Shown one piece after another: positions 1-64,000 of a DNA stretch of 64,000 bases. Positions within the stretch are counted from its first letter, which is position 1, and every line of letters starts with the position of its first letter. A program made the position numbers and the translations under genes. Origin of the DNA: Catenuloplanes atrovinosus (GTDB lineage Bacteria > Actinomycetota > Actinomycetes > Mycobacteriales > Micromonosporaceae). The stretch is from NCBI RefSeq assembly GCF_031458235.1, contig NZ_JAVDYB010000001.1:8209001-8273000 (forward strand). Reading direction: 5' to 3'. Below the pieces are notes generated by a model. It saw nothing but the letters and a program-made list of their open reading frames with translations. It ran no database searches and had not been told where the DNA came from.

Positions 1-984
1 GGCGGCAGCGCCCGATCCGGCCTGCACCTCGCGCAGGGCCTGGACCAGTGGTGGCGCGAGCGCGGACTCGCCCGTGAGGGCCGGCTGTGGCTGTTCCGGA
101 TGTACGGCAGGATGGCCGAGACCGGCGAGCCGATCCCGGACGCGGAGCTGGCCCTGGCGTACCACATGCACTCGCTGCACGCCGGCGCCGACGGTGAGTC
201 CGCCGAGGAGCAGCGCTTCGCCCAGCGCGCCGAGCTGCACGCCCGCCGCTCCGGCGACCCCGGCCTGCTGGTCCGCGTGCTCTCCACCCGCGGCGGCCCG
301 CTGATCTTCCAGGGTCAGTACGCCGAGGCCGAGCGCCAGGTCTGCGAGATCATCGAGTGGGCCACCGCGAACGGCGTGCCCGGCGACGCGCTCTACGCCA
401 TCTACAGCCTCGCCGAGCTCCTCTGGCGCCGCGGCGCGCTGGACGAGGCCGCCGAGCTGCTCGGCGCCGCCCGCAACGTCGAGGCCGGCCGTCCCCTGGA
501 GCGCGGCCGGCGCGGCGTCGACATGCTGCTCGGCATGATCGCGCTCGGCCGCGGTGACCTGGTCGCCGCGCACGAGCACCTGGTCGTCGCGCTCCGCTCC
601 CGGATGGGCCACGGTTTCCACCGCCGCGCCTGCGACACGATCAACGCGATGGCCGTCCGCTGCGCCATGGGCGGCGACCCGGTCACCGCCGCCCGCCTCT
701 TCGGCGCCACCGCCGCGATGCGCTCCTCGCTGCGCAGCACCCCCGGCATCTTCGCCAACTACTGGACCGAGCACCAGCAGTTCGTCCGCGCCGTCATCGG
801 CGACGACGCCTTCGACCGCGCCTACGCCGAGGGCAACGACCTCTCCCTCCCCGAGGCCGCGGCCGCCGCGCTCGCCATCGAGCACCCCGACCTCAGCTCC
901 GACACCGGCCGATTCATCGACTCCGGCCGCCTCCTCGACCTCGACACCCGCACCATCGAACTCCCGCCCGGCCGCCGCCCCTGA
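1..984 (+). CDS. C-terminal TPR part of a large NB-ARC/LuxR-AfsR type regulator (5' end outside window)
   Basis: The frame is open from base 1, so the start lies upstream of the window; about 327 residues are visible. The sequence is helical and repetitive like TPR repeats, for example EAERQVCEIIEWA and DEAAELLGAARNVE. It closes with RLFGATAAMRSSLR and later DRAYAEGNDLSL. That closing block is known from the C-terminal ends of large actinobacterial NB-ARC ATPase/TPR regulators of the AfsR-SARP and LuxR classes. The DNA-binding and ATPase parts are not visible, so the class is inferred from this end only. It would act in the cytoplasm as a transcriptional activator; its target cannot be seen. 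An isolated TPR protein is the alternative. Confidence 0.7.
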   Translation, partial: GGSARSGLHLAQGLDQWWRERGLAREGRLWLFRMYGRMAETGEPIPDAELALAYHMHSLHAGADGESAEEQRFAQRAELHARRSGDPGLLVRVLSTRGGPLIFQGQYAEAERQVCEIIEWATANGVPGDALYAIYSLAELLWRRGALDEAAELLGAARNVEAGRPLERGRRGVDMLLGMIALGRGDLVAAHEHLVVALRSRMGHGFHRRACDTINAMAVRCAMGGDPVTAARLFGATAAMRSSLRSTPGIFANYWTEHQQFVRAVIGDDAFDRAYAEGNDLSLPEAAAAALAIEHPDLSSDTGRFIDSGRLLDLDTRTIELPPGRRP

Positions 985-1432
985 CCCCGGCCGCGGCGGA
1001 ACCAGACCTGTCGCCGCGCCAACGGCGGCACGAAGTCCGCGCGCCGCCCGTCCTGTCCGGCGCTGACCCCACCACGCCGGCCGCAGACTCACGCCGCGCC
1101 GGACCGCACCGCACGCGCCTTTGCTCTGCTTACCTTGTCGAAAACTGCCCAAACCGCCCAAGCTGCCACCACGGTACGCCGCCCGCCGATAGGTAAGCAG
1201 AGCAAAGTCGTGCGGAGCGAGGGTGGGGAGCAGTGGGATGATCTCGGGAGATGGGGTGCGGGAGATCGAAGGTTGTTTTCGCGGTCTCCGCCAAATGTTC
1301 AAGCGCGCACTTCTATCGAAGACAGGCGATCCGCGCAGACTGAGGGCCCGTTCGGGTGACTCATGAGTAGCCCGGGCGGAGATGCCGGATCGCCCGCGAC
1401 ACCCCCGCGGGCCCACCGCTCAGGAGCCCTGG
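985..1432. other. Non-coding gap with a long hairpin element and a palindrome
   Basis: No credible gene is seen here. The gap holds copy 1 of the GCTCTGCTTACC inverted-repeat family (1120-1206) and a palindromic stretch at 1353-1373. There CGGG and CCCG flank the perfect 10-base palindrome ACTCATGAGT (1359-1368), about 65 bases before the phospholipase start. The palindrome could be an operator or part of a 5' leader; no promoter boxes are clear enough to name. Confidence 0.6.
1120..1206. repeat. GCTCTGCTTACC inverted-repeat element, copy 1
   Basis: TTTGCTCTGCTTACCT at 1120-1135 is the exact reverse complement of AGGTAAGCAGAGCAAA at 1191-1206, giving a perfect 16-base stem around a 55-base loop. 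The same arms recur at seven other places in this window. It lies 135 bases after the stop of the TPR regulator gene. There is no T-tract, so it is not a standard intrinsic terminator. Confidence 0.85.
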
Positions 1433-1996
1433 ATGCCCCTATCGCTGTCGGCTGACATCAACCCCACCGTCAAGAGGGTCGGCACCGTCCTGGTGGCGCT
1501 GCTGGCCGTGCTGGCGATCGCGAGTCCCGCCGCGGCGGCCGTGACGCCCGAGCAGAAGGCCGCGACGCTGTCCAGCTTCACCCAGACCAGCGTCGCCAGC
1601 TACAACGCCTGGAACTCGGCGCGCCAGAATCAGGGCGCCTGGGCGGAGTACGGGTTCGACTGGTCGACCGACTACTGCTCGTCCAGCCCGGACAACCCGC
1701 TCGGCTTCGACTTCACGCTCTCCTGCTACCGGCACGACTTCGGCTACCGGAACTACAAGGCCGCCGGTACGTTCGCCGCGAACAAGAGCCGCCTCGATTC
1801 GGCGTTCTACGAGGACCTCAAGCGCAAGTGCGCCACCTACTCGTCCGCGACCCGTCCGGCCTGCTACAGCCTGGCCTGGGTCTACTACGAGGCCGTGGTG
1901 ATCTTCGGCTCGGTCTCCGCGGTGAAGCAGTCCGACCTGGACGAGGCCGCGAGGCTGAAGGCGCAGGGGCTCAAGGCGGAGGCGAACGCCGCCTGA
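1433..1996 (+). CDS. Secreted prokaryotic phospholipase A2
   Basis: A 187-residue protein with an N-terminal signal peptide (hydrophobic about residues 17-30, probable cleavage after SPAAAA at residue 36). The mature part carries the prokaryotic PLA2 signature CYRHDFGYRN: H101-D102 is the catalytic pair, and upstream DWSTDYC supplies calcium-site residues. Four cysteines (82, 98 and two near residues 140 and 152) would form two disulfides. It would hydrolyse the sn-2 ester of phospholipids outside the cell. The ATG at 1433 is chosen because AGGAG lies 6 bases upstream; an in-frame GTG/ATG further up lacks this. It is followed by a bidirectional terminator and converges with korB. Confidence 0.88.
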   Translation: MPLSLSADINPTVKRVGTVLVALLAVLAIASPAAAAVTPEQKAATLSSFTQTSVASYNAWNSARQNQGAWAEYGFDWSTDYCSSSPDNPLGFDFTLSCYRHDFGYRNYKAAGTFAANKSRLDSAFYEDLKRKCATYSSATRPACYSLAWVYYEAVVIFGSVSAVKQSDLDEAARLKAQGLKAEANAA

Positions 1997-2009
1997 GCGG
2001 ATGACCGGG

Positions 2010-2038
2010 ACGGGGGCCTCCATGGCGGAGGCCCCCGT
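2010..2038. terminator. Bidirectional hairpin terminator between PLA2 gene and korB
   Basis: CGGGGGCCTCC at 2011-2021 pairs perfectly with GGAGGCCCCCG at 2027-2037 across a 5-base loop; the flanking A2010-T2038 adds one pair. It sits exactly between two convergent genes and serves both directions. Confidence 0.8.
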
Positions 2039-3055
2039 TCAGATCGTCCAGGTGTCGCCGGCGTGCAGCAGGCCGGTCAGCTGCTCCTCGGGGGTGCCGG
2101 CCGCGGCGGCCCGGGCGTCCGCGACCTGCCGTTGCAACACCTCGTCGTAGGTGGGGCGGGTGACCGCGCGGAACACGCCGATCGGGGTGTTGCGCAGGTC
2201 CAGGCCGGGCAGCCGGGACAGCGCGAACGCGTACGCCGGATCCGCCACGGTCTGGTCGTGCACCACGATGTCGGACGGGTCCACGGAGGCGGCCGGGCGC
2301 ACCGAGAGGCCGAAGCCGCCGGGCGGGTGCACCACGCACGAGTCGCCGAACGTGATCGGCTGCCCGTGCTCCAGCCGGATCAGGTACTCGTCCCGCGTAC
2401 CCGCGTCCTTGAGGGTTTCGAACGCGCCGTCGTTGAAGATGTTGCAGTTCTGGTAGATCTCCACGAACGCGGAGCCGCGGTGCGCGGCGGCGGCGCGGAG
2501 CACGGACTGCAGGTGCTTGCGGTCCGAGTCGATGGTGCGGGCCACGAACCCGGCCTCCGCGCCGAGCGCCAGCGACAGCGGGTTGAACGGCGCGTCCGCG
2601 GACCCGACCGGCGTCGACTTGGTGATCTTCCCCAGCTCGGAGGTCGGCGAGTACTGCCCCTTGGTCAGCCCGTAGATCCGGTTGTTGAACAGCAGGATCT
2701 TCACGTTGACGTTGCGGCGCAGCGCGTGGATCAGGTGGTTGCCGCCGATGGACAGTGCGTCGCCGTCGCCGGTCACCACCCAGATGGACAGGTCGGGACG
2801 GGTGGCGGCGAGCCCGGTGGCGATCGCGGGCGCGCGGCCGTGGATCGAGTGCATGCCGTACGTGTTCATGTAGTACGGGAAACGGGACGAGCACCCGATG
2901 CCGGAGATGAAGACGATCCGCTCGCGCGGAATGTTCAGCTCCGGCATGAAGCCCTGCACCGCGGCCAGGATCGCGTAGTCCCCGCACCCGGGGCACCAGC
3001 GCACCTCCTGGTCGGACTTGAAGTCCTTGGCGGTGAGTTTGAGCAGCTCAGCCAT
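2039..3055 (-). CDS. korB: 2-oxoacid:ferredoxin oxidoreductase, beta subunit
   Basis: A 338-residue thiamine-diphosphate subunit. Visible features are CPGCGDY at residues 21-27 and a further cysteine at 55 (iron-sulfur ligands), GDGDALSIGG at 96-105 and NNRIYGLTKGQ near 124-134 (thiamine diphosphate and metal binding). With KorA it decarboxylates 2-oxoglutarate or a related 2-oxoacid to the acyl-CoA and passes electrons to ferredoxin. Its start overlaps the end of korA by 8 bases, so the pair is translationally coupled. The exact substrate (2-oxoglutarate rather than pyruvate) is inferred from resemblance to actinobacterial KorB. Confidence 0.92.
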   Translation of the reverse strand: MAELLKLTAKDFKSDQEVRWCPGCGDYAILAAVQGFMPELNIPRERIVFISGIGCSSRFPYYMNTYGMHSIHGRAPAIATGLAATRPDLSIWVVTGDGDALSIGGNHLIHALRRNVNVKILLFNNRIYGLTKGQYSPTSELGKITKSTPVGSADAPFNPLSLALGAEAGFVARTIDSDRKHLQSVLRAAAAHRGSAFVEIYQNCNIFNDGAFETLKDAGTRDEYLIRLEHGQPITFGDSCVVHPPGGFGLSVRPAASVDPSDIVVHDQTVADPAYAFALSRLPGLDLRNTPIGVFRAVTRPTYDEVLQRQVADARAAAAGTPEEQLTGLLHAGDTWTI

Positions 3056-4892
3056 TCTTCACCACGTCCTCCAGCATGGTCTCCAGCTCGCCCGCGGTGA
3101 ACGGCAGGCCGCTGACCTTGTTGAACGGCAGCGCGTCCACCAGGAACCGGCCCCGGATCACGTGCGCCAGCTGCCCCAGGTTCATCTCCGGGATGACCAC
3201 CCGGTCGTACCCCTTGACCACGGTCTCCAGGTTGGCCGGCAGCGGGTGCAGGTGCCGCAGGTGCGCCTGCGCGATGGTCAGCCCGCGCTGCCGCAGTGCC
3301 CGGCACGCGGCGCCGATCGGCCCGTACGTCGAGCCCCAGCCCAGCACCAGCACGCGCGCCTCGCCGTCCGGGTCGTCGACGGTGACGTCCGGGACCGGGA
3401 TCGTCTCGATGCGCTGCGCCCGGGTGCGCACCATCAGGTCGTGGTTCGCCGGGTCGTACGAGATGTCGCCGGTCTTGTCCGCCTTCTCCAGCCCGCCGAT
3501 CCGGTGCTCCAGCCCGGGTGTGCCCGGGATCGCCCACGGCCGCGCCATCGTCCGCGGATCCCGCAGGTACGGCAGGAAGCGCCCGTCCGGCGCGTTGGCC
3601 GCGGACGCGAACTCCACGGTCAGGTCCGGCAGCGACTCCACCGACGGCAGCAGCCACGGCTCCGACCCGTTCGCCACGTAGTTGTCGGACAGCAGGATCA
3701 CCGGCGTGCGGTAGGTGAGCGCGATCCGGACCGCCTCGATCGCGGCGTGGAAGCAGTCCGACGGCGACTGTGCCGCGACCACCGCGACCGGCGCCTCGCC
3801 GTGCCGGCCGAACAGCGCCATGTTCAGGTCGGCCTGCTCGGTCTTGGTCGGCATGCCGGTCGACGGGCCGGCCCGCTGCACGTCCACGATGACCAGCGGC
3901 AGCTCCAGCGCCACGGCCAGCGAGATCGTCTCGCCCTTGAGCGCCACGCCCGGCCCGCTGGTGGTGGTCACGCCGAGCGCCCCGCCGTAGGAGGCGCCGA
4001 GCGCGGCACCGATCGCCGCGATTTCGTCCTCCGCCTGCATGGTGGTGACGCCGAACCGCTTGTGCTTGGACAGCTCGTGCAGGATGTCCGAGGCCGGCGT
4101 GATCGGGTACGCACCGAGGAACACCGGCAGCCTCGCCCGCACGCCCGCGGCCACGAGGCCGAGCGCGAGCGCCGCGTTGCCGGTGATGTTGCGGTAGGTC
4201 CCGGTGGCCATCGGCGCGGGCGCGATCTCGTACCGCACCGCGAAGTCCTCGGTCGTCTCGCCGAAATTCCACCCGGCACGGAACGCGGCCTGGTTCGCCG
4301 CGACCAGCTCCGGCCGGGCCGCGAACTTGCGCTCCAGGAACCGCAGCGTGGACTCGTACGGCCGGGAGTACATCCAGCTCAGCAGCCCGAGCGCGAACAT
4401 GTTCTTGGCCCGCTCGGCGTCCTTCTTCGACACTCCGGCATCGGCCAGCGCGGCCACGGTCATCGAGGTCAGCGCCACTGGGTGCACGGCGAACCGGGAC
4501 AGCGAGCCGTCGTCGAGGGGGTTCTCCGCGTACCCCACCTTGGCCAGGCTCCGCTTGGTGAACTCGTCCGTGTTGACGATGATCTCGGCGCCCGCGGGCA
4601 GCTCCGCCAGGTTCGCCTTGAGCGCGGCCGGGTTCATCGCGACGAGCACGTCCGGCGCGTCGCCCGGCGTCAGGATGTCGTAGTCGGCGAAGTGCACCTG
4701 GAAGCTGGAGACGCCGGGCAGGGTGCCGGCCGGCGCGCGGATCTCGGCGGGGAAGTTGGGGAGCGTGGAGATGTCGTTGCCGAGCTGCGCCGTCTCCGAC
4801 GTGAACCGGTCACCGGTGAGCTGCATGCCGTCACCGGAGTCGCCCGCGAAGCGGATGACCACCCGATCCAGCCGGCGCACCTGCTTGCTCAT
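3048..4892 (-). CDS. korA: 2-oxoacid:ferredoxin oxidoreductase, fused gamma-alpha subunit
   Basis: A 614-residue protein with the gamma domain first (VVIRFAGDSGDGMQ near residues 10-23) and then the pyrimidine-binding alpha domain (YPITPASDILHELSK and a region around TTSGPGVALKGE). This is the two-subunit KorA layout known from Actinobacteria and Thermus-type enzymes. The ATG at 4892 is preferred because AAGGGG lies 8 bases upstream; an in-frame GTG at 4946 would add 18 atypical residues. It is first in the korA-korB operon and divergent from nuoA. The enzyme lets the TCA cycle run with ferredoxin instead of NAD at the 2-oxoglutarate step. Confidence 0.92.
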   Translation of the reverse strand: MSKQVRRLDRVVIRFAGDSGDGMQLTGDRFTSETAQLGNDISTLPNFPAEIRAPAGTLPGVSSFQVHFADYDILTPGDAPDVLVAMNPAALKANLAELPAGAEIIVNTDEFTKRSLAKVGYAENPLDDGSLSRFAVHPVALTSMTVAALADAGVSKKDAERAKNMFALGLLSWMYSRPYESTLRFLERKFAARPELVAANQAAFRAGWNFGETTEDFAVRYEIAPAPMATGTYRNITGNAALALGLVAAGVRARLPVFLGAYPITPASDILHELSKHKRFGVTTMQAEDEIAAIGAALGASYGGALGVTTTSGPGVALKGETISLAVALELPLVIVDVQRAGPSTGMPTKTEQADLNMALFGRHGEAPVAVVAAQSPSDCFHAAIEAVRIALTYRTPVILLSDNYVANGSEPWLLPSVESLPDLTVEFASAANAPDGRFLPYLRDPRTMARPWAIPGTPGLEHRIGGLEKADKTGDISYDPANHDLMVRTRAQRIETIPVPDVTVDDPDGEARVLVLGWGSTYGPIGAACRALRQRGLTIAQAHLRHLHPLPANLETVVKGYDRVVIPEMNLGQLAHVIRGRFLVDALPFNKVSGLPFTAGELETMLEDVVKNG

Positions 4893-4925
4893 GCTGTCGC
4901 CCCTTCGATCTCCTCCGGATCTTGC

Positions 4926-4943
4926 GTGTGGGCCAGACCACAC
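4926..4943. promoter_or_regulatory. Inverted repeat in the korA-nuoA divergent promoter region
   Basis: GTGTGG (4926-4931) and CCACAC (4938-4943) form a perfect 6-base inverted repeat with a 6-base spacer, 33 bases upstream of the korA start. A second short one, GTCG...CGAC, lies near 4959-4972. Position fits an operator for one or both divergent genes; the regulator is unknown. Confidence 0.35.
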
Positions 4944-5034
4944 CATTGCGTAGCCTACGTCGATTTAGCGACTATCGGCTGTCGGGGCATCGACCCAGCG
5001 TGGCGGCGGTTGGACAGCGGTTAAGCTCGGCCGC

Positions 5035-5412
5035 GTGGAGGGATACCTCGGCTCGTACGCCACGCTCGGCCTGCTGCTGCTCGCCGGCGTGCTCTTCTTC
5101 GCCGCCGCGTTCGGGGCGAACAGGCTGCTCAGACCCGCCGCGCCGACCGACCCGTTCGGCAAGCGCGAGCCGTACGAGTGCGGTCTCGACCCGGTCGGCG
5201 GCGACTGGGCGCAGGCGCAGATCCGGTACTACGTCTACGCGTACCTCTACGTGCTGTTCGCGGTGGAGAGCGTCTTCCTGTTCCCGTGGGCGGTGGTCTT
5301 CGACCGGCCCGGCTTCGGCCTCGCCACAGTGGTGGAAATGGCCGTTTTCGTGGCGGTATTGGCGCTCGGCATCCTCTACGCCTGGCGCAAGAACGTGCTC
5401 CGCTGGACCTGA
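5035..5412 (+). CDS. nuoA: NADH-quinone oxidoreductase subunit A, stand-alone copy
   Basis: A 125-residue membrane protein with three predicted helices (about residues 8-30, 65-88 and 95-117). It has the NuoA signature KREPYECGLDPVG with the loop cysteine, then RYYVYAYLYVLFAVESVFLFP. Length matches the family. No nuoB or other complex I gene follows: the next gene is a DivIVA-domain protein. In several actinobacteria a second, partial nuo cluster lies close to korAB, so this may be the sole survivor of such a cluster. GTG start at 5035. Whether it joins the main complex I encoded elsewhere cannot be told from the sequence. Confidence 0.9.
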   Translation: MEGYLGSYATLGLLLLAGVLFFAAAFGANRLLRPAAPTDPFGKREPYECGLDPVGGDWAQAQIRYYVYAYLYVLFAVESVFLFPWAVVFDRPGFGLATVVEMAVFVAVLALGILYAWRKNVLRWT

Positions 5413-5466
5413 CCGAACGGGGTGGCGGTCTCGCCATGATCCGTCCGTCATGTCACGATCCCCGCT

Positions 5467-5952
5467 ATGGGTCTGTTCATCACTCTCGTCATGGCGCTGG
5501 TGGTCGCGGCGATCGTCTTCGGCGTCACGGTCCTGGTCAGCGGCAGCGACCCCGCGCTCGTCCCGGCGGAACCCGACGGCCGCGCCGTACCGCTGCCGGG
5601 TAACCGCCCACTGCTCGAGGCCGACATCGCCGACGTCCGCTTCGACACCGCGCTGCGGGGTTACCGGATGGCCCAGGTGGACCAGGCGCTGCGCCGCGCC
5701 GCCTACGACATCGGGTACAAGGAGGAGCTGATCGGCGTGCTCGAGGCCGAGGTCACCGCGCTGCGCGACGGCCGGCTCGAGGACGCGGACGCGCTGCGCA
5801 AGGCCCGCGAGGAGGCGCTCGCGCCGTCCGCGCCCGCCACCCCGGCCCCGCTTCCCGAAAACAACGACATTTCCGGCGGTACGTCGCCCGACGCCGAGGA
5901 TGTCGCAAAGACCGACGAGGCGAGCGCGGCCGACTCTACGGTGAAGGCATGA
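5467..5952 (+). CDS. DivIVA-domain protein with N-terminal membrane anchor
   Basis: 161 residues: one hydrophobic helix at residues 1-26, then a DivIVA-type segment (DIADVRFDTALRGYRMAQVD, about 52-71) leading into a short coiled coil (about 75-120), and an acidic, Ala/Pro-rich tail. The FDTALRGYRMAQVD stretch is the classic lipid-targeting DivIVA motif seen in small actinobacterial proteins. It would sit at the membrane and may take part in polar growth or septum placement. Its stop overlaps the next ATG (ATGA), so it is coupled to the SRPBCC gene. In M. tuberculosis a similar gene (Rv1209) also lies next to tag. Confidence 0.82.
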   Translation: MGLFITLVMALVVAAIVFGVTVLVSGSDPALVPAEPDGRAVPLPGNRPLLEADIADVRFDTALRGYRMAQVDQALRRAAYDIGYKEELIGVLEAEVTALRDGRLEDADALRKAREEALAPSAPATPAPLPENNDISGGTSPDAEDVAKTDEASAADSTVKA

Positions 5953-6446
5953 CCCAGCCCGACCCGGCCGAGAACCTCCGGGAGGCCGCCACCCCCGGCG
6001 CCGGCGAGGTGACCGCCACGGTGATCGTCAACGCGCCCGCCGCCACCGTGTTCGCCGCGTTCACCGCCTGGACCAAGCAGTCCGAGTGGATCCCGTTCAC
6101 CACGGTCCGCGTGGTCGAGGGCGACGGCGGCGAGGGCAGCCTGGTCGAGGCCGTCACCGCGATCGGCCCGGCCGTGCTCCGCGACGAGATGCGCGTGGTC
6201 CGCGTCGACGCCCCCTACGAGGTGCGCGTCGTGCACTGCGGGAAGTTCCTGCGCGGCCCCGGCGTGCTGCGCTGCACCCCGATGGAGAACGACCGGACCC
6301 AGGTCGTCTGGCACGAGTGGTTCCACCTCCCCGCCGGTGCCGCCGGCAAGATCGCCTGGCCGTTCCTCTGGCCCGGCTCCAAGGTCAGCCTCACCCAGGC
6401 GCTGAAGAAGTTCGGCGCGATGGTGGAGAGCGGCCGCCTGCCGTGA
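5949..6446 (+). CDS. SRPBCC-family (START-like) protein
   Basis: 165 residues. The opening beta-strand pattern EVTATVIVNAPAATVFAAF followed by TAWTKQSEWIPFT is typical of the polyketide cyclase/dehydrase SRPBCC fold, in which a long C-terminal helix (KVSLTQALKKFGAMVES) closes a hydrophobic cavity. It may bind a lipid or small hydrophobic molecule; no catalytic residues can be named. The start overlaps the preceding stop by four bases, which marks an operon with the DivIVA-domain gene. Confidence 0.8.
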   Translation: MTQPDPAENLREAATPGAGEVTATVIVNAPAATVFAAFTAWTKQSEWIPFTTVRVVEGDGGEGSLVEAVTAIGPAVLRDEMRVVRVDAPYEVRVVHCGKFLRGPGVLRCTPMENDRTQVVWHEWFHLPAGAAGKIAWPFLWPGSKVSLTQALKKFGAMVESGRLP

Positions 6447-6479
6447 TCGACTGTCGTACCCCGCGCCTATGGTGACCAC

Positions 6480-7049
6480 ATGTCAGACCTGGTCGTGGGC
6501 GAGGACGGTCTCGCCCGCTGCGCGTGGGGCGCCGGCACGCCCGATTACACGATCTACCACGACACCGAGTGGGGCCGCCCGGTCCGCGACGACGACGGCC
6601 TCTACGAGCGGCTCACGCTGGAGGCGTTCCAGTCCGGCCTGTCCTGGCTGACCATCCTGCGCAAACGCCCCGCGTTCCGGGCCGCGTTCGCCGGCTTCTC
6701 GATCGCGCGCGTGGCGGAGTTCGGCCCGGACGACGAGGCGCGCCTGATGGCCGACGCCGGCATCGTCCGCAACCGGATGAAGGTCGAGGCCGCCCTGGCG
6801 AACGCGCGGGCCGCACTCGACCTGCCGGAGGGCCTGGCCGCGCTGCTGTGGTCGTTCGCCCCGCCGCCCCGCCCGCGCCCCGCCACCTTCTCCGACGTGC
6901 CCGCGATCACTGCCGAGTCCACCGCGATGGCCAAGGCGCTGAAGAAGCGCGGTTTCCGCTTCGTCGGCCCCACCACGGCGTACGCGTTGATGCAGGCCAC
7001 CGGCATGGTCAACGACCATCTCCAGGGTTGCCACGTGCGGATCGTGTGA
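6480..7049 (+). CDS. tag: DNA-3-methyladenine glycosylase I
   Basis: 189 residues, the usual length for Tag. The four zinc ligands are in place: C14 (RCAWG), H27 (YHDTEWG), H180 and C184 (NDHLQGCH). EWGRP and SWLTILRKR are further family landmarks. The enzyme removes 3-methyladenine from alkylated DNA as the first step of base excision repair. It starts 34 bases after the SRPBCC gene and probably belongs to the same transcript. The DivIVA-like, tag and DUF3117 order matches Rv1209-Rv1211 of M. tuberculosis, although here other genes separate tag from DUF3117. Confidence 0.95.
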   Translation: MSDLVVGEDGLARCAWGAGTPDYTIYHDTEWGRPVRDDDGLYERLTLEAFQSGLSWLTILRKRPAFRAAFAGFSIARVAEFGPDDEARLMADAGIVRNRMKVEAALANARAALDLPEGLAALLWSFAPPPRPRPATFSDVPAITAESTAMAKALKKRGFRFVGPTTAYALMQATGMVNDHLQGCHVRIV

Positions 7050-7111
7050 CGCGCGCCCGGCCGGTCCGGGGTCTCGGCTCCGGCCGCGCGCGGCCGTGGT
7101 GAGATGAGCAC

Positions 7112-7672
7112 ATGGTGCAGCAGTGGGCGATTGTGCTTCCGGACGAGCGGCTCAAGCAGGAGCGGCTCTACCACCACGACTTCGTGGCGCTCGCCGACGT
7201 GCTCGCCGGCCGCCCCGCGTCGCCGCACCCGCAGCTCGGCGACGAGGTCGTGCTGGTCACCGACGAGCCGCATCCGCGCGCGGTCGCGGCCGGCCACATC
7301 GGCGGCCTCACCAAGGACGACGAGCACGATCGGCAGGTCGTCTACTCCCGCCGCGCCTTCGACAACCCGCAGCCGGCCGGCACCCTGACCCTCGACGGCC
7401 CGGTCACCCGGATCACCCCGGCCGAGTACGCGGCCGTCGTCGACCGCTTCGGCCCGCCGCTGGAGCGCCAGACCTGGCTGGTCAGCGTGGACCTGCCGAT
7501 CGAGGCCAGCACGCGCGCCGAGGCCGTCCGCCTCTTCTGGTCGTACGTACGCGACCTCGGTCCCGCCGAACTCCCCGCCTTCGTCTCCCCGTCCGGCGAC
7601 GAGCTCGCCATGCAGGCCTTCGTCCTCGGCGAGGAGACCAACCTCGACCCCGAGGAAGAAGACGAGGACTGA
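7112..7672 (+). CDS. Conserved actinobacterial protein of unknown function
   Basis: 186 residues, no signal peptide or membrane helix, strongly acidic end (EEEDED). The front half reads like a small mixed alpha/beta fold (QWAIVLPDERLKQERLYHHD; DEVVLVTDEPHPRAVAAGHI), with a central TRITPAEYAAVVDRFG helix. I do not recognise the family. It follows tag by 62 bases in the same direction and is the last gene before a repeat-rich gap. ATG at 7112 is used; no strong Shine-Dalgarno is visible. Confidence 0.7.
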   Translation: MVQQWAIVLPDERLKQERLYHHDFVALADVLAGRPASPHPQLGDEVVLVTDEPHPRAVAAGHIGGLTKDDEHDRQVVYSRRAFDNPQPAGTLTLDGPVTRITPAEYAAVVDRFGPPLERQTWLVSVDLPIEASTRAEAVRLFWSYVRDLGPAELPAFVSPSGDELAMQAFVLGEETNLDPEEEDED

Positions 7673-7776
7673 CCCTCCTCGTTCACCTCCCACCACCCCA
7701 CGCCTCCGACGGCACCCGCGCTCCCGGCCCACCACCGGGAGCGCCACTTTCCCACGCCGCCCGCGCCCCTCGAGAG

Positions 7777-7864
7777 CTTCCCGGCCGCCCGGCTTCCCGG
7801 CCGCCCGGCTTCCCGGCCGCCCGGCTTCCCGGCCGCCCGGCTTCCCGGCCGCCCGGCTTCCCGG
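7777..7864. repeat. 16-base tandem repeat, about 5.5 copies
   Basis: The unit CTTCCCGGCCGCCCGG repeats exactly at 7777, 7793, 7809, 7825 and 7841 and ends in a half copy at 7857-7864. The period is not a multiple of three, which argues against coding. It lies just before hairpin element copy 2. Confidence 0.9.
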
Positions 7865-7892
7865 CGTCGGCCGGGGCCTCTTTCCGGCTGGC

Positions 7893-7983
7893 TTTGCTCT
7901 GCTTACCTGGGGTCAACTTTGTGCCCGCCGCGTCTCGACGCGAGGCATGAATGGGCAGGCATCACCTAGGTAAGCAGAGCAAA
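7893..7983. repeat. GCTCTGCTTACC inverted-repeat element, copy 2
   Basis: TTTGCTCTGCTTACCT (7893-7908) and AGGTAAGCAGAGCAAA (7968-7983) form a perfect 16-base stem with a 59-base loop. It lies between the convergent unknown gene (ends 7672) and enoyl-CoA hydratase gene (ends 8399). Confidence 0.85.
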
Positions 7984-8205
7984 GCCGCTGGAAGAGAGGG
8001 CCGCGGAGCGGGGGCGGGCGGCGTCCCGCGTCAGGCGCAGGGCTGGGCGTGGCGGGACTCGAAGGCACGCGGTGACCGCACACCGGGTAGGTCGATCACA
8101 TCGCGCCTCGCGGAGCGGCCACTCCGCTCAGGTCGCCTGCCGCCCCCGGGCGTGACCGCGAGGCAGCCCCGCCTCTCGGCAGCGGCCGGTGGACCGAGGC
8201 GCCCC

Positions 8206-8293
8206 GCCCTCGGGTGCGGCCGGTCGCTCGACGCCGGACGGTGTGCCTCGCCCTCGGGTGCGGCCGGTCGCTCGGCGCCGGACGATGTGCCGC
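8206..8293. repeat. 44-base tandem duplication
   Basis: The 44 bases at 8206-8249 recur at 8250-8293 with three differences; both begin GCCCTCGGGTGCGGCCGGTC. It lies downstream of the enoyl-CoA hydratase gene in non-coding DNA. Confidence 0.8.
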
Positions 8294-8398
8294 AGTCGCG
8301 GGCCCCGTGGTGAGTACCGCGGCAGCGAGCGCTGGTGCGGAGGCGATCCGGCGGCCGCCGGGCGCGCGGGTCCGGTGGCCGCCGGGATGGGCGAGGGG

Positions 8399-9190
8399 TC
8401 AGCGGCCCTCGAAGACCGGCTTCTCCTTCTTGACGAAGGAGGTGGTGGCGTTGCGGTGGTCGGTGGTGGCGCCGGTGATCGCCTGGGCCTGGGCCTCGGC
8501 GGCGAGTGCGTCGGAGAGGGTGCCGGCGGTGCCGACGGAGAGTTCGCGCTTGATGGCGCCGTAGGCGACGGTCGGGCCGGCGGCGAGGCGGGCGGCGAGT
8601 TCCTGGGCGGTCGGCAGGACCTCGTCGTCGGTGCCGGTCAGGCGGGTGAGCAGGCCGAGGGTGAGTGCCTCGGTGGCGCGGACCGGCTCGGCCAGCAGCA
8701 TCAGCTCGACGGCCTTGGCGTGGCCGACGATGCGCGGCAGGGACCAGGAGATGCCGGTGTCGCCGGCCAGGCCGACGTTCGCGAACGCCATCAGGAACGT
8801 GGTGGCGGGGCCGCCGATGCGGAAGTCGGCCAGCATGGCCAGGGAGGCGCCGGCGCCGGCCGCGGTGCCGCGGACGGCGGCGACGACGGGCTTGGGCAGG
8901 TTCGCCAGGCGCTGTGCGATCGGGTTGTAGTGGGCGCGGACCGTGGCGAGCGGGTCGACGTCGCCGGCCTCCAGGATGGCCACGTGCTCGCGCAGGTCCT
9001 GGCCGACGCAGAACGCGCGGCCGGCGCCGGTGAGCACGACGGCGCGGACGGTCCGGTCGGCCTCGATCTCGGCGAGCGTGTCCCGTAGCGCCTCCTTCAG
9101 GGCCACGTCCAGTGAGTTCATCGACTCGGGACGGTTGAGCACGAGCGTGAGGACGCCCTCGGAGCGCTCGATCAGCAACGGTTCGGTCAC
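8399..9190 (-). CDS. Enoyl-CoA hydratase/isomerase family protein
   Basis: 263 residues with the crotonase fold: the oxyanion-hole stretches GAGRAFCVGQDLREH (about 55-69) and AAVRGTAAGAGASLAMLADFR (about 104-124) are clear. A GAFCVGQDL-type loop with an Asp is common in PaaG/PaaB-like 2-(1,2-epoxy-dihydrophenyl)acetyl-CoA isomerases, and the PaaX-type regulator next to it supports that reading. Exact substrate is inferred, not shown. GTG at 9190 is chosen: the protein then starts VTEPLLIERSEG and AAGG lies 10 bases upstream. An upstream start at 9223 would add 11 residues. It lies 48 bases downstream of the PaaX gene, probably in one transcript. Confidence 0.85.
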   Translation of the reverse strand: MTEPLLIERSEGVLTLVLNRPESMNSLDVALKEALRDTLAEIEADRTVRAVVLTGAGRAFCVGQDLREHVAILEAGDVDPLATVRAHYNPIAQRLANLPKPVVAAVRGTAAGAGASLAMLADFRIGGPATTFLMAFANVGLAGDTGISWSLPRIVGHAKAVELMLLAEPVRATEALTLGLLTRLTGTDDEVLPTAQELAARLAAGPTVAYGAIKRELSVGTAGTLSDALAAEAQAQAITGATTDHRNATTSFVKKEKPVFEGR

Positions 9191-9238
9191 GATGCCGGGG
9201 CCTTTCTGTGGTGGATGAACCAAGCGTGCGGGCCGGCG

Positions 9239-10045
9239 TCAAGCGGTGTTGCGCCCGGACTGCGCGAGACAATGGTCGACGTACCGGTCGGCGGCGGGGC
9301 GCAACCGGGACGCGTGTCGGTCGAAGAACGTGGCCGCGGCGGCACCGGGCCACTTGTCCGGCAGCAGCGCGGGCGGCAGTTGCGGGTCGCGGAAGAGGAA
9401 CTGCCGCCACGAGTGGACGAGCCGGAAGCGCGCGGCGTACGCGTCGAGGTCGCGGCTGCGGGCGGTCACCGCGGACACCACCGGGGTCAGGTCGGCGACG
9501 AACCGCTCGTACGCCCGGCCGATCTCGCCGAGGTCCCAGGCGCGGCGGACCAGCGAGGACGCGCCGGCCGTGCCGCCGGTGTGCGTGGAGCTGAAACGTT
9601 CAAAGCTGACGCCGGCCTCGGTGATCAGGCGATCCACGTCCTCGCCGGGCCGGGGTGCCACCCAGGTCTGCTCGTCCAGCGCGCCGTACCCCAGGTAGGA
9701 CAGCGTGTCGGCGAGCCGCTGCCGGTCCCGGCGGTGCGCGGGCAGCCGTAGGATGATCAAGTCGAAGTGCCCGTCCCAGCCGGGGCGGGCGGTGCGGTAG
9801 ATCCGGGTGGCCGCGTCGTCCAGGCGGCGCACGGCCTTCGGGGTGAGCAGGTAGCCGGGACCGGACGCCAGCCGCAGCGGGTGCAGCCAGCCCTGCCGGA
9901 CCATGCGGGACACGGCGGTACGCACGGCGGGCGCCGCGATCTCGAGGGGGGCGAGCAGTCTGACCAGGGCGGCGATGGGCGCGCGTCCGCCCCGGGTGCG
10001 AAGGTGATCCCCATAGAGGTCGAAGAGGGCAGACCGTGCCTGCAT
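9239..10045 (-). CDS. PaaX-family transcriptional regulator
   Basis: 268 residues. The N-terminal winged helix (QARSALFDLYGDHLRTRGG, then IAAPAVRTAVSRMVRQGWL) and the central and C-terminal domains (LGYGALDEQTWVAPRP; LPDKWPGAAAATFF) match the PaaX family, whose characterised members repress phenylacetate degradation and respond to phenylacetyl-CoA. No other paa genes are present here, so the ligand may differ. The ATG at 10045 is preferred over an upstream GTG because the protein then starts at the family's usual place. An imperfect inverted repeat just upstream may be its own operator. Confidence 0.88.
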   Translation of the reverse strand: MQARSALFDLYGDHLRTRGGRAPIAALVRLLAPLEIAAPAVRTAVSRMVRQGWLHPLRLASGPGYLLTPKAVRRLDDAATRIYRTARPGWDGHFDLIILRLPAHRRDRQRLADTLSYLGYGALDEQTWVAPRPGEDVDRLITEAGVSFERFSSTHTGGTAGASSLVRRAWDLGEIGRAYERFVADLTPVVSAVTARSRDLDAYAARFRLVHSWRQFLFRDPQLPPALLPDKWPGAAAATFFDRHASRLRPAADRYVDHCLAQSGRNTA

Positions 10046-10054
10046 GACCGCACA

Positions 10055-10095
10055 TTGTGACAGCCGAAAAACGTATAAGCTAGAGACTGTCATAA
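10055..10095. promoter_or_regulatory. Imperfect inverted repeat upstream of the PaaX gene
   Basis: TTGTGACAG (10055-10063) and CTGTCATAA (10087-10095) pair at 8 of 9 positions across a 23-base spacer that contains the AT-rich core GTATAAGC. It ends 10 bases before the PaaX start and is a reasonable autoregulatory operator site. No consensus was available to compare. Confidence 0.4.
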
Positions 10096-10338
10096 CTCTG
10101 CAGCCTCGGTTTGGGTCTTGAGGCGTTCATCAGGGAAAATCGTTGGTCGGCAGTGCGGGCTGAGCCGGTCAGATGGGTAACCAGGCTTGTTTCGGCCCGC
10201 AGCCGGGGTCGCGCGGGGCGGGCAGCGCTTCGTTCGACACCCCGGGCCGTCGCCGGCGCGGGCTGTGCGTGCCGGCGGTGATGGGAAGTGGCTGTGGGGC
10301 AACCCATTGACCCTGGTGTAGGTCTGAGGGGAGACAAC

Positions 10339-10506
10339 ATGGCGGCGATGAAGCCGCGGACGGGCGACGGTCCGCTGGAGGTCACCAAGGAAGGCCGGGG
10401 GATCGTCATGCGGGTTCCACTGGAGGGTGGTGGGCGGCTCGTCGTCGAGATGACTCCTGACGAGGCGAATGCGCTCGGCGACGCGCTGAAGGCCGCCGCC
10501 GGCTGA
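10339..10506 (+). CDS. DUF3117 small protein
   Basis: 55 residues beginning MAAMKPRTGDGPLEVTKEGR and continuing into a short beta-rich stretch and the helix TPDEANALGDALKAA. This is the nearly invariant actinobacterial DUF3117 protein (Rv1211 in M. tuberculosis); function unknown. GAGGGGAG sits 7 bases before the ATG at 10339, which rules out the longer upstream start at 10288. A strong intrinsic terminator follows directly. Confidence 0.93.
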   Translation: MAAMKPRTGDGPLEVTKEGRGIVMRVPLEGGGRLVVEMTPDEANALGDALKAAAG

Positions 10507-10519
10507 TTGTTTTCCTTGA

Positions 10520-10554
10520 GACCCGCCGGTACGGGCATCCCGTACCGGCGGGTC
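10520..10554 (+). terminator. Intrinsic terminator after the DUF3117 gene
   Basis: A perfect 16-base stem (GACCCGCCGGTACGGG, 10520-10535, with 10539-10554) with a 3-base loop followed by TTTGTG. It begins 13 bases after the DUF3117 stop and lies 38 bases before the pepA start, so pepA needs its own promoter or read-through. Confidence 0.92.
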
Positions 10555-10591
10555 TTTGTGCCACGACCGACCGCTAGAGGGTGAGCAGAGC

Positions 10592-12073
10592 ATGCCGAAC
10601 GTCCGCCTGGTCTCCGAGCCGGATCTGACTTCAGTGGTGGTGCTGCCGGTGCGCCCGGTGGCCGAGCCCGCCGAGGAGGGACCGGCGGCCGAGCTGGTGG
10701 CGGCCGGCCACGCGCTGCCGGCCGACGTGACCGCGGAGGTGACCGCGTTCCTGGCCGAGTCGGAGGCGACCGGCCGGGCGGGGAGCACGGTCACGCTGCC
10801 GCGCCCCACCCGTACCCCCGCGAAATTGATCTTTGTTGGGGTCGGCGACGCGGACGAGGCGGGCTGGCGTGCGGCGGGCGCGGCCGTGTCCCGCGCGGTG
10901 GACACGGCGGCGACCGTGCTGCTGCCGTCCGGAGTGTCCGGTGCCGCGGTCCGCGGCCTGGCGGAGGGCCTGCACCTGGGCGCCTACCGGTTCACCGTCC
11001 CGGCGGAGTTCGACGAGGCCGGCCCGGAGCCGGCCGAGATCGCGCTGGCGGCCGGCGGGGACTTCGCGGCGGAGCTGACCACCGCGTCCGTGGTGGCGGC
11101 CGCGACCGCCCTGGCCCGCGACTGGACCAACACGCCGTCGTCGATCAAGAGCCCGGACTGGCTGGCCGCCGAGATGGCGGCCGCGGGCGACCGGCCCGGC
11201 CTGGACGGCGTGGGCGGGCGCGCGGAGGTCGTGGTCCGGGACGCGGCATGGCTGCGCGAGCAGGGCTTCGGCGGCGTGCTCGCGGTCGGCGGCGGCTCCG
11301 CGAACGAGCCCCGGCTGGTCGAGGCCACGTGGAGCCCCGAGGGCGCGACCCGGCACGTGGTGCTGGTCGGCAAGGGCATCACGTTCGACACCGGCGGCAT
11401 CTCGATCAAGCCGGTCGCGGCGATGAAGCTGATGCGCAAGGACATGGGCGGCGCCGCGGCAGTGGTCGCGGCCGTGCACGCGGCGGCGGCGCTGCGGCTG
11501 CCGGTGCGGGTGACCGCGCTGGCGCCGCTCGCGGAGAACATGGTGAGCGGCTCCGCGTTCCGCCCCGGCGACGTGGTGCGCCACTTCGGCGGCATGACCA
11601 GCGAGACCACGAACAGCGACGCGGAGGGCCGGCTGGTGCTGGCCGACGCGATGGCGTACGCGGTGCAGCGGCTCGCGCCCGACCTGCTGATCGACCTCGC
11701 CACGCTGACCGGCGCGAACGCGGTGGCGCTCGGCAAGACCATGGCCGCGCTGTACAGCCCGAACGACGCGCTGGCCAAGGAGCTGGCGGACGCGGCCGAG
11801 GACGCGGGCGAGCACGCCTGGCGCATGCCGCTGGCCGACGAGTACGCGGACACGCTGCGCAGCGACATCGCGGACGTCTACAGCGCGCCGCCGGCGGTCA
11901 GCTCGATCTCCGCCGCGCTGTTCCTCCGCGAGTTCACCGGCGACCTGCGCAACGAGTGGGCGCACTTCGACATGTCGGCGCCGTCCTGGTCGGACGGCGT
12001 GGACGGGGTGCTGGCCAAGGGCGCGACCGGCTGGGGCGTACGCACGCTGGTCCGCTGGCTGCGGACTCTCTAG
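10592..12073 (+). CDS. pepA: Leucyl aminopeptidase (M17)
   Basis: 493 residues, normal for PepA. The C-terminal catalytic domain shows VGKGITFDTGGISIKP (Lys and Asp metal ligands), KDMGGAAAVV (Asp ligand) and the M17 signature NSDAEGRLVLADA (Asp, Glu ligands and the catalytic Arg). The enzyme releases N-terminal residues from peptides in the cytoplasm as a two-metal hexamer. ATG at 10592 follows GAGGGTGAG. The stop overlaps the stop of the convergent O-methyltransferase gene by four bases, so no terminator hairpin separates them. Confidence 0.95.
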   Translation: MPNVRLVSEPDLTSVVVLPVRPVAEPAEEGPAAELVAAGHALPADVTAEVTAFLAESEATGRAGSTVTLPRPTRTPAKLIFVGVGDADEAGWRAAGAAVSRAVDTAATVLLPSGVSGAAVRGLAEGLHLGAYRFTVPAEFDEAGPEPAEIALAAGGDFAAELTTASVVAAATALARDWTNTPSSIKSPDWLAAEMAAAGDRPGLDGVGGRAEVVVRDAAWLREQGFGGVLAVGGGSANEPRLVEATWSPEGATRHVVLVGKGITFDTGGISIKPVAAMKLMRKDMGGAAAVVAAVHAAAALRLPVRVTALAPLAENMVSGSAFRPGDVVRHFGGMTSETTNSDAEGRLVLADAMAYAVQRLAPDLLIDLATLTGANAVALGKTMAALYSPNDALAKELADAAEDAGEHAWRMPLADEYADTLRSDIADVYSAPPAVSSISAALFLREFTGDLRNEWAHFDMSAPSWSDGVDGVLAKGATGWGVRTLVRWLRTL

Positions 12074-12684
12074 GACGCCCGCTTGACCGCGGAGAGCAGG
12101 CCCGCGCCGACCGGAAGGAGCGCGGGCACCCACTCCTCCGACTCCCGGATCGCCTTGACCAGCTCGCGGATCGTGATGGTGACCAGGTCGCGCGCGGCCG
12201 GGTCGCCGATCCGCCCGCCGGCCAGCGCGTTGTTGATCGCCAGCACGCCGCCCGGCCGGAGCAGGCGCAGCGCGGCCACCGTGCAGGCCGCGTACTCGGC
12301 CACGTCCGCGTCCACGAACACCAGGTCGTAGACGCCGTCGGCGAGCCGGGGGAGCACGTCCAGCGCCCGGCCCGTGATGATCCGGGTGCGGCCGGACGGG
12401 AAGCCGCTCTCCACGAAGATCCGCCGGGCGATCCGCTGGTACTCGCTCTCCACGTCGATCGTGGTCAGCACGCCGTCGCGCCGCATGCCGCGCAGCAGCC
12501 AGAGTCCGCTGACGCCGATGCCGGTGCCGATCTCCACCACCGCCTTGGCGTTGCCCGCGGCCGCGAGCAGGCGCAACGCCGCCCCGGCCCCCGGCGTCAC
12601 GGTGCCCAGGCCGACCTCGTGCGCCAGGCCGCGCGCGGTCTGCAGGATCATGTCCTCCGCGACGTACCCCTCGCTGAACTGCAT
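12070..12684 (-). CDS. SAM-dependent O-methyltransferase (Rv1220c type)
   Basis: 204 residues of the PF01596 O-methyltransferase fold: the SAM loop VVEIGTGIGVSGLWLL (about 49-64), TIDVESEYQRIAR (second strand acidic residue) and VYDLVFVDADVAEY (metal/substrate Asp). Family members methylate catechol-like hydroxyls; this one has no known substrate. In most Actinobacteria it is divergent from sigE. Here a mannanase gene occupies that place instead. Confidence 0.88.
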   Translation of the reverse strand: MQFSEGYVAEDMILQTARGLAHEVGLGTVTPGAGAALRLLAAAGNAKAVVEIGTGIGVSGLWLLRGMRRDGVLTTIDVESEYQRIARRIFVESGFPSGRTRIITGRALDVLPRLADGVYDLVFVDADVAEYAACTVAALRLLRPGGVLAINNALAGGRIGDPAARDLVTITIRELVKAIRESEEWVPALLPVGAGLLSAVKRAS

Positions 12685-12917
12685 GGCCTGCCCACCGGGG
12701 GTGTCAGCCGATCTGGCGACCGTGGCGATGACGCACCTCCTAAGGCCCGCGTGGATATGAGCGTAAGGCGGGCGCTCACCCGGTCGGTGACGAGGCCCTG
12801 CATCGACGGTTGCCAGGCCCGAGACATTTATCTACGCTGATGTCCGTCACCCAGGGAGCCGGGTGCCAGTCGCTTGGGCAGCGACCCTTAACCGTTTCAG
12901 CTCCCTTGAGGTGGGTC

Positions 12918-14276
12918 ATGAGGAAGAGACTGGGCGTCGCCGCGGCGACGCTGCTCGCGCTTGTCGTCTCCATGGTGGTCTTCACGCTCCCCGCGCATGC
13001 GGCCGCCGGTTTCCAGGTCAGCGGCGGGCGGCTGCTCGACGCCAACGGCAACGATTTCGTCATGCGCGGCATCAACCACGCGCACACCTGGTACCCCACG
13101 CAGACCGGCTCGTTCGCGGACATCAAGGCGACCGGCGCCAACACGGTCCGGGTGGTGCTCGCCAGCGGACAGCGCTGGACCAGGAACGAGGCGTCCGACG
13201 TCGCCAACGTGATCAGCCTGTGCAAGGCGAACCGGCTGATCTGCGTGCTGGAGGTGCACGACACCACCGGGTACGGCGAGCAGGCCGGCGCCGCCACCCT
13301 GGCCCAGGCGGTCGACTACTGGATCAGCGTGCAGAGCGCGCTGACCGGCCAGGAGCGCTACGTCATTTTGAACATCGGCAACGAGCCGTACGGCAACCAG
13401 AACTACCAGTCCTGGGCCGCCGACACCTCCACCGCGATCCAGCGGCTGCGCACCGCCGGCTTCGACCACACGATCATGGTGGACGCGCCGAACTGGGGCC
13501 AGGACTGGACGTTCACCATGCGCGACAACGCGTCCACGGTGTTCAACGCGGACCCGGACCGGAACACGATGTTCTCCGTCCACATGTACGGCGTGTTCGA
13601 CACGGCCGCGGAGGTCACCGACTACCTGGGCCGGTTCATCAGCGCGGGCCTGCCGATCGTGGTCGGTGAGTTCGGCGACATGCACTCGGACGGCAACCCG
13701 GACGAGGACGCCATCATGGCGACCGCGCAGGCCCGGCGGATCGGCTACCTCGGCTGGTCGTGGAGCGGCAACGGCGGCGGCGTGGAGTACCTGGACATCG
13801 TGACGAACTTCAACCCGGCCAGCCTGAGCCCATGGGGCCAGCGGCTGATCAACGGCGCGAACGGGATCCGGGCCACGTCCGTCGAGGCGTCGGTCTACGG
13901 CGGCGGTGGCTCCAGCCCGACGCCCACCCGGACCACCGGCCCCACGCCGACCGGCAGCCCGTCGCCGACCGGCGGGTCGTCCGGCTGCACCGCCACCTAC
14001 GCCGTCTCCGGCCAGTGGAGCGGCGGGTTCCAGGGCGACGTGCGGGTCACCGCCACCGGCGCGATAACCGGCTGGAGGGTCACCTGGACGTACGGCGCCG
14101 GTCAGACCGTGACGAACGCCTGGAACGCCACGATCACCTCCAGCGGCGCCGCGGTCACCGCGACGAACGTCTCGCACAACGGGAGGCTGGCGGCCGGCGG
14201 CTCCACCAGCTTCGGCTTCCTCGGGTCGTGGACCGGCGGCAACCCGGTGCCCGCGGTGACCTGCACCGCCTCGTAA
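12918..14276 (+). CDS. Secreted endo-beta-1,4-mannanase, GH5 (subfamily 8 like) with CBM2
   Basis: 452 residues: signal peptide 1-28 (AHA cleavage), catalytic GH5 domain about 31-328, a Pro/Thr/Ser linker about 329-356, and a CBM2 module 357-452 bounded by two cysteines. The acid/base is E156 in LNIGNEPYG and the nucleophile E251 in VVGEFGD. The strings NTVRVVLASGQRW and ICVLEVHDTTGYGEQ match Streptomyces-type mannanases closely as I remember them, so mannan is preferred over cellulose as substrate. GAGGTGGG lies 5 bases before ATG 12918. It sits where sigE and rseA are usual, between the O-methyltransferase and htrA. Confidence 0.9.
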   Translation: MRKRLGVAAATLLALVVSMVVFTLPAHAAAGFQVSGGRLLDANGNDFVMRGINHAHTWYPTQTGSFADIKATGANTVRVVLASGQRWTRNEASDVANVISLCKANRLICVLEVHDTTGYGEQAGAATLAQAVDYWISVQSALTGQERYVILNIGNEPYGNQNYQSWAADTSTAIQRLRTAGFDHTIMVDAPNWGQDWTFTMRDNASTVFNADPDRNTMFSVHMYGVFDTAAEVTDYLGRFISAGLPIVVGEFGDMHSDGNPDEDAIMATAQARRIGYLGWSWSGNGGGVEYLDIVTNFNPASLSPWGQRLINGANGIRATSVEASVYGGGGSSPTPTRTTGPTPTGSPSPTGGSSGCTATYAVSGQWSGGFQGDVRVTATGAITGWRVTWTYGAGQTVTNAWNATITSSGAAVTATNVSHNGRLAAGGSTSFGFLGSWTGGNPVPAVTCTAS

Positions 14277-14287
14277 CGCCTGCTCAC

Positions 14288-14306
14288 CAGCCCGGTCGCC
14301 GGGCTG
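14288..14306 (+). terminator. Probable hairpin terminator after the mannanase gene
   Basis: CAGCCCGG (14288-14295) pairs with CCGGGCTG (14299-14306) around a 3-base loop, 12 bases after the stop. A second GC hairpin (GCCGCCG...CGGCGGC) follows. No T-run is present, as is common in high-GC Actinobacteria. Confidence 0.6.
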
Positions 14307-14452
14307 TGCCACGCTGGGGGGCCGCCGGATCGGCGGCTCCCCGGTCCGGGTGCGGCGAGCGTGCGGAACGAGCTATGAGTGACCCGGCGGGATCCGTGTA
14401 ATCCTGGACGGGTAGCGCCGGGTGGTTCCGGCGAGATTCGGAGGCACCGAAC

Positions 14453-15709
14453 GTGACCGACGGCGGGAATCCGCCCCAGCCGGGCGTGAGCGGCACCTCG
14501 GCCCCGCCCGGTTCCGCGTGGTGGTCCGACGCCATGTCCGACCCCTGGCGTAACCCGTACACGCAGGCGGCGGTCGTGCTGCCCGCGGAGCCGGCCGGCG
14601 ACGGCGAGCCCGAGCCGGTCACCGACCCGGACGCGCCGCGTGCCCACGTCTGGCGTCCCGTCGTGCTGCTCTGCCTGGTCAGCGCGCTGCTGGCCGGCGT
14701 GCTCGGCGGCGCCACCGGCTACGCGATGGCGCTGCGCGGCGGCGTCGCGGGCGGCGGCATCCCGGTCGGCGCCGGCGCGCTCGATCCGCCCGCCGCGGCG
14801 GCGCGCCCGCCGGAGTCGCTGGCCGGCGTGGTGGAGCGGGTCAGCCCGAGCGTGGTCACCATCCGGGTCAGCGGCCCGGAGGGCGGCGTCGGCTCCGGCT
14901 TCGTCGTCAGCCAGGACGGTTACGTGATCACCAACCACCACGTGGTGGAGGGCGCGCGCGGCGCGCTGGCCGTGGTCTTCGAGGACGGCTCCGCGGTGCC
15001 GGCCTCGCTGGTCGGCCAGGACCCGGAGTCCGACCTCGCGGTGCTGAAGGTGGAGAAGGAGGGCCTGGTCGCGGTCGACCTCGGTGACTCCGACGCGGTG
15101 GCGGTCGGTGACCCGCTGCTGGCGTTCGGCTCCCCGCTGGCGCTGGCCGGCACCGTGACGTACGGCATCGTCAGCGCGGTCGACCGCACCATCCAGTCCG
15201 ATCAGAGCGGCCAGGTGCGCTACTACGCGGCGATCCAGACCGACGCGGCCGTCAACCAGGGCAACTCGGGTGGCCCGCTGGTCGACGCGGCCGGCCGGGT
15301 GGTCGGCGTCAACGCGGTGATCAAGTCGGTGTCCGGCGAGCCGGCGTCCGCGGGCAACATCGGCATCGCCTTCGCCATCCCGATCAACCAGGCGAAACGC
15401 GTCAGCCAGGAGATCATCGCGACCGGCAAGGCGCGGCGCACCGTGATCGGCGCGGAGGTCGGCAACGCGTCCAGCGGGCTGACCGGCGGGGTGCGGCTGG
15501 ACACCGTGCAGCAGAACGGGCCGGCCTCGGCCGCCGGCCTGCGCGCCGGCGACGTGGTCACCCGGCTCGACCACCATCCGCTGAACGACGCGATCGACCT
15601 GGTCGCGCTGGTCCGCAAGTACGCGCCCGGCTCGGTGGTGACGGTGGAGTTCCGCCGCGGATCGAGCACACAGACCGCGTCGGTCACGCTGGCCGCGGAT
15701 GCGCAGTGA
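14453..15709 (+). CDS. htrA: Membrane-anchored S1C serine protease with PDZ domain (HtrA/DegP type)
   Basis: 418 residues. A cytoplasmic Pro-rich head (1-66), one membrane helix (about 67-93), a trypsin-like domain with the triad H163 (TNHHVVEG), D194 (ESDLAVLK) and S272 (QGNSGGPL), and a C-terminal PDZ domain (about 320-410). It would degrade or refold damaged envelope proteins. GTG at 14453 is preceded by GGAGG. The O-methyltransferase, htrA, tatB and mrp order equals Rv1220c-Rv1229c, but sigE and its anti-sigma gene are absent. Confidence 0.93.
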   Translation: MTDGGNPPQPGVSGTSAPPGSAWWSDAMSDPWRNPYTQAAVVLPAEPAGDGEPEPVTDPDAPRAHVWRPVVLLCLVSALLAGVLGGATGYAMALRGGVAGGGIPVGAGALDPPAAAARPPESLAGVVERVSPSVVTIRVSGPEGGVGSGFVVSQDGYVITNHHVVEGARGALAVVFEDGSAVPASLVGQDPESDLAVLKVEKEGLVAVDLGDSDAVAVGDPLLAFGSPLALAGTVTYGIVSAVDRTIQSDQSGQVRYYAAIQTDAAVNQGNSGGPLVDAAGRVVGVNAVIKSVSGEPASAGNIGIAFAIPINQAKRVSQEIIATGKARRTVIGAEVGNASSGLTGGVRLDTVQQNGPASAAGLRAGDVVTRLDHHPLNDAIDLVALVRKYAPGSVVTVEFRRGSSTQTASVTLAADAQ

Positions 15710-15784
15710 TGATCCCCCGCTGGCCCCTGCCGCCGGGCCCGGGGCGTGCGTACAGTTGCCGGGGATGGTCGTAGGAGGGGCATT

Positions 15785-16213
15785 GTGTTCGAGAACCTCA
15801 ACTGGTGGGAAATCGGCGGGCTGATCCTGCTCGCCCTGCTGATCTTCGGCGATCGCCTGCCGCAGGTCATCCAGGACGGTCTGCGCATGATCCGCAACCT
15901 GCGGAACATGGCCCGCGACGCCACCAGTGACCTCGGTCGTGAGCTGGGCACCGACATCCAGCTCGAAGACCTGCACCCGAAGGCCTTCATTCGCAAGCAT
16001 CTGCTGAGCGAGGAGGACGAGGCGGCCCTGCGCAACCCGATTCAGGGCCTGGTCGACTCCGTGAAGAAGGACGTCACCGGCATCAACGACGAGCTGAAGG
16101 ACGTCGCCACCTCGATCGACCCGCGCCGTGGCGACCCCGCGCCGGCTACCACCCCGGCCCCGGCCGCCACCCCGGCGAACAAGCCGGCCGCGTTCGACTT
16201 CGACGCGACCTGA
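15785..16213 (+). CDS. tatB: Sec-independent protein translocase subunit TatB
   Basis: 142 residues. An N-terminal transmembrane helix (LNWWEIGGLILLALLIFGD, about 4-22) is followed by the LP hinge, an amphipathic helix (VIQDGLRMIRNLRNMARDAT) and a Pro/Ala-rich tail. This is the TatB layout. With TatA and TatC it exports folded twin-arginine proteins. GTG at 15785 is chosen because GGAGGGG precedes it by 6 bases; a longer frame from 15746 would put 13 hydrophilic residues before the helix. It is 75 bases downstream of htrA in the same direction. Confidence 0.92.
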   Translation: MFENLNWWEIGGLILLALLIFGDRLPQVIQDGLRMIRNLRNMARDATSDLGRELGTDIQLEDLHPKAFIRKHLLSEEDEAALRNPIQGLVDSVKKDVTGINDELKDVATSIDPRRGDPAPATTPAPAATPANKPAAFDFDAT

Positions 16214-16226
16214 CGGGCGGAAGACC

Positions 16227-16261
16227 AAGGGCACCGGAGGGTACGTACCCCCGGTGCCCTT
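16227..16261. terminator. Bidirectional terminator between tatB and mrp
   Basis: AAGGGCACCGG (16227-16237) pairs perfectly with CCGGTGCCCTT (16251-16261), and the loop region itself contains the self-complementary GGGTACGTACCC (16239-16250). It lies between two convergent stops. Confidence 0.85.
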
Positions 16262-16289
16262 CGCGTGTGAAAACGGGCGCGCGTGCGGC

Positions 16290-17438
16290 TCAGCGGCCGC
16301 TCGGCGTCAGGCCCAGCGGCTTGCCGATCAGCGACTCCCGCCGCACCGCCAGCTTCTCCGCCACCGCCTGAAGCGCCGCCGCGGCCGGTGCGTCCGGCGC
16401 GGAGACCACGATCGGCGCGCCGCTGTCCCCGGCCTCGCGCACGCGCGTGTCCAGCGGGATCTGGCCGAGCAGCGGGACCTGGGCGCCGATCGTCCGGGTC
16501 AGCGACTCGGCCACGGCCGCGCCGCCGCCGGAGCCGAAGATCTCCATCCGCTCGCCGGTCGGCAGCTCCAGCCAGGACATGTTCTCCACCACGCCGACCA
16601 GCCGCTGGTGGGTCTGCAGCGCGATCGCGCCGGCCCGCTCCGCCACCTCCGCGGCCGCGGCCTGCGGCGTGGTGACCACCAGGATCTCCGCGTTCGGCAG
16701 CAGCTGGGCGAGCGAGATCGCCACGTCGCCGGTGCCCGGCGGCAGGTCCAGCAGCAGCACGTCCAGATCGCCCCAGTAGACGTCGGCCAGGAACTGCTCC
16801 AGCGCGCGGTGCAGCATCGGCCCGCGCCAGACCACGGCCGCGTTGCCGGCCGTGAACATGCCGATCGAGATCACCTTCACGCCGTGCGCCTGCGGCGGCA
16901 TGATCATGTCCTCGACGCGGGTGGGACGGCCGTCCGCGCCCAGCATGCGCGGCACCGAGTGCCCGTAGATGTCCGCGTCGATCACGCCGACGTTCAGACC
17001 GCGGGCGGCGAGCGCGGCCGCCAGGTTGACCGTGACGCTGGACTTGCCGACGCCACCCTTGCCGCTGGCCACCGCGTAGACGCGGGTGCGCGAGCCGGGC
17101 TGCGCGAACGGGATGACCGCCTGCTGCTGACCGCCGGCGCCGCGCAGCTTCTGCTGGAGTTCCTGGCGCTGCTCGTTGCTCATCACGCCGAAGTCGATGG
17201 AGACGGACGTCACACCCGGGACCGCGCCGACCGCGGTGGTGATGTCGCTGGTCAGCTTGTCCCGCAGCGGGCACCCGGAGACGGTGAGCAGGATGCCCAC
17301 CCGGACCCGGCCGGAGCCGTCGATCTCCAGTGCGCCGACCATGCCGAGGTCGGTGATCGGGCGGCGGATCTCCGGGTCGTCGACCGTGGCCAGCGCGGCC
17401 CGGACGGCGTCTTCGACGGTGGTGACTGGGACAGACAT
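16290..17438 (-). CDS. mrp: Mrp/ApbC family iron-sulfur carrier ATPase
   Basis: 382 residues. An N-terminal MIP18/DUF59 domain (about 1-95, TVDDPEIRRPITDLGMV and VSGCPLRDKL) precedes the deviant Walker A ATPase (VASGKGGVGKSSVTVNLA, about 123-140) and the DLPPGTGDV motif. Family members load or carry Fe-S clusters in the cytoplasm. The usual CxxC near the C-terminus is not obvious here (VENMSWLELPTGERM lacks it), so direct cluster binding is uncertain. The same lack is common in actinobacterial Mrp. ATG 17438 is used since upstream residues are atypical. Confidence 0.9.
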   Translation of the reverse strand: MSVPVTTVEDAVRAALATVDDPEIRRPITDLGMVGALEIDGSGRVRVGILLTVSGCPLRDKLTSDITTAVGAVPGVTSVSIDFGVMSNEQRQELQQKLRGAGGQQQAVIPFAQPGSRTRVYAVASGKGGVGKSSVTVNLAAALAARGLNVGVIDADIYGHSVPRMLGADGRPTRVEDMIMPPQAHGVKVISIGMFTAGNAAVVWRGPMLHRALEQFLADVYWGDLDVLLLDLPPGTGDVAISLAQLLPNAEILVVTTPQAAAAEVAERAGAIALQTHQRLVGVVENMSWLELPTGERMEIFGSGGGAAVAESLTRTIGAQVPLLGQIPLDTRVREAGDSGAPIVVSAPDAPAAAALQAVAEKLAVRRESLIGKPLGLTPSGR

Positions 17439-17621
17439 GTCGCCAATGCTACGTCCAGGTTCCGGGTGGCCGTCCGGCCGCCGGTCCCGCCCCGCGGAGA
17501 CGATGGTTACAGCGCGAACCGGCCATTCTAGGCGTACCGCGCCATAAATGATGGTTTTTCCCAATCATCCGGTTCTGGACTGGACGGCGGTACGGCCGGG
17601 GTGTCACGATCTCAGGGTGCG

Positions 17622-17652
17622 GCCGCGCGCCCAGCCCCTTGGGGCGCGCGGC
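17622..17652 (-). terminator. Hairpin downstream of the DUF1003 gene
   Basis: GCCGCGCGCCC (17622-17632) pairs perfectly with GGGCGCGCGGC (17642-17652) across 9 bases, 20 bases after the DUF1003 stop on the minus strand. No T-run. It would separate this two-gene unit from mrp. Confidence 0.6.
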
Positions 17653-17672
17653 TCAACCCTGCCGTGAGCTGC

Positions 17673-18305
17673 TCAGAGCTGGTCCACGTGCTCGGGGTCG
17701 TATGAGTCGGCGTCGATCGGCTCGTCCAGCTTGGCCGGCTTGCGCTGCTTGGCCGCCCGCTTCTCCGCCTTGTCCGCCTTCTCGGCGGCCTTCTCCGCCG
17801 CCTTCTCCGCGCGCCGCTGCCGCCGGTTCGCCTGCTCGTCCAGCTCATCCGCCAGCCGCGCCAACTCGGACCGGACGAAGTCGCGGGTGGACACGTCGCC
17901 CAGCGCCACCCGCAGCGAGGCGATCTCCCGCGCCAGGTACTCCGTGTCCGCCTTCTGCATCACGGCCCGGCGCCGGTCCTCCTCGGCCGCGATCCGGTCC
18001 CGGTCAGCCTGCCGGTTCTGCGCCAGCAGGATCAGCGGCGCCGCGTACGACGCCTGCAACGACAGAATCAGCGTCAGGAACGTGAACGTGTACGGGTCGA
18101 AGCGCAGCGACGCCGGCGCCAGCACGTTCCAGCCGATCCAGATGAGGATCACCACGGTCATGTAGACCAGGAACTTCGCGGTACCCATGTACCGCGCGAT
18201 GCTCTCCGACCACTGCCCGAACGCCTCCGGGTCGAACTTCGGCAGCCGGATCCGCCCCGGCTCCTGCGGCTGATCGAGCCGCTCTCGCCGCCGGCTGTCA
18301 GCCAC
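17673..18305 (-). CDS. DUF1003 membrane protein
   Basis: 210 residues: two membrane helices (FLVYMTVVILIWIGWNVL, about 45-62; FTFLTLILSLQASYAAPLIL, about 73-92) with the DUF1003 hallmark FDPYTFTFLTLILSLQASY. A long charged helix with EKAAEKAAEKAEK-type repeats follows (about 95-195). Its function is unknown. Its start overlaps the end of the MgtE-N/CBS gene by 8 bases, a pairing that is conserved in Actinobacteria, so the two probably work together, perhaps in divalent-cation handling. Confidence 0.88.
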   Translation of the reverse strand: MADSRRRERLDQPQEPGRIRLPKFDPEAFGQWSESIARYMGTAKFLVYMTVVILIWIGWNVLAPASLRFDPYTFTFLTLILSLQASYAAPLILLAQNRQADRDRIAAEEDRRRAVMQKADTEYLAREIASLRVALGDVSTRDFVRSELARLADELDEQANRRQRRAEKAAEKAAEKADKAEKRAAKQRKPAKLDEPIDADSYDPEHVDQL

Positions 18306-19578
18306 CGTCGCCTCCCGTCACCCCGCGGGCCGGACCGGGCTCCCGCTCCCGCCAGTCCTCCGGCAGCGAGTGGTCCAGCACGTCGTCGACCGTCACCGCA
18401 CCCACCAGCCGCTGCTGATCGTCCACCACCGGCATCGCCACCAGGTCGTACGTGGCCATCCGCCGGGTCACCTCGGGCAGCGCGCTCTCCGGGCTGAGCG
18501 GCGCGATGTCGTTGTCCACCACACCGCCGAGGATCCGCGACGGCGGCTCGCGCAGCAGCCGCTGGAAGAACACCACGCCGAGGTACTTCCCGGTCGGCGT
18601 CGCCATCGGGCCGCGCGTGACGAACACCTGCGCCGCCACCGCGGGCGACAGCTCCGGCTCCCGGATGCGGGCCAGCGCCTCCGCGACCGTGGCGTCCGGC
18701 GGCATGATCACCGGCTCGGACGTCATCACCGCGCCGGCCGTGCCCTCGCCGTACGCCATCAGCTGCCGGACCGGGTCGGCCTCGTTCGGCTCCATCAGGT
18801 CGAGCAGTTCCTCCTGCTCCGGCGGCGGCAGCTCGGCCAGCAGGTCGGCCGCGTCGTCCGGGTCCATCTCCTCCAGGATGTGCGCGGCCCGCTCCCGGTC
18901 CAGCGCGGACACGATCTCGACCTGGTCGTGCTCGGGCAGCTCACCCAGCACGTCCGCCAGCCGCTCGTCGTCCAGCGCGGCCGCGACCTCGTTGCGCCGG
19001 GTGTCCGGCAGATCCTGCAACGCGTTCGCCAGGTCGGCCGGGCGCATCTTCTCCAGCATCGCCAGCATGGTGGCGGTGGCGTGCGCGCCGCTGTGCGGGA
19101 CCAGGCCGCGCACGTCGTCCCAGTCGAACTGCTCCAGGTGGATGCGGCGGGCCAGCCGGATCGTCTGGTCCCGCACCGCCACCCGGCTCAGCGTCCACTC
19201 GCCCAGCCGGCTCGCGTCCATCGCCACGTCGACCACGACCGCGTGCCGCCCCTCCGGCGCCACCGACACCGGCCGGCCCAGCAGTTCCCGCAGCACCAGC
19301 AGCTCGCTGGCCCGCTTCTCGAACCGGCGCAGGTTCAGCGTGCCGGTGCCGAGCAGCACGGAGTCGGTGTCGATGTCGGTGATCCGGCTGATCGGCAGGA
19401 AGATCTGGCGGCGCACCGGCACCTCCGCGACCAGGCCCACCACCTGCGGCGGCCGGCTGGAGGTGCGCAGCCGGGCGACCACGTCGCGCACCCGGCCGAC
19501 CGTGTCCCCGTTCGGATCGAAGACGGGGAGGCCACCGAGCCTGGCCAGGAACACCCGCGTCGCCGTCGTCACGTGCAC
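18298..19578 (-). CDS. Soluble MgtE N-domain and CBS-pair protein
   Basis: 426 residues. A PRC-barrel-like first part (about 5-85, FDPNGDTVGRVRDVVARL), the superhelical MgtE N-domain (about 175-275, with repeats such as EEMDPDDAADLLAELPP), then a CBS pair (about 285-405, ending VVDDQQRLVGAVTVDDVLD). Unlike the MgtE magnesium channel there is no membrane domain, so it is more likely a sensor or regulator. GTG start at 19578, with an alternative GTG two codons later. First gene of the unit with the DUF1003 protein. Confidence 0.88.
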   Translation of the reverse strand: MHVTTATRVFLARLGGLPVFDPNGDTVGRVRDVVARLRTSSRPPQVVGLVAEVPVRRQIFLPISRITDIDTDSVLLGTGTLNLRRFEKRASELLVLRELLGRPVSVAPEGRHAVVVDVAMDASRLGEWTLSRVAVRDQTIRLARRIHLEQFDWDDVRGLVPHSGAHATATMLAMLEKMRPADLANALQDLPDTRRNEVAAALDDERLADVLGELPEHDQVEIVSALDRERAAHILEEMDPDDAADLLAELPPPEQEELLDLMEPNEADPVRQLMAYGEGTAGAVMTSEPVIMPPDATVAEALARIREPELSPAVAAQVFVTRGPMATPTGKYLGVVFFQRLLREPPSRILGGVVDNDIAPLSPESALPEVTRRMATYDLVAMPVVDDQQRLVGAVTVDDVLDHSLPEDWREREPGPARGVTGGDGG

Positions 19579-19652
19579 AGCCTAGTTGCCGCGCCGCGCT
19601 CCGGCTCGCCGGTGATCGAAACGGCGGCCCCGCACCGCCTACCGTGCTGGGT

Positions 19653-20531
19653 ATGACCACAGTGCCGTACGAGATCGTCGACGTCTTCACCGACCGCCCC
19701 TTCGCCGGGAACCCGCTCGCCGTGGTCTTCGGCGCCGAGCTGCTCGGCACGGACCAGTTGCAGGCGCTCGCCCGCGAGTTCAACCTCTCCGAGACCGTGT
19801 TCGTGCTGCCGCCCACCCCGGCGGCCCCGGACGCGACGTACCGAGCCCGGATCTTCACGCCCGTGGCCGAGCTGCCGTTCGCCGGCCACCCCAGCGTCGG
19901 CGCCGCCGTCACCGTGGCCCGGCGCGGCCTGGCCTCGCCGGGCACGCTCCGCCAGGAGTGCGGTGCCGGCGTGCTCTCCATCGACGTCACCTCGCACGGC
20001 GAGGGCCGTCTCACCGGCGGTACGCCCACGCTCGGCGACGAGCGCGACCCCGCGCCGCTGCTCGAGGTGGCCGGCCTGACCCCCGCCGACCTGGCCGGGC
20101 CACCCCCGCGCCCGGCCGGCTGCGGCCTGGAACACCTCTACCTCTCCGTCCGTCCCGACGCGGTCTCCCGCGCCCGGCTGGACGCGTCCGCCGCCGCCCG
20201 CCACGACGTACCGAAGCTGACGATCCTGTCCTGGGACGACTCCACCGGCATCGCGCACCTGCGCATGTTCGGCTCCGGCGTCGGCGTCCCCGAGGACCCG
20301 GCGACCGGCTCCGCCGCCCTCGGCCTCGGCGTCTACCTGGTCGGCGCCGGCCTCCTCCCCGGCGACGGCGAGTCCCGCTACACCATCCACCAGGGCGCCG
20401 AGATCCACCGTCCCTCCACCCTGGAGTGCACGGTCACCGCCTCCGCCGGCACCGCCGTCTCCGCCACCGTCGCCGGCCACGTCGTCCAGGTCGCCAAGGG
20501 CGAGATCGCCGTCCCACCCTTCCTCGGCTGA
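19653..20531 (+). CDS. PhzF-family isomerase/epimerase-fold protein
   Basis: 292 residues with the PhzF signature: VDVFTDRPFAGNPLAVV at the front, the conserved Glu in FNLSETVFV (about 45), AELPFAGHPSVGAA and the late GVPEDPATGSAA. PhzF itself isomerises trans-2,3-dihydro-3-hydroxyanthranilate; no phenazine genes are nearby, so this is one of the many PhzF-like proteins without known substrate. ATG at 19653 gives the typical start. It ends just before the hairpin array. Confidence 0.88.
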   Translation: MTTVPYEIVDVFTDRPFAGNPLAVVFGAELLGTDQLQALAREFNLSETVFVLPPTPAAPDATYRARIFTPVAELPFAGHPSVGAAVTVARRGLASPGTLRQECGAGVLSIDVTSHGEGRLTGGTPTLGDERDPAPLLEVAGLTPADLAGPPPRPAGCGLEHLYLSVRPDAVSRARLDASAAARHDVPKLTILSWDDSTGIAHLRMFGSGVGVPEDPATGSAALGLGVYLVGAGLLPGDGESRYTIHQGAEIHRPSTLECTVTASAGTAVSATVAGHVVQVAKGEIAVPPFLG

Positions 20532-20548
20532 CCCCTCCCCGCCGCCGC

Positions 20549-20958
20549 TTTGCTCTGCTTACCCGCCCACGACCAGGCAGGTAAGCGGAGCGGTCCGGTC
20601 TCGTCCCGCCCGGCTTCGCTCTGCTCACCTGCCGCACCGCGGGTGAGCAGAGCGGCGTCTCGCCCCGGCTTTGCTCTGCTTACCCGCGCGCTGGCGCCCG
20701 ATCCGGGCGGATTCGTTCCGCGGGCATTTCGCGGCTTTCGTCTAGGTAAGCAGAGCGGGAGTGTGTCGCTCTGCTCTGCTTACCTGCGGCCGGCTGCCGG
20801 AATCGCGGCAGTTCGCCGGTCCGGCGTTCTGCGGCTTTCGTTCAGGTAAGCAGAGCGAACGGAGATCACTTGCGCTGCTTACCCACCGGCCGCCGCCCGA
20901 TCCGGCCGGCTTCGCCCGGCGAGCGTTTCGCGGCTTTTGGTCATGTAAGCAGAGCAAA
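20549..20958. repeat. Array of five GCTCTGCTTACC inverted-repeat elements
   Basis: Five hairpins stand head to tail. Unit 1 has arms at 20549-20563 and 20580-20592 (imperfect), unit 2 at 20617-20629 and 20642-20654, unit 3 at 20670-20684 and 20745-20757, unit 4 at 20773-20784 and 20845-20856, and unit 5 at 20870-20883 and 20945-20958. In unit 2 CGCTCTGCTCACC pairs with GGTGAGCAGAGCG: one arm changed T to C and the other A to G, so pairing is kept. The loops of units 3-5 share a related end near GCGTTTCGCGGCTTTCG. The whole stretch lies between the convergent PhzF gene and the 21014-21520 gene. Confidence 0.85.
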
Positions 20959-21013
20959 GGCACGCGAAGAGAGATGCACGGGGACCGCGAGGACGCCCCG
21001 TTCAGCAGGGGAG

Positions 21014-21520
21014 TCAGTGCGGAGCGCGGCGCCCGCGGACCCGGTGGAGGCGGAACGGCTTGCGGGCCGGCCGGGCCGCCGTCGACTCGCGGGGCGGTGC
21101 GGCCTGGGAGCCCGACGGCAGCTCGGCGCCCGCGAGGGCCGAGGGCGACGCCGTAACCAGGCGGTTCACCACGCACGACTCCGCCCACCGGGCGACCAGC
21201 GCGGCCGTGGACCCCGGCGCGTTCAGCCGCTTGCCGGCGAGTTGGGTGGCCACCGGCTCCCACTCCTCGTCCGCGGGCGAGAGCCGCGACACCGCCGCGT
21301 CCCAGGTGACCACCGCACCGCCGTGGTCGCCGCGCAGCGTGACCTGTGCGGCGGCGGCGTCGGCCAGGCCGGGGGCGGCCTGCTCGCCCGGGCCGCTGAC
21401 CACGTGCAGCGCGCCGTCGACGGCCAGGCACCAGACCGCGGTGGCGGGCCGGCCGTCGACCGAGATCCAGGCCACGGACGCCTTCTTCAGGACCTCGTCC
21501 ACCAGCGGGTGAGCAGCCAT
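21014..21520 (-). CDS. Conserved actinobacterial protein, possible FMN-binding split-barrel fold
   Basis: 168 residues. The front (MAAHPLVDEVLKKASVAWIS, then AVWCLAVDGALHVVSGPGEQ) resembles the strand order of pyridoxamine-phosphate-oxidase-like split barrels, but the resemblance is weak. The tail is basic (PARKPFRLHRVRGRRAPH). ATG 21520 is used. Before the IS481 insertion this start lay 10 bases downstream of the HAD gene stop, so the two formed an operon. The insertion now separates it from that promoter. Confidence 0.6.
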   Translation of the reverse strand: MAAHPLVDEVLKKASVAWISVDGRPATAVWCLAVDGALHVVSGPGEQAAPGLADAAAAQVTLRGDHGGAVVTWDAAVSRLSPADEEWEPVATQLAGKRLNAPGSTAALVARWAESCVVNRLVTASPSALAGAELPSGSQAAPPRESTAARPARKPFRLHRVRGRRAPH

Positions 21521-21529
21521 GAGGAACAC

Positions 21530-21535
21530 TCTAGG
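21530..21535. repeat. Target-site duplication, left copy (TCTAGG)
   Basis: TCTAGG directly precedes the left inverted repeat and recurs at 22593-22598 right after the right one. It fits NCTAGN, the target pattern known for IS481. Confidence 0.88.
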
Positions 21536-22592
21536 TGTGCTGTCCCGGGACGTTGGTGACGGGTACGGGATCTTGAACGGGTGAGGACCTTCCGGATAGG
21601 TGTGGAGCTACCAGACAGCCGCACCTACTCCAGGAAGGTCCTCATGACGCACGCTAATGCATCCCTGACACCGACCGGGCGGCTGCGCCTGGCCCGCTGC
21701 GTCGTCGATGACGGATGGCCGTTACGGGCCGCTGCGGCGCGGTTCCAGGTCTCGCCGACCACCGCACAGCGGTGGGCCCGCCGCTACCGCGAACACGGAC
21801 CAGCCGGGATGACCGACCGTTCCAGCCGACCGCACCACAGCCCCGCACGCACCCCCGCCCCGATCGAGGCACACGTCCTCGCGATGCGCCGCGCGCACCG
21901 CATCGGCCCTGCCCGCCTGGCCACCCGCGCCGGTATCGCACCGTCGACCGCACACCGCATCCTCATCCGGCACGGCGAACCAGTCCTGGCCTGCCTGGAC
22001 CGAGCCACCGGCGAACCCGTACGCCGCTACGAACGCGACCAGCCCGGCGAACTCGTCCACATCGACGTCAAGAAACTCGCCCGTATCCCCGACGGCGGCG
22101 GACACAAAACCCTCGGCCGACCCACCGGCCGCACCAACCGCAACGGCGCAGGCTACGCCTACATCCACACCGCCCTCGACGACCACAGCCGCCTGGCCTA
22201 CTCCGAAATCCTCCCCAACGAAACCGCCGCCACCTGCGCCGGATTCCTACGCCGCGCCACCGCATGGTTCACCGCACACGGCGTGCGCGTCCACCGCGTC
22301 CTGACCGACAACGCCTGGGCCTACACCAAAAACACCTGGCACACCACCTGCGCAGACCTCGGCATCCAACCCCGCCACACCCGGCCCTGGCGACCCCAAA
22401 CCAACGGCAAAGTCGAACGCTTCCACCGCACCCTCACCGACGAATGGGCCTACCACCAGCCCTACACCACCGACACCGCCCGCTGCGACGCCTACCCCGA
22501 CTGGCTCGACTGGTACAACTACCACCGACCCCACACCGCCCTCGGCGGCCACCCACCCGCCCACCGCGTCACCAACCTCCCGGAACAGCACA
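21536..22592 (+). mobile_element. Intact IS481-family insertion sequence, 1057 bp
   Basis: Terminal inverted repeats TGTGCTGTCCCGGGACGTTG... (21536-21561) and its counterpart at 22567-22592 agree at about 24 of 26 positions. Both ends abut the 6-base direct repeat TCTAGG. One transposase gene fills the element. Clean ends, an intact frame and an exact target duplication point to a recent insertion. The transposase stop codon lies outside the element, in the duplicated target. Confidence 0.93.
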
Positions 22593-22597
22593 TCTAG
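21644..22597 (+). CDS. IS481-family DDE transposase
   Basis: 317 residues. A helix-turn-helix at about 25-50 (LRAAAARFQVSPTTAQRWAR) is followed by the rve-type core: first Asp in VHIDVKKL, second Asp in VLTDNAWAY, Glu in NGKVERFHRTL, then WLDWYNYHRPHTALGG. ATG 21644 follows AGGAAGG. The last Ile codon is completed and the TAG stop is supplied by bases 22593-22597 of the duplicated target TCTAGG, so any NCTAGN site would end the frame. Confidence 0.95.
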   Translation: MTHANASLTPTGRLRLARCVVDDGWPLRAAAARFQVSPTTAQRWARRYREHGPAGMTDRSSRPHHSPARTPAPIEAHVLAMRRAHRIGPARLATRAGIAPSTAHRILIRHGEPVLACLDRATGEPVRRYERDQPGELVHIDVKKLARIPDGGGHKTLGRPTGRTNRNGAGYAYIHTALDDHSRLAYSEILPNETAATCAGFLRRATAWFTAHGVRVHRVLTDNAWAYTKNTWHTTCADLGIQPRHTRPWRPQTNGKVERFHRTLTDEWAYHQPYTTDTARCDAYPDWLDWYNYHRPHTALGGHPPAHRVTNLPEQHI

Positions 22598-23292
22598 GCC
22601 GGCTCCAGCACCCGGTCGACCAGCGCGATCGTGTCCTCCAGGCCGGTGATGTCCGGGCCGGTCCAGGTGGTGTCGGGGTTGAACGTCAGGTGGCCGGCCA
22701 GGTCGGGGGCGCGGAGCCGGACCGCGGTCATGCCGACGGCCTCGGCGCCGCTGAGTTCGCGGCTGCCGCCGTCGCCGACGTAGAGGCACTCCTCGGGGCG
22801 GGCGCCGACCAGGGCGGCGGCGCACAGGAACATGCCGGGGTCGGGTTTGCAGACGCCCAGTTCGACGGAGAGCACGCGGGCGTCCAGCAACCGGTTGACC
22901 GGGAGCCGGGGCAGGACGTCGGGGAGTTCGTGCGTGCAGTCGCTGACCACGGCGGTGCGCAGGCCGCGGCGGCGCAGCGCGCGGAGCGTGGGCACGGCCT
23001 CCGGGCGCAGTGTGGTGTCCGCGTGGATCGCCTCGCGGCGGGCGTCGACGGCGGCGCGCAGCGCGGGGTCGCCGGGGTGCGCCCCGGCCTCGGCCGCGAC
23101 CCAGCGGAGCGTGTCCTCCGCGCTGCCGAACATGCCGCGGGCGCGCGCGTGATAGGAGCGGTCGAGCACGTCGACCATCGTGGCCGGGTCGCAGCCGAGC
23201 ATCCGCGCTATCCCGGCGTGGGCCGGGCCGCGGCGTACCGCACGGGTCAGGGTCCCGAAGAAGTCGAACAGCACCGCACGGTACGCGGGCAT
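22594..23292 (-). CDS. HAD-superfamily hydrolase
   Basis: 232 residues with motif I DFFGTLT (the nucleophile Asp at about residue 10, where DxDGT is more common), motif II VVSDCT, the motif III Lys in CKPDPGMF, and motif IV YVGDGGSRE. It probably dephosphorylates a small metabolite. Its stop TAG is read from the same CTAG (22594-22597) that gives the transposase stop on the other strand. The IS inserted exactly at this stop, so the protein is unchanged while its downstream operon partner was cut off. Confidence 0.88.
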   Translation of the reverse strand: MPAYRAVLFDFFGTLTRAVRRGPAHAGIARMLGCDPATMVDVLDRSYHARARGMFGSAEDTLRWVAAEAGAHPGDPALRAAVDARREAIHADTTLRPEAVPTLRALRRRGLRTAVVSDCTHELPDVLPRLPVNRLLDARVLSVELGVCKPDPGMFLCAAALVGARPEECLYVGDGGSRELSGAEAVGMTAVRLRAPDLAGHLTFNPDTTWTGPDITGLEDTIALVDRVLEPA

Positions 23293-23433
23293 AATTGATC
23301 AATCCTCCCCAAACCGGATTAAACAGCGATCGTTCGGTGTCACAGCGTAGCCGGTCTATGACATTCCGTCCGTGGAAGATTCACCATAGGTAGTCGCGTG
23401 GGTGCAAGAAGCGACGTGTAAGGATGAACCACC

Positions 23434-24390
23434 GTGAGTGAAGTCGATCATCAGGGCTCGCGTGGCGCGCACCCCGGCGCGGGGACCGTTTCCGCACTTG
23501 CGGTGGCGGTCGTCGCGATCACCACGTCGTCCCCGCTGATCGCGTTCGCGGCCGCGCCGGGGCTGGCCATCGCGTTCTGGCGCAACGCGCTCGCTGTGGG
23601 GGTTCTCACGCCGGTGGCGGTCGTCCGGCGCCGCGCCGAGTTCCGCGCGCTCGCGGGTCCGTACCGTCGGCAGCTGCTGTTCTGCGTGCTGGCCGGCGTC
23701 GCGCTCGCGGCGCACTTCGCCACCTGGGTGCCGAGCGTCAAGCTCACCTCCGTCGCGGCCGCGACCGCGCTGGTCTGCACGCAGCCGGTCTGGCAGGGCC
23801 TGATCGCGCTGGCCCAGGGCCGCCGCCTGCCGTGGCTGACCTGGGCCGGGATCGGCGTGGCGGTGGCCGGTGCGGCGGCCGCGACCGGCGCGGACCTCGG
23901 CGTCTCCACCGAGGCGGTGCTCGGCGACCTGCTGGCGATCGCGGGTGGCGTGTTCGCGGCCGGCTACACCGCGCTCGGCGAGCGGGCCCGCAGCACGCTC
24001 AGCACCACCACGTACACCACGGTCTGCTACGGCGTCTGCGCGCTGGTGCTGCTGGCCGTCTGCTTGCTCGGCGGCGTACCGCTCGGCGGTTATCCGGCCG
24101 CTACCTGGCTGGCGATCCTCGGCCTGGCCGCGGGCGCGCAGCTGCTCGGGCACTCCATGTTCAACTTCGCGCTGCGTCGTGTCTCCGCCACCACGGTCAG
24201 CATCCTGATCCTGCTGGAGGTGCCGGGCGCCGCGCTGATCGCCTGGGCGTGGCTCGGCCAGGCGCCGCCCGCGGCCACGCTGCCGGGCGTGCTGCTGGTG
24301 GTCGTGGGCGTGGCGGTGGTCGTGCTGGGCGGCGCGCGGGCCGGGCGGCGTACCGTTGCGCTGTCCACATCGACCGACGCCGAGGTGTGA
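23434..24390 (+). CDS. EamA/DMT-family transporter
   Basis: 318 residues with about ten hydrophobic helices in two EamA repeats (first about 15-150, second about 165-300; for example FATWVPSVKLTSVAAATALV and SATTVSILILLEVPGAALIA). DMT exporters move amino acids, nucleosides or other metabolites; the substrate here is unknown. GTG at 23434 is used, with AAGGATG upstream. It is divergent from the HAD gene and 22 bases ahead of the next gene. Confidence 0.88.
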   Translation: MSEVDHQGSRGAHPGAGTVSALAVAVVAITTSSPLIAFAAAPGLAIAFWRNALAVGVLTPVAVVRRRAEFRALAGPYRRQLLFCVLAGVALAAHFATWVPSVKLTSVAAATALVCTQPVWQGLIALAQGRRLPWLTWAGIGVAVAGAAAATGADLGVSTEAVLGDLLAIAGGVFAAGYTALGERARSTLSTTTYTTVCYGVCALVLLAVCLLGGVPLGGYPAATWLAILGLAAGAQLLGHSMFNFALRRVSATTVSILILLEVPGAALIAWAWLGQAPPAATLPGVLLVVVGVAVVVLGGARAGRRTVALSTSTDAEV

Positions 24391-24412
24391 CCCCGGCGGG
24401 CAGGAGGCGTGC

Positions 24413-24922
24413 ATGGCGGAGTGGCGGACCGACGGCTGCGGCGGGCGCCGCGAGCCGGAACGGGTCGAGTCGGTGACCGGCGCGCTGCTGGTCACGCCCG
24501 CGGACCTGGCGACCGTGCTGGCCCGGGTGGAGTCGGCGGGCCGCGCCCAGTTCCCGGACAGCTTCGCCGGGCTGGAGGTGAACCAGGCCGAGGTGCTCGG
24601 CATCGTCTACCGGGTGCCCTCGCCCGACTTCGACGCGTTCCTGCGGGCCGAGGGCGCGGCGGTCTGCCTGGAGGTGCGCGACGCCGCGTACGACCTGCGC
24701 ACGCTGTTGACGCTCCAGGAGCGCATCGTCGCCGATCTCGGGCACTGGCGTACCGCCGGGATCGAGATCGGCGTGGTCGGCTGCCGCCACGACGGCACCG
24801 GCGTCGAGGTCAGCACCCGGCAGGTGGCACAGGCCCAGGACCAACTGCCCCGGCGGTACGGACCCGAGGTGCCGATCTTCGTCCGCGACGAGGCCCCGCC
24901 ACGCCCGCTGATCGGGTCGTGA
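24413..24922 (+). CDS. Conserved protein of unknown function
   Basis: 169 residues, soluble, cysteine-poor, with a mixed alpha/beta pattern (TGALLVTPADLATVLARVES; GIEIGVVGCRHDGTGVEVST). AGGAGG is 7 bases before ATG 24413, which fixes the start. I do not recognise the family. It lies in a run of same-strand genes between the transporter (22-base gap) and the CoA lyase (43-base gap), so it is probably co-transcribed with one of them. Confidence 0.72.
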   Translation: MAEWRTDGCGGRREPERVESVTGALLVTPADLATVLARVESAGRAQFPDSFAGLEVNQAEVLGIVYRVPSPDFDAFLRAEGAAVCLEVRDAAYDLRTLLTLQERIVADLGHWRTAGIEIGVVGCRHDGTGVEVSTRQVAQAQDQLPRRYGPEVPIFVRDEAPPRPLIGS

Positions 24923-24965
24923 CATGGCGTAATTTGTGGGGACGCCGCCGCACGAAGGAGTGCCC

Positions 24966-25922
24966 ATGACCGTCGCCGGACGCCCCCGCCGCTCCTGCCT
25001 CGCGGTGCCCGGGTCGAGCACGAAGATGCTCGGCAAGGCTCAGGGGCTCCCGGCCGACCAGGTCTTCCTCGACCTGGAGGACGCGGTCGCGCCGCTGGCC
25101 AAGGCGGACGCCCGGAAGAACGTGGTGGCCGCGCTGAACGAGGGCGACTGGGCCGGCAAGACCCGCGTGGTCCGGGTGAACGACCTGACCACCCCGTGGA
25201 CGTACCGGGACGTGGTGGACGTGGTCGAGGGCGCCGGGCCGAACCTCGACTGCGTGATGCTGCCCAAGGTGCAGAGCGCGAGCCACGTGGAGTGGCTGGA
25301 CCTGACGCTCACCCAGATCGAGCGCGCGATCGGCCTGGAGCCGGGCCGGATCGGCATCGAGGCCCAGATCGAGAACGCGGCCGGTCTGGTGAACGTGGAC
25401 GCGATCGCGGCCGCGTCCGCCCGGGTGGAGACGATCATCTTCGGCCCGGCCGACTTCATGGCCAGCATCAACATGCGGTCGCTGACGGTCGGCGGCCTCA
25501 TCCCGGGCTACCCCGGCGACCCGTACCACTACGTGCTGATGCGGCTGCTGATGGCCGCGCGCATGCACGACCGGCAGGCGATCGACGGCCCGTTCCTGCA
25601 GATCCGGGACGTGGACGGGTTCCGCGAGGCGGCCGGCCGCTCGGCCGCGCTCGGCTTCGACGGCAAGTGGGTGCTGCATCCGGGCCAGATCGAGGCGGCG
25701 AACGAGGTGTACTCGCCCTCCCAGGAGGACTACGACCAGGCGGAGCTGATCCTGGACGCGTACGCGCACGCCACGTCCGAGGCGGGCGGCCGGGTCGGCG
25801 CCGTGATGCTCGGCGACGAGATGATCGACGAGGCGTCCCGGAAGATGGCGCTCGTGGTGTCCGCGAAGGGCCGGGCCGCGGGGATGACCCGGACCTCCGC
25901 GTTCACGCCGCCGGAGCGTTGA
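24966..25922 (+). CDS. HpcH/HpaI-family CoA-ester lyase (malyl-CoA/citryl-CoA lyase-like)
   Basis: 318 residues. SCLAVPGSSTKMLGKAQGLP and DQVFLDLEDAVAP are the CitE/Mcl hallmarks, with the metal ligands Glu and Asp in GIEAQIENAAGL and FGPADFMASI. The length equals L-malyl-CoA/beta-methylmalyl-CoA lyases, which cleave malyl-CoA into glyoxylate and acetyl-CoA. CitE-like proteins of other specificity are possible. AAGGAG precedes ATG 24966. No other glyoxylate or ethylmalonyl-CoA gene is adjacent. Confidence 0.87.
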   Translation: MTVAGRPRRSCLAVPGSSTKMLGKAQGLPADQVFLDLEDAVAPLAKADARKNVVAALNEGDWAGKTRVVRVNDLTTPWTYRDVVDVVEGAGPNLDCVMLPKVQSASHVEWLDLTLTQIERAIGLEPGRIGIEAQIENAAGLVNVDAIAAASARVETIIFGPADFMASINMRSLTVGGLIPGYPGDPYHYVLMRLLMAARMHDRQAIDGPFLQIRDVDGFREAAGRSAALGFDGKWVLHPGQIEAANEVYSPSQEDYDQAELILDAYAHATSEAGGRVGAVMLGDEMIDEASRKMALVVSAKGRAAGMTRTSAFTPPER

Positions 25923-26240
25923 TCACGGCGTGCTGCCGGTGCTGCTGAGGATGGCCGCGCCGAAGATGGCGAAGTACGCCACCATGAACAGCACGCCGAT
26001 CACGACCAGCGCCAGCGCCACCCAGCCGAGCACGATGCCGGTCAGCGCCATGCCGTCGCCCTCCTCACCGCTGGCGCGGATCTCCCGGCGCGCGCGGGTG
26101 CCGCAGTAGATCGCGGCGATGCCGACGAGCTGGCAGGTGAACAGCGACGCGATGCCGAGGATCATCGAGACCAGCGCCATCGAGTTCGTCGGCCGCCGCG
26201 GCGGCAGCTGCGGCGGGTATGCGTAACCCGGATCCGTCAC
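25923..26240 (-). CDS. DUF4190 membrane protein
   Basis: 105 residues: Pro-rich head, two membrane helices (MALVSMILGIASLFTCQLVG and IVLGWVALALVVIGVLFMVA) around a short basic loop RARREIRASGEEGDGMA that typifies DUF4190. Function unknown. It lies 9 bases downstream of a second DUF4190 gene and ends next to the stop of the CoA lyase gene. Confidence 0.85.
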   Translation of the reverse strand: MTDPGYAYPPQLPPRRPTNSMALVSMILGIASLFTCQLVGIAAIYCGTRARREIRASGEEGDGMALTGIVLGWVALALVVIGVLFMVAYFAIFGAAILSSTGSTP

Positions 26241-26249
26241 AGCGGTCTC

Positions 26250-26786
26250 CTAGTAGTAGGGCCCACCGACGCCGGTGTCGGTCGTCGACGAGTTGTTCAC
26301 CGCGAAGACGATCACGATGACGATGAACGCGATGATCGCCACGCCGAGCGCGGTCGCGATCCAGCCGGTGATGATGCCGGCCAGCGCCAGGCCGTCGCCG
26401 TCGTCGCCGTTCGTCCGGATCTGGCGCCGGGCGACGTGCCCGAGGATCGCGCCGACCGCGGCCAGGAGGCCGCCGGCGCCGTAGCAGGCCAGGCCGAACG
26501 CGCCGATGATCGAGACGACCAGCGAGGCGATCGCCGTGCCGTTCGTCTTCCGGGGCGCCCCCCACGCCCCGTACTCGTAGCCGGGCGTCGGGTATCCGGT
26601 CGCGTACGGGTACGCCGCGTCCTTGCCCACCGGGTAGGCCATGGGCGGCGGGTAGGCCCCGGCCGGATCGGGGATGGGTGGGTAGCCGGGCCCGGCGGGT
26701 CCGGAGACCGGCGGCTGGCCGGCCGGGGGGTGGGCCGGGTACGCCGGATCGCTCCAGCCCTCCGGCTGCTGCGGCGGATATGTCAT
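26250..26786 (-). CDS. DUF4190 membrane protein with Pro/Tyr-rich N-terminus
   Basis: 178 residues. The first 85 are rich in Pro, Gly and Tyr (YPPQQPEGWSDPAYPAHPPA and similar) and look disordered. Then come two helices (IASLVVSIIGAFGLACYGAG; IITGWIATALGVAIIAFIVI) flanking ARRQIRTNGDDGDGLALAG, which aligns with the same loop of its neighbour. The two genes are a paralogous pair, probably one transcript. ATG 26786 is chosen because upstream residues lack family character. Confidence 0.82.
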   Translation of the reverse strand: MTYPPQQPEGWSDPAYPAHPPAGQPPVSGPAGPGYPPIPDPAGAYPPPMAYPVGKDAAYPYATGYPTPGYEYGAWGAPRKTNGTAIASLVVSIIGAFGLACYGAGGLLAAVGAILGHVARRQIRTNGDDGDGLALAGIITGWIATALGVAIIAFIVIVIVFAVNNSSTTDTGVGGPYY

Positions 26787-26896
26787 TCGCGATCTCCGTT
26801 GTGGCGCGGGTACGCCATGAGGGTAGACCGCCCGCGCTCGCGCCGCTGCGCCCCCGGTCGTTGCCCCGTTCGCGGTGAGCGGGCAGGATTTCGGAC

Positions 26897-27712
26897 ATGA
26901 CACCCGACTCCGATCCAGTGCCCGCCGACCTTCCTTCGCTCGAGTCGACCACGCTGCGACTGGACGGCCGCGTCGCGCTCGTCACCGGCGCGGGCAGCCC
27001 GGACGGCATCGGCTACGCCACCGCCCGCCGGCTGCGGGACCTGGGCGCCAAGGTCGCGATCGTCTCCACCACCCGCCGCATCCACGAGCGCGCCGACGAG
27101 CTGTCGGTCACCGGCTTCGTCGCGGACCTGACCGACGAGTCCGAGGTCGGCGCGCTCGCCGACGCGGTCGCGGACACCCTCGGCGACGTGGACGTGCTGG
27201 TCAACAACGCGGGCCTGACCAGCCGGGCCTCGCCGGAGGTGCTGCGCCCGGTGGCCCAGCTCACGTACGAGGAGTGGCGCACCGAGATCGACCGCAATCT
27301 GAGCACCGCGTTCCTGTGCAGCCGCGCGTTCGTCGGCGGCATGGCCGAGCGCGGCTGGGGCCGGATCGTGAATCTGGCCGCGACCACCGGCCCGGTCAAC
27401 GCGCTGCCCACCGAGGCGGCGTACGCGGCCGCCAAGGCGGGCGTGGTGGGCCTCACCCGTGCGCTGGCGATGGAGGTCGTGGCGGACGGCGTGAACGTCA
27501 ACGCGGTCGCGCCCGGCACCATCTACACGGCCGCGTCCACGGTCGCGGAGCTGAAGCAGGGCCTGGACACGCCGATGCGCCGCCCGGGCACGCCGGAGGA
27601 GGTGGCGGCCGCGATCACGTTCCTCTGCTCGCCCGCGGCCTCCTACATCACCGGCCAGATGCTGGTGGTGGACGGCGGCAACAGCGTGCGCGAGTCGCAG
27701 TACAACCGCTGA
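26897..27712 (+). CDS. Short-chain dehydrogenase/reductase
   Basis: 271 residues with a Rossmann SDR pattern: [18 protein letters not shown] (cofactor loop), VLVNNAGL, a catalytic Tyr-Lys in AAYAAAKAG and the family-typical VAPGTIYTA and GQMLVVDGG. It oxidises or reduces a hydroxyl/keto group with NAD(P)(H); the substrate cannot be told. It converges with the FAD monooxygenase gene across a strong terminator. Confidence 0.9.
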
Positions 27713-27714
27713 TC

Positions 27715-27749
27715 CCTCCGGGGGCGTGCCGCCGGTACGCCCCCGGAGG
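27715..27749. terminator. Bidirectional terminator between SDR and FAD monooxygenase genes
   Basis: CCTCCGGGGGCGT (27715-27727) pairs perfectly with ACGCCCCCGGAGG (27737-27749) around a 9-base loop. It starts 2 bases after the SDR stop and ends 3 bases before the convergent stop. Confidence 0.9.
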
Positions 27750-27752
27750 CTC

Positions 27753-28853
27753 CTACAGCGCGATGGCGACCTTGGCCGTCTCGATCGCCGCCTCCGACTC
27801 CGGGCTGCCCGGCTCGTTCGCCACCAGCGCCTGATTGAGCGCCACGAACGGGCGCATCCGCGCCTCGTACGCGGCCGGCGCCTCGGCCACGCCCGACCGG
27901 CCCAGTTCCTCGCCGAGCACCCAGGCGCCGACCAGCGCCAGGCTGGTGCCCTGCCCGGACAGCGGCGACGGGCAGAACGCGGCGTCGCCGAGCAGCGTCA
28001 CCCGGCCGCGCGACCAGGTGTCCATCCGTACCTGCGCCATCGCGTCGCAGTAGAAGTCCGGCGCCGTTCGCGCGCCCTCGATCAGCCGCGGGAACTCCCA
28101 GCCCAGCCCCGCGAACCGCGCCGCCAGCTCGGCCCGCTGCGCCGCCCGGTCCCGGTGGAAGCCCTCGATCGGCCCGGACTCGAAGCCCAGGTTGACCCGG
28201 ATCTCCGTGTTGTCCCGCGCCGGGTAGATGCCGCCGCCGACGCCCGGTGCCTGGACCCAGACCTGCCAGTCCTCCAGCTTCAGGATGTTCTCCATGGTGT
28301 AGACCGCCACGTAGACGCCCAGGTGGTGCAGGAACCGCTCGTCCGGGCCGAAGACCAGCCGGCGGGTGGCCGAGCGCAGCCCGTCCGCGCCCACCACCAG
28401 GTCGACCGTGCGCGGTGCGGCGTGCGCGAACTCCACCCGTACGCCGGCGTCCGTCTCGCGCAGCGCGGTGACCGTGTCGCCGAAGACGTGCCGCACGCCG
28501 GCCGCGACACCGTGCCGATGCAGCAGCCCGGCCAGATCCTCGCGCAGCACCTCGATGTCCGGGCCGCCCAGCCGCCCGCTGCTGGCCGCGTACTCCTCGG
28601 AGCGCATCAGCTCGGTGCCCTCCGCGTCCAGCACGGACATGCCGCGCATCCGGGTACGCAGCTCGCGCAGCTCGCCGAGCAGCCCCATCCGGTCCGCGAC
28701 GTCGAGCGCGGCGCCGCGGACGTCGAGCGCCTGGCCGCCGGGGCGCGGCGCGGGCGCCCGCTCGACGACCGTGACGTCGAAGCCGTGGGCGCGCAGGCGG
28801 AGCGCCAGCGCGGGTCCGGCGACGCCACCGCCGGAGATCAGAACGGAGGTCAT
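27753..28853 (-). CDS. FAD-dependent monooxygenase (PHBH fold)
   Basis: 366 residues. GGGVAGPALALRL (FAD ADP-binding loop), DLVVGADGLRSATR (the DG motif) and VTLLGDAAFCPSPLSGQGTS (the GD motif) are all present. This class hydroxylates aromatic compounds or inactivates drugs such as tetracyclines and rifamycins (TetX/Rox type). The divergent GntR-TetR regulator fits an inducible detoxification or catabolic gene, but the substrate is not known. AGGGGAC precedes ATG 28853. Confidence 0.88.
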   Translation of the reverse strand: MTSVLISGGGVAGPALALRLRAHGFDVTVVERAPAPRPGGQALDVRGAALDVADRMGLLGELRELRTRMRGMSVLDAEGTELMRSEEYAASSGRLGGPDIEVLREDLAGLLHRHGVAAGVRHVFGDTVTALRETDAGVRVEFAHAAPRTVDLVVGADGLRSATRRLVFGPDERFLHHLGVYVAVYTMENILKLEDWQVWVQAPGVGGGIYPARDNTEIRVNLGFESGPIEGFHRDRAAQRAELAARFAGLGWEFPRLIEGARTAPDFYCDAMAQVRMDTWSRGRVTLLGDAAFCPSPLSGQGTSLALVGAWVLGEELGRSGVAEAPAAYEARMRPFVALNQALVANEPGSPESEAAIETAKVAIAL

Positions 28854-28893
28854 GAGTGTCCCCTCGGGATCGACGAATACTCTGTACGCATCT

Positions 28894-28916
28894 GACTGTA
28901 CGACGTACATACAGTC
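28894..28916. promoter_or_regulatory. Palindromic operator between the monooxygenase and its regulator
   Basis: GACTGTA (28894-28900) and TACAGTC (28910-28916) form an outer inverted repeat. Nested in it is the perfect palindrome TGTACG-A-CGTACA (28897-28909). It lies 41 bases upstream of the monooxygenase start. Size and symmetry suit a TetR- or GntR-type dimer. Confidence 0.6.
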
Positions 28917-28955
28917 TCTGAACAGTGCGAATGTGCGCTAGAGCAGCTATCCTGT

Positions 28956-28965
28956 GCACTAGTGC
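28956..28965. promoter_or_regulatory. Second palindrome at the regulator start
   Basis: GCACTAGTGC is a perfect 10-base palindrome placed 14 bases before the regulator GTG and just after a possible -10 box (TATCCT, 28949-28954). It would suit autorepression. Confidence 0.4.
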
Positions 28966-28979
28966 AGAGAGGGGTTGCC

Positions 28980-29960
28980 GTGGCCGAGGAGCCGCCGTTC
29001 CAGCGCATCGTCACCGAACTCGGCCGCCGCATCCGGGACGGCGAACTGGCTCCCGGTGACCGCGTCCCGTCCACCCGCCGGATCGCGCGCGAGTGGGGGG
29101 TCGCGATGGCCACGGCCACCAAGGCGCTCACCACGCTGCGCCACCTCGGCCTGGTCCGCACCGAGCCGCGCTCCGGCACGATCGTCGCGGACCGCGCGGA
29201 CCGCGCGGACCGCGCGGACGGCCCGGCGGTCCGGGGCACGCCGCGCGACCTCACCCGCGAGCGCGTGGTCCGCACCGCGATCGAGCTGGCCGACGCGGAG
29301 GGGCTGGACGCGCTCTCGATGCGCGCGATCGCGGCCCGGCTCGGCGCGGCCACCATGTCGACGTACCGGCACGTCGCCGACAAGGACGAGCTGACAGCGC
29401 TGATGGCGGACGCGGCCTACGGCGAGATCGGCTACCCGGAGGACGAGGAGCCGCTCGCCTGGCGGCCGCGGATCGAGCGGGCCGCCCGCGCGCTCTGGAC
29501 GCTCTACCGCCGCCACCCCTGGCTGCCGCACGTCGACTCGCTGTTCCGCCCGCTGCCGCTGCCCAACCTGCTGGCCCACGACGAGCAGATCCTGCGGGCG
29601 CTGGACGGCCGGGGGCTGACGGCGGAGGAGATGCTCCACCACTCGATCCTGATCTACACCCAGGTGCAGAGCCTCGCCATGCAGTTGGAGCGGGAGGCGC
29701 AGGCGCAGTCCACCAGCGGCATCTCCGGCGAGGAGTGGGTCGCGCGCACCTCACCGGCGATGGCCGCGCTGATGGCCGAGGAGCGCCACCCGGTGTGGTC
29801 CAGGATGATGGCCGTGGTCACCGCGGACGGGTTCGACCTGGACCTGGACGCGCTGTTCGAGCTAGGCCTCCGGACCACGCTCGACGGTCTCGAGGCGCGG
29901 ATGGCGGCCCAGCCGGGGGTCGGGCGGGACGACGACCTCGCCGCGCGGGTCGACCGGTGA
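28980..29960 (+). CDS. GntR-TetR fusion transcriptional regulator
   Basis: 326 residues with two DNA-binding modules. Residues 1-68 form a GntR winged helix (ELAPGDRVPSTRRIAREWGV). Residues about 85-140 form a TetR helix-turn-helix (LTRERVVRTAIELADAEGLD; STYRHVADKDELTALM), followed by a ligand domain of the tetracycline-repressor C-terminal type. A linker of RAD repeats from a 9-base microsatellite joins them. GTG 28980 has AGAGAGGGG upstream. It is divergent from the monooxygenase and probably represses it. Its last 99 bases overlap the convergent PH-domain gene. Confidence 0.88.
   Translation: MAEEPPFQRIVTELGRRIRDGELAPGDRVPSTRRIAREWGVAMATATKALTTLRHLGLVRTEPRSGTIVADRADRADRADGPAVRGTPRDLTRERVVRTAIELADAEGLDALSMRAIAARLGAATMSTYRHVADKDELTALMADAAYGEIGYPEDEEPLAWRPRIERAARALWTLYRRHPWLPHVDSLFRPLPLPNLLAHDEQILRALDGRGLTAEEMLHHSILIYTQVQSLAMQLEREAQAQSTSGISGEEWVARTSPAMAALMAEERHPVWSRMMAVVTADGFDLDLDALFELGLRTTLDGLEARMAAQPGVGRDDDLAARVDR
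29187..29220 (+). repeat. In-frame 9-base microsatellite in the GntR-TetR linker
   Basis: GCGGACCGC repeats almost four times in frame and encodes ADR/RAD steps between the two DNA-binding domains. Copy-number change would alter linker length without a frameshift. Confidence 0.85.
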
Positions 29961-30608
29961 GTTCAGCTCGGCCCGGCGCTCGGGCGCGCGCAGGTAGGTG
30001 ACCACGGCCAGGCGCAACTCCGGCGGGTCGATCATCGAGCCGGGCGGCGTGAGGTCGAGCAGCCGCCCGCCGGTCCGCAGCTCCACGTCGCCGTCGTCGT
30101 CATCACCGGCCGCGGTCAGCCGCACCGACTCGATCTCCGCCCACGGGATCAGCCGCCCTCGGGTCAGCACGCCCGCCTCGACGATGGCGACCCGGCGCAG
30201 CATCGGCAGGTTCAGGTACAGCCGGTACAGCGCCCACAGCGCCACGGCGCACGCCAGCGCGCCGAACAGCAGGCCGAAGCCGTGCGGCGGCCGGGCGCAC
30301 CAGCCGGCGACGCCGGCGGCCCAGACCGGGAGCGCGGCGTTCATCACCAGGAACCACGCGGTCTCCGGCCGGGACAGCGGCGCGACCAGCCCGGCCGCGG
30401 TCCCGCCGCCCGGCAGCCGGATCGAGGGCAGCCAGCGCATCGGCCGGTCCCGGTCGCGCCGCCGCAGCAGCCATCCGGTGCCGAGAGCCAGCAGCGCGCC
30501 GGGCATGACCGCGCCGGACAGGTCGGTGCCGTTCCGGACGGCCCAGCCGGTCAGCGCCGCCGCGCCGAGGACGGGAAGCACCACCGCGACACGCAGCACC
30601 CTGGACAC
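29862..30608 (-). CDS. PH-domain-like membrane protein
   Basis: 248 residues: two N-terminal helices (about 5-22 and 33-48), a second pair (about 84-125, including LLFGALACAVALWALYRLYL), then a bacterial PH-like beta domain (AIVEAGVLTRGRLIPWAEIE; LRTGGRLLDLTPPG) and a charged tail. Function unknown. The 3' end runs 99 bases into the convergent regulator gene, both frames being intact, so the true end of one may be shorter in ancestry but both read well here. Confidence 0.78.
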   Translation of the reverse strand: MSRVLRVAVVLPVLGAAALTGWAVRNGTDLSGAVMPGALLALGTGWLLRRRDRDRPMRWLPSIRLPGGGTAAGLVAPLSRPETAWFLVMNAALPVWAAGVAGWCARPPHGFGLLFGALACAVALWALYRLYLNLPMLRRVAIVEAGVLTRGRLIPWAEIESVRLTAAGDDDDGDVELRTGGRLLDLTPPGSMIDPPELRLAVVTYLRAPERRAELNSPVDPRGEVVVPPDPRLGRHPRLETVERGPEA

Positions 30609-30619
30609 GCGCGCAGTCT

Positions 30620-30785
30620 AGAGCCTGTATCGACGTGGGAGTCGGAGCGAGGCGAGGTCCAGGTGTCGTCCGGGTGTGCGGCGCGGAAGTCCGCATACCG
30701 GTGTCGTATGTGGGCTTTCGCGACGTGCGGCCAGGCGGCGCCGGGGCCACGCCGCAGCCCGGCATCCCACGGCGATACAGGCTCT
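30620..30785. repeat. 166-base element bounded by 21-base inverted repeats
   Basis: AGAGCCTGTATCGACGTGGGA (30620-30640, one base over twenty shown as GAGCCTGTATCG core) matches the reverse complement of 30765-30785 at 20 of 21 positions. The interior holds a smaller hairpin around GTCCGCATAC and GTATGTGGGC. It fills the gap between the PH-domain and CoA-binding genes. It looks like a small non-autonomous element or a structured RNA; no target duplication is seen. Confidence 0.75.
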
Positions 30786-30806
30786 GGGACCGGCGCGCCA
30801 GCGCGC

Positions 30807-31217
30807 TCAGCCGCTCACCCGGGACAGCCGGCCCAGCGCGCGCTCCACGGCCAGGCAGCGATCCTCCACGTAGGGAATGCCGGCCGCTTCGGCGATCCGC
30901 CGCGCCTGTGCGTTGACGATGCCCTGTTGCAGCCAGATCGACCGCGCGCCGAGCTCGACCGCGGCCTTGACCACGTCCAGCGCGTCCGCGGACGGCCGGA
31001 ACACGTTCACCATGTCCAGCGGCTCCGGCACGTCGGCCAGGCTCGGGTACGCCCGCACGCCGAAGATCTCGGAGACGAACGGGTTGACCGGGACGATCCG
31101 CCAGCCGTGCCGCATCATCTGCATCGGCACGCTGTGCGCCGGCTTGTCCGGGTCGCGGGACGCGCCGACCACCACGATCGTGGATGTGCCGGCCAGGATC
31201 TCTCTCGGATCGCTCAC
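30807..31217 (-). CDS. CoA-binding (Rossmann) protein, YccU type
   Basis: 136 residues. TSTIVVVGASRDPDKPAHSV is the CoA-binding glycine-rich strand-loop, followed by HGWRIVPVNPF and VNVFRPSADALDVVKAAVEL; the length equals stand-alone CoA-binding domains related to succinyl-CoA synthetase alpha. Partner and role are unknown. GTG 31217 is used; a longer open frame upstream is antisense to the radical SAM gene and lacks family sequence. Confidence 0.88.
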   Translation of the reverse strand: MSDPREILAGTSTIVVVGASRDPDKPAHSVPMQMMRHGWRIVPVNPFVSEIFGVRAYPSLADVPEPLDMVNVFRPSADALDVVKAAVELGARSIWLQQGIVNAQARRIAEAAGIPYVEDRCLAVERALGRLSRVSG

Positions 31218-31231
31218 CGCACCGACTCTAC

Positions 31232-32314
31232 TCAGAGCAGGGTGAGCTGCTCCGGCTCCGGCGGGGCGGGCGGGACCGGGACCGCGCGGGCCTCGCCCGG
31301 CGCGGCCCCGCCCAGCCCGTGCCGCCGCGCCGCCGTACGTACCAGCGTCGCCACCTCCCGCTGGTACGCCTTGGGCGCGTACGACCCGGTCCGGTACAGC
31401 TCGCGGTAGCGCGGCACCAGGTGCGGATGGTTGCGCCCGATCCACCGCGCGTACCACTCCCGGGCGCCGGGCCGCAGGTGCAGCGGCAGCGGCGTCACGC
31501 TCACCGCGCCGCTGTCCGCGATCGCGGCCACGGTCTCCTCGATCGACGCGGCCGTGTCGGTCAGCCCGGGCAGGATCGGCGCCATCAGCACGCTGACCGC
31601 GAAGCCGGCGTCGGTCAGCGCCTTCACCGCGTCCAGCCGGCGGCGCGGGCTGGGCGTGCCGGGCTCGGCCGACCGCCACACGCCCTCGTCGACGAACCCG
31701 ACGGACATGGAGACGCCGACCCGGGTGACGGACGCGGCCTGGCGCAGCAGCGGCAGGTCGCGCAGGATCAGCGTGCCCTTGGTGAGGATGGAGAACGGGT
31801 TCGCGAAGTCGCGGAGCGCCGTGATGATCTCCGGCATCAGCCGGTAGCGGCCCTCGGCGCGCTGGTAGCAGTCCACGTTGGTGCCCATCGCGATGTGCCC
31901 GCCCCGCCACGACCGCGCGGCCAGCTCACGGCGCACCAACTCGCCCGCGTTGACCTTGACCACCACCCGGGTGTCGAAGTCGTGCCCGGCGTCCAGGTCG
32001 AGGTACGTGTGCGTGTTCCGGGCGAAGCAGTACGTACACGCGTGGCCGCATCCCCGGTACGGATTGATCGTCCACTCGAACGGGACGCGGGACGCGCCGG
32101 GCACCCGGTTGATGATTGACTTCGCCCGGATCTCGTAGAACGTCATGCCGGCGAACCCGGGCGTGTCGAACGTCCTGACGACGGCGCTGGGCAGCGCCAG
32201 CGGCAGGGGTGGAGCCGCCGGCGCCGCCCTCGGGGAGGACTCCGGAGGAGTCGAGTCCTCCGGTCCCCGCGGGGAGCCGTCGTCGGGGGGAGCCGACAGG
32301 TTCGCCCAGCGCAT
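31232..32314 (-). CDS. Radical SAM protein of the Rv2578c family
   Basis: 360 residues. The iron-sulfur motif is C-x3-C-x2-C in RGCGHACTYCFARNTH (about 90-105), preceded by NPYRGC and followed by the SPASM-free barrel (GTNVDCYQRAEGRYRL; ILTKGTLILRDL). It resembles spore photoproduct lyase-like enzymes; the M. tuberculosis homologue Rv2578c is among LexA-controlled genes as I recall. A perfect actinobacterial SOS box lies 11 bases upstream of ATG 32314. A DNA-damage role is therefore likely, but the reaction is unknown. Confidence 0.9.
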   Translation of the reverse strand: MRWANLSAPPDDGSPRGPEDSTPPESSPRAAPAAPPLPLALPSAVVRTFDTPGFAGMTFYEIRAKSIINRVPGASRVPFEWTINPYRGCGHACTYCFARNTHTYLDLDAGHDFDTRVVVKVNAGELVRRELAARSWRGGHIAMGTNVDCYQRAEGRYRLMPEIITALRDFANPFSILTKGTLILRDLPLLRQAASVTRVGVSMSVGFVDEGVWRSAEPGTPSPRRRLDAVKALTDAGFAVSVLMAPILPGLTDTAASIEETVAAIADSGAVSVTPLPLHLRPGAREWYARWIGRNHPHLVPRYRELYRTGSYAPKAYQREVATLVRTAARRHGLGGAAPGEARAVPVPPAPPEPEQLTLL

Positions 32315-32324
32315 GACCACTAGT

Positions 32325-32338
32325 CGAACATACGTTCG
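32325..32338 (-). promoter_or_regulatory. LexA binding site (SOS box)
   Basis: CGAACATACGTTCG (reverse strand CGAACGTATGTTCG) matches the actinobacterial SOS consensus CGAAC-RNRY-GTTYG at every position. It is 11 bases upstream of the radical SAM gene start, where LexA would block transcription. Confidence 0.88.
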
Positions 32339-32362
32339 ATCATTCTGTCCAGCGCGACACGC

Positions 32363-33382
32363 CTACGGGCGAACCGGCCCCGCGCTGTCCCGGCGGATCA
32401 GCTCCGCGCCGACCTCCTCGATCCGGTTGCCGGGCTCGCCCGCGCCGTCCAGCGCCAGCGTCATCGCCCGCGCGCCCATCTCGGCCAGTGGCAGCCGTAC
32501 CGTGGTCAGCGCGGGCGTCACGTCGCGCGCGACCGGCATGTCGTCGAACCCGGCCACGCTGACCCGGCCCGGCACGTCGATGCCGCGGGCGCGCAGCAGC
32601 GCCAGCGCGCCGATCGCCATCGAGTCGTTCAGCGCCGCGATCGCGGTCAGGCCGGGCTCCGCGTCCAGCAGCGCGGCCGCGGCCTCGGCGCCACTGTCCC
32701 GGTCGAAGTCCGCGTACGCGATCCGCGCGGCCGGCAACTCGTGCCCCCGCTCGCGCGCGGCGCGCCGCAGGCCGGAGAGCCGGTCCGTGGTGGTGGTCAG
32801 CAGCTTCGGCCCGGCGATCACGCCGATCCGCCGGTGGCCCAGCGCGTAGAGCTCGGAGCCGAGCAGGTAGCCGCCCATCTCGTTGTCCGGCACCACGGCG
32901 TCGCCGGCGTGCTGGTGGCGGCCGATCACCGCGACTCGGCCGCCGCCCTTCTCGTACACCTGGAGCTTGCCGACCAGCGCCCGGGTGAAGTCCTCGTCGT
33001 GGTAGCCGGAGCCGGCCAGCACCAGCGCGGCCACCTGGTGCGCGCGCAGCAGCTCGACGTACTCCAGCTCGCGGGCCGGGTCGCGGTAGCTGTTGCAGAT
33101 GATCACCAGGCGGCCGTGCTCGGTGGCGACGCGCTGCAGCCCCCGGGTGATCTCCGCGAAGTACGGGTCGGAGACGTCGTGCACGATCACGCCGATCGCG
33201 CTCCGGTTCGCCCGGGCCAGCGACTGGGCGTGCGCGTTCGGCACGTACTGCAGCTCCTCGACCGCGGCCAGCACCCGCTCGCGCAGCGCGTCGGTGACCG
33301 GCTTGGGGCTGCCGTTGATGATCCTGGAGGCGGTCGCGGGCGACACCCCGGCCCGCTTCGCGACCTCGGCCAACGTCGCCAT
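32363..33382 (-). CDS. LacI-family transcriptional regulator
   Basis: 339 residues. Helix-turn-helix MATLAEVAKRAGVSPATASR (1-20) with hinge helix RVLAAVEELQYVPNAHAQSLA, then a periplasmic-binding-protein-like sensor domain (IGVIVHDVSDPYFAEITRGL; ALNDSMAIGALALLRARGIDV; VSVAGFDDMPVARDVTPALT). It is divergent from a Gfo/Idh/MocA oxidoreductase and sugar isomerase pair and probably represses them in the absence of a sugar or sugar acid. Confidence 0.93.
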   Translation of the reverse strand: MATLAEVAKRAGVSPATASRIINGSPKPVTDALRERVLAAVEELQYVPNAHAQSLARANRSAIGVIVHDVSDPYFAEITRGLQRVATEHGRLVIICNSYRDPARELEYVELLRAHQVAALVLAGSGYHDEDFTRALVGKLQVYEKGGGRVAVIGRHQHAGDAVVPDNEMGGYLLGSELYALGHRRIGVIAGPKLLTTTTDRLSGLRRAARERGHELPAARIAYADFDRDSGAEAAAALLDAEPGLTAIAALNDSMAIGALALLRARGIDVPGRVSVAGFDDMPVARDVTPALTTVRLPLAEMGARAMTLALDGAGEPGNRIEEVGAELIRRDSAGPVRP

Positions 33383-33503
33383 GGGCGGCACGTCCCTTCC
33401 GGCGTCCTCATCGCTTGCTGCGAGAGAAGAATATCGACTTCGCAACGTCCGAAGGTTACGGGAAAGCCCTTGCCGGGCCGCTGGTGGCGCCAGTAGATTG
33501 CCC

Positions 33504-33518
33504 AGGAAAGCGCTTACC
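33504..33518. promoter_or_regulatory. LacI-type operator upstream of the oxidoreductase gene
   Basis: AGGAAAGCGCTTACC centres on the palindrome AAGCGCTT (33508-33515), the classic core of LacI/GalR-family operators with a central CG. It lies 27 bases before the oxidoreductase start. A weaker relative, GGAAAGCCCTTGCC, is at 33461-33474. Confidence 0.7.
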
Positions 33519-33541
33519 CGGGGAGCCTGGAGGACCGCACC

Positions 33542-34690
33542 ATGGCGCGAAGGACGATCGGCATCGTGCTCAACGGCGTGACCGGCCGGATGGGCTATCG
33601 GCAGCACCTGGTCCGTTCGCTGCTGGCGCTCCGGGAGCAGGGCGGACTGCCGCTGGCGAACGGTGACCGGCTCTACCCGGAGCCGGTCCTGGTCGGCCGC
33701 AACGAGGCGAAGCTGCGTGAGATCGCGGAGCGGCACGGGCTCACCGACTACACCACGGACCTGGCCGCCGCGCTGGCCCGGCCGGACGTGGAGATCTACT
33801 TCGACGCGCAGGTCACGGCGCAGCGGGAGAAGGCGCTCCGGCTGGCGATCGAGGCCGGCAAGCACATCTACACGGAGAAGCCGACCGCCGAGGACCTGGC
33901 CGGCGCCGTCGACCTGGCCCGGCTGGCGGACGCGGCCGGGATCAAGCACGGCGTGGTCCAGGACAAGCTCTTCCTGCCCGGCCTGCGCAAGCTGGACCGG
34001 CTGGTCAAGGGCGGGTTCTTCGGCCGCGTCCTGTCCATCCGCGGCGAGTTCGGCTACTGGGTCTTCGAGGGCGACTGGCAGGCCGCGCAGCGTCCCTCGT
34101 GGAACTACCGGTCGCAGGACGGCGGCGGCATCGTGGTCGACATGTTCCCGCACTGGCACTACGTGCTGGAGCAGATCTTCGGCGAGGTCAAGGCCGTGAC
34201 CGCGCACGTCGCCACGCACGTGCCGACCCGCTGGGACGAGTCCGGCGCCGCCTACGACGCGACCGCGGACGACGCCGCGTACGGCATCTTCGAGCTGGCG
34301 GGCGGCGTGGTCGCGCAGATCAACTCGTCCTGGGCGGTCCGGGTCTACCGCGACGAACTGGTCGAGTTCCAGGTGGACGGCACCGAGGGCAGCGCGGTCG
34401 CCGGCCTGCGCGAATGCCGGATCCAGCACCGGGCCACCACGCCCAAGCCGGTGTGGAACCCGGACCTGCCGGCCACCGAGGACTTCCGCGCGCAGTGGCA
34501 GGCCGTGCCGGACAACGAGGAGTTCGACAACGGCTTCAAGGCGCAGTGGGAGCTGTTCCTGCGGCACGTGGCCGAGGACACGCCGTACACCTGGGACCTG
34601 TGGGCCGGTGCGCGTGGCGTGCAGCTGGCCGAGCTGGGTCTGCGATCGGCGCGCGAGGGCCGCCGCGTCGAGATCCCGGCCCTGTCGTGA
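33542..34690 (+). CDS. Gfo/Idh/MocA-family oxidoreductase
   Basis: 382 residues. N-terminal NAD(P) fold (IGIVLNGVTGRMGYRQHLVR, where GxTGRMG replaces the usual GxGxxG), the EKP motif in IYTEKPTAEDLAGA, and the C-terminal GFO domain (FGYWVFEGDWQAAQRPSWNY; VVDMFPHWHYVLEQIFG, with the His-x3-Tyr likely catalytic). It probably oxidises a sugar or inositol derivative. First gene of a two-gene operon under the LacI regulator. Confidence 0.9.
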   Translation: MARRTIGIVLNGVTGRMGYRQHLVRSLLALREQGGLPLANGDRLYPEPVLVGRNEAKLREIAERHGLTDYTTDLAAALARPDVEIYFDAQVTAQREKALRLAIEAGKHIYTEKPTAEDLAGAVDLARLADAAGIKHGVVQDKLFLPGLRKLDRLVKGGFFGRVLSIRGEFGYWVFEGDWQAAQRPSWNYRSQDGGGIVVDMFPHWHYVLEQIFGEVKAVTAHVATHVPTRWDESGAAYDATADDAAYGIFELAGGVVAQINSSWAVRVYRDELVEFQVDGTEGSAVAGLRECRIQHRATTPKPVWNPDLPATEDFRAQWQAVPDNEEFDNGFKAQWELFLRHVAEDTPYTWDLWAGARGVQLAELGLRSAREGRRVEIPALS

Positions 34691-35496
34691 GCCGCGCCCG
34701 ATTCTCGCTGAACGCGGCCACCACCAAACGCTGGCCGGTGGACGAGCTGTTGGCCGGTGCCGCCGCCGCGGGCATCGGCGGCGTGGGGCTGTGGCGGGAG
34801 GAGACGCGGGCCTACGGCGTGGAGAAGGCGGCCGCGCTCGCCCGCGACCTGGGCGTGCCGATCACCACGCTGTGCCGCGGCGGGTTCTTCCAGGAGCCCG
34901 GGTGGTACGACGAGAACCGGCGCGCGATCGACGAGGCGCACACGCTCGGCACGCCGGTGCTGGTGCTGGTCTGCGGCGGCCTGCCGGACGGTTCGCGGGA
35001 CGTGGACGGCGCCCGGCGGCACGTCGGCGACGCGATCGGTGAGCTGGTCCCGCACGCGCGCGCGGCCGGGGTGCGACTGGCGATCGAGCCGCTGCACCCG
35101 ATGTTCGCCTCCGACCGGTGCGTGGTCTCCACGCTCGGCCAGGCGCTGGACCTGGCCCGGCCGTACCCGGCGGAGTCGGTCGGCGTGTGCGTCGACACGT
35201 ACCACGTCTGGTGGGACCCGGAGGTCTGGGAGCAGATCGCCCGGGCCGGCGCGGAGCACCGGATCGCCACGTTCCAGGCCGCGGACTGGATCACGCCACT
35301 GCCCGAGGGGGTGCTGCTCGGCCGCGCGCTGCCCGGCGACGGCGTGATCGAGCTGCGCCGGTTCCGCGAGGCGGTCGACGCGGCCGGGTACACCGGCCCG
35401 GTCGAGGTGGAGGTCTTCCACGCTGACGTCTGGGCCCGCCCGGGAGCGCAGGTGCTGGCCGAGGCGCTGGACGGCTACCTCGCCCACGTCGCCTGA
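34687..35496 (+). CDS. Sugar phosphate isomerase/epimerase (AP endonuclease 2-like TIM barrel)
   Basis: 269 residues of the xylose-isomerase-like TIM barrel: SLNAATTKRWPVDELLAGAA at the start, LAIEPLHPM (metal Glu), GVCVDTYHVWWDPE (metal Asp and His) and VEVEVFHADVW at the end. The GTG start overlaps the stop of the oxidoreductase gene (GTGA), so the two are coupled. Together they probably convert a sugar or inositol-like compound; the compound cannot be named. Confidence 0.88.
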   Translation: MSRARFSLNAATTKRWPVDELLAGAAAAGIGGVGLWREETRAYGVEKAAALARDLGVPITTLCRGGFFQEPGWYDENRRAIDEAHTLGTPVLVLVCGGLPDGSRDVDGARRHVGDAIGELVPHARAAGVRLAIEPLHPMFASDRCVVSTLGQALDLARPYPAESVGVCVDTYHVWWDPEVWEQIARAGAEHRIATFQAADWITPLPEGVLLGRALPGDGVIELRRFREAVDAAGYTGPVEVEVFHADVWARPGAQVLAEALDGYLAHVA

Positions 35497-35513
35497 CCGG
35501 CCCCGGAAAGCCA

Positions 35514-35554
35514 TCGAGGGTACGGCGGGGAGAACCTCCCGGCCGTACCCTCGA
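35514..35554. terminator. Bidirectional terminator between the isomerase and thioredoxin genes
   Basis: TCGAGGGTACGG (35514-35525) pairs perfectly with CCGTACCCTCGA (35543-35554), and the inner CGGGGA and CTCCCG extend the stem. It sits between convergent stops. Confidence 0.88.
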
Positions 35555-35568
35555 ATGTCTGTGGATCG

Positions 35569-35931
35569 TCAGCTCTGCTGCGCGGCGAGCTGGGACTTGA
35601 CCTCGTCCATGTCCAGCGCCCGGACCTGCTCGATCACCGAGTCCAGCGCGGACGAGGGGAGCGCGCCCGGCTGCGAGAAGACGATCACGCCGTCGCGGAT
35701 GGCCATGATGGTCGGGATCGAGCGGATGCCGAACTTCATGGCGATCTCCTGCTCGGCCTCGGTGTCGACCTTGCCGAACGTGATGTCCGGGTTCTTCTCG
35801 GAGGCCGCCTCGTAGGTGGGGGCGAACCTCACGCACGGGCCGCACCAGCTGGCCCAGAAGTCGACGAGCACGATGCCGTCCTTGCTCGTCACGTCGTCGA
35901 AGTTCGCGTCGGTCAGCGCAACGGTCGCCAT
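35569..35931 (-). CDS. trxA: Thioredoxin
   Basis: 120 residues with the redox site WCGPC (C30, C33), preceded by VLVDFWAS, and the cis-Pro in GIRSIPTIMAI. Length is slightly longer than E. coli Trx owing to a C-terminal tail (ALDMDEVKSQLAAQQS). It reduces disulfides of cytoplasmic proteins using thioredoxin reductase, which is not encoded in this window. A 600-base gap lies upstream. Confidence 0.93.
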   Translation of the reverse strand: MATVALTDANFDDVTSKDGIVLVDFWASWCGPCVRFAPTYEAASEKNPDITFGKVDTEAEQEIAMKFGIRSIPTIMAIRDGVIVFSQPGALPSSALDSVIEQVRALDMDEVKSQLAAQQS

Positions 35932-36557
35932 GTGATGTCTCCGATCTGGCCGTGTGAGGCCTTTCCGTCTCCGGTCATCGAAACCAATCCCCGCCGTGGC
36001 GCATTCCCGGCGGGCCGCCGGGCGGGGAGTGGCGCCCGCCTCACCTGGGTAGTTACCCGTTCCGAGCGCCGGCTAGGCGGGTCCGGGCGTGCAGATTTCC
36101 TGCGTGCAATTCCCACCCGACTTCGCTCCGCAACGGCGTCGGTTGAGCGCACGGATCTTCCACCGATTACGGTGAGTATTGGGAGCGTTCCCGGGTAACC
36201 GCTCTCGCACAGGCTGTCCGACCTGCGGGAGCCGCTTGAGGTAGGGATATCCCTTGCCGTTACACTGTGTCACGCCTCACGTGACAACACGATAGGTTAC
36301 GTCTCGAATAGATAACTGTCGCCAAAACAACTAGCTTGAACTCTTCCATTGAATACGGACGGTGAGGCAAAATCTTCTCCAACAGAGCGTGGGCGGCGGG
36401 TGCCGGGGAGGGCCCCGCCGCTCATTGCGTCCGGAGAAAGTCGACGCGTGACGTCACCGCTCCATCTCCGGAACACTCCCGGCGAACCGCCGTACTCCCC
36501 GTTTGACCGAGGGCGGCACCCGTGTGGCCATATGCTGGCGCGTGGGAGGTCGTCGCC
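35932..36557. other. Long regulatory gap with lower GC, no gene seen
   Basis: No convincing gene. The stretch from about 36170 to 36380 is clearly less GC-rich than its surroundings and carries a promoter-like region (36236-36286). Near 36430-36472 there is an inverted repeat TCCGGAGA/TCTCCGGA, with TGACGTCA in its loop. It must hold the thioredoxin promoter and that of the 36558 gene; an unannotated small RNA is possible. Confidence 0.6.
36236..36286 (+). promoter_or_regulatory. Candidate promoter flanked by two palindromes
   Basis: TTGAGG (36236-36241) and TACACT (36261-36266) form -35 and -10 boxes 19 bases apart. Between them is the perfect 12-base palindrome AGGGATATCCCT (36243-36254). 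Just after, TGTCACG (36268-36274) and CGTGACA (36280-36286) form an inverted repeat placed at the expected start of transcription. This suggests a regulated promoter reading rightwards with a leader of about 280 bases. Confidence 0.5.
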
Positions 36558-37070
36558 ATGCCGAGCCCGTCCGCATCCGAACGCCGCCGGTTCGCCGCCC
36601 GGGCCCCGGCGTCGCCGATACCGGCGCCGCAGTGGGCCCTCCTGGTCCGCCTGCCCGGCCGCGTGGTGATCGCGGCCACCTCCGCGCAGCACGACTCGCC
36701 CGGCCGTACCGTCGCCGAGGGACTCGCCGGGCTCGCCGCGATCGCCGCCGGCCGCGCCTCGGACAGCGACCTGGTCCGGGCCGTGGTGGCCGCGGTGTAC
36801 GCGGAGACCGAGGACGGCGCGCCGGACGCGCAGGAGTTCACCGACCCCGGGGCCGGGCTCGCCGCGGTGCTGGCCGCCAGCCGGGAGGCGGCCCGGGTGC
36901 TGGCCGAGCACGCGGACCCGGCCGACTCCGCCGCGTACCGGCAGTGGATCCAGGCGATCGCCGCGAAGGTCTGCGCCGCGTCCCGCTCCGGCCACCTCGC
37001 CGGCCCGCGCGTCTCCGCGGACGAGCGGCGTTTCCTGACCGACCTGGGGGCCGCGCTCGGGCTGGTCTAG
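36558..37070 (+). CDS. Conserved helical protein of unknown function
   Basis: 170 residues. MPSPSASERRRFAARAPASP, then a strand pair (QWALLVRLPGRVVIAATSAQ) and mostly helices rich in Ala (GLAAVLAASREAARVLAEHA; IQAIAAKVCAASRSGHLAGP), closing DERRFLTDLGAALGLV. I do not recognise the family; it reads like a conserved actinobacterial cytoplasmic protein. GGGAGG precedes ATG 36558. It is 12 bases upstream of the SpoU methyltransferase and probably in one operon with it. Confidence 0.7.
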   Translation: MPSPSASERRRFAARAPASPIPAPQWALLVRLPGRVVIAATSAQHDSPGRTVAEGLAGLAAIAAGRASDSDLVRAVVAAVYAETEDGAPDAQEFTDPGAGLAAVLAASREAARVLAEHADPADSAAYRQWIQAIAAKVCAASRSGHLAGPRVSADERRFLTDLGAALGLV

Positions 37071-37082
37071 GGTCTGGACCCC

Positions 37083-37775
37083 GTGGAGTCCTCTTCGTCC
37101 GATCCGGCCGCCGAGCCGCAACTGGAGGTGGGCGTCGGGCCGTGGCCCGGCCCGTGGCCGGACGATCCGCGCTACGACCCGGAGCTGCTGGCCGGCGGCG
37201 ACCGGCGCAACGTGGTGGACCGCTACCGGTACTGGCGGCGCGAGGCGGTCGTCGCCGACCTCGACCGGCGCCGGCACGGGTTCCACGTCGCGATCGAGAA
37301 CTGGCAGCACGACCTGAACATCGGCACGGTGGTGCGCAACGCCAACGCGTTCCTGGCCGCGGAGGTCCACATCGTCGGCCGCCGCCGCTGGAACCGGCGC
37401 GGCGCCATGGTCACCGACCGCTACCAACACGTACGGCACCATCCCACGATCGAGGATTTCACGGCGTGGGCCCGCGCGGCGGAGCTGCCCGTGATCGGCA
37501 TCGACAACCTGCCCGGCGCGCGCCCGATGGAGTCCGAGGTGCTGCCGCGCCGCTGCGTGCTGCTGTTCGGCCAGGAGGGCCCCGGGCTGTCCGATGTCGC
37601 CCGTGACGCCTGTGACCAGGTGTTCTCCATCGCGCAGTACGGCTCGACCCGGTCGATCAACGCGGGCGTGGCGAGCGGCATCGCGATGCACGCCTGGATC
37701 CGCGCCCATGCCGTCCCGGTCGGGGACGAAAAACCCGATTCGCTTGACGCCGGGGGCGGCGGGCACGCACCGTAG
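37083..37775 (+). CDS. SpoU/TrmH-family RNA methyltransferase
   Basis: 230 residues with the three SPOUT motifs: NIGTVVRNANAF (motif 1, RNA/catalytic Arg), VLLFGQEGPGLS (motif 2) and QYGSTRSINAGVASGIAMH (motif 3), which form the SAM-binding knot. It would 2'-O-methylate a ribose in tRNA or rRNA; which base is unknown. GTG start at 37083. Its close spacing with the flanking genes suggests one transcript. Confidence 0.92.
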   Translation: MESSSSDPAAEPQLEVGVGPWPGPWPDDPRYDPELLAGGDRRNVVDRYRYWRREAVVADLDRRRHGFHVAIENWQHDLNIGTVVRNANAFLAAEVHIVGRRRWNRRGAMVTDRYQHVRHHPTIEDFTAWARAAELPVIGIDNLPGARPMESEVLPRRCVLLFGQEGPGLSDVARDACDQVFSIAQYGSTRSINAGVASGIAMHAWIRAHAVPVGDEKPDSLDAGGGGHAP

Positions 37776-37779
37776 TGCT

Positions 37780-38445
37780 GTGGGCGTGACGGTGAGTTGT
37801 CCCCGGTGCGGGGGCTCGGTCAGGCCGCCGGACCTGATGCACCCGGACTGGCGGTGTGACCCGTGCGGCCCGGTCACCCCGCTGCACGTGGCCGAGCACA
37901 TCGGCCCCGAGATAGTGGAGAGTGTGACCGCGCACACCGCGAACGGCCGCTCGCACGTGCCGCTCTGGTGCCCGTGGCCGCTGCTGCCCGGCTGGACCGT
38001 GACCGGCGTCGGCTGGGCCGGCGACGAGCGGACCGGCGTGCGGGCCACCACGCTGGCGTGCAGCGGACCGGCCCCGCTCGGCGACGGCCCGGCGGACATC
38101 GTGCTGGTCGCGGAGGAACCCGGCGTCGGCCTGGGCACCCGGCTGGCCGGCCTGCCCGGGCTGGACTGCGGTGAGCTGCTGCGTTCCGCCATGGAGGGCG
38201 CGGCCGGCGCGCACGCGAAGATCAAGGTCGGCGGGCACCCCACTCCACTGTGGGTCGTCAAGTCACCGGCCGACCGCAGCGCGTACGCCGGAGAAGCGCG
38301 TGGGATGTGGCTGTATGCGGTAGCCTGGCCCGCGAGCGCGGGTTACCTCTTCGCCGAGCATGTCGTTCTTCACGATCTGTCGGAGTGGGTGCCACCCGAG
38401 CTTGTGTACGGTGCTCCATCTCCGTACCTTCATGGACGGGCGTGA
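37780..38445 (+). CDS. DUF6758-type zinc-ribbon protein
   Basis: 221 residues. The front has two CxxC pairs, SCPRCGGSVRPP and WRCDPCGPV, which form a zinc ribbon. The rest (WCPWPLLPGWTVTGVGWAGD; DIVLVAEEPGVGLGTRLAG; GEARGMWLYAVAWPASAGYL) matches an actinobacterial family I recall as DUF6758. Function unknown. GTG 37780 is preferred among three closely spaced GTG codons. In Streptomyces a homologue also lies close to PHP-domain and MarC-type genes, as here. Confidence 0.82.
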   Translation: MGVTVSCPRCGGSVRPPDLMHPDWRCDPCGPVTPLHVAEHIGPEIVESVTAHTANGRSHVPLWCPWPLLPGWTVTGVGWAGDERTGVRATTLACSGPAPLGDGPADIVLVAEEPGVGLGTRLAGLPGLDCGELLRSAMEGAAGAHAKIKVGGHPTPLWVVKSPADRSAYAGEARGMWLYAVAWPASAGYLFAEHVVLHDLSEWVPPELVYGAPSPYLHGRA

Positions 38446-38561
38446 GCGCCTGAGTGAATGGTCCGGCGTTGGGTCATTCGTTCACAGCCAGAAGCGCAAC
38501 TGATACTCTGAGTGGGCGGCGCACAACGGTATCTGACCGCCGCGGAGGGGGATGGCCCGCA

Positions 38562-38723
38562 ATGTCGCCAAAGAAGATCCTCACCTGGCTCGGAATCGCC
38601 TTTCTGATCTTCTTCGTTGCGTTCCGGCCAAACTCGGCAGCCGACGTGTTCCAGTCTCTGGGCAGCACGATCGGCGACATCGCACAGGGCTTCAGCGAGT
38701 TCTTCACCAGCCTGGTCGCCTGA
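38562..38723 (+). CDS. Small membrane protein (53 residues)
   Basis: MSPKKILTWLGIAFLIFFVA begins the protein: a basic start, one membrane helix (about 8-21), and an amphipathic second half ending GFSEFFTSLVA. GGAGGGGG is 12 bases before ATG 38562. It lies 7 bases before the PH-domain membrane gene, a pairing that appears conserved in Actinobacteria, so it may be a subunit of a small membrane complex. Confidence 0.82.
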   Translation: MSPKKILTWLGIAFLIFFVAFRPNSAADVFQSLGSTIGDIAQGFSEFFTSLVA

Positions 38724-38730
38724 GCCGGTC

Positions 38731-39411
38731 ATGACGACGGCATCGAGGCCTCCCGGCCCCGACGATGGGTACATCGCACCCGAGTTCGAGGCCGAAGAGT
38801 TCGAGGGGCTGCGCGTCGACTCCTCCGGCATGCCGCTGGGGCCACGCCGGGTCCTCCCTCTGGAGGACGAGCCCACCACCCTGGTCGCCCGCTATCTCTT
38901 CCCGACCGAGCGCTACCGGGGCGAGTGGAAGCGGCACTGGGTTCACCTGTGGACACCGCTGCTGATCGGTGCCGCGGCCACGTTCCTGCTCGGCTACCTC
39001 TCCGGCTTCCTGGCCAGACAGGAGCAGGCGAGCGGGTTCACCACGGTCGCGGTGATCGTCTGGCTCGGCGTCATGGGCTGGGTGGCGTGGAAGGTGGCGG
39101 ACTGGTACTTCGACCGCTTCATCCTGACCAACAAGCGCGTGATGGTCGTGAACGGCATCATCACGCGCAAGGTGGCGATGATGCCGCTGGCCCGGGTCAC
39201 GGACATGAAGTACGAGCAGTCACCGGTCGGCCGGATGCTGAACTACGGCACGTTCGTGCTGGAGTCGGCCGGTCAGGACCAGGCGCTCCGCGAGGTCAAG
39301 CACCTGCCGAACCCGAACGAGCTCTACCTGCGCGTGGTCGAGGAGATGTACGAGCCGCAGGCCGTCGAGGCCCGGCTCGGCAAGAACGCGGACCCCGGCG
39401 ACGACGCCTGA
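38731..39411 (+). CDS. PH-domain membrane protein
   Basis: 226 residues. Acidic head (about 1-65), two membrane helices (LLIGAAATFLLGYLSGFLA, about 78-96; TTVAVIVWLGVMGWVAWKVA, about 107-126), then a bacterial PH domain of the YdbT/bPH2 kind (DRFILTNKRVMVVNGIITRK; MPLARVTDMKYEQSPVGRML). Function unknown; such proteins often bind lipids or act in envelope stress. It is probably translated together with the upstream 53-residue membrane protein. Confidence 0.88.
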   Translation: MTTASRPPGPDDGYIAPEFEAEEFEGLRVDSSGMPLGPRRVLPLEDEPTTLVARYLFPTERYRGEWKRHWVHLWTPLLIGAAATFLLGYLSGFLARQEQASGFTTVAVIVWLGVMGWVAWKVADWYFDRFILTNKRVMVVNGIITRKVAMMPLARVTDMKYEQSPVGRMLNYGTFVLESAGQDQALREVKHLPNPNELYLRVVEEMYEPQAVEARLGKNADPGDDA

Positions 39412-39504
39412 TCCCGCCCGGATATCAGCCGTTCGCCCATAGATATCGCTCCCCGCGTCGTGTGAGTCTGTCTGGGACGGCTTGCCACGCGGGGGAGGGT
39501 GACG

Positions 39505-40209
39505 ATGGAGGGCGACTCGGAGGCGGCGCCGGTCAGCGCCGACCGGGACCTGCGCGTGGTCGCCGACAGCGTCGACGACGAGTTCCGCGACTTCGTCTCC
39601 GCCCGCTCCGGCGCGCTGCTGCGCACGGCGTACCTGCTGGCCGGCGACTGGGCGACGGCGGAGGACCTGCTGCAGACCGCGCTGACCAAGACGTACCTGG
39701 CCTGGCGCCGGCTCGGGCGGATCGAGGCGGTCGAGCCGTACGCGCGACGCGTGCTGGTCAACACCGCCACCAGCTGGTGGCGCCGCCGCTGGCACGGTGA
39801 GCGCCCCACCGAGGTGCTGCCGGAGCGCGCGGCACCGGACGAGATCGAGGCCCAGCTGGAGCGGGACGCGCTCTGGCGGCACGTGCGGGCGCTGCCCACC
39901 CGGCAGCGGGCCGTGCTGGTGCTGCGCTTCTACGAGGACCTGTCCGAGGCGCAGACCGCCGCGATGCTGAACATCTCGCCCGGCACGGTCAAGAGCCAGA
40001 CCTTCCGCGCGCTGAACGTGTTGCGCCGGCGCCTGGTCGCGGAGGGCATCGACCCGGACTCGGGCGTGCCGGTGCCGGAGCCCGCCGCCGAGGCCGCGCC
40101 GCGCCCGGAGCCGGTGATCACCACCCGGCCGCTGCCGGCCCGCCCGGCCGCGCCCACGCCCACCGCGCTGTCCGAGGTCCGCCGGCAGCTCGCGCGGGAG
40201 AGGCGGTGA
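39505..40209 (+). CDS. SigE-family ECF RNA polymerase sigma factor
   Basis: 234 residues. Region 2 (FVSARSGALLRTAYLLAGDW, TAEDLLQTALTKTYLAWRRL) and region 4 (LPTRQRAVLVLRFYEDLSEA, ISPGTVKSQTFRALNVLRRR) are clear, and a Pro-rich tail follows. This matches the NCBI class called SigE-family sigma factor of Actinobacteria and is not the Rv1221 SigE. ATG 39505 has GGGGGAGGG just upstream. The gene overlaps the next by GTGA, so a membrane-anchored partner is co-translated. Confidence 0.92.
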   Translation: MEGDSEAAPVSADRDLRVVADSVDDEFRDFVSARSGALLRTAYLLAGDWATAEDLLQTALTKTYLAWRRLGRIEAVEPYARRVLVNTATSWWRRRWHGERPTEVLPERAAPDEIEAQLERDALWRHVRALPTRQRAVLVLRFYEDLSEAQTAAMLNISPGTVKSQTFRALNVLRRRLVAEGIDPDSGVPVPEPAAEAAPRPEPVITTRPLPARPAAPTPTALSEVRRQLARERR

Positions 40210-41426
40210 GCCCGGTGCTCGAGGACCGGCTCCGTGACCTCTTCGCGGCGACCACGCAGAGCGTGCCGTCCGCGGACGACCCCGCGGCCCGCGCCATGGC
40301 CCGGGGCCGGGCGATCCGCCGCCGGCGGCTGACGGTCGCCGCCGCGGCCGCGGCCCTGCTGGCCGGCGCGTCCGTCTACGGGCTCGGCACGCTCGGGCCG
40401 CGCGGCGGAGCGCCCACGGTCATGCTGCCGAACGGCGCGCCGGTGGAGGCGTCCAGCGCCGCGCCGCCGGCCGTGGCCGAGGCCGACCGCGGGCCGGACG
40501 GGTCCGCCACCGCGGAGCAACGCGACATCGGCGGCGAGCCCACCGGGCTGGAGCTGGACGTGCGCGTCGGTGACCAGCTGTGGACCACCGGCGGGTCGGT
40601 GGTGACGCTGGCCGGCGTGGGGAACGTCACCCGGGCGTACCGGGTGCCGATCGGCTGGGTCTACGGCGGCGAGCACGGCGTCCGGCTGCTGGTGCTGGAG
40701 GACGGCAGCACCAAGGCACTCAGCGCGCGCGGCGACGGCTGGGCGCTCGACCCGGCCGGCGAGCGGATCGCGTTCGTCGCGGACGGCCGGCTGCACGTCG
40801 GCGCCGTGACCGTGGACGGCCTGGCGGTGACCGGCGGCGCACCGATCGCGGGGGAGGTGTACCCGGCCGGCTTCGTCGGCGACAGCGTGCTGATCCGGGC
40901 CGGCGACGGGGCGTACGCGCTGCTCGATCCGGCCGCGCCGGTCGAGCCGGCGGTCAACCCGCGGGTGCTGACCGTGCTCGGCCCGCGCGCCGACGGCGCC
41001 GTCACCGCGCTGGTCCGCGAGGAGGGCGGCGACCGGGTCTGCCTGGCCCGGCTGGAGGCGGCCGCGCCGGAGCTGAGGATCGGCACGACCGGCGGGTGCG
41101 CGCTCGGGCTGACCGTGGACGGCGACTCGGGCGTGCGGCTGTCCGCCGACGGCAGCCACCTCTACCAGGCCGGCGACGACGGATTCCGGCTGATCGACGT
41201 GGACGCCGCGATCGGCGGCGCCGGCGGCACCGTGGACTGCGCGGCTGGGACCGGCACCGCGCCGGTCTGGATCTCCGCGGACGCGCTGCTGGCCGGCGCG
41301 GACGGCACGGCGGTCACCTGCCGGGTCGACGGCGTGCGCGGCACGGTGGCGCTGCCCGCCGGTGTCGGGGCGAACTGGCAGTACGTGCCGCGGCTCGGCG
41401 GGCTTCCGGGCTCGCGTACCCGGTAG
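40206..41426 (+). CDS. Membrane-anchored partner of the sigma factor, beta-propeller-like exterior
   Basis: 406 residues: cytoplasmic head of about 40 residues (EDRLRDLFAATTQSV), one membrane helix (about 43-63), and a large outer domain with repeated strand pairs (GWALDPAGERIAFVADGRLH; SGVRLSADGSHLYQAGDDGF) resembling a WD-like beta-propeller. The head has no zinc-finger HxxxCxxC motif, so it differs from classic anti-sigma factors. Its coupling to the sigma gene by GTGA suggests it senses an outside signal and controls that sigma factor. Confidence 0.75.
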   Translation: MSPVLEDRLRDLFAATTQSVPSADDPAARAMARGRAIRRRRLTVAAAAAALLAGASVYGLGTLGPRGGAPTVMLPNGAPVEASSAAPPAVAEADRGPDGSATAEQRDIGGEPTGLELDVRVGDQLWTTGGSVVTLAGVGNVTRAYRVPIGWVYGGEHGVRLLVLEDGSTKALSARGDGWALDPAGERIAFVADGRLHVGAVTVDGLAVTGGAPIAGEVYPAGFVGDSVLIRAGDGAYALLDPAAPVEPAVNPRVLTVLGPRADGAVTALVREEGGDRVCLARLEAAAPELRIGTTGGCALGLTVDGDSGVRLSADGSHLYQAGDDGFRLIDVDAAIGGAGGTVDCAAGTGTAPVWISADALLAGADGTAVTCRVDGVRGTVALPAGVGANWQYVPRLGGLPGSRTR

Positions 41427-41448
41427 ATGTCTGATGCAGACTTTGTAG

Positions 41449-42303
41449 GTGACCGCACCCCGTATCGACCTGCACACCCACTCCACCGCCAGTGACGGCA
41501 CGCTGCGCCCGGCCGAGCTGATCCGGGCCGGGGCCGCCGCCGGGCTGACCGTGATGGCGATCACCGACCACGACACCACGGCCGGCTGGGCGGAGGCGGC
41601 CGGCGTGCGCCCGGACGGGCTGACGCTGATCCGGGGCGCGGAGATCTCCTGCCGCTGGCACGGCGCGGAGCCGGGGATCGGGCTGCACCTGCTGGCGTAC
41701 CTGATCGACCCCGCGGACGCGGCGCTCACCGGCGAACTGGCCCGGGTGCGGGCCGACCGGGAGCGGCGCGGCGAGGCGATCGTCGATCTGCTGCGCGCCG
41801 ACGGCATCGACGTGAGCTGGGCGGAGGTGATGGAGTACGCGGCCGGCGGCTCGGTCGGACGCCCGCACATCGCGGCCGCGCTGATCCGGGCCGGGCTGGT
41901 CGACACCACGTCGGAGGCGTTCGGGCCGCGCTGGCTCGGCCGCCGCTACCGGCTGCCCAAGGCCGACATCGACGTCTTCACCGCGGTACGGCTGGTGCGT
42001 GGCGCCGGCGGCGTACCGGTGCTGGCCCACCCGCGCGCCACCCGGCGCGGCCGGATCGTGCCGGACTCGCTGATCGAGGAGCTGGCCGGAACCGGGCTGT
42101 TCGGCCTGGAGGCGGACCACGAGGACCACTCGCCCGAGGAGCGCGAACACGTGCGGCGGCTCGCGGACCGGCTCGGCCTGGTGGTGACCGGCTCGTCCGA
42201 TTTCCACGGTACGCACAAGACCGTGGCGCTGGGCGCGTTCACCACCGCGCCCGAGGTGCTCGACAAGATCGTGGCGGCCGGCACCGGAGTCCCCCCGCTC
42301 TGA
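41449..42303 (+). CDS. PHP-domain metal-dependent phosphoesterase
   Basis: 284 residues. The four PHP motifs are visible: DLHTHSTASDG (motif 1), ITDHDTTAGW (2), RGAEISCRWHG (3) and GSSDFHGTHK (4), with HPRATRRGR between. Stand-alone members act on nucleotides such as 3',5'-bisphosphates or 5'-3' on RNA oligomers (YciV/RNase AM type). GTG start at 41449. It begins 22 bases after the sigma partner gene. Confidence 0.92.
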   Translation: MTAPRIDLHTHSTASDGTLRPAELIRAGAAAGLTVMAITDHDTTAGWAEAAGVRPDGLTLIRGAEISCRWHGAEPGIGLHLLAYLIDPADAALTGELARVRADRERRGEAIVDLLRADGIDVSWAEVMEYAAGGSVGRPHIAAALIRAGLVDTTSEAFGPRWLGRRYRLPKADIDVFTAVRLVRGAGGVPVLAHPRATRRGRIVPDSLIEELAGTGLFGLEADHEDHSPEEREHVRRLADRLGLVVTGSSDFHGTHKTVALGAFTTAPEVLDKIVAAGTGVPPL

Positions 42304-42331
42304 CCAATGTTGATCACGGTAGCGTGATCAT

Positions 42332-42952
42332 GTGGACTTCAAGCTGCTCGGCGAGGTCTTCGTCACGCTGCTGGTCATCGTGGACCCGCCGGGAATGGTG
42401 CCGATCTTCCTGGCCCTGACCGGCACGCTGCCGAAGCGCGACCGGCGCCGGGCCGGGCGACAGGCGGTCGCGCTGGCCTTCGGCGTCATCGTGGTGTTCG
42501 CGCTGCTCGGCCAGACGCTCCTCGACTACCTGCACGTCGACCTGCCCGCGCTGCAGGGCGCCGGTGGGCTGCTGCTGATCCTGATCGCGCTGGAACTGCT
42601 CACCGGCAAGACCGACGACACCAGCGATCGGCAGGCCACCTCGAACGTGGCGCTGGTCCCGCTGGGCGTACCGCTGCTGGCCGGCCCCGGCGCGATCGTC
42701 GCCACCATGCTGTTCGTGCGGAACGCGGAGAACTCGGCGGACTACGTGGCGATCGGCGCCGGGATCGTCGCCGTGATGGGCGTGGTGCTGCTGGTCCTGC
42801 GCTTCTCCGACGTGATCGTGCGGGTCCTCCGGCCGGGTGGCATCGAGGTGGTGACCCGGATCGCCGGCCTGCTGCTGGCCGCGATCGCGGTACAGCTCAT
42901 CGCGGACTCGGTGGCCGCGTTCGTGGCGGAGTACGCCGACCACGCGCGGTAG
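42332..42952 (+). CDS. MarC-family integral membrane protein
   Basis: 206 residues with six predicted helices and the MarC/UPF0056 features VTLLVIVDPPGMVPIFLALT and VPLGVPLLAGPGAIVATML. The family's function is unknown despite the historical link to multiple antibiotic resistance. GTG start; 28 bases after the PHP gene, so probably co-transcribed. Confidence 0.92.
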   Translation: MDFKLLGEVFVTLLVIVDPPGMVPIFLALTGTLPKRDRRRAGRQAVALAFGVIVVFALLGQTLLDYLHVDLPALQGAGGLLLILIALELLTGKTDDTSDRQATSNVALVPLGVPLLAGPGAIVATMLFVRNAENSADYVAIGAGIVAVMGVVLLVLRFSDVIVRVLRPGGIEVVTRIAGLLLAAIAVQLIADSVAAFVAEYADHAR

Positions 42953-42981
42953 CCGTCGTACCCTCCTGGCAGGATCGAGGG

Positions 42982-43905
42982 GTGCGCAGGTCTTCCTCCA
43001 CCGGCCGGTCCGCGGTGCCCGAGCAGCTCGGGTTCCCCGGCATGCCGCAGCGGCTCTTCGTCTGCACGCCCAGCAAGCTCGGCACGTACACGGACTGCCC
43101 GCGGCGCTACCGGTACGCGTACGTCGACCGCCCCACGCCGCCGAAGGGCCCGCCGTGGGCGCACAACTCGCTCGGGGCCAGCGTGCACACCGCGCTGAAG
43201 AACTGGTTCGACCTGCCCGCCGACCGCCGCCGTCCCGGCGTGCTCCCGACCCTGCTCAAGGCCACGTGGGTACGGGAGGGATACCGCGACGTCGAGCAGG
43301 AGCGCGCCGCCTGGCGGGCCGCGCTCGCGTGGCTGGACGGCTACCTCGCCGGCCTCGACCCGGCCTTCGAGCCGGTCGGCGTCGAGCGCGTGGTCGCCGC
43401 CCGCACCGCCGTGCTCGCGCTGAGCGGCCGCGCCGACCGGATCGACGCCCGGGTCGGCCCCGACGGCCGCCGCGAGCTGGTCATCGTCGACTACAAGACC
43501 GGCCGCGGCGGCGCCGACCCGGACGACGCACGCGGCTCACAGGCGCTGGCGCTCTACGCGTTCGCCGCGGAGAAGGTCTTCCACGCCCCCTGCCACCGGG
43601 TCGAGCTGCACCACCTGCCGACCGGCGTGGTGGCCGCGCACGAGCACACCGACGAGTCCCTGGCCCGCCAGGTCCGCCGCGCCGAGGAGACCGCCGCCGA
43701 CATCATGGCCGCGGAGGCCGCCGTCACCGAGGGCGCCGACCCCGACACGGCCTTCCCCACCACCCCCGGCCGGCTCTGCTCCTGGTGCGACTTCCGCGCG
43801 ATCTGCCCGGCCGGCTCCTCCGCCGAGCCGAAGCCCCCCTGGTCGGCCGTCGAGTCGACACTCCGCCCCGACCCGTCCTCCCGCCCCACCCCGGCCCCGG
43901 ACTGA
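42982..43905 (+). CDS. RecB/Cas4-type PD-(D/E)XK nuclease with four-cysteine cluster
   Basis: 307 residues. CTPSKLGTYTDCPRRYRY near the start gives the first cluster cysteine and a QxxxY-like helix. The nuclease core is LSGRADRID and IVDYKTG (catalytic Asp and Lys), and the closing CSWCDFRAICPAG gives the last three cysteines of a 4Fe-4S cluster. This is the stand-alone RecB-family exonuclease found across Actinobacteria. No CRISPR array or AddAB partner is nearby. GTG start at 42982. Confidence 0.9.
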   Translation: MRRSSSTGRSAVPEQLGFPGMPQRLFVCTPSKLGTYTDCPRRYRYAYVDRPTPPKGPPWAHNSLGASVHTALKNWFDLPADRRRPGVLPTLLKATWVREGYRDVEQERAAWRAALAWLDGYLAGLDPAFEPVGVERVVAARTAVLALSGRADRIDARVGPDGRRELVIVDYKTGRGGADPDDARGSQALALYAFAAEKVFHAPCHRVELHHLPTGVVAAHEHTDESLARQVRRAEETAADIMAAEAAVTEGADPDTAFPTTPGRLCSWCDFRAICPAGSSAEPKPPWSAVESTLRPDPSSRPTPAPD

Positions 43906-44389
43906 CCGCCGCTGGCTCCCCGGCACGCCGCCGATCGCGACTGATCACCGACTGATCACCGTCTGCTCTCCGGGCGCGTCTCTGATCGAGGTTGACCGCG
44001 GCCGGCCCCGGCGCGTCCCTGATCGGGACAGGCCGCCGGCCGCCGCTTCTGGCGCGCCGCTGATCGGGACTGACCGTCGGCCGCTTCGCGCCTGCGTGGC
44101 CTGGCCGGCCAGCGGACGAAGGGGCGTCCTGATCACCATTCCGTCCGATACTTCCCGGCGCGGACGGCCGGCGAGCCGCGTTCGCCCGCCGATTCCGTGT
44201 GGTGCCGCGTGGTCGCCGCGTCCGTGGTCGACGGCATCGGTCCGGCCGGCTTTGCTCTGCTTACCTGAACGAACCCGACCAAAGTGCTCGCCGGGACGTC
44301 ACTCGCGAGTGGCGGTTTGTGGGTGATTCGTCCAGGTAAGCAGAGCAAATGCTGCCGGGAGGGCGGCGCCGGGTCGAGGCGGCGGGGGA
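43906..44389. other. Non-coding gap with degenerate repeats and a hairpin element
   Basis: No gene is supported. Between about 43918 and 44090 a motif of the form GGCGCG..CTGATCGGGAC..ACCG..GGCCG recurs three to four times with a period near 45 bases, imperfectly. The GCTCTGCTTACC hairpin element copy 8 follows at 44251-44349. The gap separates convergent genes. Confidence 0.6.
44251..44349. repeat. GCTCTGCTTACC inverted-repeat element, copy 8
   Basis: TTTGCTCTGCTTACCTG (44251-44267) and CAGGTAAGCAGAGCAAA (44333-44349) form a perfect 17-base stem, the longest of the family, around a 65-base loop. It lies between the convergent nuclease gene (ends 43905) and MpaB gene (ends 44390). Confidence 0.87.
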
Positions 44390-45268
44390 TCAGGCGGGGG
44401 TGGGGATGCCGAGGCGGGCGGCGCGGGCGAGGGCGGCCTTGTGGTGGGGGCTGGTGTAGAGGCGGCGGGGGAGTTGGGTGAGGGCGAGGTTCAGGGCGCG
44501 GGTGCTGAGGGCGGCGGTCAGGTCGGTGGTGGGCAGGCCGGGGAGTCCGTAGAGGCGGCGGGCCCAGGGTGGGAGCAGGGAGACGGCGAGGCCCGCTATG
44601 CCGGTGTAGAGCAGGCGCGGCGGGCCGAGGTTGACCAGCAGTCGCAGGGGGAGGCCGCCGAGCAGGGAGGTGCCGGGGGTGGGGATCGGGGGCGCGCTGA
44701 GGAACGCGAACGTGGAGGCGGCGTCGGGGGTGATGCGCAGCTCGGGGCGGATCTCGGCGTAGTAGTCGGCGACCTCGGCGACGGTGCCGGGGACGGTCGC
44801 GGGGTCCAGGCCGATCAGGGCGGCGGCGCGGCGCTGTTCGGCGTAGTAGCCGTCGGCCTCGGCGGGGGTGAGAGGGAGTCCGGCGCGGAGGGCGGTGGTC
44901 AGGAACGACTCCACCTCGGCGACGTGCACCCAGCGCAGCAGTTCGGGGTCGTCGAGGCGGAACTCCTCGCCGGTCAGCGGGTCGGTGGCGCGCATCGCGG
45001 CGTGCCGGCGGCGGACGCGCCGGGCCGCGGCCTCGGCCTGCGCGGTGGTGCCGTAGAGCACGGTCACCACGTACTCCGAGGTGCGGCCGAGGCGGCCCAT
45101 CGGATCGGCGCGGTACGACGAGTTCTGCGCGACGCCCGCGATCGCGCGCGGGTGCAGCGCCTGGAGATAGAGCGAGCGGAGGCCGGCGACCAGCATGATC
45201 GGGCTGGCGTGGACGCGCCAGCTCACCGAGCCGGGACCGAACAGACCGAGGTCGTCGTCGGGATCCAT
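44390..45268 (-). CDS. MpaB-family oxygenase (DUF2236)
   Basis: 292 residues, mostly helical. HPRAIAGVAQNSSYRADPMG (His of the heme/iron site), the spaced Arg and Asp of RVRRRHAAMRATDPLTGEEF and the helix WVHVAEVESFLTTAL are the usual markers of the MpaB/Lcp-like family, some of whose members are heme b oxygenases that cleave polyisoprenoids. The substrate is unknown. ATG start at 45268. Its neighbour is a Fur regulator read in the same direction. Confidence 0.88.
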   Translation of the reverse strand: MDPDDDLGLFGPGSVSWRVHASPIMLVAGLRSLYLQALHPRAIAGVAQNSSYRADPMGRLGRTSEYVVTVLYGTTAQAEAAARRVRRRHAAMRATDPLTGEEFRLDDPELLRWVHVAEVESFLTTALRAGLPLTPAEADGYYAEQRRAAALIGLDPATVPGTVAEVADYYAEIRPELRITPDAASTFAFLSAPPIPTPGTSLLGGLPLRLLVNLGPPRLLYTGIAGLAVSLLPPWARRLYGLPGLPTTDLTAALSTRALNLALTQLPRRLYTSPHHKAALARAARLGIPTPA

Positions 45269-45293
45269 CCACCAAGACTACGGCGGGGAACGC

Positions 45294-45722
45294 TCACCGA
45301 TCGGCGGAGCGGCGGGACTGGCAGCCGGGGCAGAGGCCCCAGAACGTGACCTCGGCCTCGTCCACCTCGAAGCCGGCGGTGTGGTACGGCTCCAGGCAGG
45401 GCGCGTCGCCGACCACGCAGTCGACGTCCGCCACCTCGCCGCAGCCGCGGCAGACCACGTGGTGGTGGTTGTCGCCGGTGCGGGCCTCGTAGCGCGCGGG
45501 GCTGCCGGCCGGCTCCAGGCGGCGGGCCAGGCCGGCCCGGGAGAGCGCGCCGAGCACGTCGTAGATGGCCTGGGTGGAGACCGAGTCCAGGCGCAGCCGC
45601 ACCTGCCGGGCGATCTCCTCGACCTCCAGGTGGCCGCCGCGGGCGAGCACGTCGAGCACGGCGAGCCGCGGGCGGGTGACCCGCAGGCCGCGCATTCGCA
45701 GCTGCTCGTCGGCGGTAGGCAT
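45294..45722 (-). CDS. Fur-family transcriptional regulator
   Basis: 142 residues. Winged helix RGLRVTRPRLAVLDVLARGG and VSTQAIYDVLGALSRAGLAR, regulatory metal region GDNHHHVVCRGCGEVADVDC, and a second CxxC (LCPGC) for the structural zinc. The layout matches actinobacterial peroxide- or iron-responsive Fur (FurA/CatR). No catalase gene is adjacent, which is unusual for that type. ATG 45722 gives the usual N-terminus; a GTG at 45770 is the alternative, and neither has a clear Shine-Dalgarno. Confidence 0.88.
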   Translation of the reverse strand: MPTADEQLRMRGLRVTRPRLAVLDVLARGGHLEVEEIARQVRLRLDSVSTQAIYDVLGALSRAGLARRLEPAGSPARYEARTGDNHHHVVCRGCGEVADVDCVVGDAPCLEPYHTAGFEVDEAEVTFWGLCPGCQSRRSADR

Positions 45723-45881
45723 CCAACCATGACAACACGTCGCTGCCTGCCGCTCAAGACGCTCGCTCACAGGTGGTGCTCACGGACACATCAGCGGATT
45801 ACCAGAGAAGATCGGGAACCGGACCGATCAGGCGGTGACTTTGTTGACGTAGCAACCGGACGTACGGCCTGAGGAGTCATC

Positions 45882-46349
45882 GTGTTCGAGACCATCAACG
45901 GCATGCCCGCGCATGTGCTCATGGTGCATGCGGCGGTCGTCTTCGTGCCCCTGCTCGCGCTCGGCGCGATCGTCTTCGCGGTATGGCCGGCGGTGCGCGG
46001 CCGGATCGACTGGGCGGTCGCGCTGCTGGCCGTGGTCGCGCCGCTGTCCGCGCTGTTCTCGATGCTCTCCGGCAACGCGTTCTACCGCATGCGGGAGGCG
46101 GACGGCACGCCGGAGCAGTTCCTCGACCAGATCGGCGTGCACGCCTCGTACGGCCAGCGGACGTTCGTCTTCTCGCTCGGCCTCGCCGTGGTCACCGGCG
46201 CGCTGCTGTTGCTGACCCGCCGGGCCACCGGCCCGAAGGCGCTCTCCATCGGGCTGAGCGTGGTGGCGGTGGTGCTGGCCGTGGTCACCGGCTACTTCGT
46301 GGTGATGACCGGCGACTCCGGCGCGGCGATGAGCTGGAAGATCTCCTAG
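45882..46349 (+). CDS. DUF2231 membrane protein
   Basis: 155 residues with four helices (about 12-35, 43-62, 95-112 and 120-142) and the DUF2231 opening MFETINGMPAHVLMVHAAVV, whose histidines could bind heme or metal. Function unknown. It is divergent from the Fur gene, so Fur may control it. Its stop overlaps the convergent small membrane gene by four bases. Confidence 0.87.
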   Translation: MFETINGMPAHVLMVHAAVVFVPLLALGAIVFAVWPAVRGRIDWAVALLAVVAPLSALFSMLSGNAFYRMREADGTPEQFLDQIGVHASYGQRTFVFSLGLAVVTGALLLLTRRATGPKALSIGLSVVAVVLAVVTGYFVVMTGDSGAAMSWKIS

Positions 46350-46645
46350 AACAGCACCCGCCCGCAGACCGCGCACAGCGCGATCACCATCACGACCAGC
46401 GCGCCGATCCCGACGCCGTAGCTCAGGCCACGCGCGCGGGACTCGGCCTCGTCGATCGCGGCCGCGTCCTGGCGGGGCAGCCGGCGCGGCGGCGGGGACG
46501 GCCGCAGCATCGGCGGACGCCAGCCGGGCGGCGGGGGCTGCTGCGGCGGCGGCCCGGTGTACCCGGTCTCGGCCGCGGACGGCGGCGGGCCGGAGACGTC
46601 CCGCCAGGGGCTGTGGTCGTCGGGGGCACCGCTGGGGGTCGTCAC
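46346..46645 (-). CDS. Small Pro-rich protein with C-terminal membrane anchor
   Basis: 99 residues. The first 55 are rich in Pro (PPPQQPPPPGWRPPMLRPSP), then a charged helix (RQDAAAIDEAESRARGLSYG) and one terminal helix (GIGALVVMVIALCAVCGRVL). I do not recognise it; its tail-anchored layout is the only clue. GTG 46645 is chosen by composition, since upstream sequence is Arg-rich antisense; a start further in (about 46490) is possible. Confidence 0.55.
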   Translation of the reverse strand: MTTPSGAPDDHSPWRDVSGPPPSAAETGYTGPPPQQPPPPGWRPPMLRPSPPPRRLPRQDAAAIDEAESRARGLSYGVGIGALVVMVIALCAVCGRVLF

Positions 46646-46728
46646 GTCATCCGACGCTACCAACGCGCCATCCGGACGACCCACCTGCGGGGGACACCGG
46701 ACATCCGCGGGTGGGTACGCTGGTGCGC

Positions 46729-46911
46729 GTGAACCCGGAGCTTGAGCCGCGCGCCGGCATCGACGACGAGCGCACCGTCGACCTGGTCGACGACGACCTG
46801 CCCGTGCTCCCGGACCAGACGTCCGACGACACGGACCGTGGCTGGGGAGAGTACGGCAGCGGTGGCAGCAACGACGACCGCCTGCTCGAGGACCGGCCGC
46901 CACACTGGTGA
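46729..46911 (+). CDS. Small acidic conserved protein
   Basis: 60 residues starting VNPELEPRAGIDDERTVDLV and ending SNDDRLLEDRPPHW; very acidic, no membrane segment. The pattern of a C-terminal NDDRLLxDRPPHW is shared by short actinobacterial proteins as I recall, but no function is known. GTG 46729 is used; GTG 46711 would add six residues. It lies just before a hairpin full of DnaA boxes. Confidence 0.62.
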   Translation: MNPELEPRAGIDDERTVDLVDDDLPVLPDQTSDDTDRGWGEYGSGGSNDDRLLEDRPPHW

Positions 46912-46915
46912 CAAA

Positions 46916-46988
46916 GTTATCCACAGGCCGGGGAGACCTGCCTGTGGATAACGTGTGGATCTGTGGATAACCCGCGCGTTCTGTGGAC
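46916..46988. promoter_or_regulatory. Cluster of DnaA boxes forming a terminator-like hairpin
   Basis: GTTATCCACAGGC (46916-46928) pairs perfectly with GCCTGTGGATAAC (46940-46952). The two arms each contain a perfect DnaA box (TTATCCACA, 46917-46925; TGTGGATAA, 46943-46951). A third perfect box is at 46962-46970, with relaxed boxes at 46954-46962 (TGTGGATCT) and 46982-46988 (TGTGGAC). The site lies between the convergent 46911 and 46995 stops, so the hairpin may also end transcription. Confidence 0.75.
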
Positions 46989-46994
46989 GGCGGG

Positions 46995-47339
46995 TTACGA
47001 GGCGCTGGCGGCCGGGCTGCTGGACGTGGTCGTCGAGGAGCTGGTCGACGCCGCCGCGGGCTTGGCCGCGCCCTCCGACTTCGACTCCGTCTTCGTCTCG
47101 GACGACGAGGACGACGCCGCCGCGCCCGACTTGCCGGACTCGGACGAGGACGAGGCGCTGCCGCCACGTGAGTCGGTGCGGTAGAAGCCCGAGCCCTTGA
47201 ACACGATGCCCACCGAGTTGAACAGCTTGCGCAGGCGCCCCTGGCAGGCCGGGCACTCGGTCAGCGGGGCGTCGCTGAACGACTGCACCGCCTCGAGCTG
47301 GTGGCCGCACTCGGTGCAGGCGTACTGGTAGGTGGGCAC
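46995..47339 (-). CDS. FmdB-family zinc-ribbon protein, Ruc/Rv0991c type
   Basis: 114 residues. MPTYQYACTECGHQLEAVQS and ECPACQGRLRKLF give the two CxxC pairs of the FmdB zinc ribbon; the remaining 60 residues are Ser/Ala/Lys-rich and look disordered. Its downstream-of-5-FTHF-cyclo-ligase place equals Rv0991c of M. tuberculosis, described as the redox-regulated chaperone Ruc. A CIRCE-like HrcA operator lies 50 bases upstream. GTG 47339 is preceded by GGAGGGG. A heat- and oxidation-responsive chaperone is therefore the best call. Confidence 0.87.
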   Translation of the reverse strand: MPTYQYACTECGHQLEAVQSFSDAPLTECPACQGRLRKLFNSVGIVFKGSGFYRTDSRGGSASSSSESGKSGAAASSSSSETKTESKSEGAAKPAAASTSSSTTTSSSPAASAS

Positions 47340-47389
47340 GTTCCCCTCCGGAGGATCATCGGCTCAGTGACGTCCGAGGCAACGCCGGG

Positions 47390-47416
47390 TTGGCACTCGG
47401 GAATTCCGAGTGCCAA
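47390..47416 (-). promoter_or_regulatory. CIRCE-like HrcA operator
   Basis: TTGGCACTC (47390-47398), nine bases, then GAGTGCCAA (47408-47416): a perfect inverted repeat with the exact N9 spacing of CIRCE, TTAGCACTC-N9-GAGTGCTAA, differing only by a paired A/T to G/C change. It is placed 50 bases before the FmdB-type gene. Confidence 0.8.
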
Positions 47417-47457
47417 TGATCCGTCATCGGGGCGCCCTCCGTCCAGCGAGGCGGCGC

Positions 47458-48084
47458 TCACCCGAGCCGGACCAGCCCCCCGGACGGGGTGATCACCGCC
47501 TGGACGCGCCGATCGTGCGGTTCGCTGGGCAGCTCGTCGACCAGCTCGCCGTCGTGCAGCAGCGCCACGACCAGCGCGGACGCGCACCTGGTGAGCGCGC
47601 GGTCGTAGGAGCCGCCGCCGCGGCCGAGCCGCACGCCGCGCCGGTCCACCGCGAGCGCGGGCACCACGACCAGCGTGGCCTCCGCGATCGCGGCCGGCCC
47701 GCGCCGCCGCCCGCTGGGCTCACGCAGGCCGCGGGCGCCGACGGTGAGCGACGCCGGCCCCCCGTACTCCGCCCAGTCCAGGTCGAGATCGCGCAGCAGG
47801 ATGGGCAGCAGCAGCGTCCCGTGCGGGCGCAGCATCCGGGAGAGCGAGTCCGGCAGGTCCGCGCCGCCGGGCTCCGCGCCGACCGGCACGTACGCGGTGG
47901 CCAGGGCCGGCCGTTCCGCCTCTATCAGGTCGCTCAGCGCGCGGCGCACCCGCCCGGCCGCGGCCCGGCGATCGTCCTCCGGCAGCGCCCGCCGGGCGGC
48001 CAGCACCCGGTCCCGTACCGTCGTCTTGAGCGCCCGGTGATCGTTCTCCCGCGCGAGGTCGTCTTGATCCGAAAAATCCGGCAC
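47458..48084 (-). CDS. 5-formyltetrahydrofolate cyclo-ligase family protein
   Basis: 208 residues. ALKTTVRDRVLAARRALPED opens the fold, YVPVGAEPGG follows, and the family signature near the end is RRGVRLGRGGGSYDRAL (the GxGxGxYDR nucleotide and Mg site). It converts 5-formyl-THF to 5,10-methenyl-THF with ATP. GTG 48084 has GGAG six bases upstream. Its M. tuberculosis counterpart is Rv0992c, next to Ruc and divergent from galU. Here a GGDEF gene lies between it and galU. Confidence 0.9.
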   Translation of the reverse strand: MPDFSDQDDLARENDHRALKTTVRDRVLAARRALPEDDRRAAAGRVRRALSDLIEAERPALATAYVPVGAEPGGADLPDSLSRMLRPHGTLLLPILLRDLDLDWAEYGGPASLTVGARGLREPSGRRRGPAAIAEATLVVVPALAVDRRGVRLGRGGGSYDRALTRCASALVVALLHDGELVDELPSEPHDRRVQAVITPSGGLVRLG

Positions 48085-48170
48085 GCAACACTCCAGCCAC
48101 AACCCCGGCATTCGGGGCGTCCTGTGCCAGCATCGCAGCTAACGGGCCCGGCGTCATGGGGGGAGAGGCG

Positions 48171-50366
48171 GTGACCCTGCGCGGACGGTTGACCTCCGCC
48201 TTCCTCTCGGTGGTGCTCGGCCCGGTGCTGCTCGGTGCCGTCTTCGTCGGCGGCGCCGTCGACGCGCTCGGCCGCGACCGCGCGCAGGAGCGGCTCGACC
48301 TGGCCGCCGAGGCGGTCCGCGGTGCGGTCGGCGGGCTCTGCGGACGGCTCTCCGCCAGCGCGGACGCGCTCGCCGTGCTGCCCGACCCGGCCCAGCGCGC
48401 CGGCCTGGCCGCGCGGGTCGTCTCCCGCGGGCTGGCCAGCGCGGTCCAGGTGGTGGACGGGACCGGCGCCCCGCAGTTGACCACCGCGAACCTGCCCGCG
48501 TCGCCGTGGGCCGACTGCGCCGCGCCGGGCAGCGCCGAGGCGCCGCCGCGCGCGATCGCGGCCCGGGTGGAGATCCGCGACGCGTTCGGCCTGCGGGTGG
48601 CCGTGGTCTACGTGGTGCAGGCGGTCGACGAGGGCCTGGTCCGCCGGCTGTCCGCCGCGACCGGCGGCGGCGTCACGCTGATCGAGGACCCGGACGGTAC
48701 GGCCGCGCGCGGCGCCGCGGAGCCCGCGGACCGGGCCGGACTCGCCTGGCTGACCGGCGGTGGCAGCGCCGCCGACGGCGACGGCCGGTACGTCCGCCGC
48801 CTCGGCCCCGCCCCCGGCCAGCCGCTCCCGCTGGCCGTCTCGGTGCCCGGCCCGGACCGCCGTGACCTCTTCGCCGTGCTTCTCGGCATCGTGGTGCTGG
48901 CCGGCGCGCTCGCCGTGCTGGTCGCGGCCGCGCTGGCCCGCTCCACCACCCGCCCGCTGGCCGAACTGGTCCGCGCCGCCGACCGGGTGGCCGGCGGCGA
49001 CCTGGACGCGCGCGTGCCGGTGCGCGGGCACGACGAGGTGGCCCGGCTCGGCGGCGCGTTCAACCGGATGACCCGGGAGACGCAGGCGTACGTGCAGGCG
49101 CTCACCGCCGGCCGCGACCAGTTGCGCCGGCACCTGCGCACGCTCGGCGAGACGCTCTCCGGCACGCACGACCTGGACCGGATTCTGCGCGTGCTGCTGC
49201 GTACCGCGATGGTCGCCACCGGCGCGCGGGCCGGCCTGGTGCTGCTGCACGACCCGGAGACCGGCCACCTGGTCGGCCGCTGCGCGGACGGGCTGGGCGA
49301 CCGGACGCCGCACGCGGAGCCGGCCGCACTGCGGATCGCGGTCGGGCGTGGCCTGCTCGGCTCCGTGGCCGCCACCGCGGAGCCGCGCCGGGGCCGGGTG
49401 CACCCGGACGGCGCGCCGCTCTGCCCGGAGGAGCCGCGCTGCCGGACGTACGTGGCGGTGCCGTTCCGGCCGCCGTACGACGACGCGGCCGGGGAGGCCG
49501 GGCCGGCCGCGAGCGGCGTGCTGGCGCTCTACGACCGGCTCGGCGCGGACGACTTCGACGACGTGGACCTGGGCACGCTGCGCACGTTCGCCGGGCAGGC
49601 CGCGGTCGCGGTGGAGAACGTACGGGTGCACGAGGAGGCGCAGCGGCTCTCGCTCACCGACCCGGTCACCGGACTGTGGAACTACCGCTACCTGCAGGAG
49701 TCGATCCGGCGCGAGGTGGAGCGGGCCAGCCGGTTCGGGCGCACGCTGGCCGTGCTGGTGCTGGACCTGGACCACTTCAAGGCGGTCAACGACACGTACG
49801 GGCACGCGGTCGGCGACGCGGTGCTGGTGGAGTTCGCCCGGCGGGTACGGTCCGGCCTGCGCGAGGTCGACCTGGCGTTCCGGCAGGGCGGCGAGGAGTT
49901 CGTGGTGCTGCTGCCGGAGACCGACTCCGACGGCGCGGCCACGGTCGCGGAGCGGCTCGGCGCCGCGGTGCGGGACAGCCCGGTGGCGGTCTCCGAGCGG
50001 CTGCGGGTGCCGGTGACGGTCTCGATCGGGATCGCGGTCTACCCGCGGCACGGCGGGCACGCCCAGCGCGTGCTGGACGCGGCGGACGAGGCGGTCTACG
50101 CGGCGAAGGCGGCCGGCCGGGACACCTACCGGATCAGCGCGCCGCCGCCGGCCGCGCGGGCGCCACGGGCCGGCGTGTCGTCGGCCACCATCCCGGCCGT
50201 ACCGCTGCTGGCTCTTGATTTTGATCGGGAATCCGAGCTTGATGTCCGTCTTAATCCTGTTTCGGTGGCGGGTGAGGCCGATGGGGCAGATGATGAGGGG
50301 GCAGCCGCGACTCCGTCCGGCGTGCCGTCGGGACCGCAGACGCCGCGGCAGAGCCGTGGCCGATAG
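48171..50366 (+). CDS. Membrane diguanylate cyclase with HAMP, GAF and GGDEF domains
   Basis: 731 residues. First helix about 5-30, an extracellular sensor region about 31-230, second helix about 233-257, HAMP about 258-308, GAF about 330-485, GGDEF about 492-660 with the active-site motif GGEEF (573-577) and an inhibitory-site RxxD (REVD, 564-567) five residues earlier. All catalytic features are intact, so it should make c-di-GMP from GTP in response to an outside signal. The tail is low-complexity. GTG 48171 follows GGGGGGAGAG. It ends 9 bases before galU. Confidence 0.92.
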   Translation: MTLRGRLTSAFLSVVLGPVLLGAVFVGGAVDALGRDRAQERLDLAAEAVRGAVGGLCGRLSASADALAVLPDPAQRAGLAARVVSRGLASAVQVVDGTGAPQLTTANLPASPWADCAAPGSAEAPPRAIAARVEIRDAFGLRVAVVYVVQAVDEGLVRRLSAATGGGVTLIEDPDGTAARGAAEPADRAGLAWLTGGGSAADGDGRYVRRLGPAPGQPLPLAVSVPGPDRRDLFAVLLGIVVLAGALAVLVAAALARSTTRPLAELVRAADRVAGGDLDARVPVRGHDEVARLGGAFNRMTRETQAYVQALTAGRDQLRRHLRTLGETLSGTHDLDRILRVLLRTAMVATGARAGLVLLHDPETGHLVGRCADGLGDRTPHAEPAALRIAVGRGLLGSVAATAEPRRGRVHPDGAPLCPEEPRCRTYVAVPFRPPYDDAAGEAGPAASGVLALYDRLGADDFDDVDLGTLRTFAGQAAVAVENVRVHEEAQRLSLTDPVTGLWNYRYLQESIRREVERASRFGRTLAVLVLDLDHFKAVNDTYGHAVGDAVLVEFARRVRSGLREVDLAFRQGGEEFVVLLPETDSDGAATVAERLGAAVRDSPVAVSERLRVPVTVSIGIAVYPRHGGHAQRVLDAADEAVYAAKAAGRDTYRISAPPPAARAPRAGVSSATIPAVPLLALDFDRESELDVRLNPVSVAGEADGADDEGAAATPSGVPSGPQTPRQSRGR

Positions 50367-50375
50367 TCTCGCGGC

Positions 50376-51347
50376 ATGTCGGACCCCACCCTCAGCGAAG
50401 GTGCCGTGACCCGAGCCATGACCACGACAGACACCCCGCAGGCCGCCTCCGGCCGCCGAGCCGTCAAGGCGGTCATTCCCGCCGCCGGACTCGCGACCCG
50501 GTTCCTGCCCGCGACCAAGGCCGTCCCCAAAGAACTCCTGCCCGTGGTCGACCGGCCGGTGCTGCAGTTCATCGTGGAGGAGGCCGCCGCCGCCGGCATC
50601 ACCGACGTGCTGCTGGTGACCGGGCGCGGCAAGACCTCCATGGTGGACCACTTCGACCGCCGCCCGGACATCGAGGAGCGGCTGCGCACCAAGGGCGACG
50701 ACAAGCGGCTGCACGAGGTCCGGCGCACCAGCGACCTGGCGGACATCTACACGGTGCGCCAGGGCGAGCCGCTCGGCCTCGGCCACGCGGTCGGCACCGC
50801 CGCCTCGCACGTCGGCGAGGAGCCGTTCGCGGTGCTGCTCGGCGACGAGTTCGTCGAGGAGGACAAGCCGCTGCTGCCGGCCATGCTGGACCTCCAGGCC
50901 CGTACCGGCGGGATCGTCCTGGCCTTCATCGAGGTGCCGGACGACGAGGTCTCCCGGTACGGCATCGCCTCCGTCGCGCCGGCCGAGGGCTACGAGGAGC
51001 ACGGCGACGTGGTCCGGGTGACCGGCCTGGTGGAGAAGCCGAAGAAGGAGGAGGCGCCGAGCAACTACGCGGTCGTCGGCCGTTACGTGCTGCCCGGCCG
51101 GATCTTCGACGTCATCAAGGAGACCAAGCCCGGCAGCGGCGGCGAGATCCAGCTGACCGACGCGATGGCCACGCTGCTGGCCGAGGGCACGCCGGTGCAC
51201 GGCATCGTCTACCGCGGCACCCGGTACGACACCGGCATGCCGCTCGGCTACCTGCAGACCGTGGTCCAGCTCGCGGCCAAGCGGGAGGACATCGGCCCGG
51301 CGTTCCGCGCCTGGCTCGGCGACTACGTCGGAGGACAAACCGGATGA
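50376..51347 (+). CDS. galU: UTP-glucose-1-phosphate uridylyltransferase
   Basis: 323 residues. VIPAAGLATRFLPATKAVPK is the nucleotide-binding loop, with VEEAAAAGITDVLLVTGRGK and LLGDEFVEE (GalU motif), EKPKKEEAPSN and GRYVLP further along. It makes UDP-glucose, the precursor that the dehydrogenase at 61.6 kb can oxidise. The start may be ATG 50376 or ATG 50418; the latter gives the more usual N-terminus. It overlaps moeA by four bases (ATGA). Confidence 0.94.
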   Translation: MSDPTLSEGAVTRAMTTTDTPQAASGRRAVKAVIPAAGLATRFLPATKAVPKELLPVVDRPVLQFIVEEAAAAGITDVLLVTGRGKTSMVDHFDRRPDIEERLRTKGDDKRLHEVRRTSDLADIYTVRQGEPLGLGHAVGTAASHVGEEPFAVLLGDEFVEEDKPLLPAMLDLQARTGGIVLAFIEVPDDEVSRYGIASVAPAEGYEEHGDVVRVTGLVEKPKKEEAPSNYAVVGRYVLPGRIFDVIKETKPGSGGEIQLTDAMATLLAEGTPVHGIVYRGTRYDTGMPLGYLQTVVQLAAKREDIGPAFRAWLGDYVGGQTG

Positions 51348-52666
51348 CTGCGACGGCCGACGCCGAGGCGGCCGCTAACGAGCTGACGCCACTCGCCGAC
51401 TACCTGGGCAGCGTGCTGCGCAGGTTACGGCCGTTGCCTCCGCTCGACCTCGACCTCACCCAGGCGTACGGGAACGTGCTCGCCGAGCACGTGACCAGCC
51501 CGCATCCGGTGCCCGCGTTCGACCAGGCGGCCATCGACGGGTACGCGGCGCGCTGGGAGGACATCGCGGCGGCCGGCCGCAGCGGTTCGCACCCCGCCTT
51601 CGGCATGCACGAGGGCAGGGTGCCGGACCCGCGGCCGGTCCGTCTCAACGTCGTCGGCGACCTCGGCGCCGCCAGCTGGCGCCCGGTCCGGCTCACGCCC
51701 GGCGCGTGCTTCTCGGTCGCGGCCGGCTCGCCGCTGCCGATGGGCGCGGACGTGGTGGTGCCGGTGCCCTGGACCGACCAGGGCATGGCCGCCGTCGAGA
51801 TCTACCAGGCCCCCAAGCGGGGGTACGGGCTGCGCCGCGCCGGCGAGGAACTGCCGGCCGGCTCGGTGCTCGCCCGCGCCGGCTCCTACGTCAGCCCGGC
51901 CCTGGTCGCGGTGTTCGCCGCGTCCGGGATCGGGCACGTGGTGGTGCGGCCCAGCCCGCGCGTGGTCGTGGTCGCGACCGGCGACGAACTGGTCGAGGTG
52001 GGCCGCGCCAGCCAGCCCGGGCAGGTCGTCGACGCGAACTCGCACGCGCTCACCGCCGCCGCGGTGGAGGCGGGCGCGCTGGCGTACCGGCTGGGCATCT
52101 GCGACGACGACCCGGAGGGCCTGCGCGCGCTGCTGGAGGACCAGACGCTCCGCGCCGACCTGCTGATCACCACCGGGGGTACGGGTACCGGCCCCGGCGA
52201 CATGGTCCGCCGCATACTCTCCCGGCGTGACGTCGGGCGCACCGGGCCGGTCACGTTCACCGATGTGGCGCTCTATCCCGGCACCGCGCTCGGGTTCGGT
52301 ACGGTCGGTGCCGAGGAGGTACCGATCATATGTCTGCCCGGGGACCCAGGCGCCGCGCTGGTGGGTTTCGAGGTGCTGGCCCGGCCGGCCATCCAGCTGC
52401 TGGCGGGCGCGGAGCCGGTGTTCCGGCCGAGCGTGCGGGCGCACCTGCTGGAGACGGTCTCGTCGCCGGCCGGCCTGCGCGAGTTCCGGCCCGCGCACGT
52501 GGCCGAGCGGCGCGGCGGGGGCTACACGGTCCAGCCGCTGGCCGGTGGGCCGTACACGCTCTCCGGCATGGCCGAGGCGAACGGCCTGCTCGTCCTGGGC
52601 GAGCGGGTGACCAGCGCCGCCGCGGGCTCCACCGTGGACGTGTTGCTGCTCGACCGGCGGAGGTGA
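51344..52666 (+). CDS. moeA: MoeA/gephyrin-like molybdopterin molybdotransferase (possible Glp)
   Basis: 440 residues: MoeA N and linker domains (HPVPAFDQAAIDGYAARWED; VAAGSPLPMGADVVVPVPW), the MogA-like catalytic domain (VVVVATGDELVEVG; TTGGTGTGPGDMVRRIL) and the C-terminal domain. MoeA inserts molybdate into molybdopterin. In Corynebacterium the protein at this locus is Glp, a gephyrin-like protein that acts in cell division with a membrane receptor GlpR. The rimJ and GlpR-like genes that follow match that neighbourhood, so a division role is possible here. Confidence 0.9.
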   Translation: MTATADAEAAANELTPLADYLGSVLRRLRPLPPLDLDLTQAYGNVLAEHVTSPHPVPAFDQAAIDGYAARWEDIAAAGRSGSHPAFGMHEGRVPDPRPVRLNVVGDLGAASWRPVRLTPGACFSVAAGSPLPMGADVVVPVPWTDQGMAAVEIYQAPKRGYGLRRAGEELPAGSVLARAGSYVSPALVAVFAASGIGHVVVRPSPRVVVVATGDELVEVGRASQPGQVVDANSHALTAAAVEAGALAYRLGICDDDPEGLRALLEDQTLRADLLITTGGTGTGPGDMVRRILSRRDVGRTGPVTFTDVALYPGTALGFGTVGAEEVPIICLPGDPGAALVGFEVLARPAIQLLAGAEPVFRPSVRAHLLETVSSPAGLREFRPAHVAERRGGGYTVQPLAGGPYTLSGMAEANGLLVLGERVTSAAAGSTVDVLLLDRRR

Positions 52667-52670
52667 CCGC

Positions 52671-53315
52671 GTGATCTGGGGGGAGACCCCCGGGTGGCCG
52701 GCCACGCTGTCGGACGGGCCGGTGCTGCTGCGGCCGTACCGGCGCTCCGACGCCGCCGCCTGGTCCGAGGTGCGCATCGCGAACCGCGCCTGGCTCACCC
52801 CGTGGGAGTCGTCGCCGCCCGGCCCGTGGAACGAGCTCAACTCCACCCGCGCGTACCGGTACGTGCTCCAGGACATGCGCCGGACCGCGCGGCGCGGCGA
52901 GAGCATGCCGTTCGCGGTCTGCCTGCGCGAGCCGGGCCGGCCGGAGCGCGTGGTCGGCCACCTCAACCTGGGCAACATCGTGCGGCGCGCGTTCTGCTCC
53001 GCGTACTGCGGCTACTGGGTCGACTCCCGGGTCGCCGGCCGCGGCATCATCCCGACCGCGCTGGCGCTCGCGGTGGACCACGCGTTCGGCCCCGGCGGCC
53101 TGCACCGCATCGAGGTCAACATCCGTCCGGAGAACAAGCCGTCCCGGCGCGTCGTGGAGAAGCTCGGCTTCCGTGAGGAGGCTTACCACGCGCGCTACAT
53201 GCACATCGACGGCGCCTGGCGTGACCACCTCGGATACTCGCTGACCAGCGAGGACGTGGCCGCCGAGGGTGGTCTGCTGCGGCGCTGGCACCGGTTGAGC
53301 CGGCCCCCCGCATGA
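52671..53315 (+). CDS. rimJ: GNAT N-acetyltransferase, RimJ/RimL type
   Basis: 214 residues. VLLRPYRRSDAAAWSEVRIA opens the GNAT fold; VVGHLNLGNIVRRAFCSAYC, GYWVDSRVAGRGIIPTALAL (acetyl-CoA loop R-x-x-G-x-I) and IEVNIRPENKPSRRVVEKLG are typical of ribosomal-protein acetyltransferases of the RimJ class. The acceptor is unproven. GTG start, 4 bases after the moeA stop. Synteny moeA-rimJ equals Rv0994-Rv0995. Confidence 0.9.
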   Translation: MIWGETPGWPATLSDGPVLLRPYRRSDAAAWSEVRIANRAWLTPWESSPPGPWNELNSTRAYRYVLQDMRRTARRGESMPFAVCLREPGRPERVVGHLNLGNIVRRAFCSAYCGYWVDSRVAGRGIIPTALALAVDHAFGPGGLHRIEVNIRPENKPSRRVVEKLGFREEAYHARYMHIDGAWRDHLGYSLTSEDVAAEGGLLRRWHRLSRPPA

Positions 53316-53438
53316 TCTTTTTTACCGGGGTACGGTCGGCGCGCCGTACCGGTTTGCCCTCGGGCCACCCGTAACCTCGAAGAACTGGGACTTGACGGCG
53401 GCCTCGCGGTCGTCGATGGGGTGACGGGAGGGTTGAGG

Positions 53439-54323
53439 GTGCCGACCTCGGTGCTCCTCGCCGTCCTCGCTGCCGCCGGGCTGCTCGCCCTCGCGCCGGC
53501 GTTGGTTCGCCGGTACGACGCAACCGAGCGCCAGGTGGCGGAGCGGGCGCAGTCGACGGCCAGGGTGCTTGAGCGCCGCCGCCGTCGCCGCACCGTGCCC
53601 GGACGCCGCCCGCTCAACCCGCCACGGCACCTGATGCCGCCGGGTTCCGTGCCATTTTCGCCTGATAGTGCCGGTTTGTCCAGCTCCGTGGGGGTGGAGT
53701 CGTCCACGCCCGTCTCCGGCCCACCCGGCCCCGGCGGGCGGCGCGGCCGGCGCCGGTCACTGCGCCTCGTCCCGGACGGCGCCCGCCGCGCCCCACGGCG
53801 CCCCGCCACGCGCCGCCGCCACGCGACCGCCGTCACCCGGCGCCGCCGCGTCCTGGCCGCGCTCGCCCTCCTCAACGGCGTCCAGCTCATCGGCGTGGCC
53901 GTCGTCGGCCCCGGCTTCTGGATCAGCGTCTCGGTCACCGGCACCCTCCTCGTCGTCTACGTCGTGCACCTGCGGAACCGGGCCATAGCGGAACGCCGCC
54001 GGCGCCGCCAGGAGACCCGTGAGGCACTCTGGCTGGCCCGCCGGCAGGCCGAGGTGCGACGGGAACAGGAACGGCGTGCCGCCGCCCGCAAGGCCGACCG
54101 GCTCCGCCTCGCCGCACAACGCGAAGCGGTACGCCGGGCCGCGATGGGCCTGGACCGCGGCCCGGAGACGGACCTGCCCGCCGCGGCGGACGGCACCCCC
54201 GCGCCCCCGGCACCCCCGCCCCGCGGCGGCTCGGTGTCATACCGGCCACCGCCCGGGCTCCGCGGACGCCCCTACCAGGCCGGCGGCGGACCCGGCCAGA
54301 TGCGGCGGCCAGACTCCGCGTGA
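53439..54323 (+). CDS. GlpR-like membrane protein (Rv0996 type)
   Basis: 294 residues. First helix at about 3-22, an Arg-rich and Pro-rich stretch about 45-125, a second hydrophobic pair (VLAALALLNGVQLIGVAVVG; FWISVSVTGTLLVVYVVHLR, about 137-176), then a very basic coiled helix (about 177-240) and a Pro/Gly tail. Place after moeA and rimJ, and the layout with a helical pair and charged tail, fit the Glp receptor GlpR of Corynebacterium and Rv0996. The sequence is low-complexity, so this rests mainly on context. GTG 53439 has GGGAGG nearby. Confidence 0.7.
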   Translation: MPTSVLLAVLAAAGLLALAPALVRRYDATERQVAERAQSTARVLERRRRRRTVPGRRPLNPPRHLMPPGSVPFSPDSAGLSSSVGVESSTPVSGPPGPGGRRGRRRSLRLVPDGARRAPRRPATRRRHATAVTRRRRVLAALALLNGVQLIGVAVVGPGFWISVSVTGTLLVVYVVHLRNRAIAERRRRRQETREALWLARRQAEVRREQERRAAARKADRLRLAAQREAVRRAAMGLDRGPETDLPAAADGTPAPPAPPPRGGSVSYRPPPGLRGRPYQAGGGPGQMRRPDSA

Positions 54324-54407
54324 CACGCGGGGGGCGATTCGCGTGGGCGTCACGGGGCCTGTTAATGTTGTCCACGTTCCGCCAGCGGGAAGCCGCCAGG
54401 CGGGGTT

Positions 54408-54481
54408 GGGGCTGTGGCGCAGACTGGTAGCGCACCTCGTTCGCATCGAGGGGGTCAGGGGTTCAAATCCCCTCAGCTCCA
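54408..54481 (+). tRNA. tRNA-Ala (anticodon CGC)
   Basis: A full cloverleaf: acceptor GGGGCTG with CAGCTCC, including the alanine identity pair G3-U70, D-stem GCGC/GCGC, anticodon stem CCTCG/CGAGG with loop TTCGCAT (anticodon CGC, reading GCG), and T-stem AGGGG/CCCCT with loop TTCAAAT. The discriminator base is A; CCA is not encoded. Accessory DNA starts directly downstream. Confidence 0.95.
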
Positions 54482-54533
54482 CGAGACTCTGGACGCCTCG
54501 TGTTCGCGGATTGCGCGAACCGGGGCGTCTCGT
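54481..54533 (+). terminator. Hairpin after the tRNA gene
   Basis: ACGAGAC (54481-54487) can pair with GTCTCGT (54527-54533), and inside it GTTCGCG (54502-54508) pairs with CGCGAAC (54514-54520). In the diverged copy at about 55807-55860 the inner stem reads TTCGCA/TGCGAA, so both arms changed together and pairing is kept. Confidence 0.65.
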
Positions 54534-54575
54534 CATTTCTGCTCCGGGGCCGAGCCCCGGACGCCCCACGGTCCG

Positions 54576-54950
54576 GTGGGCGCGCTGAGTGCGGTGGGTG
54601 CGCTGAGTGCCGTGGGCGCGCTGAGTGCGGTGAGTGCCGTGGGCGCGCTGAGTGCGGTGGGTGCGGTGGGTGCACTGAGTGCGGTGAGTGCCGTGGGCGC
54701 GCTGAGCGCGGTGAGTGCCGTGGGCGCGCTGAGCGCGGTGAGTGCGGTGGGCGCGCTGAGTGCGGTGAGTGCCGTGGGCGCGCTGAGTGCGGTGGGTGCG
54801 GTGGGTGCACTGAGTGCGGTGAGTGCCGTGGGCGCGCTGAGCGCGGTGAGTGCCGTGGGCGCGCTGAGCGCGGTGAGTGCGGTGGGCGCGCTGAGTGCGG
54901 TGAGTGCGGTGGGCGCGCTGAGTGCGGTGGGCGTGCTAGGCGCGCTGGGG
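54576..54950. repeat. 9-base minisatellite (about 41 units)
   Basis: Units of the form GTGGGCGCG, CTGAGTGCG and GTGAGTGCC alternate in higher-order blocks of 99-180 bases, of which a large block occurs twice. All six frames are partly open because the unit is a multiple of three. Copy B of the module lacks the array. Confidence 0.9.
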
Positions 54951-55075
54951 GTGCGGCGTGGGGTGGAGCGGTCGCAGGTGGGGCGGGGAAGCGCCGTCGG
55001 GGCATGTTGGATTGCCGAGGGGGAGAGGCTGATCGGGGTCGGCGGCGGGTGTGCTCCTCAGGTGGCGAGCTGAGG

Positions 55076-55182
55076 GGCGGGTGTTCGGAGTTGGCTGGGT
55101 TGTGGATGAAATTCGCTGGGCTGGCGAATTGGGTCTATGGCGGCGGTGATATTCGTCTGGTTTATGCCGTGGTCGAATGTGT
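55076..55182 (-). pseudogene. Remnant of the 112-residue protein gene
   Basis: On the minus strand this reads TFDHGINQTNITAAIDPIRQ and on, which aligns with AFDYGINQKNVAAVIDRIRQ near the C-terminus of the intact gene at 56044-56382. The upstream three-quarters of the gene is gone and the stop codon position reads CGA, so this is a decayed fragment in module copy A. Confidence 0.7.
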
Positions 55183-55211
55183 GCGTCGCGTCGTTCTGAA
55201 GGGCCGAGTGG

Positions 55212-55697
55212 TCACGGTTGCGAGGACGGTGGGGGCTGTGACGGTAGAACGGACTTCGCTGTTCTGAACGCGGCTCCTATGAGGCTCGCCAAGGTCTTCT
55301 CCGAGATTTTCCCATCCTGGCGTAGTTGGAGCGCGCCTATGACGACAACGGAGACGAGGGCGGCGGTCAGCACGATGGGCAAGATCCACCAATCGACCGC
55401 CCGAGCCGCCACCAAACCGATGGCGGTCACGACAGTGAGGCATGTCAGGTAGAAGAGCCCGGCACGCCAAGGGGTTCCGGCGGCGAGCCGTTGCCGCTCG
55501 ATCTCCTTCATCACCGCGATCACATCTTCGCTGTTGGCTCCGTGAATGGAGTAGCGGGAACGTGGCAGAAGACGTACGCCGCAACTGGGGCAATTGCCAC
55601 GTCGTTGCTGTGGGCCGATGCCCGTTCCGCCACACGATCTACAAAATCCTTCAAGTGGCTCAGGCGGTGAAGCTTCGTCTTTAAACGCATTCGACAT
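55212..55697 (-). CDS. Zinc-ribbon membrane protein of unknown function
   Basis: 161 residues. GFCRSCGGTGIGPQQRRGNC and CPSCG give two CxxC pairs of a zinc ribbon (about 17-41), a linker helix (DVIAVMKEIERQRLAAGT), two membrane helices (GLFYLTCLTVVTAIGLVAAR, about 84-103; IVLTAALVSVVVIGALQL, about 112-129) and a polar tail. Codon use is less GC-rich than that of the neighbouring core genes, which suggests acquisition. ATG 55697 is used. It lies between the two module copies. Confidence 0.72.
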   Translation of the reverse strand: MSNAFKDEASPPEPLEGFCRSCGGTGIGPQQRRGNCPSCGVRLLPRSRYSIHGANSEDVIAVMKEIERQRLAAGTPWRAGLFYLTCLTVVTAIGLVAARAVDWWILPIVLTAALVSVVVIGALQLRQDGKISEKTLASLIGAAFRTAKSVLPSQPPPSSQP

Positions 55698-56043
55698 AGC
55701 TTCAGTATGGTATTGGCCGCAAGGGGAGATACTCGATGGTCTTGCGTGCCCGGCGCTGTCACTTGGGCGACGGGCCGGTGGATGGGAGCCGGGTGAGAGT
55801 GGCTCCACGAGACTCTGGGCGCCTCGTGTTCGCAGATTGTGCGAATCGGGGCGTCTCGCCGATTTCTGCTCCGGGCCGAACCGGGAAGACCCACGGTCCG
55901 GTGGGGGTGCCGGTTGTGCGGCGCGGGTGAAGCGGTCGCAGGTGGAGTGCGGAGGCGGCGTCCTGTGGCGCGCCGGATCTCCGAGGGAAGGGTGATCGAG
56001 GCTGGCGGTGCGCTCCTCGGTGGGTGACCTGAGGAGTGCATGT
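55698..56043. other. Non-coding gap holding module copy B
   Basis: No gene is seen. From 55802 the gap is the second copy of the tRNA-adjacent module, with the same hairpin and no minisatellite. About 60 bases before it (55700-55740) are AT-richer and may hold the promoter for the zinc-ribbon gene. Confidence 0.6.
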
Positions 56044-56143
56044 TCAGGTCTGGCTGTTTTGTGGGTGACTTCCGTTGAGCTGACGAATCCGGTCTATGAC
56101 GGCCGCGACATTCTTTTGGTTTATGCCGTAGTCGAATGCGGTT
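55802..56143. repeat. Duplicated module, copy B (unexpanded)
   Basis: Related to 54476-55182 as described for copy A. It starts with GCTCCACGAGACTCTGG, the last bases of the tRNA plus its flank, but has no tRNA body. It ends inside the intact 112-residue gene, whose copy A counterpart is a pseudogene. Confidence 0.8.
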
Positions 56144-56382
56144 AAGTGCATCGTCAATTCACTCTTGACGGCTATGGCCGTGCCCTCCGATGTCGGCGTT
56201 ATGGTGCACACTACCTGTTCGCCGTAGGACAGGAAACTCCATCTCGTCTTGGCCGAAACGACGGACTCCCCTATCCGGATGGGAAGTTTGAGTCTGGGAA
56301 GGACGAGTAGGGCATCCTGGCACATCTTCATGGCTTCGGGCTTGCTCTTTGACGTGATAATGGTATCGGCGAAGCTTGTCAT
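56044..56382 (-). CDS. Small accessory protein of unknown function
   Basis: 112 residues. TRWSFLSYGEQVVCTITPTS, then EGTAIAVKSELTMHLTAFDY and GINQKNVAAVIDRI resemble the pattern of small beta-rich domains in which a 'WxSxGE' strand is followed by an 'S..hhh..hDyGxNxxNV' helix; I have no firm family name. Codon use is lower in GC than in core genes. ATG 56382 is used, with a GTG at 56418 as alternative. Only the C-terminal part is duplicated in module copy A. Confidence 0.65.
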   Translation of the reverse strand: MTSFADTIITSKSKPEAMKMCQDALLVLPRLKLPIRIGESVVSAKTRWSFLSYGEQVVCTITPTSEGTAIAVKSELTMHLTAFDYGINQKNVAAVIDRIRQLNGSHPQNSQT

Positions 56383-56418
56383 TATTCCAATCCAGGGGAA
56401 GCCGCACTGATTTGCCAC

Positions 56419-57095
56419 TGTTTCGCAAGCGCGAAGAATTCACGTGAGGCCCGCGCCGATCTTGGTCTGGAGGATATACCCCACGGGCCTCGGAAGAAAA
56501 GAGAGGTGATGAATACCGCGATCATGGCGATATCGGTCAAGGCGTCGTTGGGAGTCTTCTATGTCGGGGCGGGCCCCGAGGGCGGCTGAGGAGCCGGCTG
56601 GTTGAAGTCGCGAACGCGCTGCCGGGTGGGCGCCGGTGCATCGGCGTGGAGGCCGACCATGTCTCCGCCGCGTTCCGGTGCCGCTGGATGTCTGGGCGGT
56701 CTTGCCGACCTGACTCGCGATGGAGGCCATGGCGGTCTTGCCGCGTGGGGCTGCGCGGCTGTAGGGGGCCGGGTGCCCGGCGTCGCCGGGATTGCGCCCG
56801 CTGGTTGCCCCGAGCGGGTTGTGGCGCCGGTCTCATATCATTGTGAAAAGCTTGTTTCGGCCACGAGAAATGGTTTCTTGTGGGTCGTGGGTCCCGTTCT
56901 TTATAGGTGTAAACCCGGTGTTCGGCTTTAGGTTTTTCTTGCCTCTTTCACGATGGGATGACAGGATTCCCGTCGAACGGCCCGCAGGGGGTCGTGGGCG
57001 AGGTGTTGATCCGCCGGGTGAGTTGGTCGCCCATGTCCGGCGGGGAGCCAGAGGCGAAACCGACGTCCTTGGTGTCAATCCAAGGAGACGCTCTC
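56419..57095. other. Accessory-to-operon transition: no clear gene upstream, leader DNA downstream
   Basis: 56419-56830 has only weak open frames without family character and may be decayed coding DNA; a stretch on the minus strand reads like a Pro-rich tail. 56838-56960 is AT-rich for this genome and carries a hairpin (CCACGAGAAA 56861-56870 with TTTCTTGTGG 56874-56883) and promoter boxes. From about 56915 the sequence looks like the 5' leader of the polysaccharide operon. Confidence 0.55.
56878..56907 (+). promoter_or_regulatory. Candidate promoter of the polysaccharide operon
   Basis: TTGTGG (56878-56883) and TATAGG (56902-56907) are 18 bases apart in an AT-rich stretch, and would start an RNA near 56915, about 470 bases before the glycosyltransferase gene. 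Confidence 0.45.
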
Positions 57096-57132
57096 ATGTT
57101 CAGTCTGAATGGTGGCTCCCCGTGCGGGGAGC
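56994..57132 (+). promoter_or_regulatory. Structured leader RNA with interleaved stems and Shine-Dalgarno sequestration
   Basis: Stem A, GTGGGCGA (56994-57001) with TCGCCCAT (57027-57034), interleaves with stem B, CCGCCGG (57011-57017) with CCGGCGG (57037-57043), as in a pseudoknot or a switch. GGGGAGCC (57042-57049) can pair with GGCTCCCC (57114-57121), which alternatively forms a hairpin with CGGGGAGC (57125-57132). CCTTGG (57067-57072) pairs with CCAAGG (57080-57085) and covers the AAGGAG of a short reading frame. No known riboswitch class is recognised. Confidence 0.5.
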
Positions 57133-57200
57133 TCGCATCCATCAGTTCCGGTGCGCCGGCCTTCGAGGCTCGGCGTCGCGTTCCGGCGTCATTCCGCTAG
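57096..57200 (+). CDS. Possible 34-residue leader peptide
   Basis: ATG 57096 stands 8 bases after AAGGAG and the frame runs 34 codons to TAG 57200: MFSLNGGSPCGELASISSG and onward to a basic end. No family is recognised. Its ribosome site lies within a hairpin, so translation could be part of a regulatory switch. It could equally be a chance frame in a leader RNA. Confidence 0.35.
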   Translation: MFSLNGGSPCGELASISSGAPAFEARRRVPASFR

Positions 57201-57383
57201 ACCGCTGAAATCGTCGGCGGCAGCGTAGCCACCGGCCGGACTGGTTCCCGCGATCGTCGTACCCCCGCGTTCTCGTGCCCTGGAAAGGGTGCTTGAGGAC
57301 GTGGTGACGGGTGCTGCGCGGGTTGTGAGCTCTTTCGCCTGACCGCGCTCTAGGAATGCGCGGATTTCGACAGGGAGTCGAAC

Positions 57384-58667
57384 GTGTCGGAGATATTCGA
57401 CGTCGTCTGGTCGTGGATCGTGGAGGCGGTGGGTCAGACCTCGTGGCGTGACCTCATGCCGCTGGGACTCGCCGGCATCTTCGTGTGGTGCCTGTGGCTG
57501 TACCGGGCCGTGCTGTCGCGGTTCGCGAGGCCGGTCGTGAACGACTTCCGGACCACCACGAGCGTGGTGGTGCCGGCCTACCGGGAGGACCCGGACATCC
57601 TGCTCGAGTGCCTGGACACCTGGCTGGAGCAGAACCCCACCGAGGTGATCGTGGTGCCGGATCTGGCGGACACCGAGGTGATCCGGCGGCTGCGGGCGGT
57701 CGAGGACCCGCGGGTACGGGTGATCCCGTTCCTGCACTCCGGGAAGCGCTCCGCGCTCGGCGTCGGCATCCGCGCGGCGACGAGCGAGATCGTGGTGCTG
57801 GTCGACTCGGACACGCGCTGGCTGCCGGGACTGCTGGACGCGGTGCAGATGCCGTTCGTGGACCCGCGGGTCGGTGGCGTCGGCACGCAGCAGAACGTGT
57901 ACCAGCGCACCACCAGCGTGTGGCGCCGGGTCGCTGACTGGCTGGTCAACCTGCGCTACTACGACTACGTGCCGGCGATGGGCCGGGCCGGGGCGGTGGC
58001 CTGCCTGTCCGGGCGGACCGCGGCGTACCGGCGGGCGGCGATCCTGCCCGTGGTGCCCAACCTGGAGGACGAGTTCTTCCTCGGCCGGCGGTGCGTGGCC
58101 GGCGACGACGGCCGGCTGACCTGGCTGGTGCTGGCGTCGGGTTACCAGACCGTGCACCAGTCGTCGGCCCGCGCGCTGTCGATGTTCCCGAGCTCGTTCC
58201 GGGCGTTCGTGAAGCAGCGGGTGCGGTGGAGCCGCAACTCGTACCGGACGTATCTGACCGCGCTGTGGAAGGGCTGGCTGTGGCGGGTGCCGATGGTCAC
58301 CAAGATCACCGTGCTGCAGATCCTGCTGACGCCGGTGACGATGGGCATGGCGCTCGGCTACCTGATCTTCAGCCGGCTGGAGCTGACCGGGCACTCGATC
58401 GTGCTGGCGCTGATCTGGCTGTTGCTCGGCCGGGGCGTGCGCGGCTTCTCGCACCTGCGCCGCCACCCGCAGGAGATCCTGCTGCTGCCGGTGACCGCGC
58501 TGGTGGTCATCTTCATCGCGCTGCCGATCAAGCTGTACGCGTTCGTGACCATGAACAAGCAGGGCTGGCTGACCCGCACCGCCGACTCGATCGGCGGCGA
58601 GGGGCAGAGCGCCACCACGCTGACCGCGCCGGTGCCGGCGCCCGTGCTGGTCGAGGAGACGGTGTGA
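57384..58667 (+). CDS. Processive family 2 glycosyltransferase (hyaluronan/alginate synthase-like)
   Basis: 427 residues. One N-terminal helix (about 25-45), GT-A domain with VVVPAYREDPD, DSD at 141-143, GDDGRLT at 240-246 and the QRVRW motif at 278-282, then about four helices (about 300-395). DxD, the catalytic GDD and QxxRW are the hallmarks of processive synthases such as hyaluronan synthase, NodC and Alg8. It would polymerise a nucleotide sugar and extrude the chain. No PilZ domain is present. GTG 57384 follows GGGAG. First gene of a coupled operon. Confidence 0.9.
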   Translation: MSEIFDVVWSWIVEAVGQTSWRDLMPLGLAGIFVWCLWLYRAVLSRFARPVVNDFRTTTSVVVPAYREDPDILLECLDTWLEQNPTEVIVVPDLADTEVIRRLRAVEDPRVRVIPFLHSGKRSALGVGIRAATSEIVVLVDSDTRWLPGLLDAVQMPFVDPRVGGVGTQQNVYQRTTSVWRRVADWLVNLRYYDYVPAMGRAGAVACLSGRTAAYRRAAILPVVPNLEDEFFLGRRCVAGDDGRLTWLVLASGYQTVHQSSARALSMFPSSFRAFVKQRVRWSRNSYRTYLTALWKGWLWRVPMVTKITVLQILLTPVTMGMALGYLIFSRLELTGHSIVLALIWLLLGRGVRGFSHLRRHPQEILLLPVTALVVIFIALPIKLYAFVTMNKQGWLTRTADSIGGEGQSATTLTAPVPAPVLVEETV

Positions 58668-60457
58668 GGTACCGCATCGCGGCCGCGCTCGGCGCGGCGA
58701 TCATGGCGGTGACGGTGATGCAGACCCCGGCGTCCGCCACCGCACCGGAGGACACCGAGGCGGCCGAGCGCCAGGCGGCGCTGGTCGTGGGCGAGGACAC
58801 CCGGCTGAACGCGGTCCGCGCGGTGACCAGCGTGGCCCGCATGCGCGGCGGCGACTGGACCAAGCCGTACCGGCTGGACACCGGCGACGGGTACACGCTG
58901 GTGCTGACCCAGCAGAAGGAGCCGTACACGGTCGCGGACCTGCTCAAGCTGGCGCCGCAGACGTTCGTGCGCCAGCCGGACGGCAGCTACCTGCTGACCG
59001 AGAACATCTACCTGAACCTGGGCGCGAAGCTGCGACTGTCCAATCCGGGCGGTCTGACGCTGAAGCTGGCCAGCAGCGCGAACGGCTTCGTCTCGATCGT
59101 GTCGTTCGGTGGCGACCTGACCATCGACGGCTCGGCGCAGGCGCCGACGAAGATCATGAGCTGGGACCCGCGGACCAGTACGACGGACACGCTGGTCGAC
59201 GACGGCCGCGCGTACATCCGCGCGATCGGCGGGCAGTTCTCCATGACGTACGCGTCGATCGAGGGCCTGGGCTTCTGGAGCGGCCGCACCGGCGGGCTGA
59301 GCCTGACCGGCACGGACCGGCCGAACACCGGCGGCGTCGAGGACACCAAGATCAGCGGTAACGCCGCGCGGGACAAGGCCAAGGAGGAGCGGCGCAACGG
59401 GGCCAACGTCGCGCCCGGTGCCGGCGACATCTACGCCTCGCCCACCGGCGAGCTGGTCGCGCCGGACACCCGGTTCGACGTGCCGGGCCTGTCCTACGTC
59501 TCCGGCTCGATCGACCACGCCACGATCAGCGGCAACGCGTTCGGGCTGTTCATCTCCAGCGCCACCGGCGTCAACATCACCGACTCCACGGTGGAGCGCA
59601 GCCTGCAGGACGGCGTGGTCATGCACCGCTTCGCGTCCAGCCTGGTGATCGAGAAGGTGACGTCCCGGAACAACGGTGGCGACGGGTTCGTGCTGTCCCG
59701 GGCCGCGCAGCAGGTGCGGATCAGCGACGCGGTCGCGGACCACAACGGCGGCAACGGCATCACCGTCAACGGGCTGCCGCTGGCCGAGGGCGCGTCCGCG
59801 TCCGGCCAGTTCGTCGGCGCGTACGGCTCGAACACGGTCGCGAACAGCGAGGTCACCCACAACGCCCGGTACGGCATCGAGGTGATCGGCGGCATCAACG
59901 TCGACGTGCAGAACAACGAGGTGGTCGGCGGCGAGGCCGGCATCGTCGCCCGCGAGGGCGCGGACCGGGTGACCATCACCGGCAACCGGGTGCGCGGCGC
60001 GGCCCGGCACGGCATCGCGGTCCGCGACGAGGTGACCGCCGCGACCGTGACCGGCAACATCGTCACCGACGTCGACAACGGCCTCTACGTCCGGGACTCG
60101 TCCGCGGAGGTGCGCGGCAACACGGTCGAGGAGGCGAAGAACCACGGCATCGCCATGGTCGGCACCGTCACCGGCTCGGTCGTCTCGCACAACGTGATCT
60201 CCGGGGTCGGGCCCAGCGCGCTGGACACCTCGCGCGCCGACGGCGACCTGACGACCGAGGACAACCAGGACGGCGCCTGGTACGACACCAGCTCGTTCTG
60301 GGTGAAGTTCCGGCACTACGCCAGCCCGATGACCATGCTGTGGACCGCGATCGTGCTGATCATCGCGTTCTCCGCGATCCAGGGCGTGCGCCGCCGCCGG
60401 ACCGGGTTCTTCCACCCGTACGAGAACACGAAGTCGCTGCGGGGGGCCTCGGCGTGA
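58664..60457 (+). CDS. Secreted, C-terminally anchored parallel beta-helix protein (AlgG/NosD-like)
   Basis: 597 residues: signal peptide 1-25 (cleavage after TPASA), a variable front, then many right-handed beta-helix turns (about 250-540) with repeated NxV/I-x-N steps such as GINVDVQNNEVVGGEAGIV and VTITGNRVRGAARHGIAV. A C-terminal helix follows (WTAIVLIIAFSAIQGV, about 565-580), with a basic cytoplasmic end. This fold includes polymannuronate C5-epimerases and polysaccharide lyases. It starts by GTGA overlap with the synthase gene, so it probably modifies that polymer outside the membrane. Confidence 0.87.
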   Translation: MRYRIAAALGAAIMAVTVMQTPASATAPEDTEAAERQAALVVGEDTRLNAVRAVTSVARMRGGDWTKPYRLDTGDGYTLVLTQQKEPYTVADLLKLAPQTFVRQPDGSYLLTENIYLNLGAKLRLSNPGGLTLKLASSANGFVSIVSFGGDLTIDGSAQAPTKIMSWDPRTSTTDTLVDDGRAYIRAIGGQFSMTYASIEGLGFWSGRTGGLSLTGTDRPNTGGVEDTKISGNAARDKAKEERRNGANVAPGAGDIYASPTGELVAPDTRFDVPGLSYVSGSIDHATISGNAFGLFISSATGVNITDSTVERSLQDGVVMHRFASSLVIEKVTSRNNGGDGFVLSRAAQQVRISDAVADHNGGNGITVNGLPLAEGASASGQFVGAYGSNTVANSEVTHNARYGIEVIGGINVDVQNNEVVGGEAGIVAREGADRVTITGNRVRGAARHGIAVRDEVTAATVTGNIVTDVDNGLYVRDSSAEVRGNTVEEAKNHGIAMVGTVTGSVVSHNVISGVGPSALDTSRADGDLTTEDNQDGAWYDTSSFWVKFRHYASPMTMLWTAIVLIIAFSAIQGVRRRRTGFFHPYENTKSLRGASA

Positions 60458-61575
60458 CACGCACCATCCCCGGCGGACCGGGCCTCTGGATCGGTGGTGC
60501 GGCGGCGGCGATCACCGTGGTGTCGCTGTCGGTGGCGCTCGCCGGCCGGTCGGCCGAGCCGCCGGCGGACCCGCCGGTCGCGGCCGTGACCGGCACCGCC
60601 GCGCCGGCGCCGATCAGCACCGCGGCGCCGCTGGCCACCGGCCCGATCGGCGCCGGCGCACCCGGTGGCGCCACGGCGGCCCCGGTGAGCTGCCCGGCCG
60701 CCACCGTCACGGTGGCGGACGCGGACGGGCTCACCGCGGCGCTGGCCGGCGCGCGGCCGGGCGCGGTGATCTCGCTGGCCGACGGGGTCTACCCCGGGCA
60801 GTTCGTCGCCGCGGTGCCGGGCGCCGCGGACGCGCCGATCACGCTCTGCGGCGGGCCCGGCGCGATCCTGGACGGCGGCGGCGTGAAGAAGGGCTACGGC
60901 CTGCACCTGAACGGCGCCAGCCACTGGCGGGTGCTCGGCTTCACGGTCCGCAACGCGCAGAAGGGCGTGATGGCGGACGGCGTCAGCTACACCACGATCG
61001 CCGGGCTGACCGTGGAGCAGATCGGCGACGAGGCCGTCCACCTGCGGAGGTTCAGCTCGGACAACGTGGTCGAGGGCAACACGATCCGCGGCACCGGGCT
61101 GCGCAAGCCGCAGTTCGGCGAGGGCGTCTACGTCGGCACCGCGGAGTCGAACTGGTGCGACATCACCGACTGCGCGCCGGACACCAGCGACCGCAACGTG
61201 GTCCGGAACAACGTGATCACCGCGGTCACCGCGGAGAACATCGACATCAAGGAGGGTACGACCGGCGGCGCCGTCGACGGGAACACCTTCGACGGTGCGG
61301 CGCTCTCCGGCGGGCACGCCGACTCCTGGGTCGACGTGAAGGGCAACGCCTGGACCGTCTCCGGTAACACGGGGACGAATTCCTCGCTCGACGGGTTCCA
61401 AACGCATTCCGTCGTGGACGGTTGGGGTAGGGGAAACGTCTTCACCCGCAACGTCGCGAACGTCAACGGGCCCGGTTACGGCTTCAACCTCACCCCGGTC
61501 GAGGACAACCGGGTCGCCTGCGACAACGAGGTCACCGGCGCTACCAAGGGCATCTCCAACACCCGCTGTTCCTGA
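60454..61575 (+). CDS. Second secreted parallel beta-helix protein, possible polysaccharide lyase/epimerase
   Basis: 373 residues. Signal anchor at about 9-29, a Pro/Ala linker (about 30-80), then beta-helix turns starting at VTVADADGLTAALAGARPGA and running through VVEGNTIRGTGL, NVVRNNVITAVTAENIDIKE and VDGNTFDGAAL. ISLADGVYPG at the front resembles PL6/chondroitinase B-type lyases and DUF1565 proteins. Start overlaps the previous stop (GTGA). With the first beta-helix protein it may trim or tailor the exopolysaccharide. Confidence 0.85.
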   Translation: MTRTIPGGPGLWIGGAAAAITVVSLSVALAGRSAEPPADPPVAAVTGTAAPAPISTAAPLATGPIGAGAPGGATAAPVSCPAATVTVADADGLTAALAGARPGAVISLADGVYPGQFVAAVPGAADAPITLCGGPGAILDGGGVKKGYGLHLNGASHWRVLGFTVRNAQKGVMADGVSYTTIAGLTVEQIGDEAVHLRRFSSDNVVEGNTIRGTGLRKPQFGEGVYVGTAESNWCDITDCAPDTSDRNVVRNNVITAVTAENIDIKEGTTGGAVDGNTFDGAALSGGHADSWVDVKGNAWTVSGNTGTNSSLDGFQTHSVVDGWGRGNVFTRNVANVNGPGYGFNLTPVEDNRVACDNEVTGATKGISNTRCS

Positions 61576-61600
61576 ACACTCATCACTTTGGGAGACCGCT

Positions 61601-62923
61601 GTGAACACCCCTCGTCTCACCGTCATCGGCACCGGCTACCTCGGCGCGACGCACGCGATCTGCATGGCCGTGCTCGGCTTCGAGGTGCTCGGCGTCGACG
61701 TGGACCAGGCCAAGATCGACCGGCTCGCCTCCGGTGAGGTGCCGTTCTTCGAGCCGGGTCTGCCCGAGCTGCTCGCCAAGGCGCTGGAGTCCGGGCGGCT
61801 GCGCTTCACCACCTCGTTCCAGGAGGCCGCGGAGTTCGGCGACGTGCACTTCATCTGCGTCGGCACGCCGCAGAAGCAGGGCTCGCACGCGGCGGACATG
61901 ACCTACGTGGACGCGTCGGTCAGCGCGCTCGCCGCGCACCTCACCCGCAAGGCGCTGGTCGTCGGCAAGTCCACGGTCCCGGTCGGCACCGCCGCCCGGC
62001 TGACCGCGCTGGTCAAGGAGCTGGCCCCGGCCGGTGACGAGGTCGAGCTGGCCTGGAACCCGGAGTTCCTGCGCGAGGGCTTCGCGGTCGAGGACACCAT
62101 GAAGCCGGACCGCCTGGTCTTCGGCGTCGCGTCGGCGTGGGCCGAGGAGCGGCTGCGCGCCGCGTTCGAGCCGGTGCTGGCGCAGGGCGTACCGGTGAAG
62201 GTCACCGACCTGGCCACCGCGGAACTGGTGAAGGTCGCGGCGAACTCGTTCCTGGCCACCAAGATCTCGTACATCAACGCGATGGCCGAGGTGTGCGAGG
62301 CGACCGGCGCGGACGTGCACGACCTGGCCGAGGCGCTGGCGTTCGACACCCGGATCGGCGGCCGGTTCCTGCGGCCCGGCCTCGGCTTCGGCGGCGGCTG
62401 CCTGCCCAAGGACATCCGCGCGTTCATGGCCCGCGCCGAGGAGCTCGGCGTCGGTCAGGCGGTCGGCTTCCTCCGCGAGATCGACGGCATCAACCAGCGC
62501 CGCCGGGCCCGTACCGTGGACCTGGTCACCGAGCTGGCCGGCGGCGACGTGGCCGGCAAGCGGATCGCGGCGCTCGGCGCCGCGTTCAAGCCCAACTCCG
62601 ACGACATCCGCGACGCGCCCGCGCTGGACGTGGCGAGCACCCTGCACCGGCTCGGCGCCCGGGTGACCGTCTTCGACCCGGCCGCGATGGAGAACGCCAA
62701 GCGCGTCCACCCGGAGCTGTCCTACGGCGAGAGCGCCCTGGACGCGGCCCGCGACGCGGACGTGGTCGTGCTGCTCACCGAGTGGACCGAGTTCCGCGAG
62801 ATCGACCCGGCCGCGATGGCCGCGGTCGTCGCCGGCCCGTCCATCGTGGACGGCCGGCACGCGCTGGACCCGGCCGAGTGGCGCGCCGCGGGCTGGGAGT
62901 ACCGGGCGCTGGGCCGCCCGTAA
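61601..62923 (+). CDS. ugd: UDP-glucose 6-dehydrogenase
   Basis: 440 residues. NAD site VIGTGYLGATHAICMAV (8-24), the WNPEFLREGFAVED region, catalytic C267 in FGGGCLPKD, and the C-terminal UDP-sugar domain with GAAFKPNSDDIRDAPAL. The enzyme oxidises UDP-glucose twice to UDP-glucuronate. A GDP-mannose dehydrogenase (AlgD) is an alternative from the same family, but the sequence reads closer to UGD. GTG 61601 follows GGGAGA. It is the last gene of the operon and gives its likely sugar donor. Confidence 0.92.
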   Translation: MNTPRLTVIGTGYLGATHAICMAVLGFEVLGVDVDQAKIDRLASGEVPFFEPGLPELLAKALESGRLRFTTSFQEAAEFGDVHFICVGTPQKQGSHAADMTYVDASVSALAAHLTRKALVVGKSTVPVGTAARLTALVKELAPAGDEVELAWNPEFLREGFAVEDTMKPDRLVFGVASAWAEERLRAAFEPVLAQGVPVKVTDLATAELVKVAANSFLATKISYINAMAEVCEATGADVHDLAEALAFDTRIGGRFLRPGLGFGGGCLPKDIRAFMARAEELGVGQAVGFLREIDGINQRRRARTVDLVTELAGGDVAGKRIAALGAAFKPNSDDIRDAPALDVASTLHRLGARVTVFDPAAMENAKRVHPELSYGESALDAARDADVVVLLTEWTEFREIDPAAMAAVVAGPSIVDGRHALDPAEWRAAGWEYRALGRP

Positions 62924-63047
62924 CCGTCGCTCCACCCGGACGGCCCTGGCGAGAATCTCGCGCCCGATGGCGCGGAAACACACTCGTTGGGGCCGTCCGG
63001 CTTCCCTAGACTCGGGAACCGTCGGCCACGGGGGAAGGGGAGCAGTC

Positions 63048-63686
63048 ATGGACACCGCACGGACGGTCAGCATCGACACGCCGGAGGAACTGCGCGCGCT
63101 GCTCGGCACGCCGGTGCCGCGCGCGGTCAACAAGGAGCGCGTCGCGCTGCACGAGCGGGACCGGGAGTGGCTGGCCGCCTCCCCGTTCTGCGTCATCTCC
63201 ACCTCGGCCGCGGACGGCACCTGCGACGCCTCGCCCAAGGGCGACCCGCCCGGCTTCACGCTGGTGCTGGACGACACCACGATCGCGATCCCGGAGCGGC
63301 CGGGCAACCGCCGCGCCGACGGCTACCTCAACGTGCTGACCAACCCGCACGTCGGCCTGCTCTACCTGATCCCCGGCCGCACCGAGACGCTGCGGATCAA
63401 CGGCCGGGCGCGCCTGATCCGCGACGCGCCCTACTTCGAGGACATGGTCGTCAAGGGCCACCGGCCGGTCCTGGCGCTGGAGGTGGAGATCGAGCAGATC
63501 TTCTTCCACTGCGCCAAGGCGTTCCTCCGGTCCGCGCTGTGGAAGCCGGAGACCTGGCACCCGGAGGTCCTGCCCAGCCACGCCCGCCTGGTCAAGGACG
63601 TCCAGCCGCAGGCGGCGGAGACGCTGGAGCAACTGGAGGCCTACTACGGCCCCAGCTACCTGGAGACGCTCTACCGCGCCAGGTAG
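63048..63686 (+). CDS. FMN-dependent PPOX-type flavoprotein, MSMEG_1061 family
   Basis: 212 residues. Split-barrel fold: CVISTSAADGTCDASPKGDP (FMN phosphate region), IAIPERPGNRRADGYLNVLT, VGLLYLIPGRTETLRINGRA and a C-terminal FHCAKAFLRSALWKPETW. These strings identify the MSMEG_1061-type flavoprotein family; its substrate is unknown. ATG 63048 is chosen because GGGGAG precedes it by 7 bases. The 3' end overlaps the convergent membrane gene by 16 bases. Confidence 0.88.
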   Translation: MDTARTVSIDTPEELRALLGTPVPRAVNKERVALHERDREWLAASPFCVISTSAADGTCDASPKGDPPGFTLVLDDTTIAIPERPGNRRADGYLNVLTNPHVGLLYLIPGRTETLRINGRARLIRDAPYFEDMVVKGHRPVLALEVEIEQIFFHCAKAFLRSALWKPETWHPEVLPSHARLVKDVQPQAAETLEQLEAYYGPSYLETLYRAR

Positions 63687-63994
63687 GCGAACCGGCCGCG
63701 GGCCCACCGCAGCACCCGCGGCCCCCACCCGGACAGCAGGAACAGCGCGAGCAGCAGCGCCGTCGCCACCGGCACGGTGATGGCCTTCGGGATCTCGCTG
63801 AAGAGCACCGCCACGGCGCGGATCGCGACGAAGAACAACCCGACGCTCACCAGCCAGCGGGTGATCGGTGGGATGCCGTCGATCGCGTCCGCGGCGCGGT
63901 TCGCGCCCATCGCGAGCGCCCGGCCCGTCCTGCGGCGCGCCCGTCGCAGGACGGACGGTGGCCGGGGGATCTCCGCCGGGTCCCGGGCCGGCAT
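63671..63994 (-). CDS. Small membrane protein of unknown function
   Basis: 107 residues: Arg-rich head (RRARRRTGRALAMGANRAAD), two helices (WLVSVGLFFVAIRAVAVLF, about 47-65; ITVPVATALLLALFLLSGWG, about 72-91) and a basic end. The start ATG is 6 bases from the window edge, so an earlier start cannot be excluded. I do not recognise a family. Confidence 0.65.
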   Translation of the reverse strand: MPARDPAEIPRPPSVLRRARRRTGRALAMGANRAADAIDGIPPITRWLVSVGLFFVAIRAVAVLFSEIPKAITVPVATALLLALFLLSGWGPRVLRWARGRFAYLAR

Positions 63995-64000
63995 GTCGAC

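Follow-up and report, generated by a model that had tools for sequence, protein, structure and literature searches.

The stretch of Catenuloplanes atrovinosus DNA analysed here (64,000 nucleotides, hereafter the window) contains eight inverted repeats with closely similar arms, which raises the question of whether such elements work as hairpins in RNA, are mobile palindromes, or are sites on DNA. We found all eight elements in the window sequence at the coordinates reported in an earlier note on this DNA, arranged as follows.

1120..1206, unstranded: facing pair with exact arms at 1120-1134 and 1192-1206; loop of 57; in a tandem (++) gap
7893..7983, unstranded: facing pair with exact arms at 7893-7907 and 7969-7983; loop of 61; in a convergent gap
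20549..20594, unstranded: array unit 1; left arm 20549-20563 exact, right arm 20580-20594 degenerate; loop 16
20615..20656, unstranded: array unit 2; left arm 20615-20629 with 2 mismatches, right arm 20642-20656 degenerate; loop 12
20670..20759, unstranded: array unit 3; left arm 20670-20684 exact, right arm 20745-20759 with 3 mismatches; loop 60
20770..20859, unstranded: array unit 4; left arm 20770-20784 and right arm 20845-20859, each with 1 mismatch; loop 60
20869..20958, unstranded: array unit 5; left arm 20869-20883 with 2 mismatches, right arm 20944-20958 with 1; loop 60
44251..44349, unstranded: facing pair with exact arms at 44251-44265 and 44335-44349; loop of 69; in a convergent gap

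The right arms are degenerate in the two small elements, 20549-20594 and 20615-20656. The reported loop range of 12-65 holds with slightly longer arms and becomes 12-69 with 15-base arms. By simple gene calls, seven of the eight elements were indeed in convergent locations, the exception being 1120-1206, which lies between two plus-strand genes; the five-unit array (20549-20958) is entirely inside one convergent gap. The genes adjoining the elements in convergent gaps are listed below.

7112..7672, plus strand: gene ending ahead of the 7893 element; no Pfam match
8399..9190, minus strand: enoyl-CoA hydratase/isomerase gene (PF00378, E 2.8e-53), convergent towards the 7893 element
19662..20531, plus strand: PhzF-like gene (PF02567) ending 17 bases before the array
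21014..21529, minus strand: gene without a Pfam match, convergent towards the array
43015..43905, plus strand: PD-(D/E)XK nuclease-family gene (PF12705) ending ahead of the 44251 element
44390..45268, minus strand: MpaB/rubber-oxygenase-family gene (PF09995) converging on the 44251 element

The genome-wide search that the earlier note had proposed revealed 64 exact copies of the arm TTTGCTCTGCTTACC in the 8.9-Mb host genome, far above chance and compared with 0 for a reversed-pattern control; with up to two mismatches, the counts were 101 and 2, respectively. Rather than occurring singly and at random, which the note had named as the contrary outcome, most arms formed facing pairs or arrays, and these lay at gene ends. 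With a site defined by at least one arm with no more than one mismatch, the 29 host sites comprised 18 convergent, 11 tandem and 0 divergent gaps, and 132 sites overall included 90 convergent, 38 tandem and 1 divergent. The arms were also arranged as direct arrays; both orientations were present in 22/29 host sites and a single orientation in 7/29. These counts cover the arms as listed, less a small number of single arms in G001 and G002. For the Actinoplanes genome G159, which holds 50 exact arms, 11 places in 7 regions were retrieved; 65 of 67 genomes of that genus hold no arm.

The arm was present in all five searched genomes of the host genus (probably Catenuloplanes, which are soil bacteria), and 23 of the 29 host sites had a flanking gene in common with a site in another genome. 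In particular, the groups of shared sites that include 7893-7983, the array and 44251-44349 each covered all five genomes, with the number of arms in the array varying by species, and one gene flanking 1120-1206 was common to sites in G002, G003 and G004. At the orthologous sites inspected, the observation that arms are conserved and loops are not extended across species, and the flanks had diverged as well.

The spacing between arms was found to increase in steps of approximately 11 bp, both for facing and for direct arms. Among the facing loops tested (79 of 94), 14 were 45-50 bases long, 34 were 56-61 and 11 were 68-71, with none at 51-55 or 62-67. The direct steps tested (112 of 121, up to 110) fell at 22-24 (18), 31-35 (20), 42-47 (21), 54-58 (16) and 62-69 (14), with 0, 1, 3 and 0 at the intervening 25-30, 36-41, 48-53 and 59-61. 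When one value was drawn per shared site (loops 30-100, steps 18-100), only 0.07% (30 groups) and 0.27% (27 groups) of jittered controls were as strong, although the weakest draws reached only 1% and 4%. The period itself was poorly resolved, as neighbouring bands for the facing loops scored 7.3 and 8.3 versus 9.35, and some arrays of relatives were off the ladder (by eye, the g16 unit is ~19). Additionally, A/T in the loops peaked at arm positions 22-23 and 32-33; its phased amplitude exceeded that of all 200 shuffles, the A/T spectrum was broad, and across loop classes the register was set by the arms and not by the element centre.

Arm spacing in helix turns, together with arms that stay fixed amid changing DNA, suggests that a putative protein grips the arms. 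We therefore tentatively read the elements, at a little under an even chance, as two-ended DNA sites of dispersed Micromonosporaceae repeats that the host genus has kept at gene ends, where a putative DNA-bending protein would provide insulation. Such a sequence-specific protein would contact the arms along a single helical face and bend or wrap the intervening DNA; the complex may then insulate neighbouring transcription units by stopping or absorbing transcription and supercoiling arriving from either side. The fixed arms at inspected shared sites, the placement at gene ends, the helical-turn spacing, the phased loop A/T and, as described below, the strand-asymmetric flanks, the mainly one-sided arm changes and the unpaired outer flanks support this reading. 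Among the options listed in the earlier note, the one that agrees best with the phased spacing is a target for a putative dimeric DNA-binding protein.

An alternative is that the arms pair in the transcript, forming RNA hairpins that serve as bidirectional terminators or mRNA-end stabilisers. The location at gene ends would suit such a role, as would the strong stem covariation in elements of the sister genus g18 (counted in 19 of 22 elements, length 68) and the covariation of Micromonospora elements as stems (p 0.001); no covariation was found in Rugosimonospora elements. Among 72 elements of the host genus, 65 arm variants affected one arm only, while 8 were matched in both arms, which is slightly above chance (3 expected, p 0.001). 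Some pairing was also seen between the inner loop ends, with p 0.006 in a local alignment and p 0.095 when kept in register. Extension of the stem by the outer flanks, which two window elements had suggested, was not borne out by 22 host sites (p 0.33) or by 87 pairs, where pairing was no better than in mispaired controls (p 0.51). The claim that conservation acts on the paired arms thus stands for the arms, which in the host genus are apparently conserved more as sequence than as stem. Over 219 sides, a hairpin adjoining the arms was not enriched (mean z 0.04); for a control placed further out, the mean of which is invalid because of zero variances, the fraction with z under -2 was 10%, against 3%. 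Furthermore, we agree by eye that the elements lack the T-tract required downstream of an intrinsic-terminator stem, one g18 copy sits in-frame within a MocR-type gene, and a stem leaves the 11-bp ladder unexplained. RNA hairpins are quite unlikely in our judgement. The approximately 11-bp spacing, the phased A/T, the one-sided arm changes and the unpaired outer flanks are sequence patterns that favour double-stranded DNA as the probable working form in the host genus. The stem covariation in g18 and Micromonospora, the excess of matched changes in the host genus, the partial pairing of inner loop ends, the poorly resolved period and the off-ladder arrays in some relatives nevertheless count against two-ended DNA sites.

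The flanks were found to be strand-asymmetric. Over a stretch of 78 nt up to and including the outer arm, C/G exceeded 1.5 in 69% of the 219 sides; two sets of control gene ends gave 12.5% (of 104) and 9.1% (of 154). The skew next to the arm was 0.32 versus about 0.07 at control ends. According to PMC6407284, rut sites are C-rich, G-poor stretches of about 78 nt. The elements could accordingly be two-sided Rho-dependent stops, at which entry from either side yields C-rich, G-poor RNA and Rho terminates near the arms; like the terminators described there, they are approached by a C-rich, G-poor run. Unlike them, the elements have strict arms, and their C-rich flanks are found on both sides even where a gene end is faced by only one. 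At 24 tandem sites, the side facing the gene start was as skewed (0.387) as the side facing the gene end (0.338), which also weakens the idea that each gene has its own Rho terminator there. Rugosimonospora elements were unskewed (0.003, 18 elements), and composition by itself is weak evidence; we regard Rho-dependent stops as very doubtful. Potential G-quadruplexes occurred in 17% of 219 flanks versus 2% of 254 control ends, yet shuffles of the same flanks gave 14-19%, so this excess reflects composition only.

Preferred DNA gyrase sites, which would relieve supercoils between convergent genes, were also considered. The convergent position and the phased A/T are reminiscent of the E. coli gyrase motif, which, according to PMC6379681, has a 10.75-bp periodicity and is enriched downstream of highly transcribed operons. 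However, that motif is described there as degenerate and about 130 bp long, whereas the element has strict arms of 15 nearly invariant bp that set the A/T register across loop classes; we consider gyrase sites highly improbable.

The element of the host genus belongs to a wider family of dispersed palindromes, patchily spread over the Micromonosporaceae, in which each genus has arms of its own. A degenerate core, TTTGCTCTGNNNACC, was present in 24 of 101 genomes, with 0-7 copies outside the known carriers. The patchy spread, the in-frame g18 copy and the near-uniform copies in Rugosimonospora (loops 36-37 in 18/19 elements), g17, g18 and g42 would be expected of non-autonomous mobile or relic palindromes that were spread by a putative enzyme and have no host function. 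The small mobile element proposed in the earlier note fits these uniform copies better than the shared host-genus sites, at which arms are fixed and loops have diverged. Four sets (18, 17, 27 and 72 elements) were searched for a target-site duplication; beyond weak excesses of 3-4 bases, none had direct repeats of 3-9 bp that flanked the elements consistently. No clean empty site was seen in g18. The left part of a Micromonospora empty-site query was multicopy sequence. Viral contigs contained 0 full pairs with loops of 35-65, and the simple gene caller found no gene in a 0.9-kb arm-flanked stretch in L083. The transposase search, which covered PF01797 (RAYT, Y1 transposase), revealed no match in the five host-genus genomes; 4/12 wider-family carriers had matches versus 1/16 other genomes, some of them partial. 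Overall, mobile or relic palindromes appear unlikely. The elements resemble REP/BIME in being dispersed intergenic palindromes near gene ends, often as composite arrays with facing units. RAYT-linked REP/BIME carry a GTAG-type tag at one palindrome end according to PMC2817692 and PMC3733652; this tag is absent from the arm consensus, and the variable loops, helical spacing and conserved arms differ as well. Identity with RAYT/REP is thus unsupported for the host genus, in the five genomes of which no RAYT match was found.

Sites were concentrated on one side of dnaA. The four complete genomes, which are related, had 18/29, 15/25, 22/40 and 16/19 of their sites at +0.36 to +0.84 Mb from dnaA, an interval picked after inspection of the data. 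The matS sites of MatP are likewise short and concentrated in one chromosome segment; the present elements differ in being paired, phased, one-sided near dnaA and located at gene ends, and their binding protein is putative. It is conceivable, though rather unlikely, that a putative actinobacterial nucleoid protein bridges arms that are in helical phase and labels a single segment near the origin as a domain, with bridges between convergent genes; this would parallel matS/MatP, but on one side and with a wrapping architecture that is new.

The view that no described family has this core stands within the literature and Rfam searched. The Rfam scan of the window gave two matches at gathering score, neither at an element; the exact 15-mer arm had no match in the literature searched, and related sequence words gave, among the matches listed, papers judged unrelated by title and abstract start. 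TRIT, a conserved terminator motif of Mycobacterium tuberculosis, is similar by description in being a repeated conserved actinobacterial motif at gene ends; none of the elements was matched in the Rfam scan. Dispersed palindromes are usually classified as mobile relics or terminators. The present elements are set apart by arms that stay while loops change by approximately a helix turn, by their gene-end sites and by one crowded segment. If an arm-binding protein is found, the elements would represent a gene-end insulator or chromosome-domain marker for actinobacteria, and the protein would explain how one repeat family can be hairpin-like in one genus and protein-site-like in another.

The eight repeat elements described in an earlier note were all found in place by a sequence check of the window. 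A genome-wide search for their arm, which was also proposed there, returned 64 exact copies of TTTGCTCTGCTTACC (30 forward and 34 reverse) from the host genome, a single contig of 8,906,892 bases in which the window spans 8,209,001-8,273,000, compared with 0 for the reversed-pattern control. When up to two mismatches were allowed, 101 arm matches were found versus 2 for the reversed pattern. An isolated partial arm carrying three mismatches adjoined a leucyl-aminopeptidase-family gene (window 10580-10594, minus strand).

To describe placement, gene context was assigned with our own simple gene caller. As evident from the results, 18 of the 29 host sites were convergent, 11 were tandem and none was divergent or within a called gene; of the 132 sites of five genomes of the genus, 90 were convergent and 38 tandem, with 1 divergent site, 1 within a gene and 2 undecided. 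The 11 sites of G011, which was taken as Micromonospora pattaloongensis, were convergent (3) or tandem (8). Placement differed in Rugosimonospora, with 4 convergent, 10 tandem, 4 divergent and 1 undecided among 19 sites. Among gaps of 60 bp or more in a contiguous 404-kb stretch that included the window, elements occupied 12 of the 35 convergent gaps, 5 of the 95 tandem ones and 1 of the 60 divergent ones; one of these 18 sites had received a different class in the assignment of the 29 host sites. The corresponding values in a 460-kb stretch on the far side of dnaA were 2 of 23, 0 of 130 and 0 of 62. The stretches, which were picked after clustering had been seen, differed in all gaps (18/190 versus 2/215, p = 9e-5) and in convergent gaps alone (p = 0.03). 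Across four complete genomes, the interval from +0.36 to +0.84 Mb from dnaA held 18/29, 15/25, 22/40 and 16/19 sites, and its mirror image on the opposite side had 2, 1, 4 and 1; because these genomes share ancestry, they do not represent four independent tests.

Many sites were shared between genomes. At 23 of the 29 host sites, at least one flanking protein had a counterpart beside a site in another of the searched genomes, with 45% identity or more across 60% of the longer protein (one-gene matching can join paralogues), and all five genomes of the genus were represented in seven shared-site groups. At the inspected shared sites, the arms were the same or nearly so, and variation was seen in the sequence of loops and flanks, in the length of the loop and in arm number. 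One tandem site had a flanking gene common to sites in G011 and a Rugosimonospora genome, G024 (60-67% identity). Individual loci showed further arrangements. In G003, eight direct arms with a 23-bp period were followed by one facing arm (L112:3020-3270), and an unexplained long-range pair had arms approximately 0.9 kb apart with no called gene between them (L083:3027-3980). Two copies of an 89-aa gene, which we take to be FliQ-like, bracketed a repeat site at host 8.115 Mb (L052:11841-13101) and matched over approximately 370 bp at 88% DNA identity; the same layout was present in G004 and G002 (L117 and L135).

Both flanks were C-rich and G-poor when read towards the element. The skew beside the arm was 0.32 versus approximately 0.07 at control gene ends, and a C/G ratio above 1.5 in 78 nt (arm included) was found on 69% of 219 sides, compared with 12.5% of 104 and 9.1% of 154 controls. 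At 24 tandem sites the skew was alike on the side facing the gene end (0.338) and that facing the gene start (0.387), which indicated that the asymmetry is a property of the element. This composition agrees with rut sites as described in PMC6407284 and fits a two-sided Rho-like stop, but the evidence for such a stop is compositional, and the skew was absent from Rugosimonospora elements. The right outer flanks of one shared tandem site (L055, L120 and L138) were very G-rich; over all flanks, G-quadruplex motifs showed no excess above the composition-based expectation.

The five searched genomes of the host's genus carried 24 to 82 exact arms each, and the arm was present in 10 of the 101 relatives searched, including the host. 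In the Micromonosporaceae sample, the exact word occurred in 62 of 354 genomes, which represented 8 of the 44 genera; by our own row count, 49 of the 62 belonged to genus g4 (taken as Micromonospora), with 1-9 copies each. Two of 67 genomes of g29 (taken as Actinoplanes) were positive, with 50 and 5 copies, and in both the variant cores TTTGCTCTGAGCACC and TTTGCTCTGCGCACC adjoined exact arms. When named genomes were scanned for complete facing pairs (loop 35-65), in a search that may omit near relatives of the window, 21 stretches were obtained, all from Micromonosporaceae, with matches in Rugosimonospora africana, Catenuloplanes japonicus, four Micromonospora species and one Actinoplanes; no such pair was found in the viral contigs searched. 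A guessed related arm, the 13-base TTTGCTCTGCACC, was counted against its reversed control: G020 (g17) had 15 copies, G021 and G054 (both g18) had 25 and 29, and G045 (g42) had 34, versus 0 for the control in each. These copies formed facing pairs of near-constant spacing, and an inner TATACGCA motif followed the arm in g18, as in Rugosimonospora and Micromonospora. The elements of the window are thus members of a broader family whose arms are genus-specific. An array of a variant arm (about GGGTGCAGAGCAAG) was also observed in G180 of g16 (L217:3039-3241); its unit, approximately 19 bases by eye, lay off the 11-bp ladder of arm spacings.

Some evidence from the relatives argues against a purely DNA-based reading. 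Over 19 aligned g18 elements, 91.8% of cells were paired, with 30 two-sided changes versus 9.7 in shuffles (0 of 500 as high), and the signal was lost when the partner arm was slid out of register. Micromonospora elements also covaried (p = 0.001), and Rugosimonospora elements showed no covariation (p = 0.99). We infer from this covariation either that the ancestral element was a working hairpin or that the palindromes were kept tidy by template switching. Within g18, an element followed the stop codon in 6 of 6 species at site L232, and a 66-bp palindrome of the sister subfamily lay within the linker of a presumably MocR-type regulator, in frame with the coding sequence (L236:1447-1514, G054), where it was recognisable in 5 of 6 species. 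This placement argues against a strong terminator in g18.

Comparison with known systems gave several differences. REP/BIME elements are defined by features including a tag and a RAYT (PMC2817692, PMC3733652), and the present elements fell outside this class because, in the host's genus, the arms had no tag and no RAYT was found. The elements were also rejected as MITEs, as there was no consistent target duplication. The E. coli gyrase motif, as outlined in PMC6379681, has a similar phased pattern, but the present elements differ from it in their strict arms. The Rfam scan of the window gave no match at any element and returned the following features:

54408-54481, plus strand, tRNA gene
56990-57074, plus strand, c-di-GMP-II-GAG riboswitch aptamer (48.7 bits)

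By term search, the main text of the RepRanger paper (PMC12306157) mentions none of Micromonospora, Actinoplanes or Streptomyces. As far as the Rfam and literature searches reach, this dispersed-repeat family is undescribed.

The elements combine conserved arms, phased spacing, phased A/T patches, asymmetric flanks, placement at gene ends and regional concentration. Our reading of them as two-ended sites for a DNA-bending protein is tentative, with a likelihood that we place slightly short of even. A putative protein would grip the arms on one helical face and bend or wrap the loop DNA, and the resulting complex may insulate gene ends from transcription or supercoiling coming from either side.
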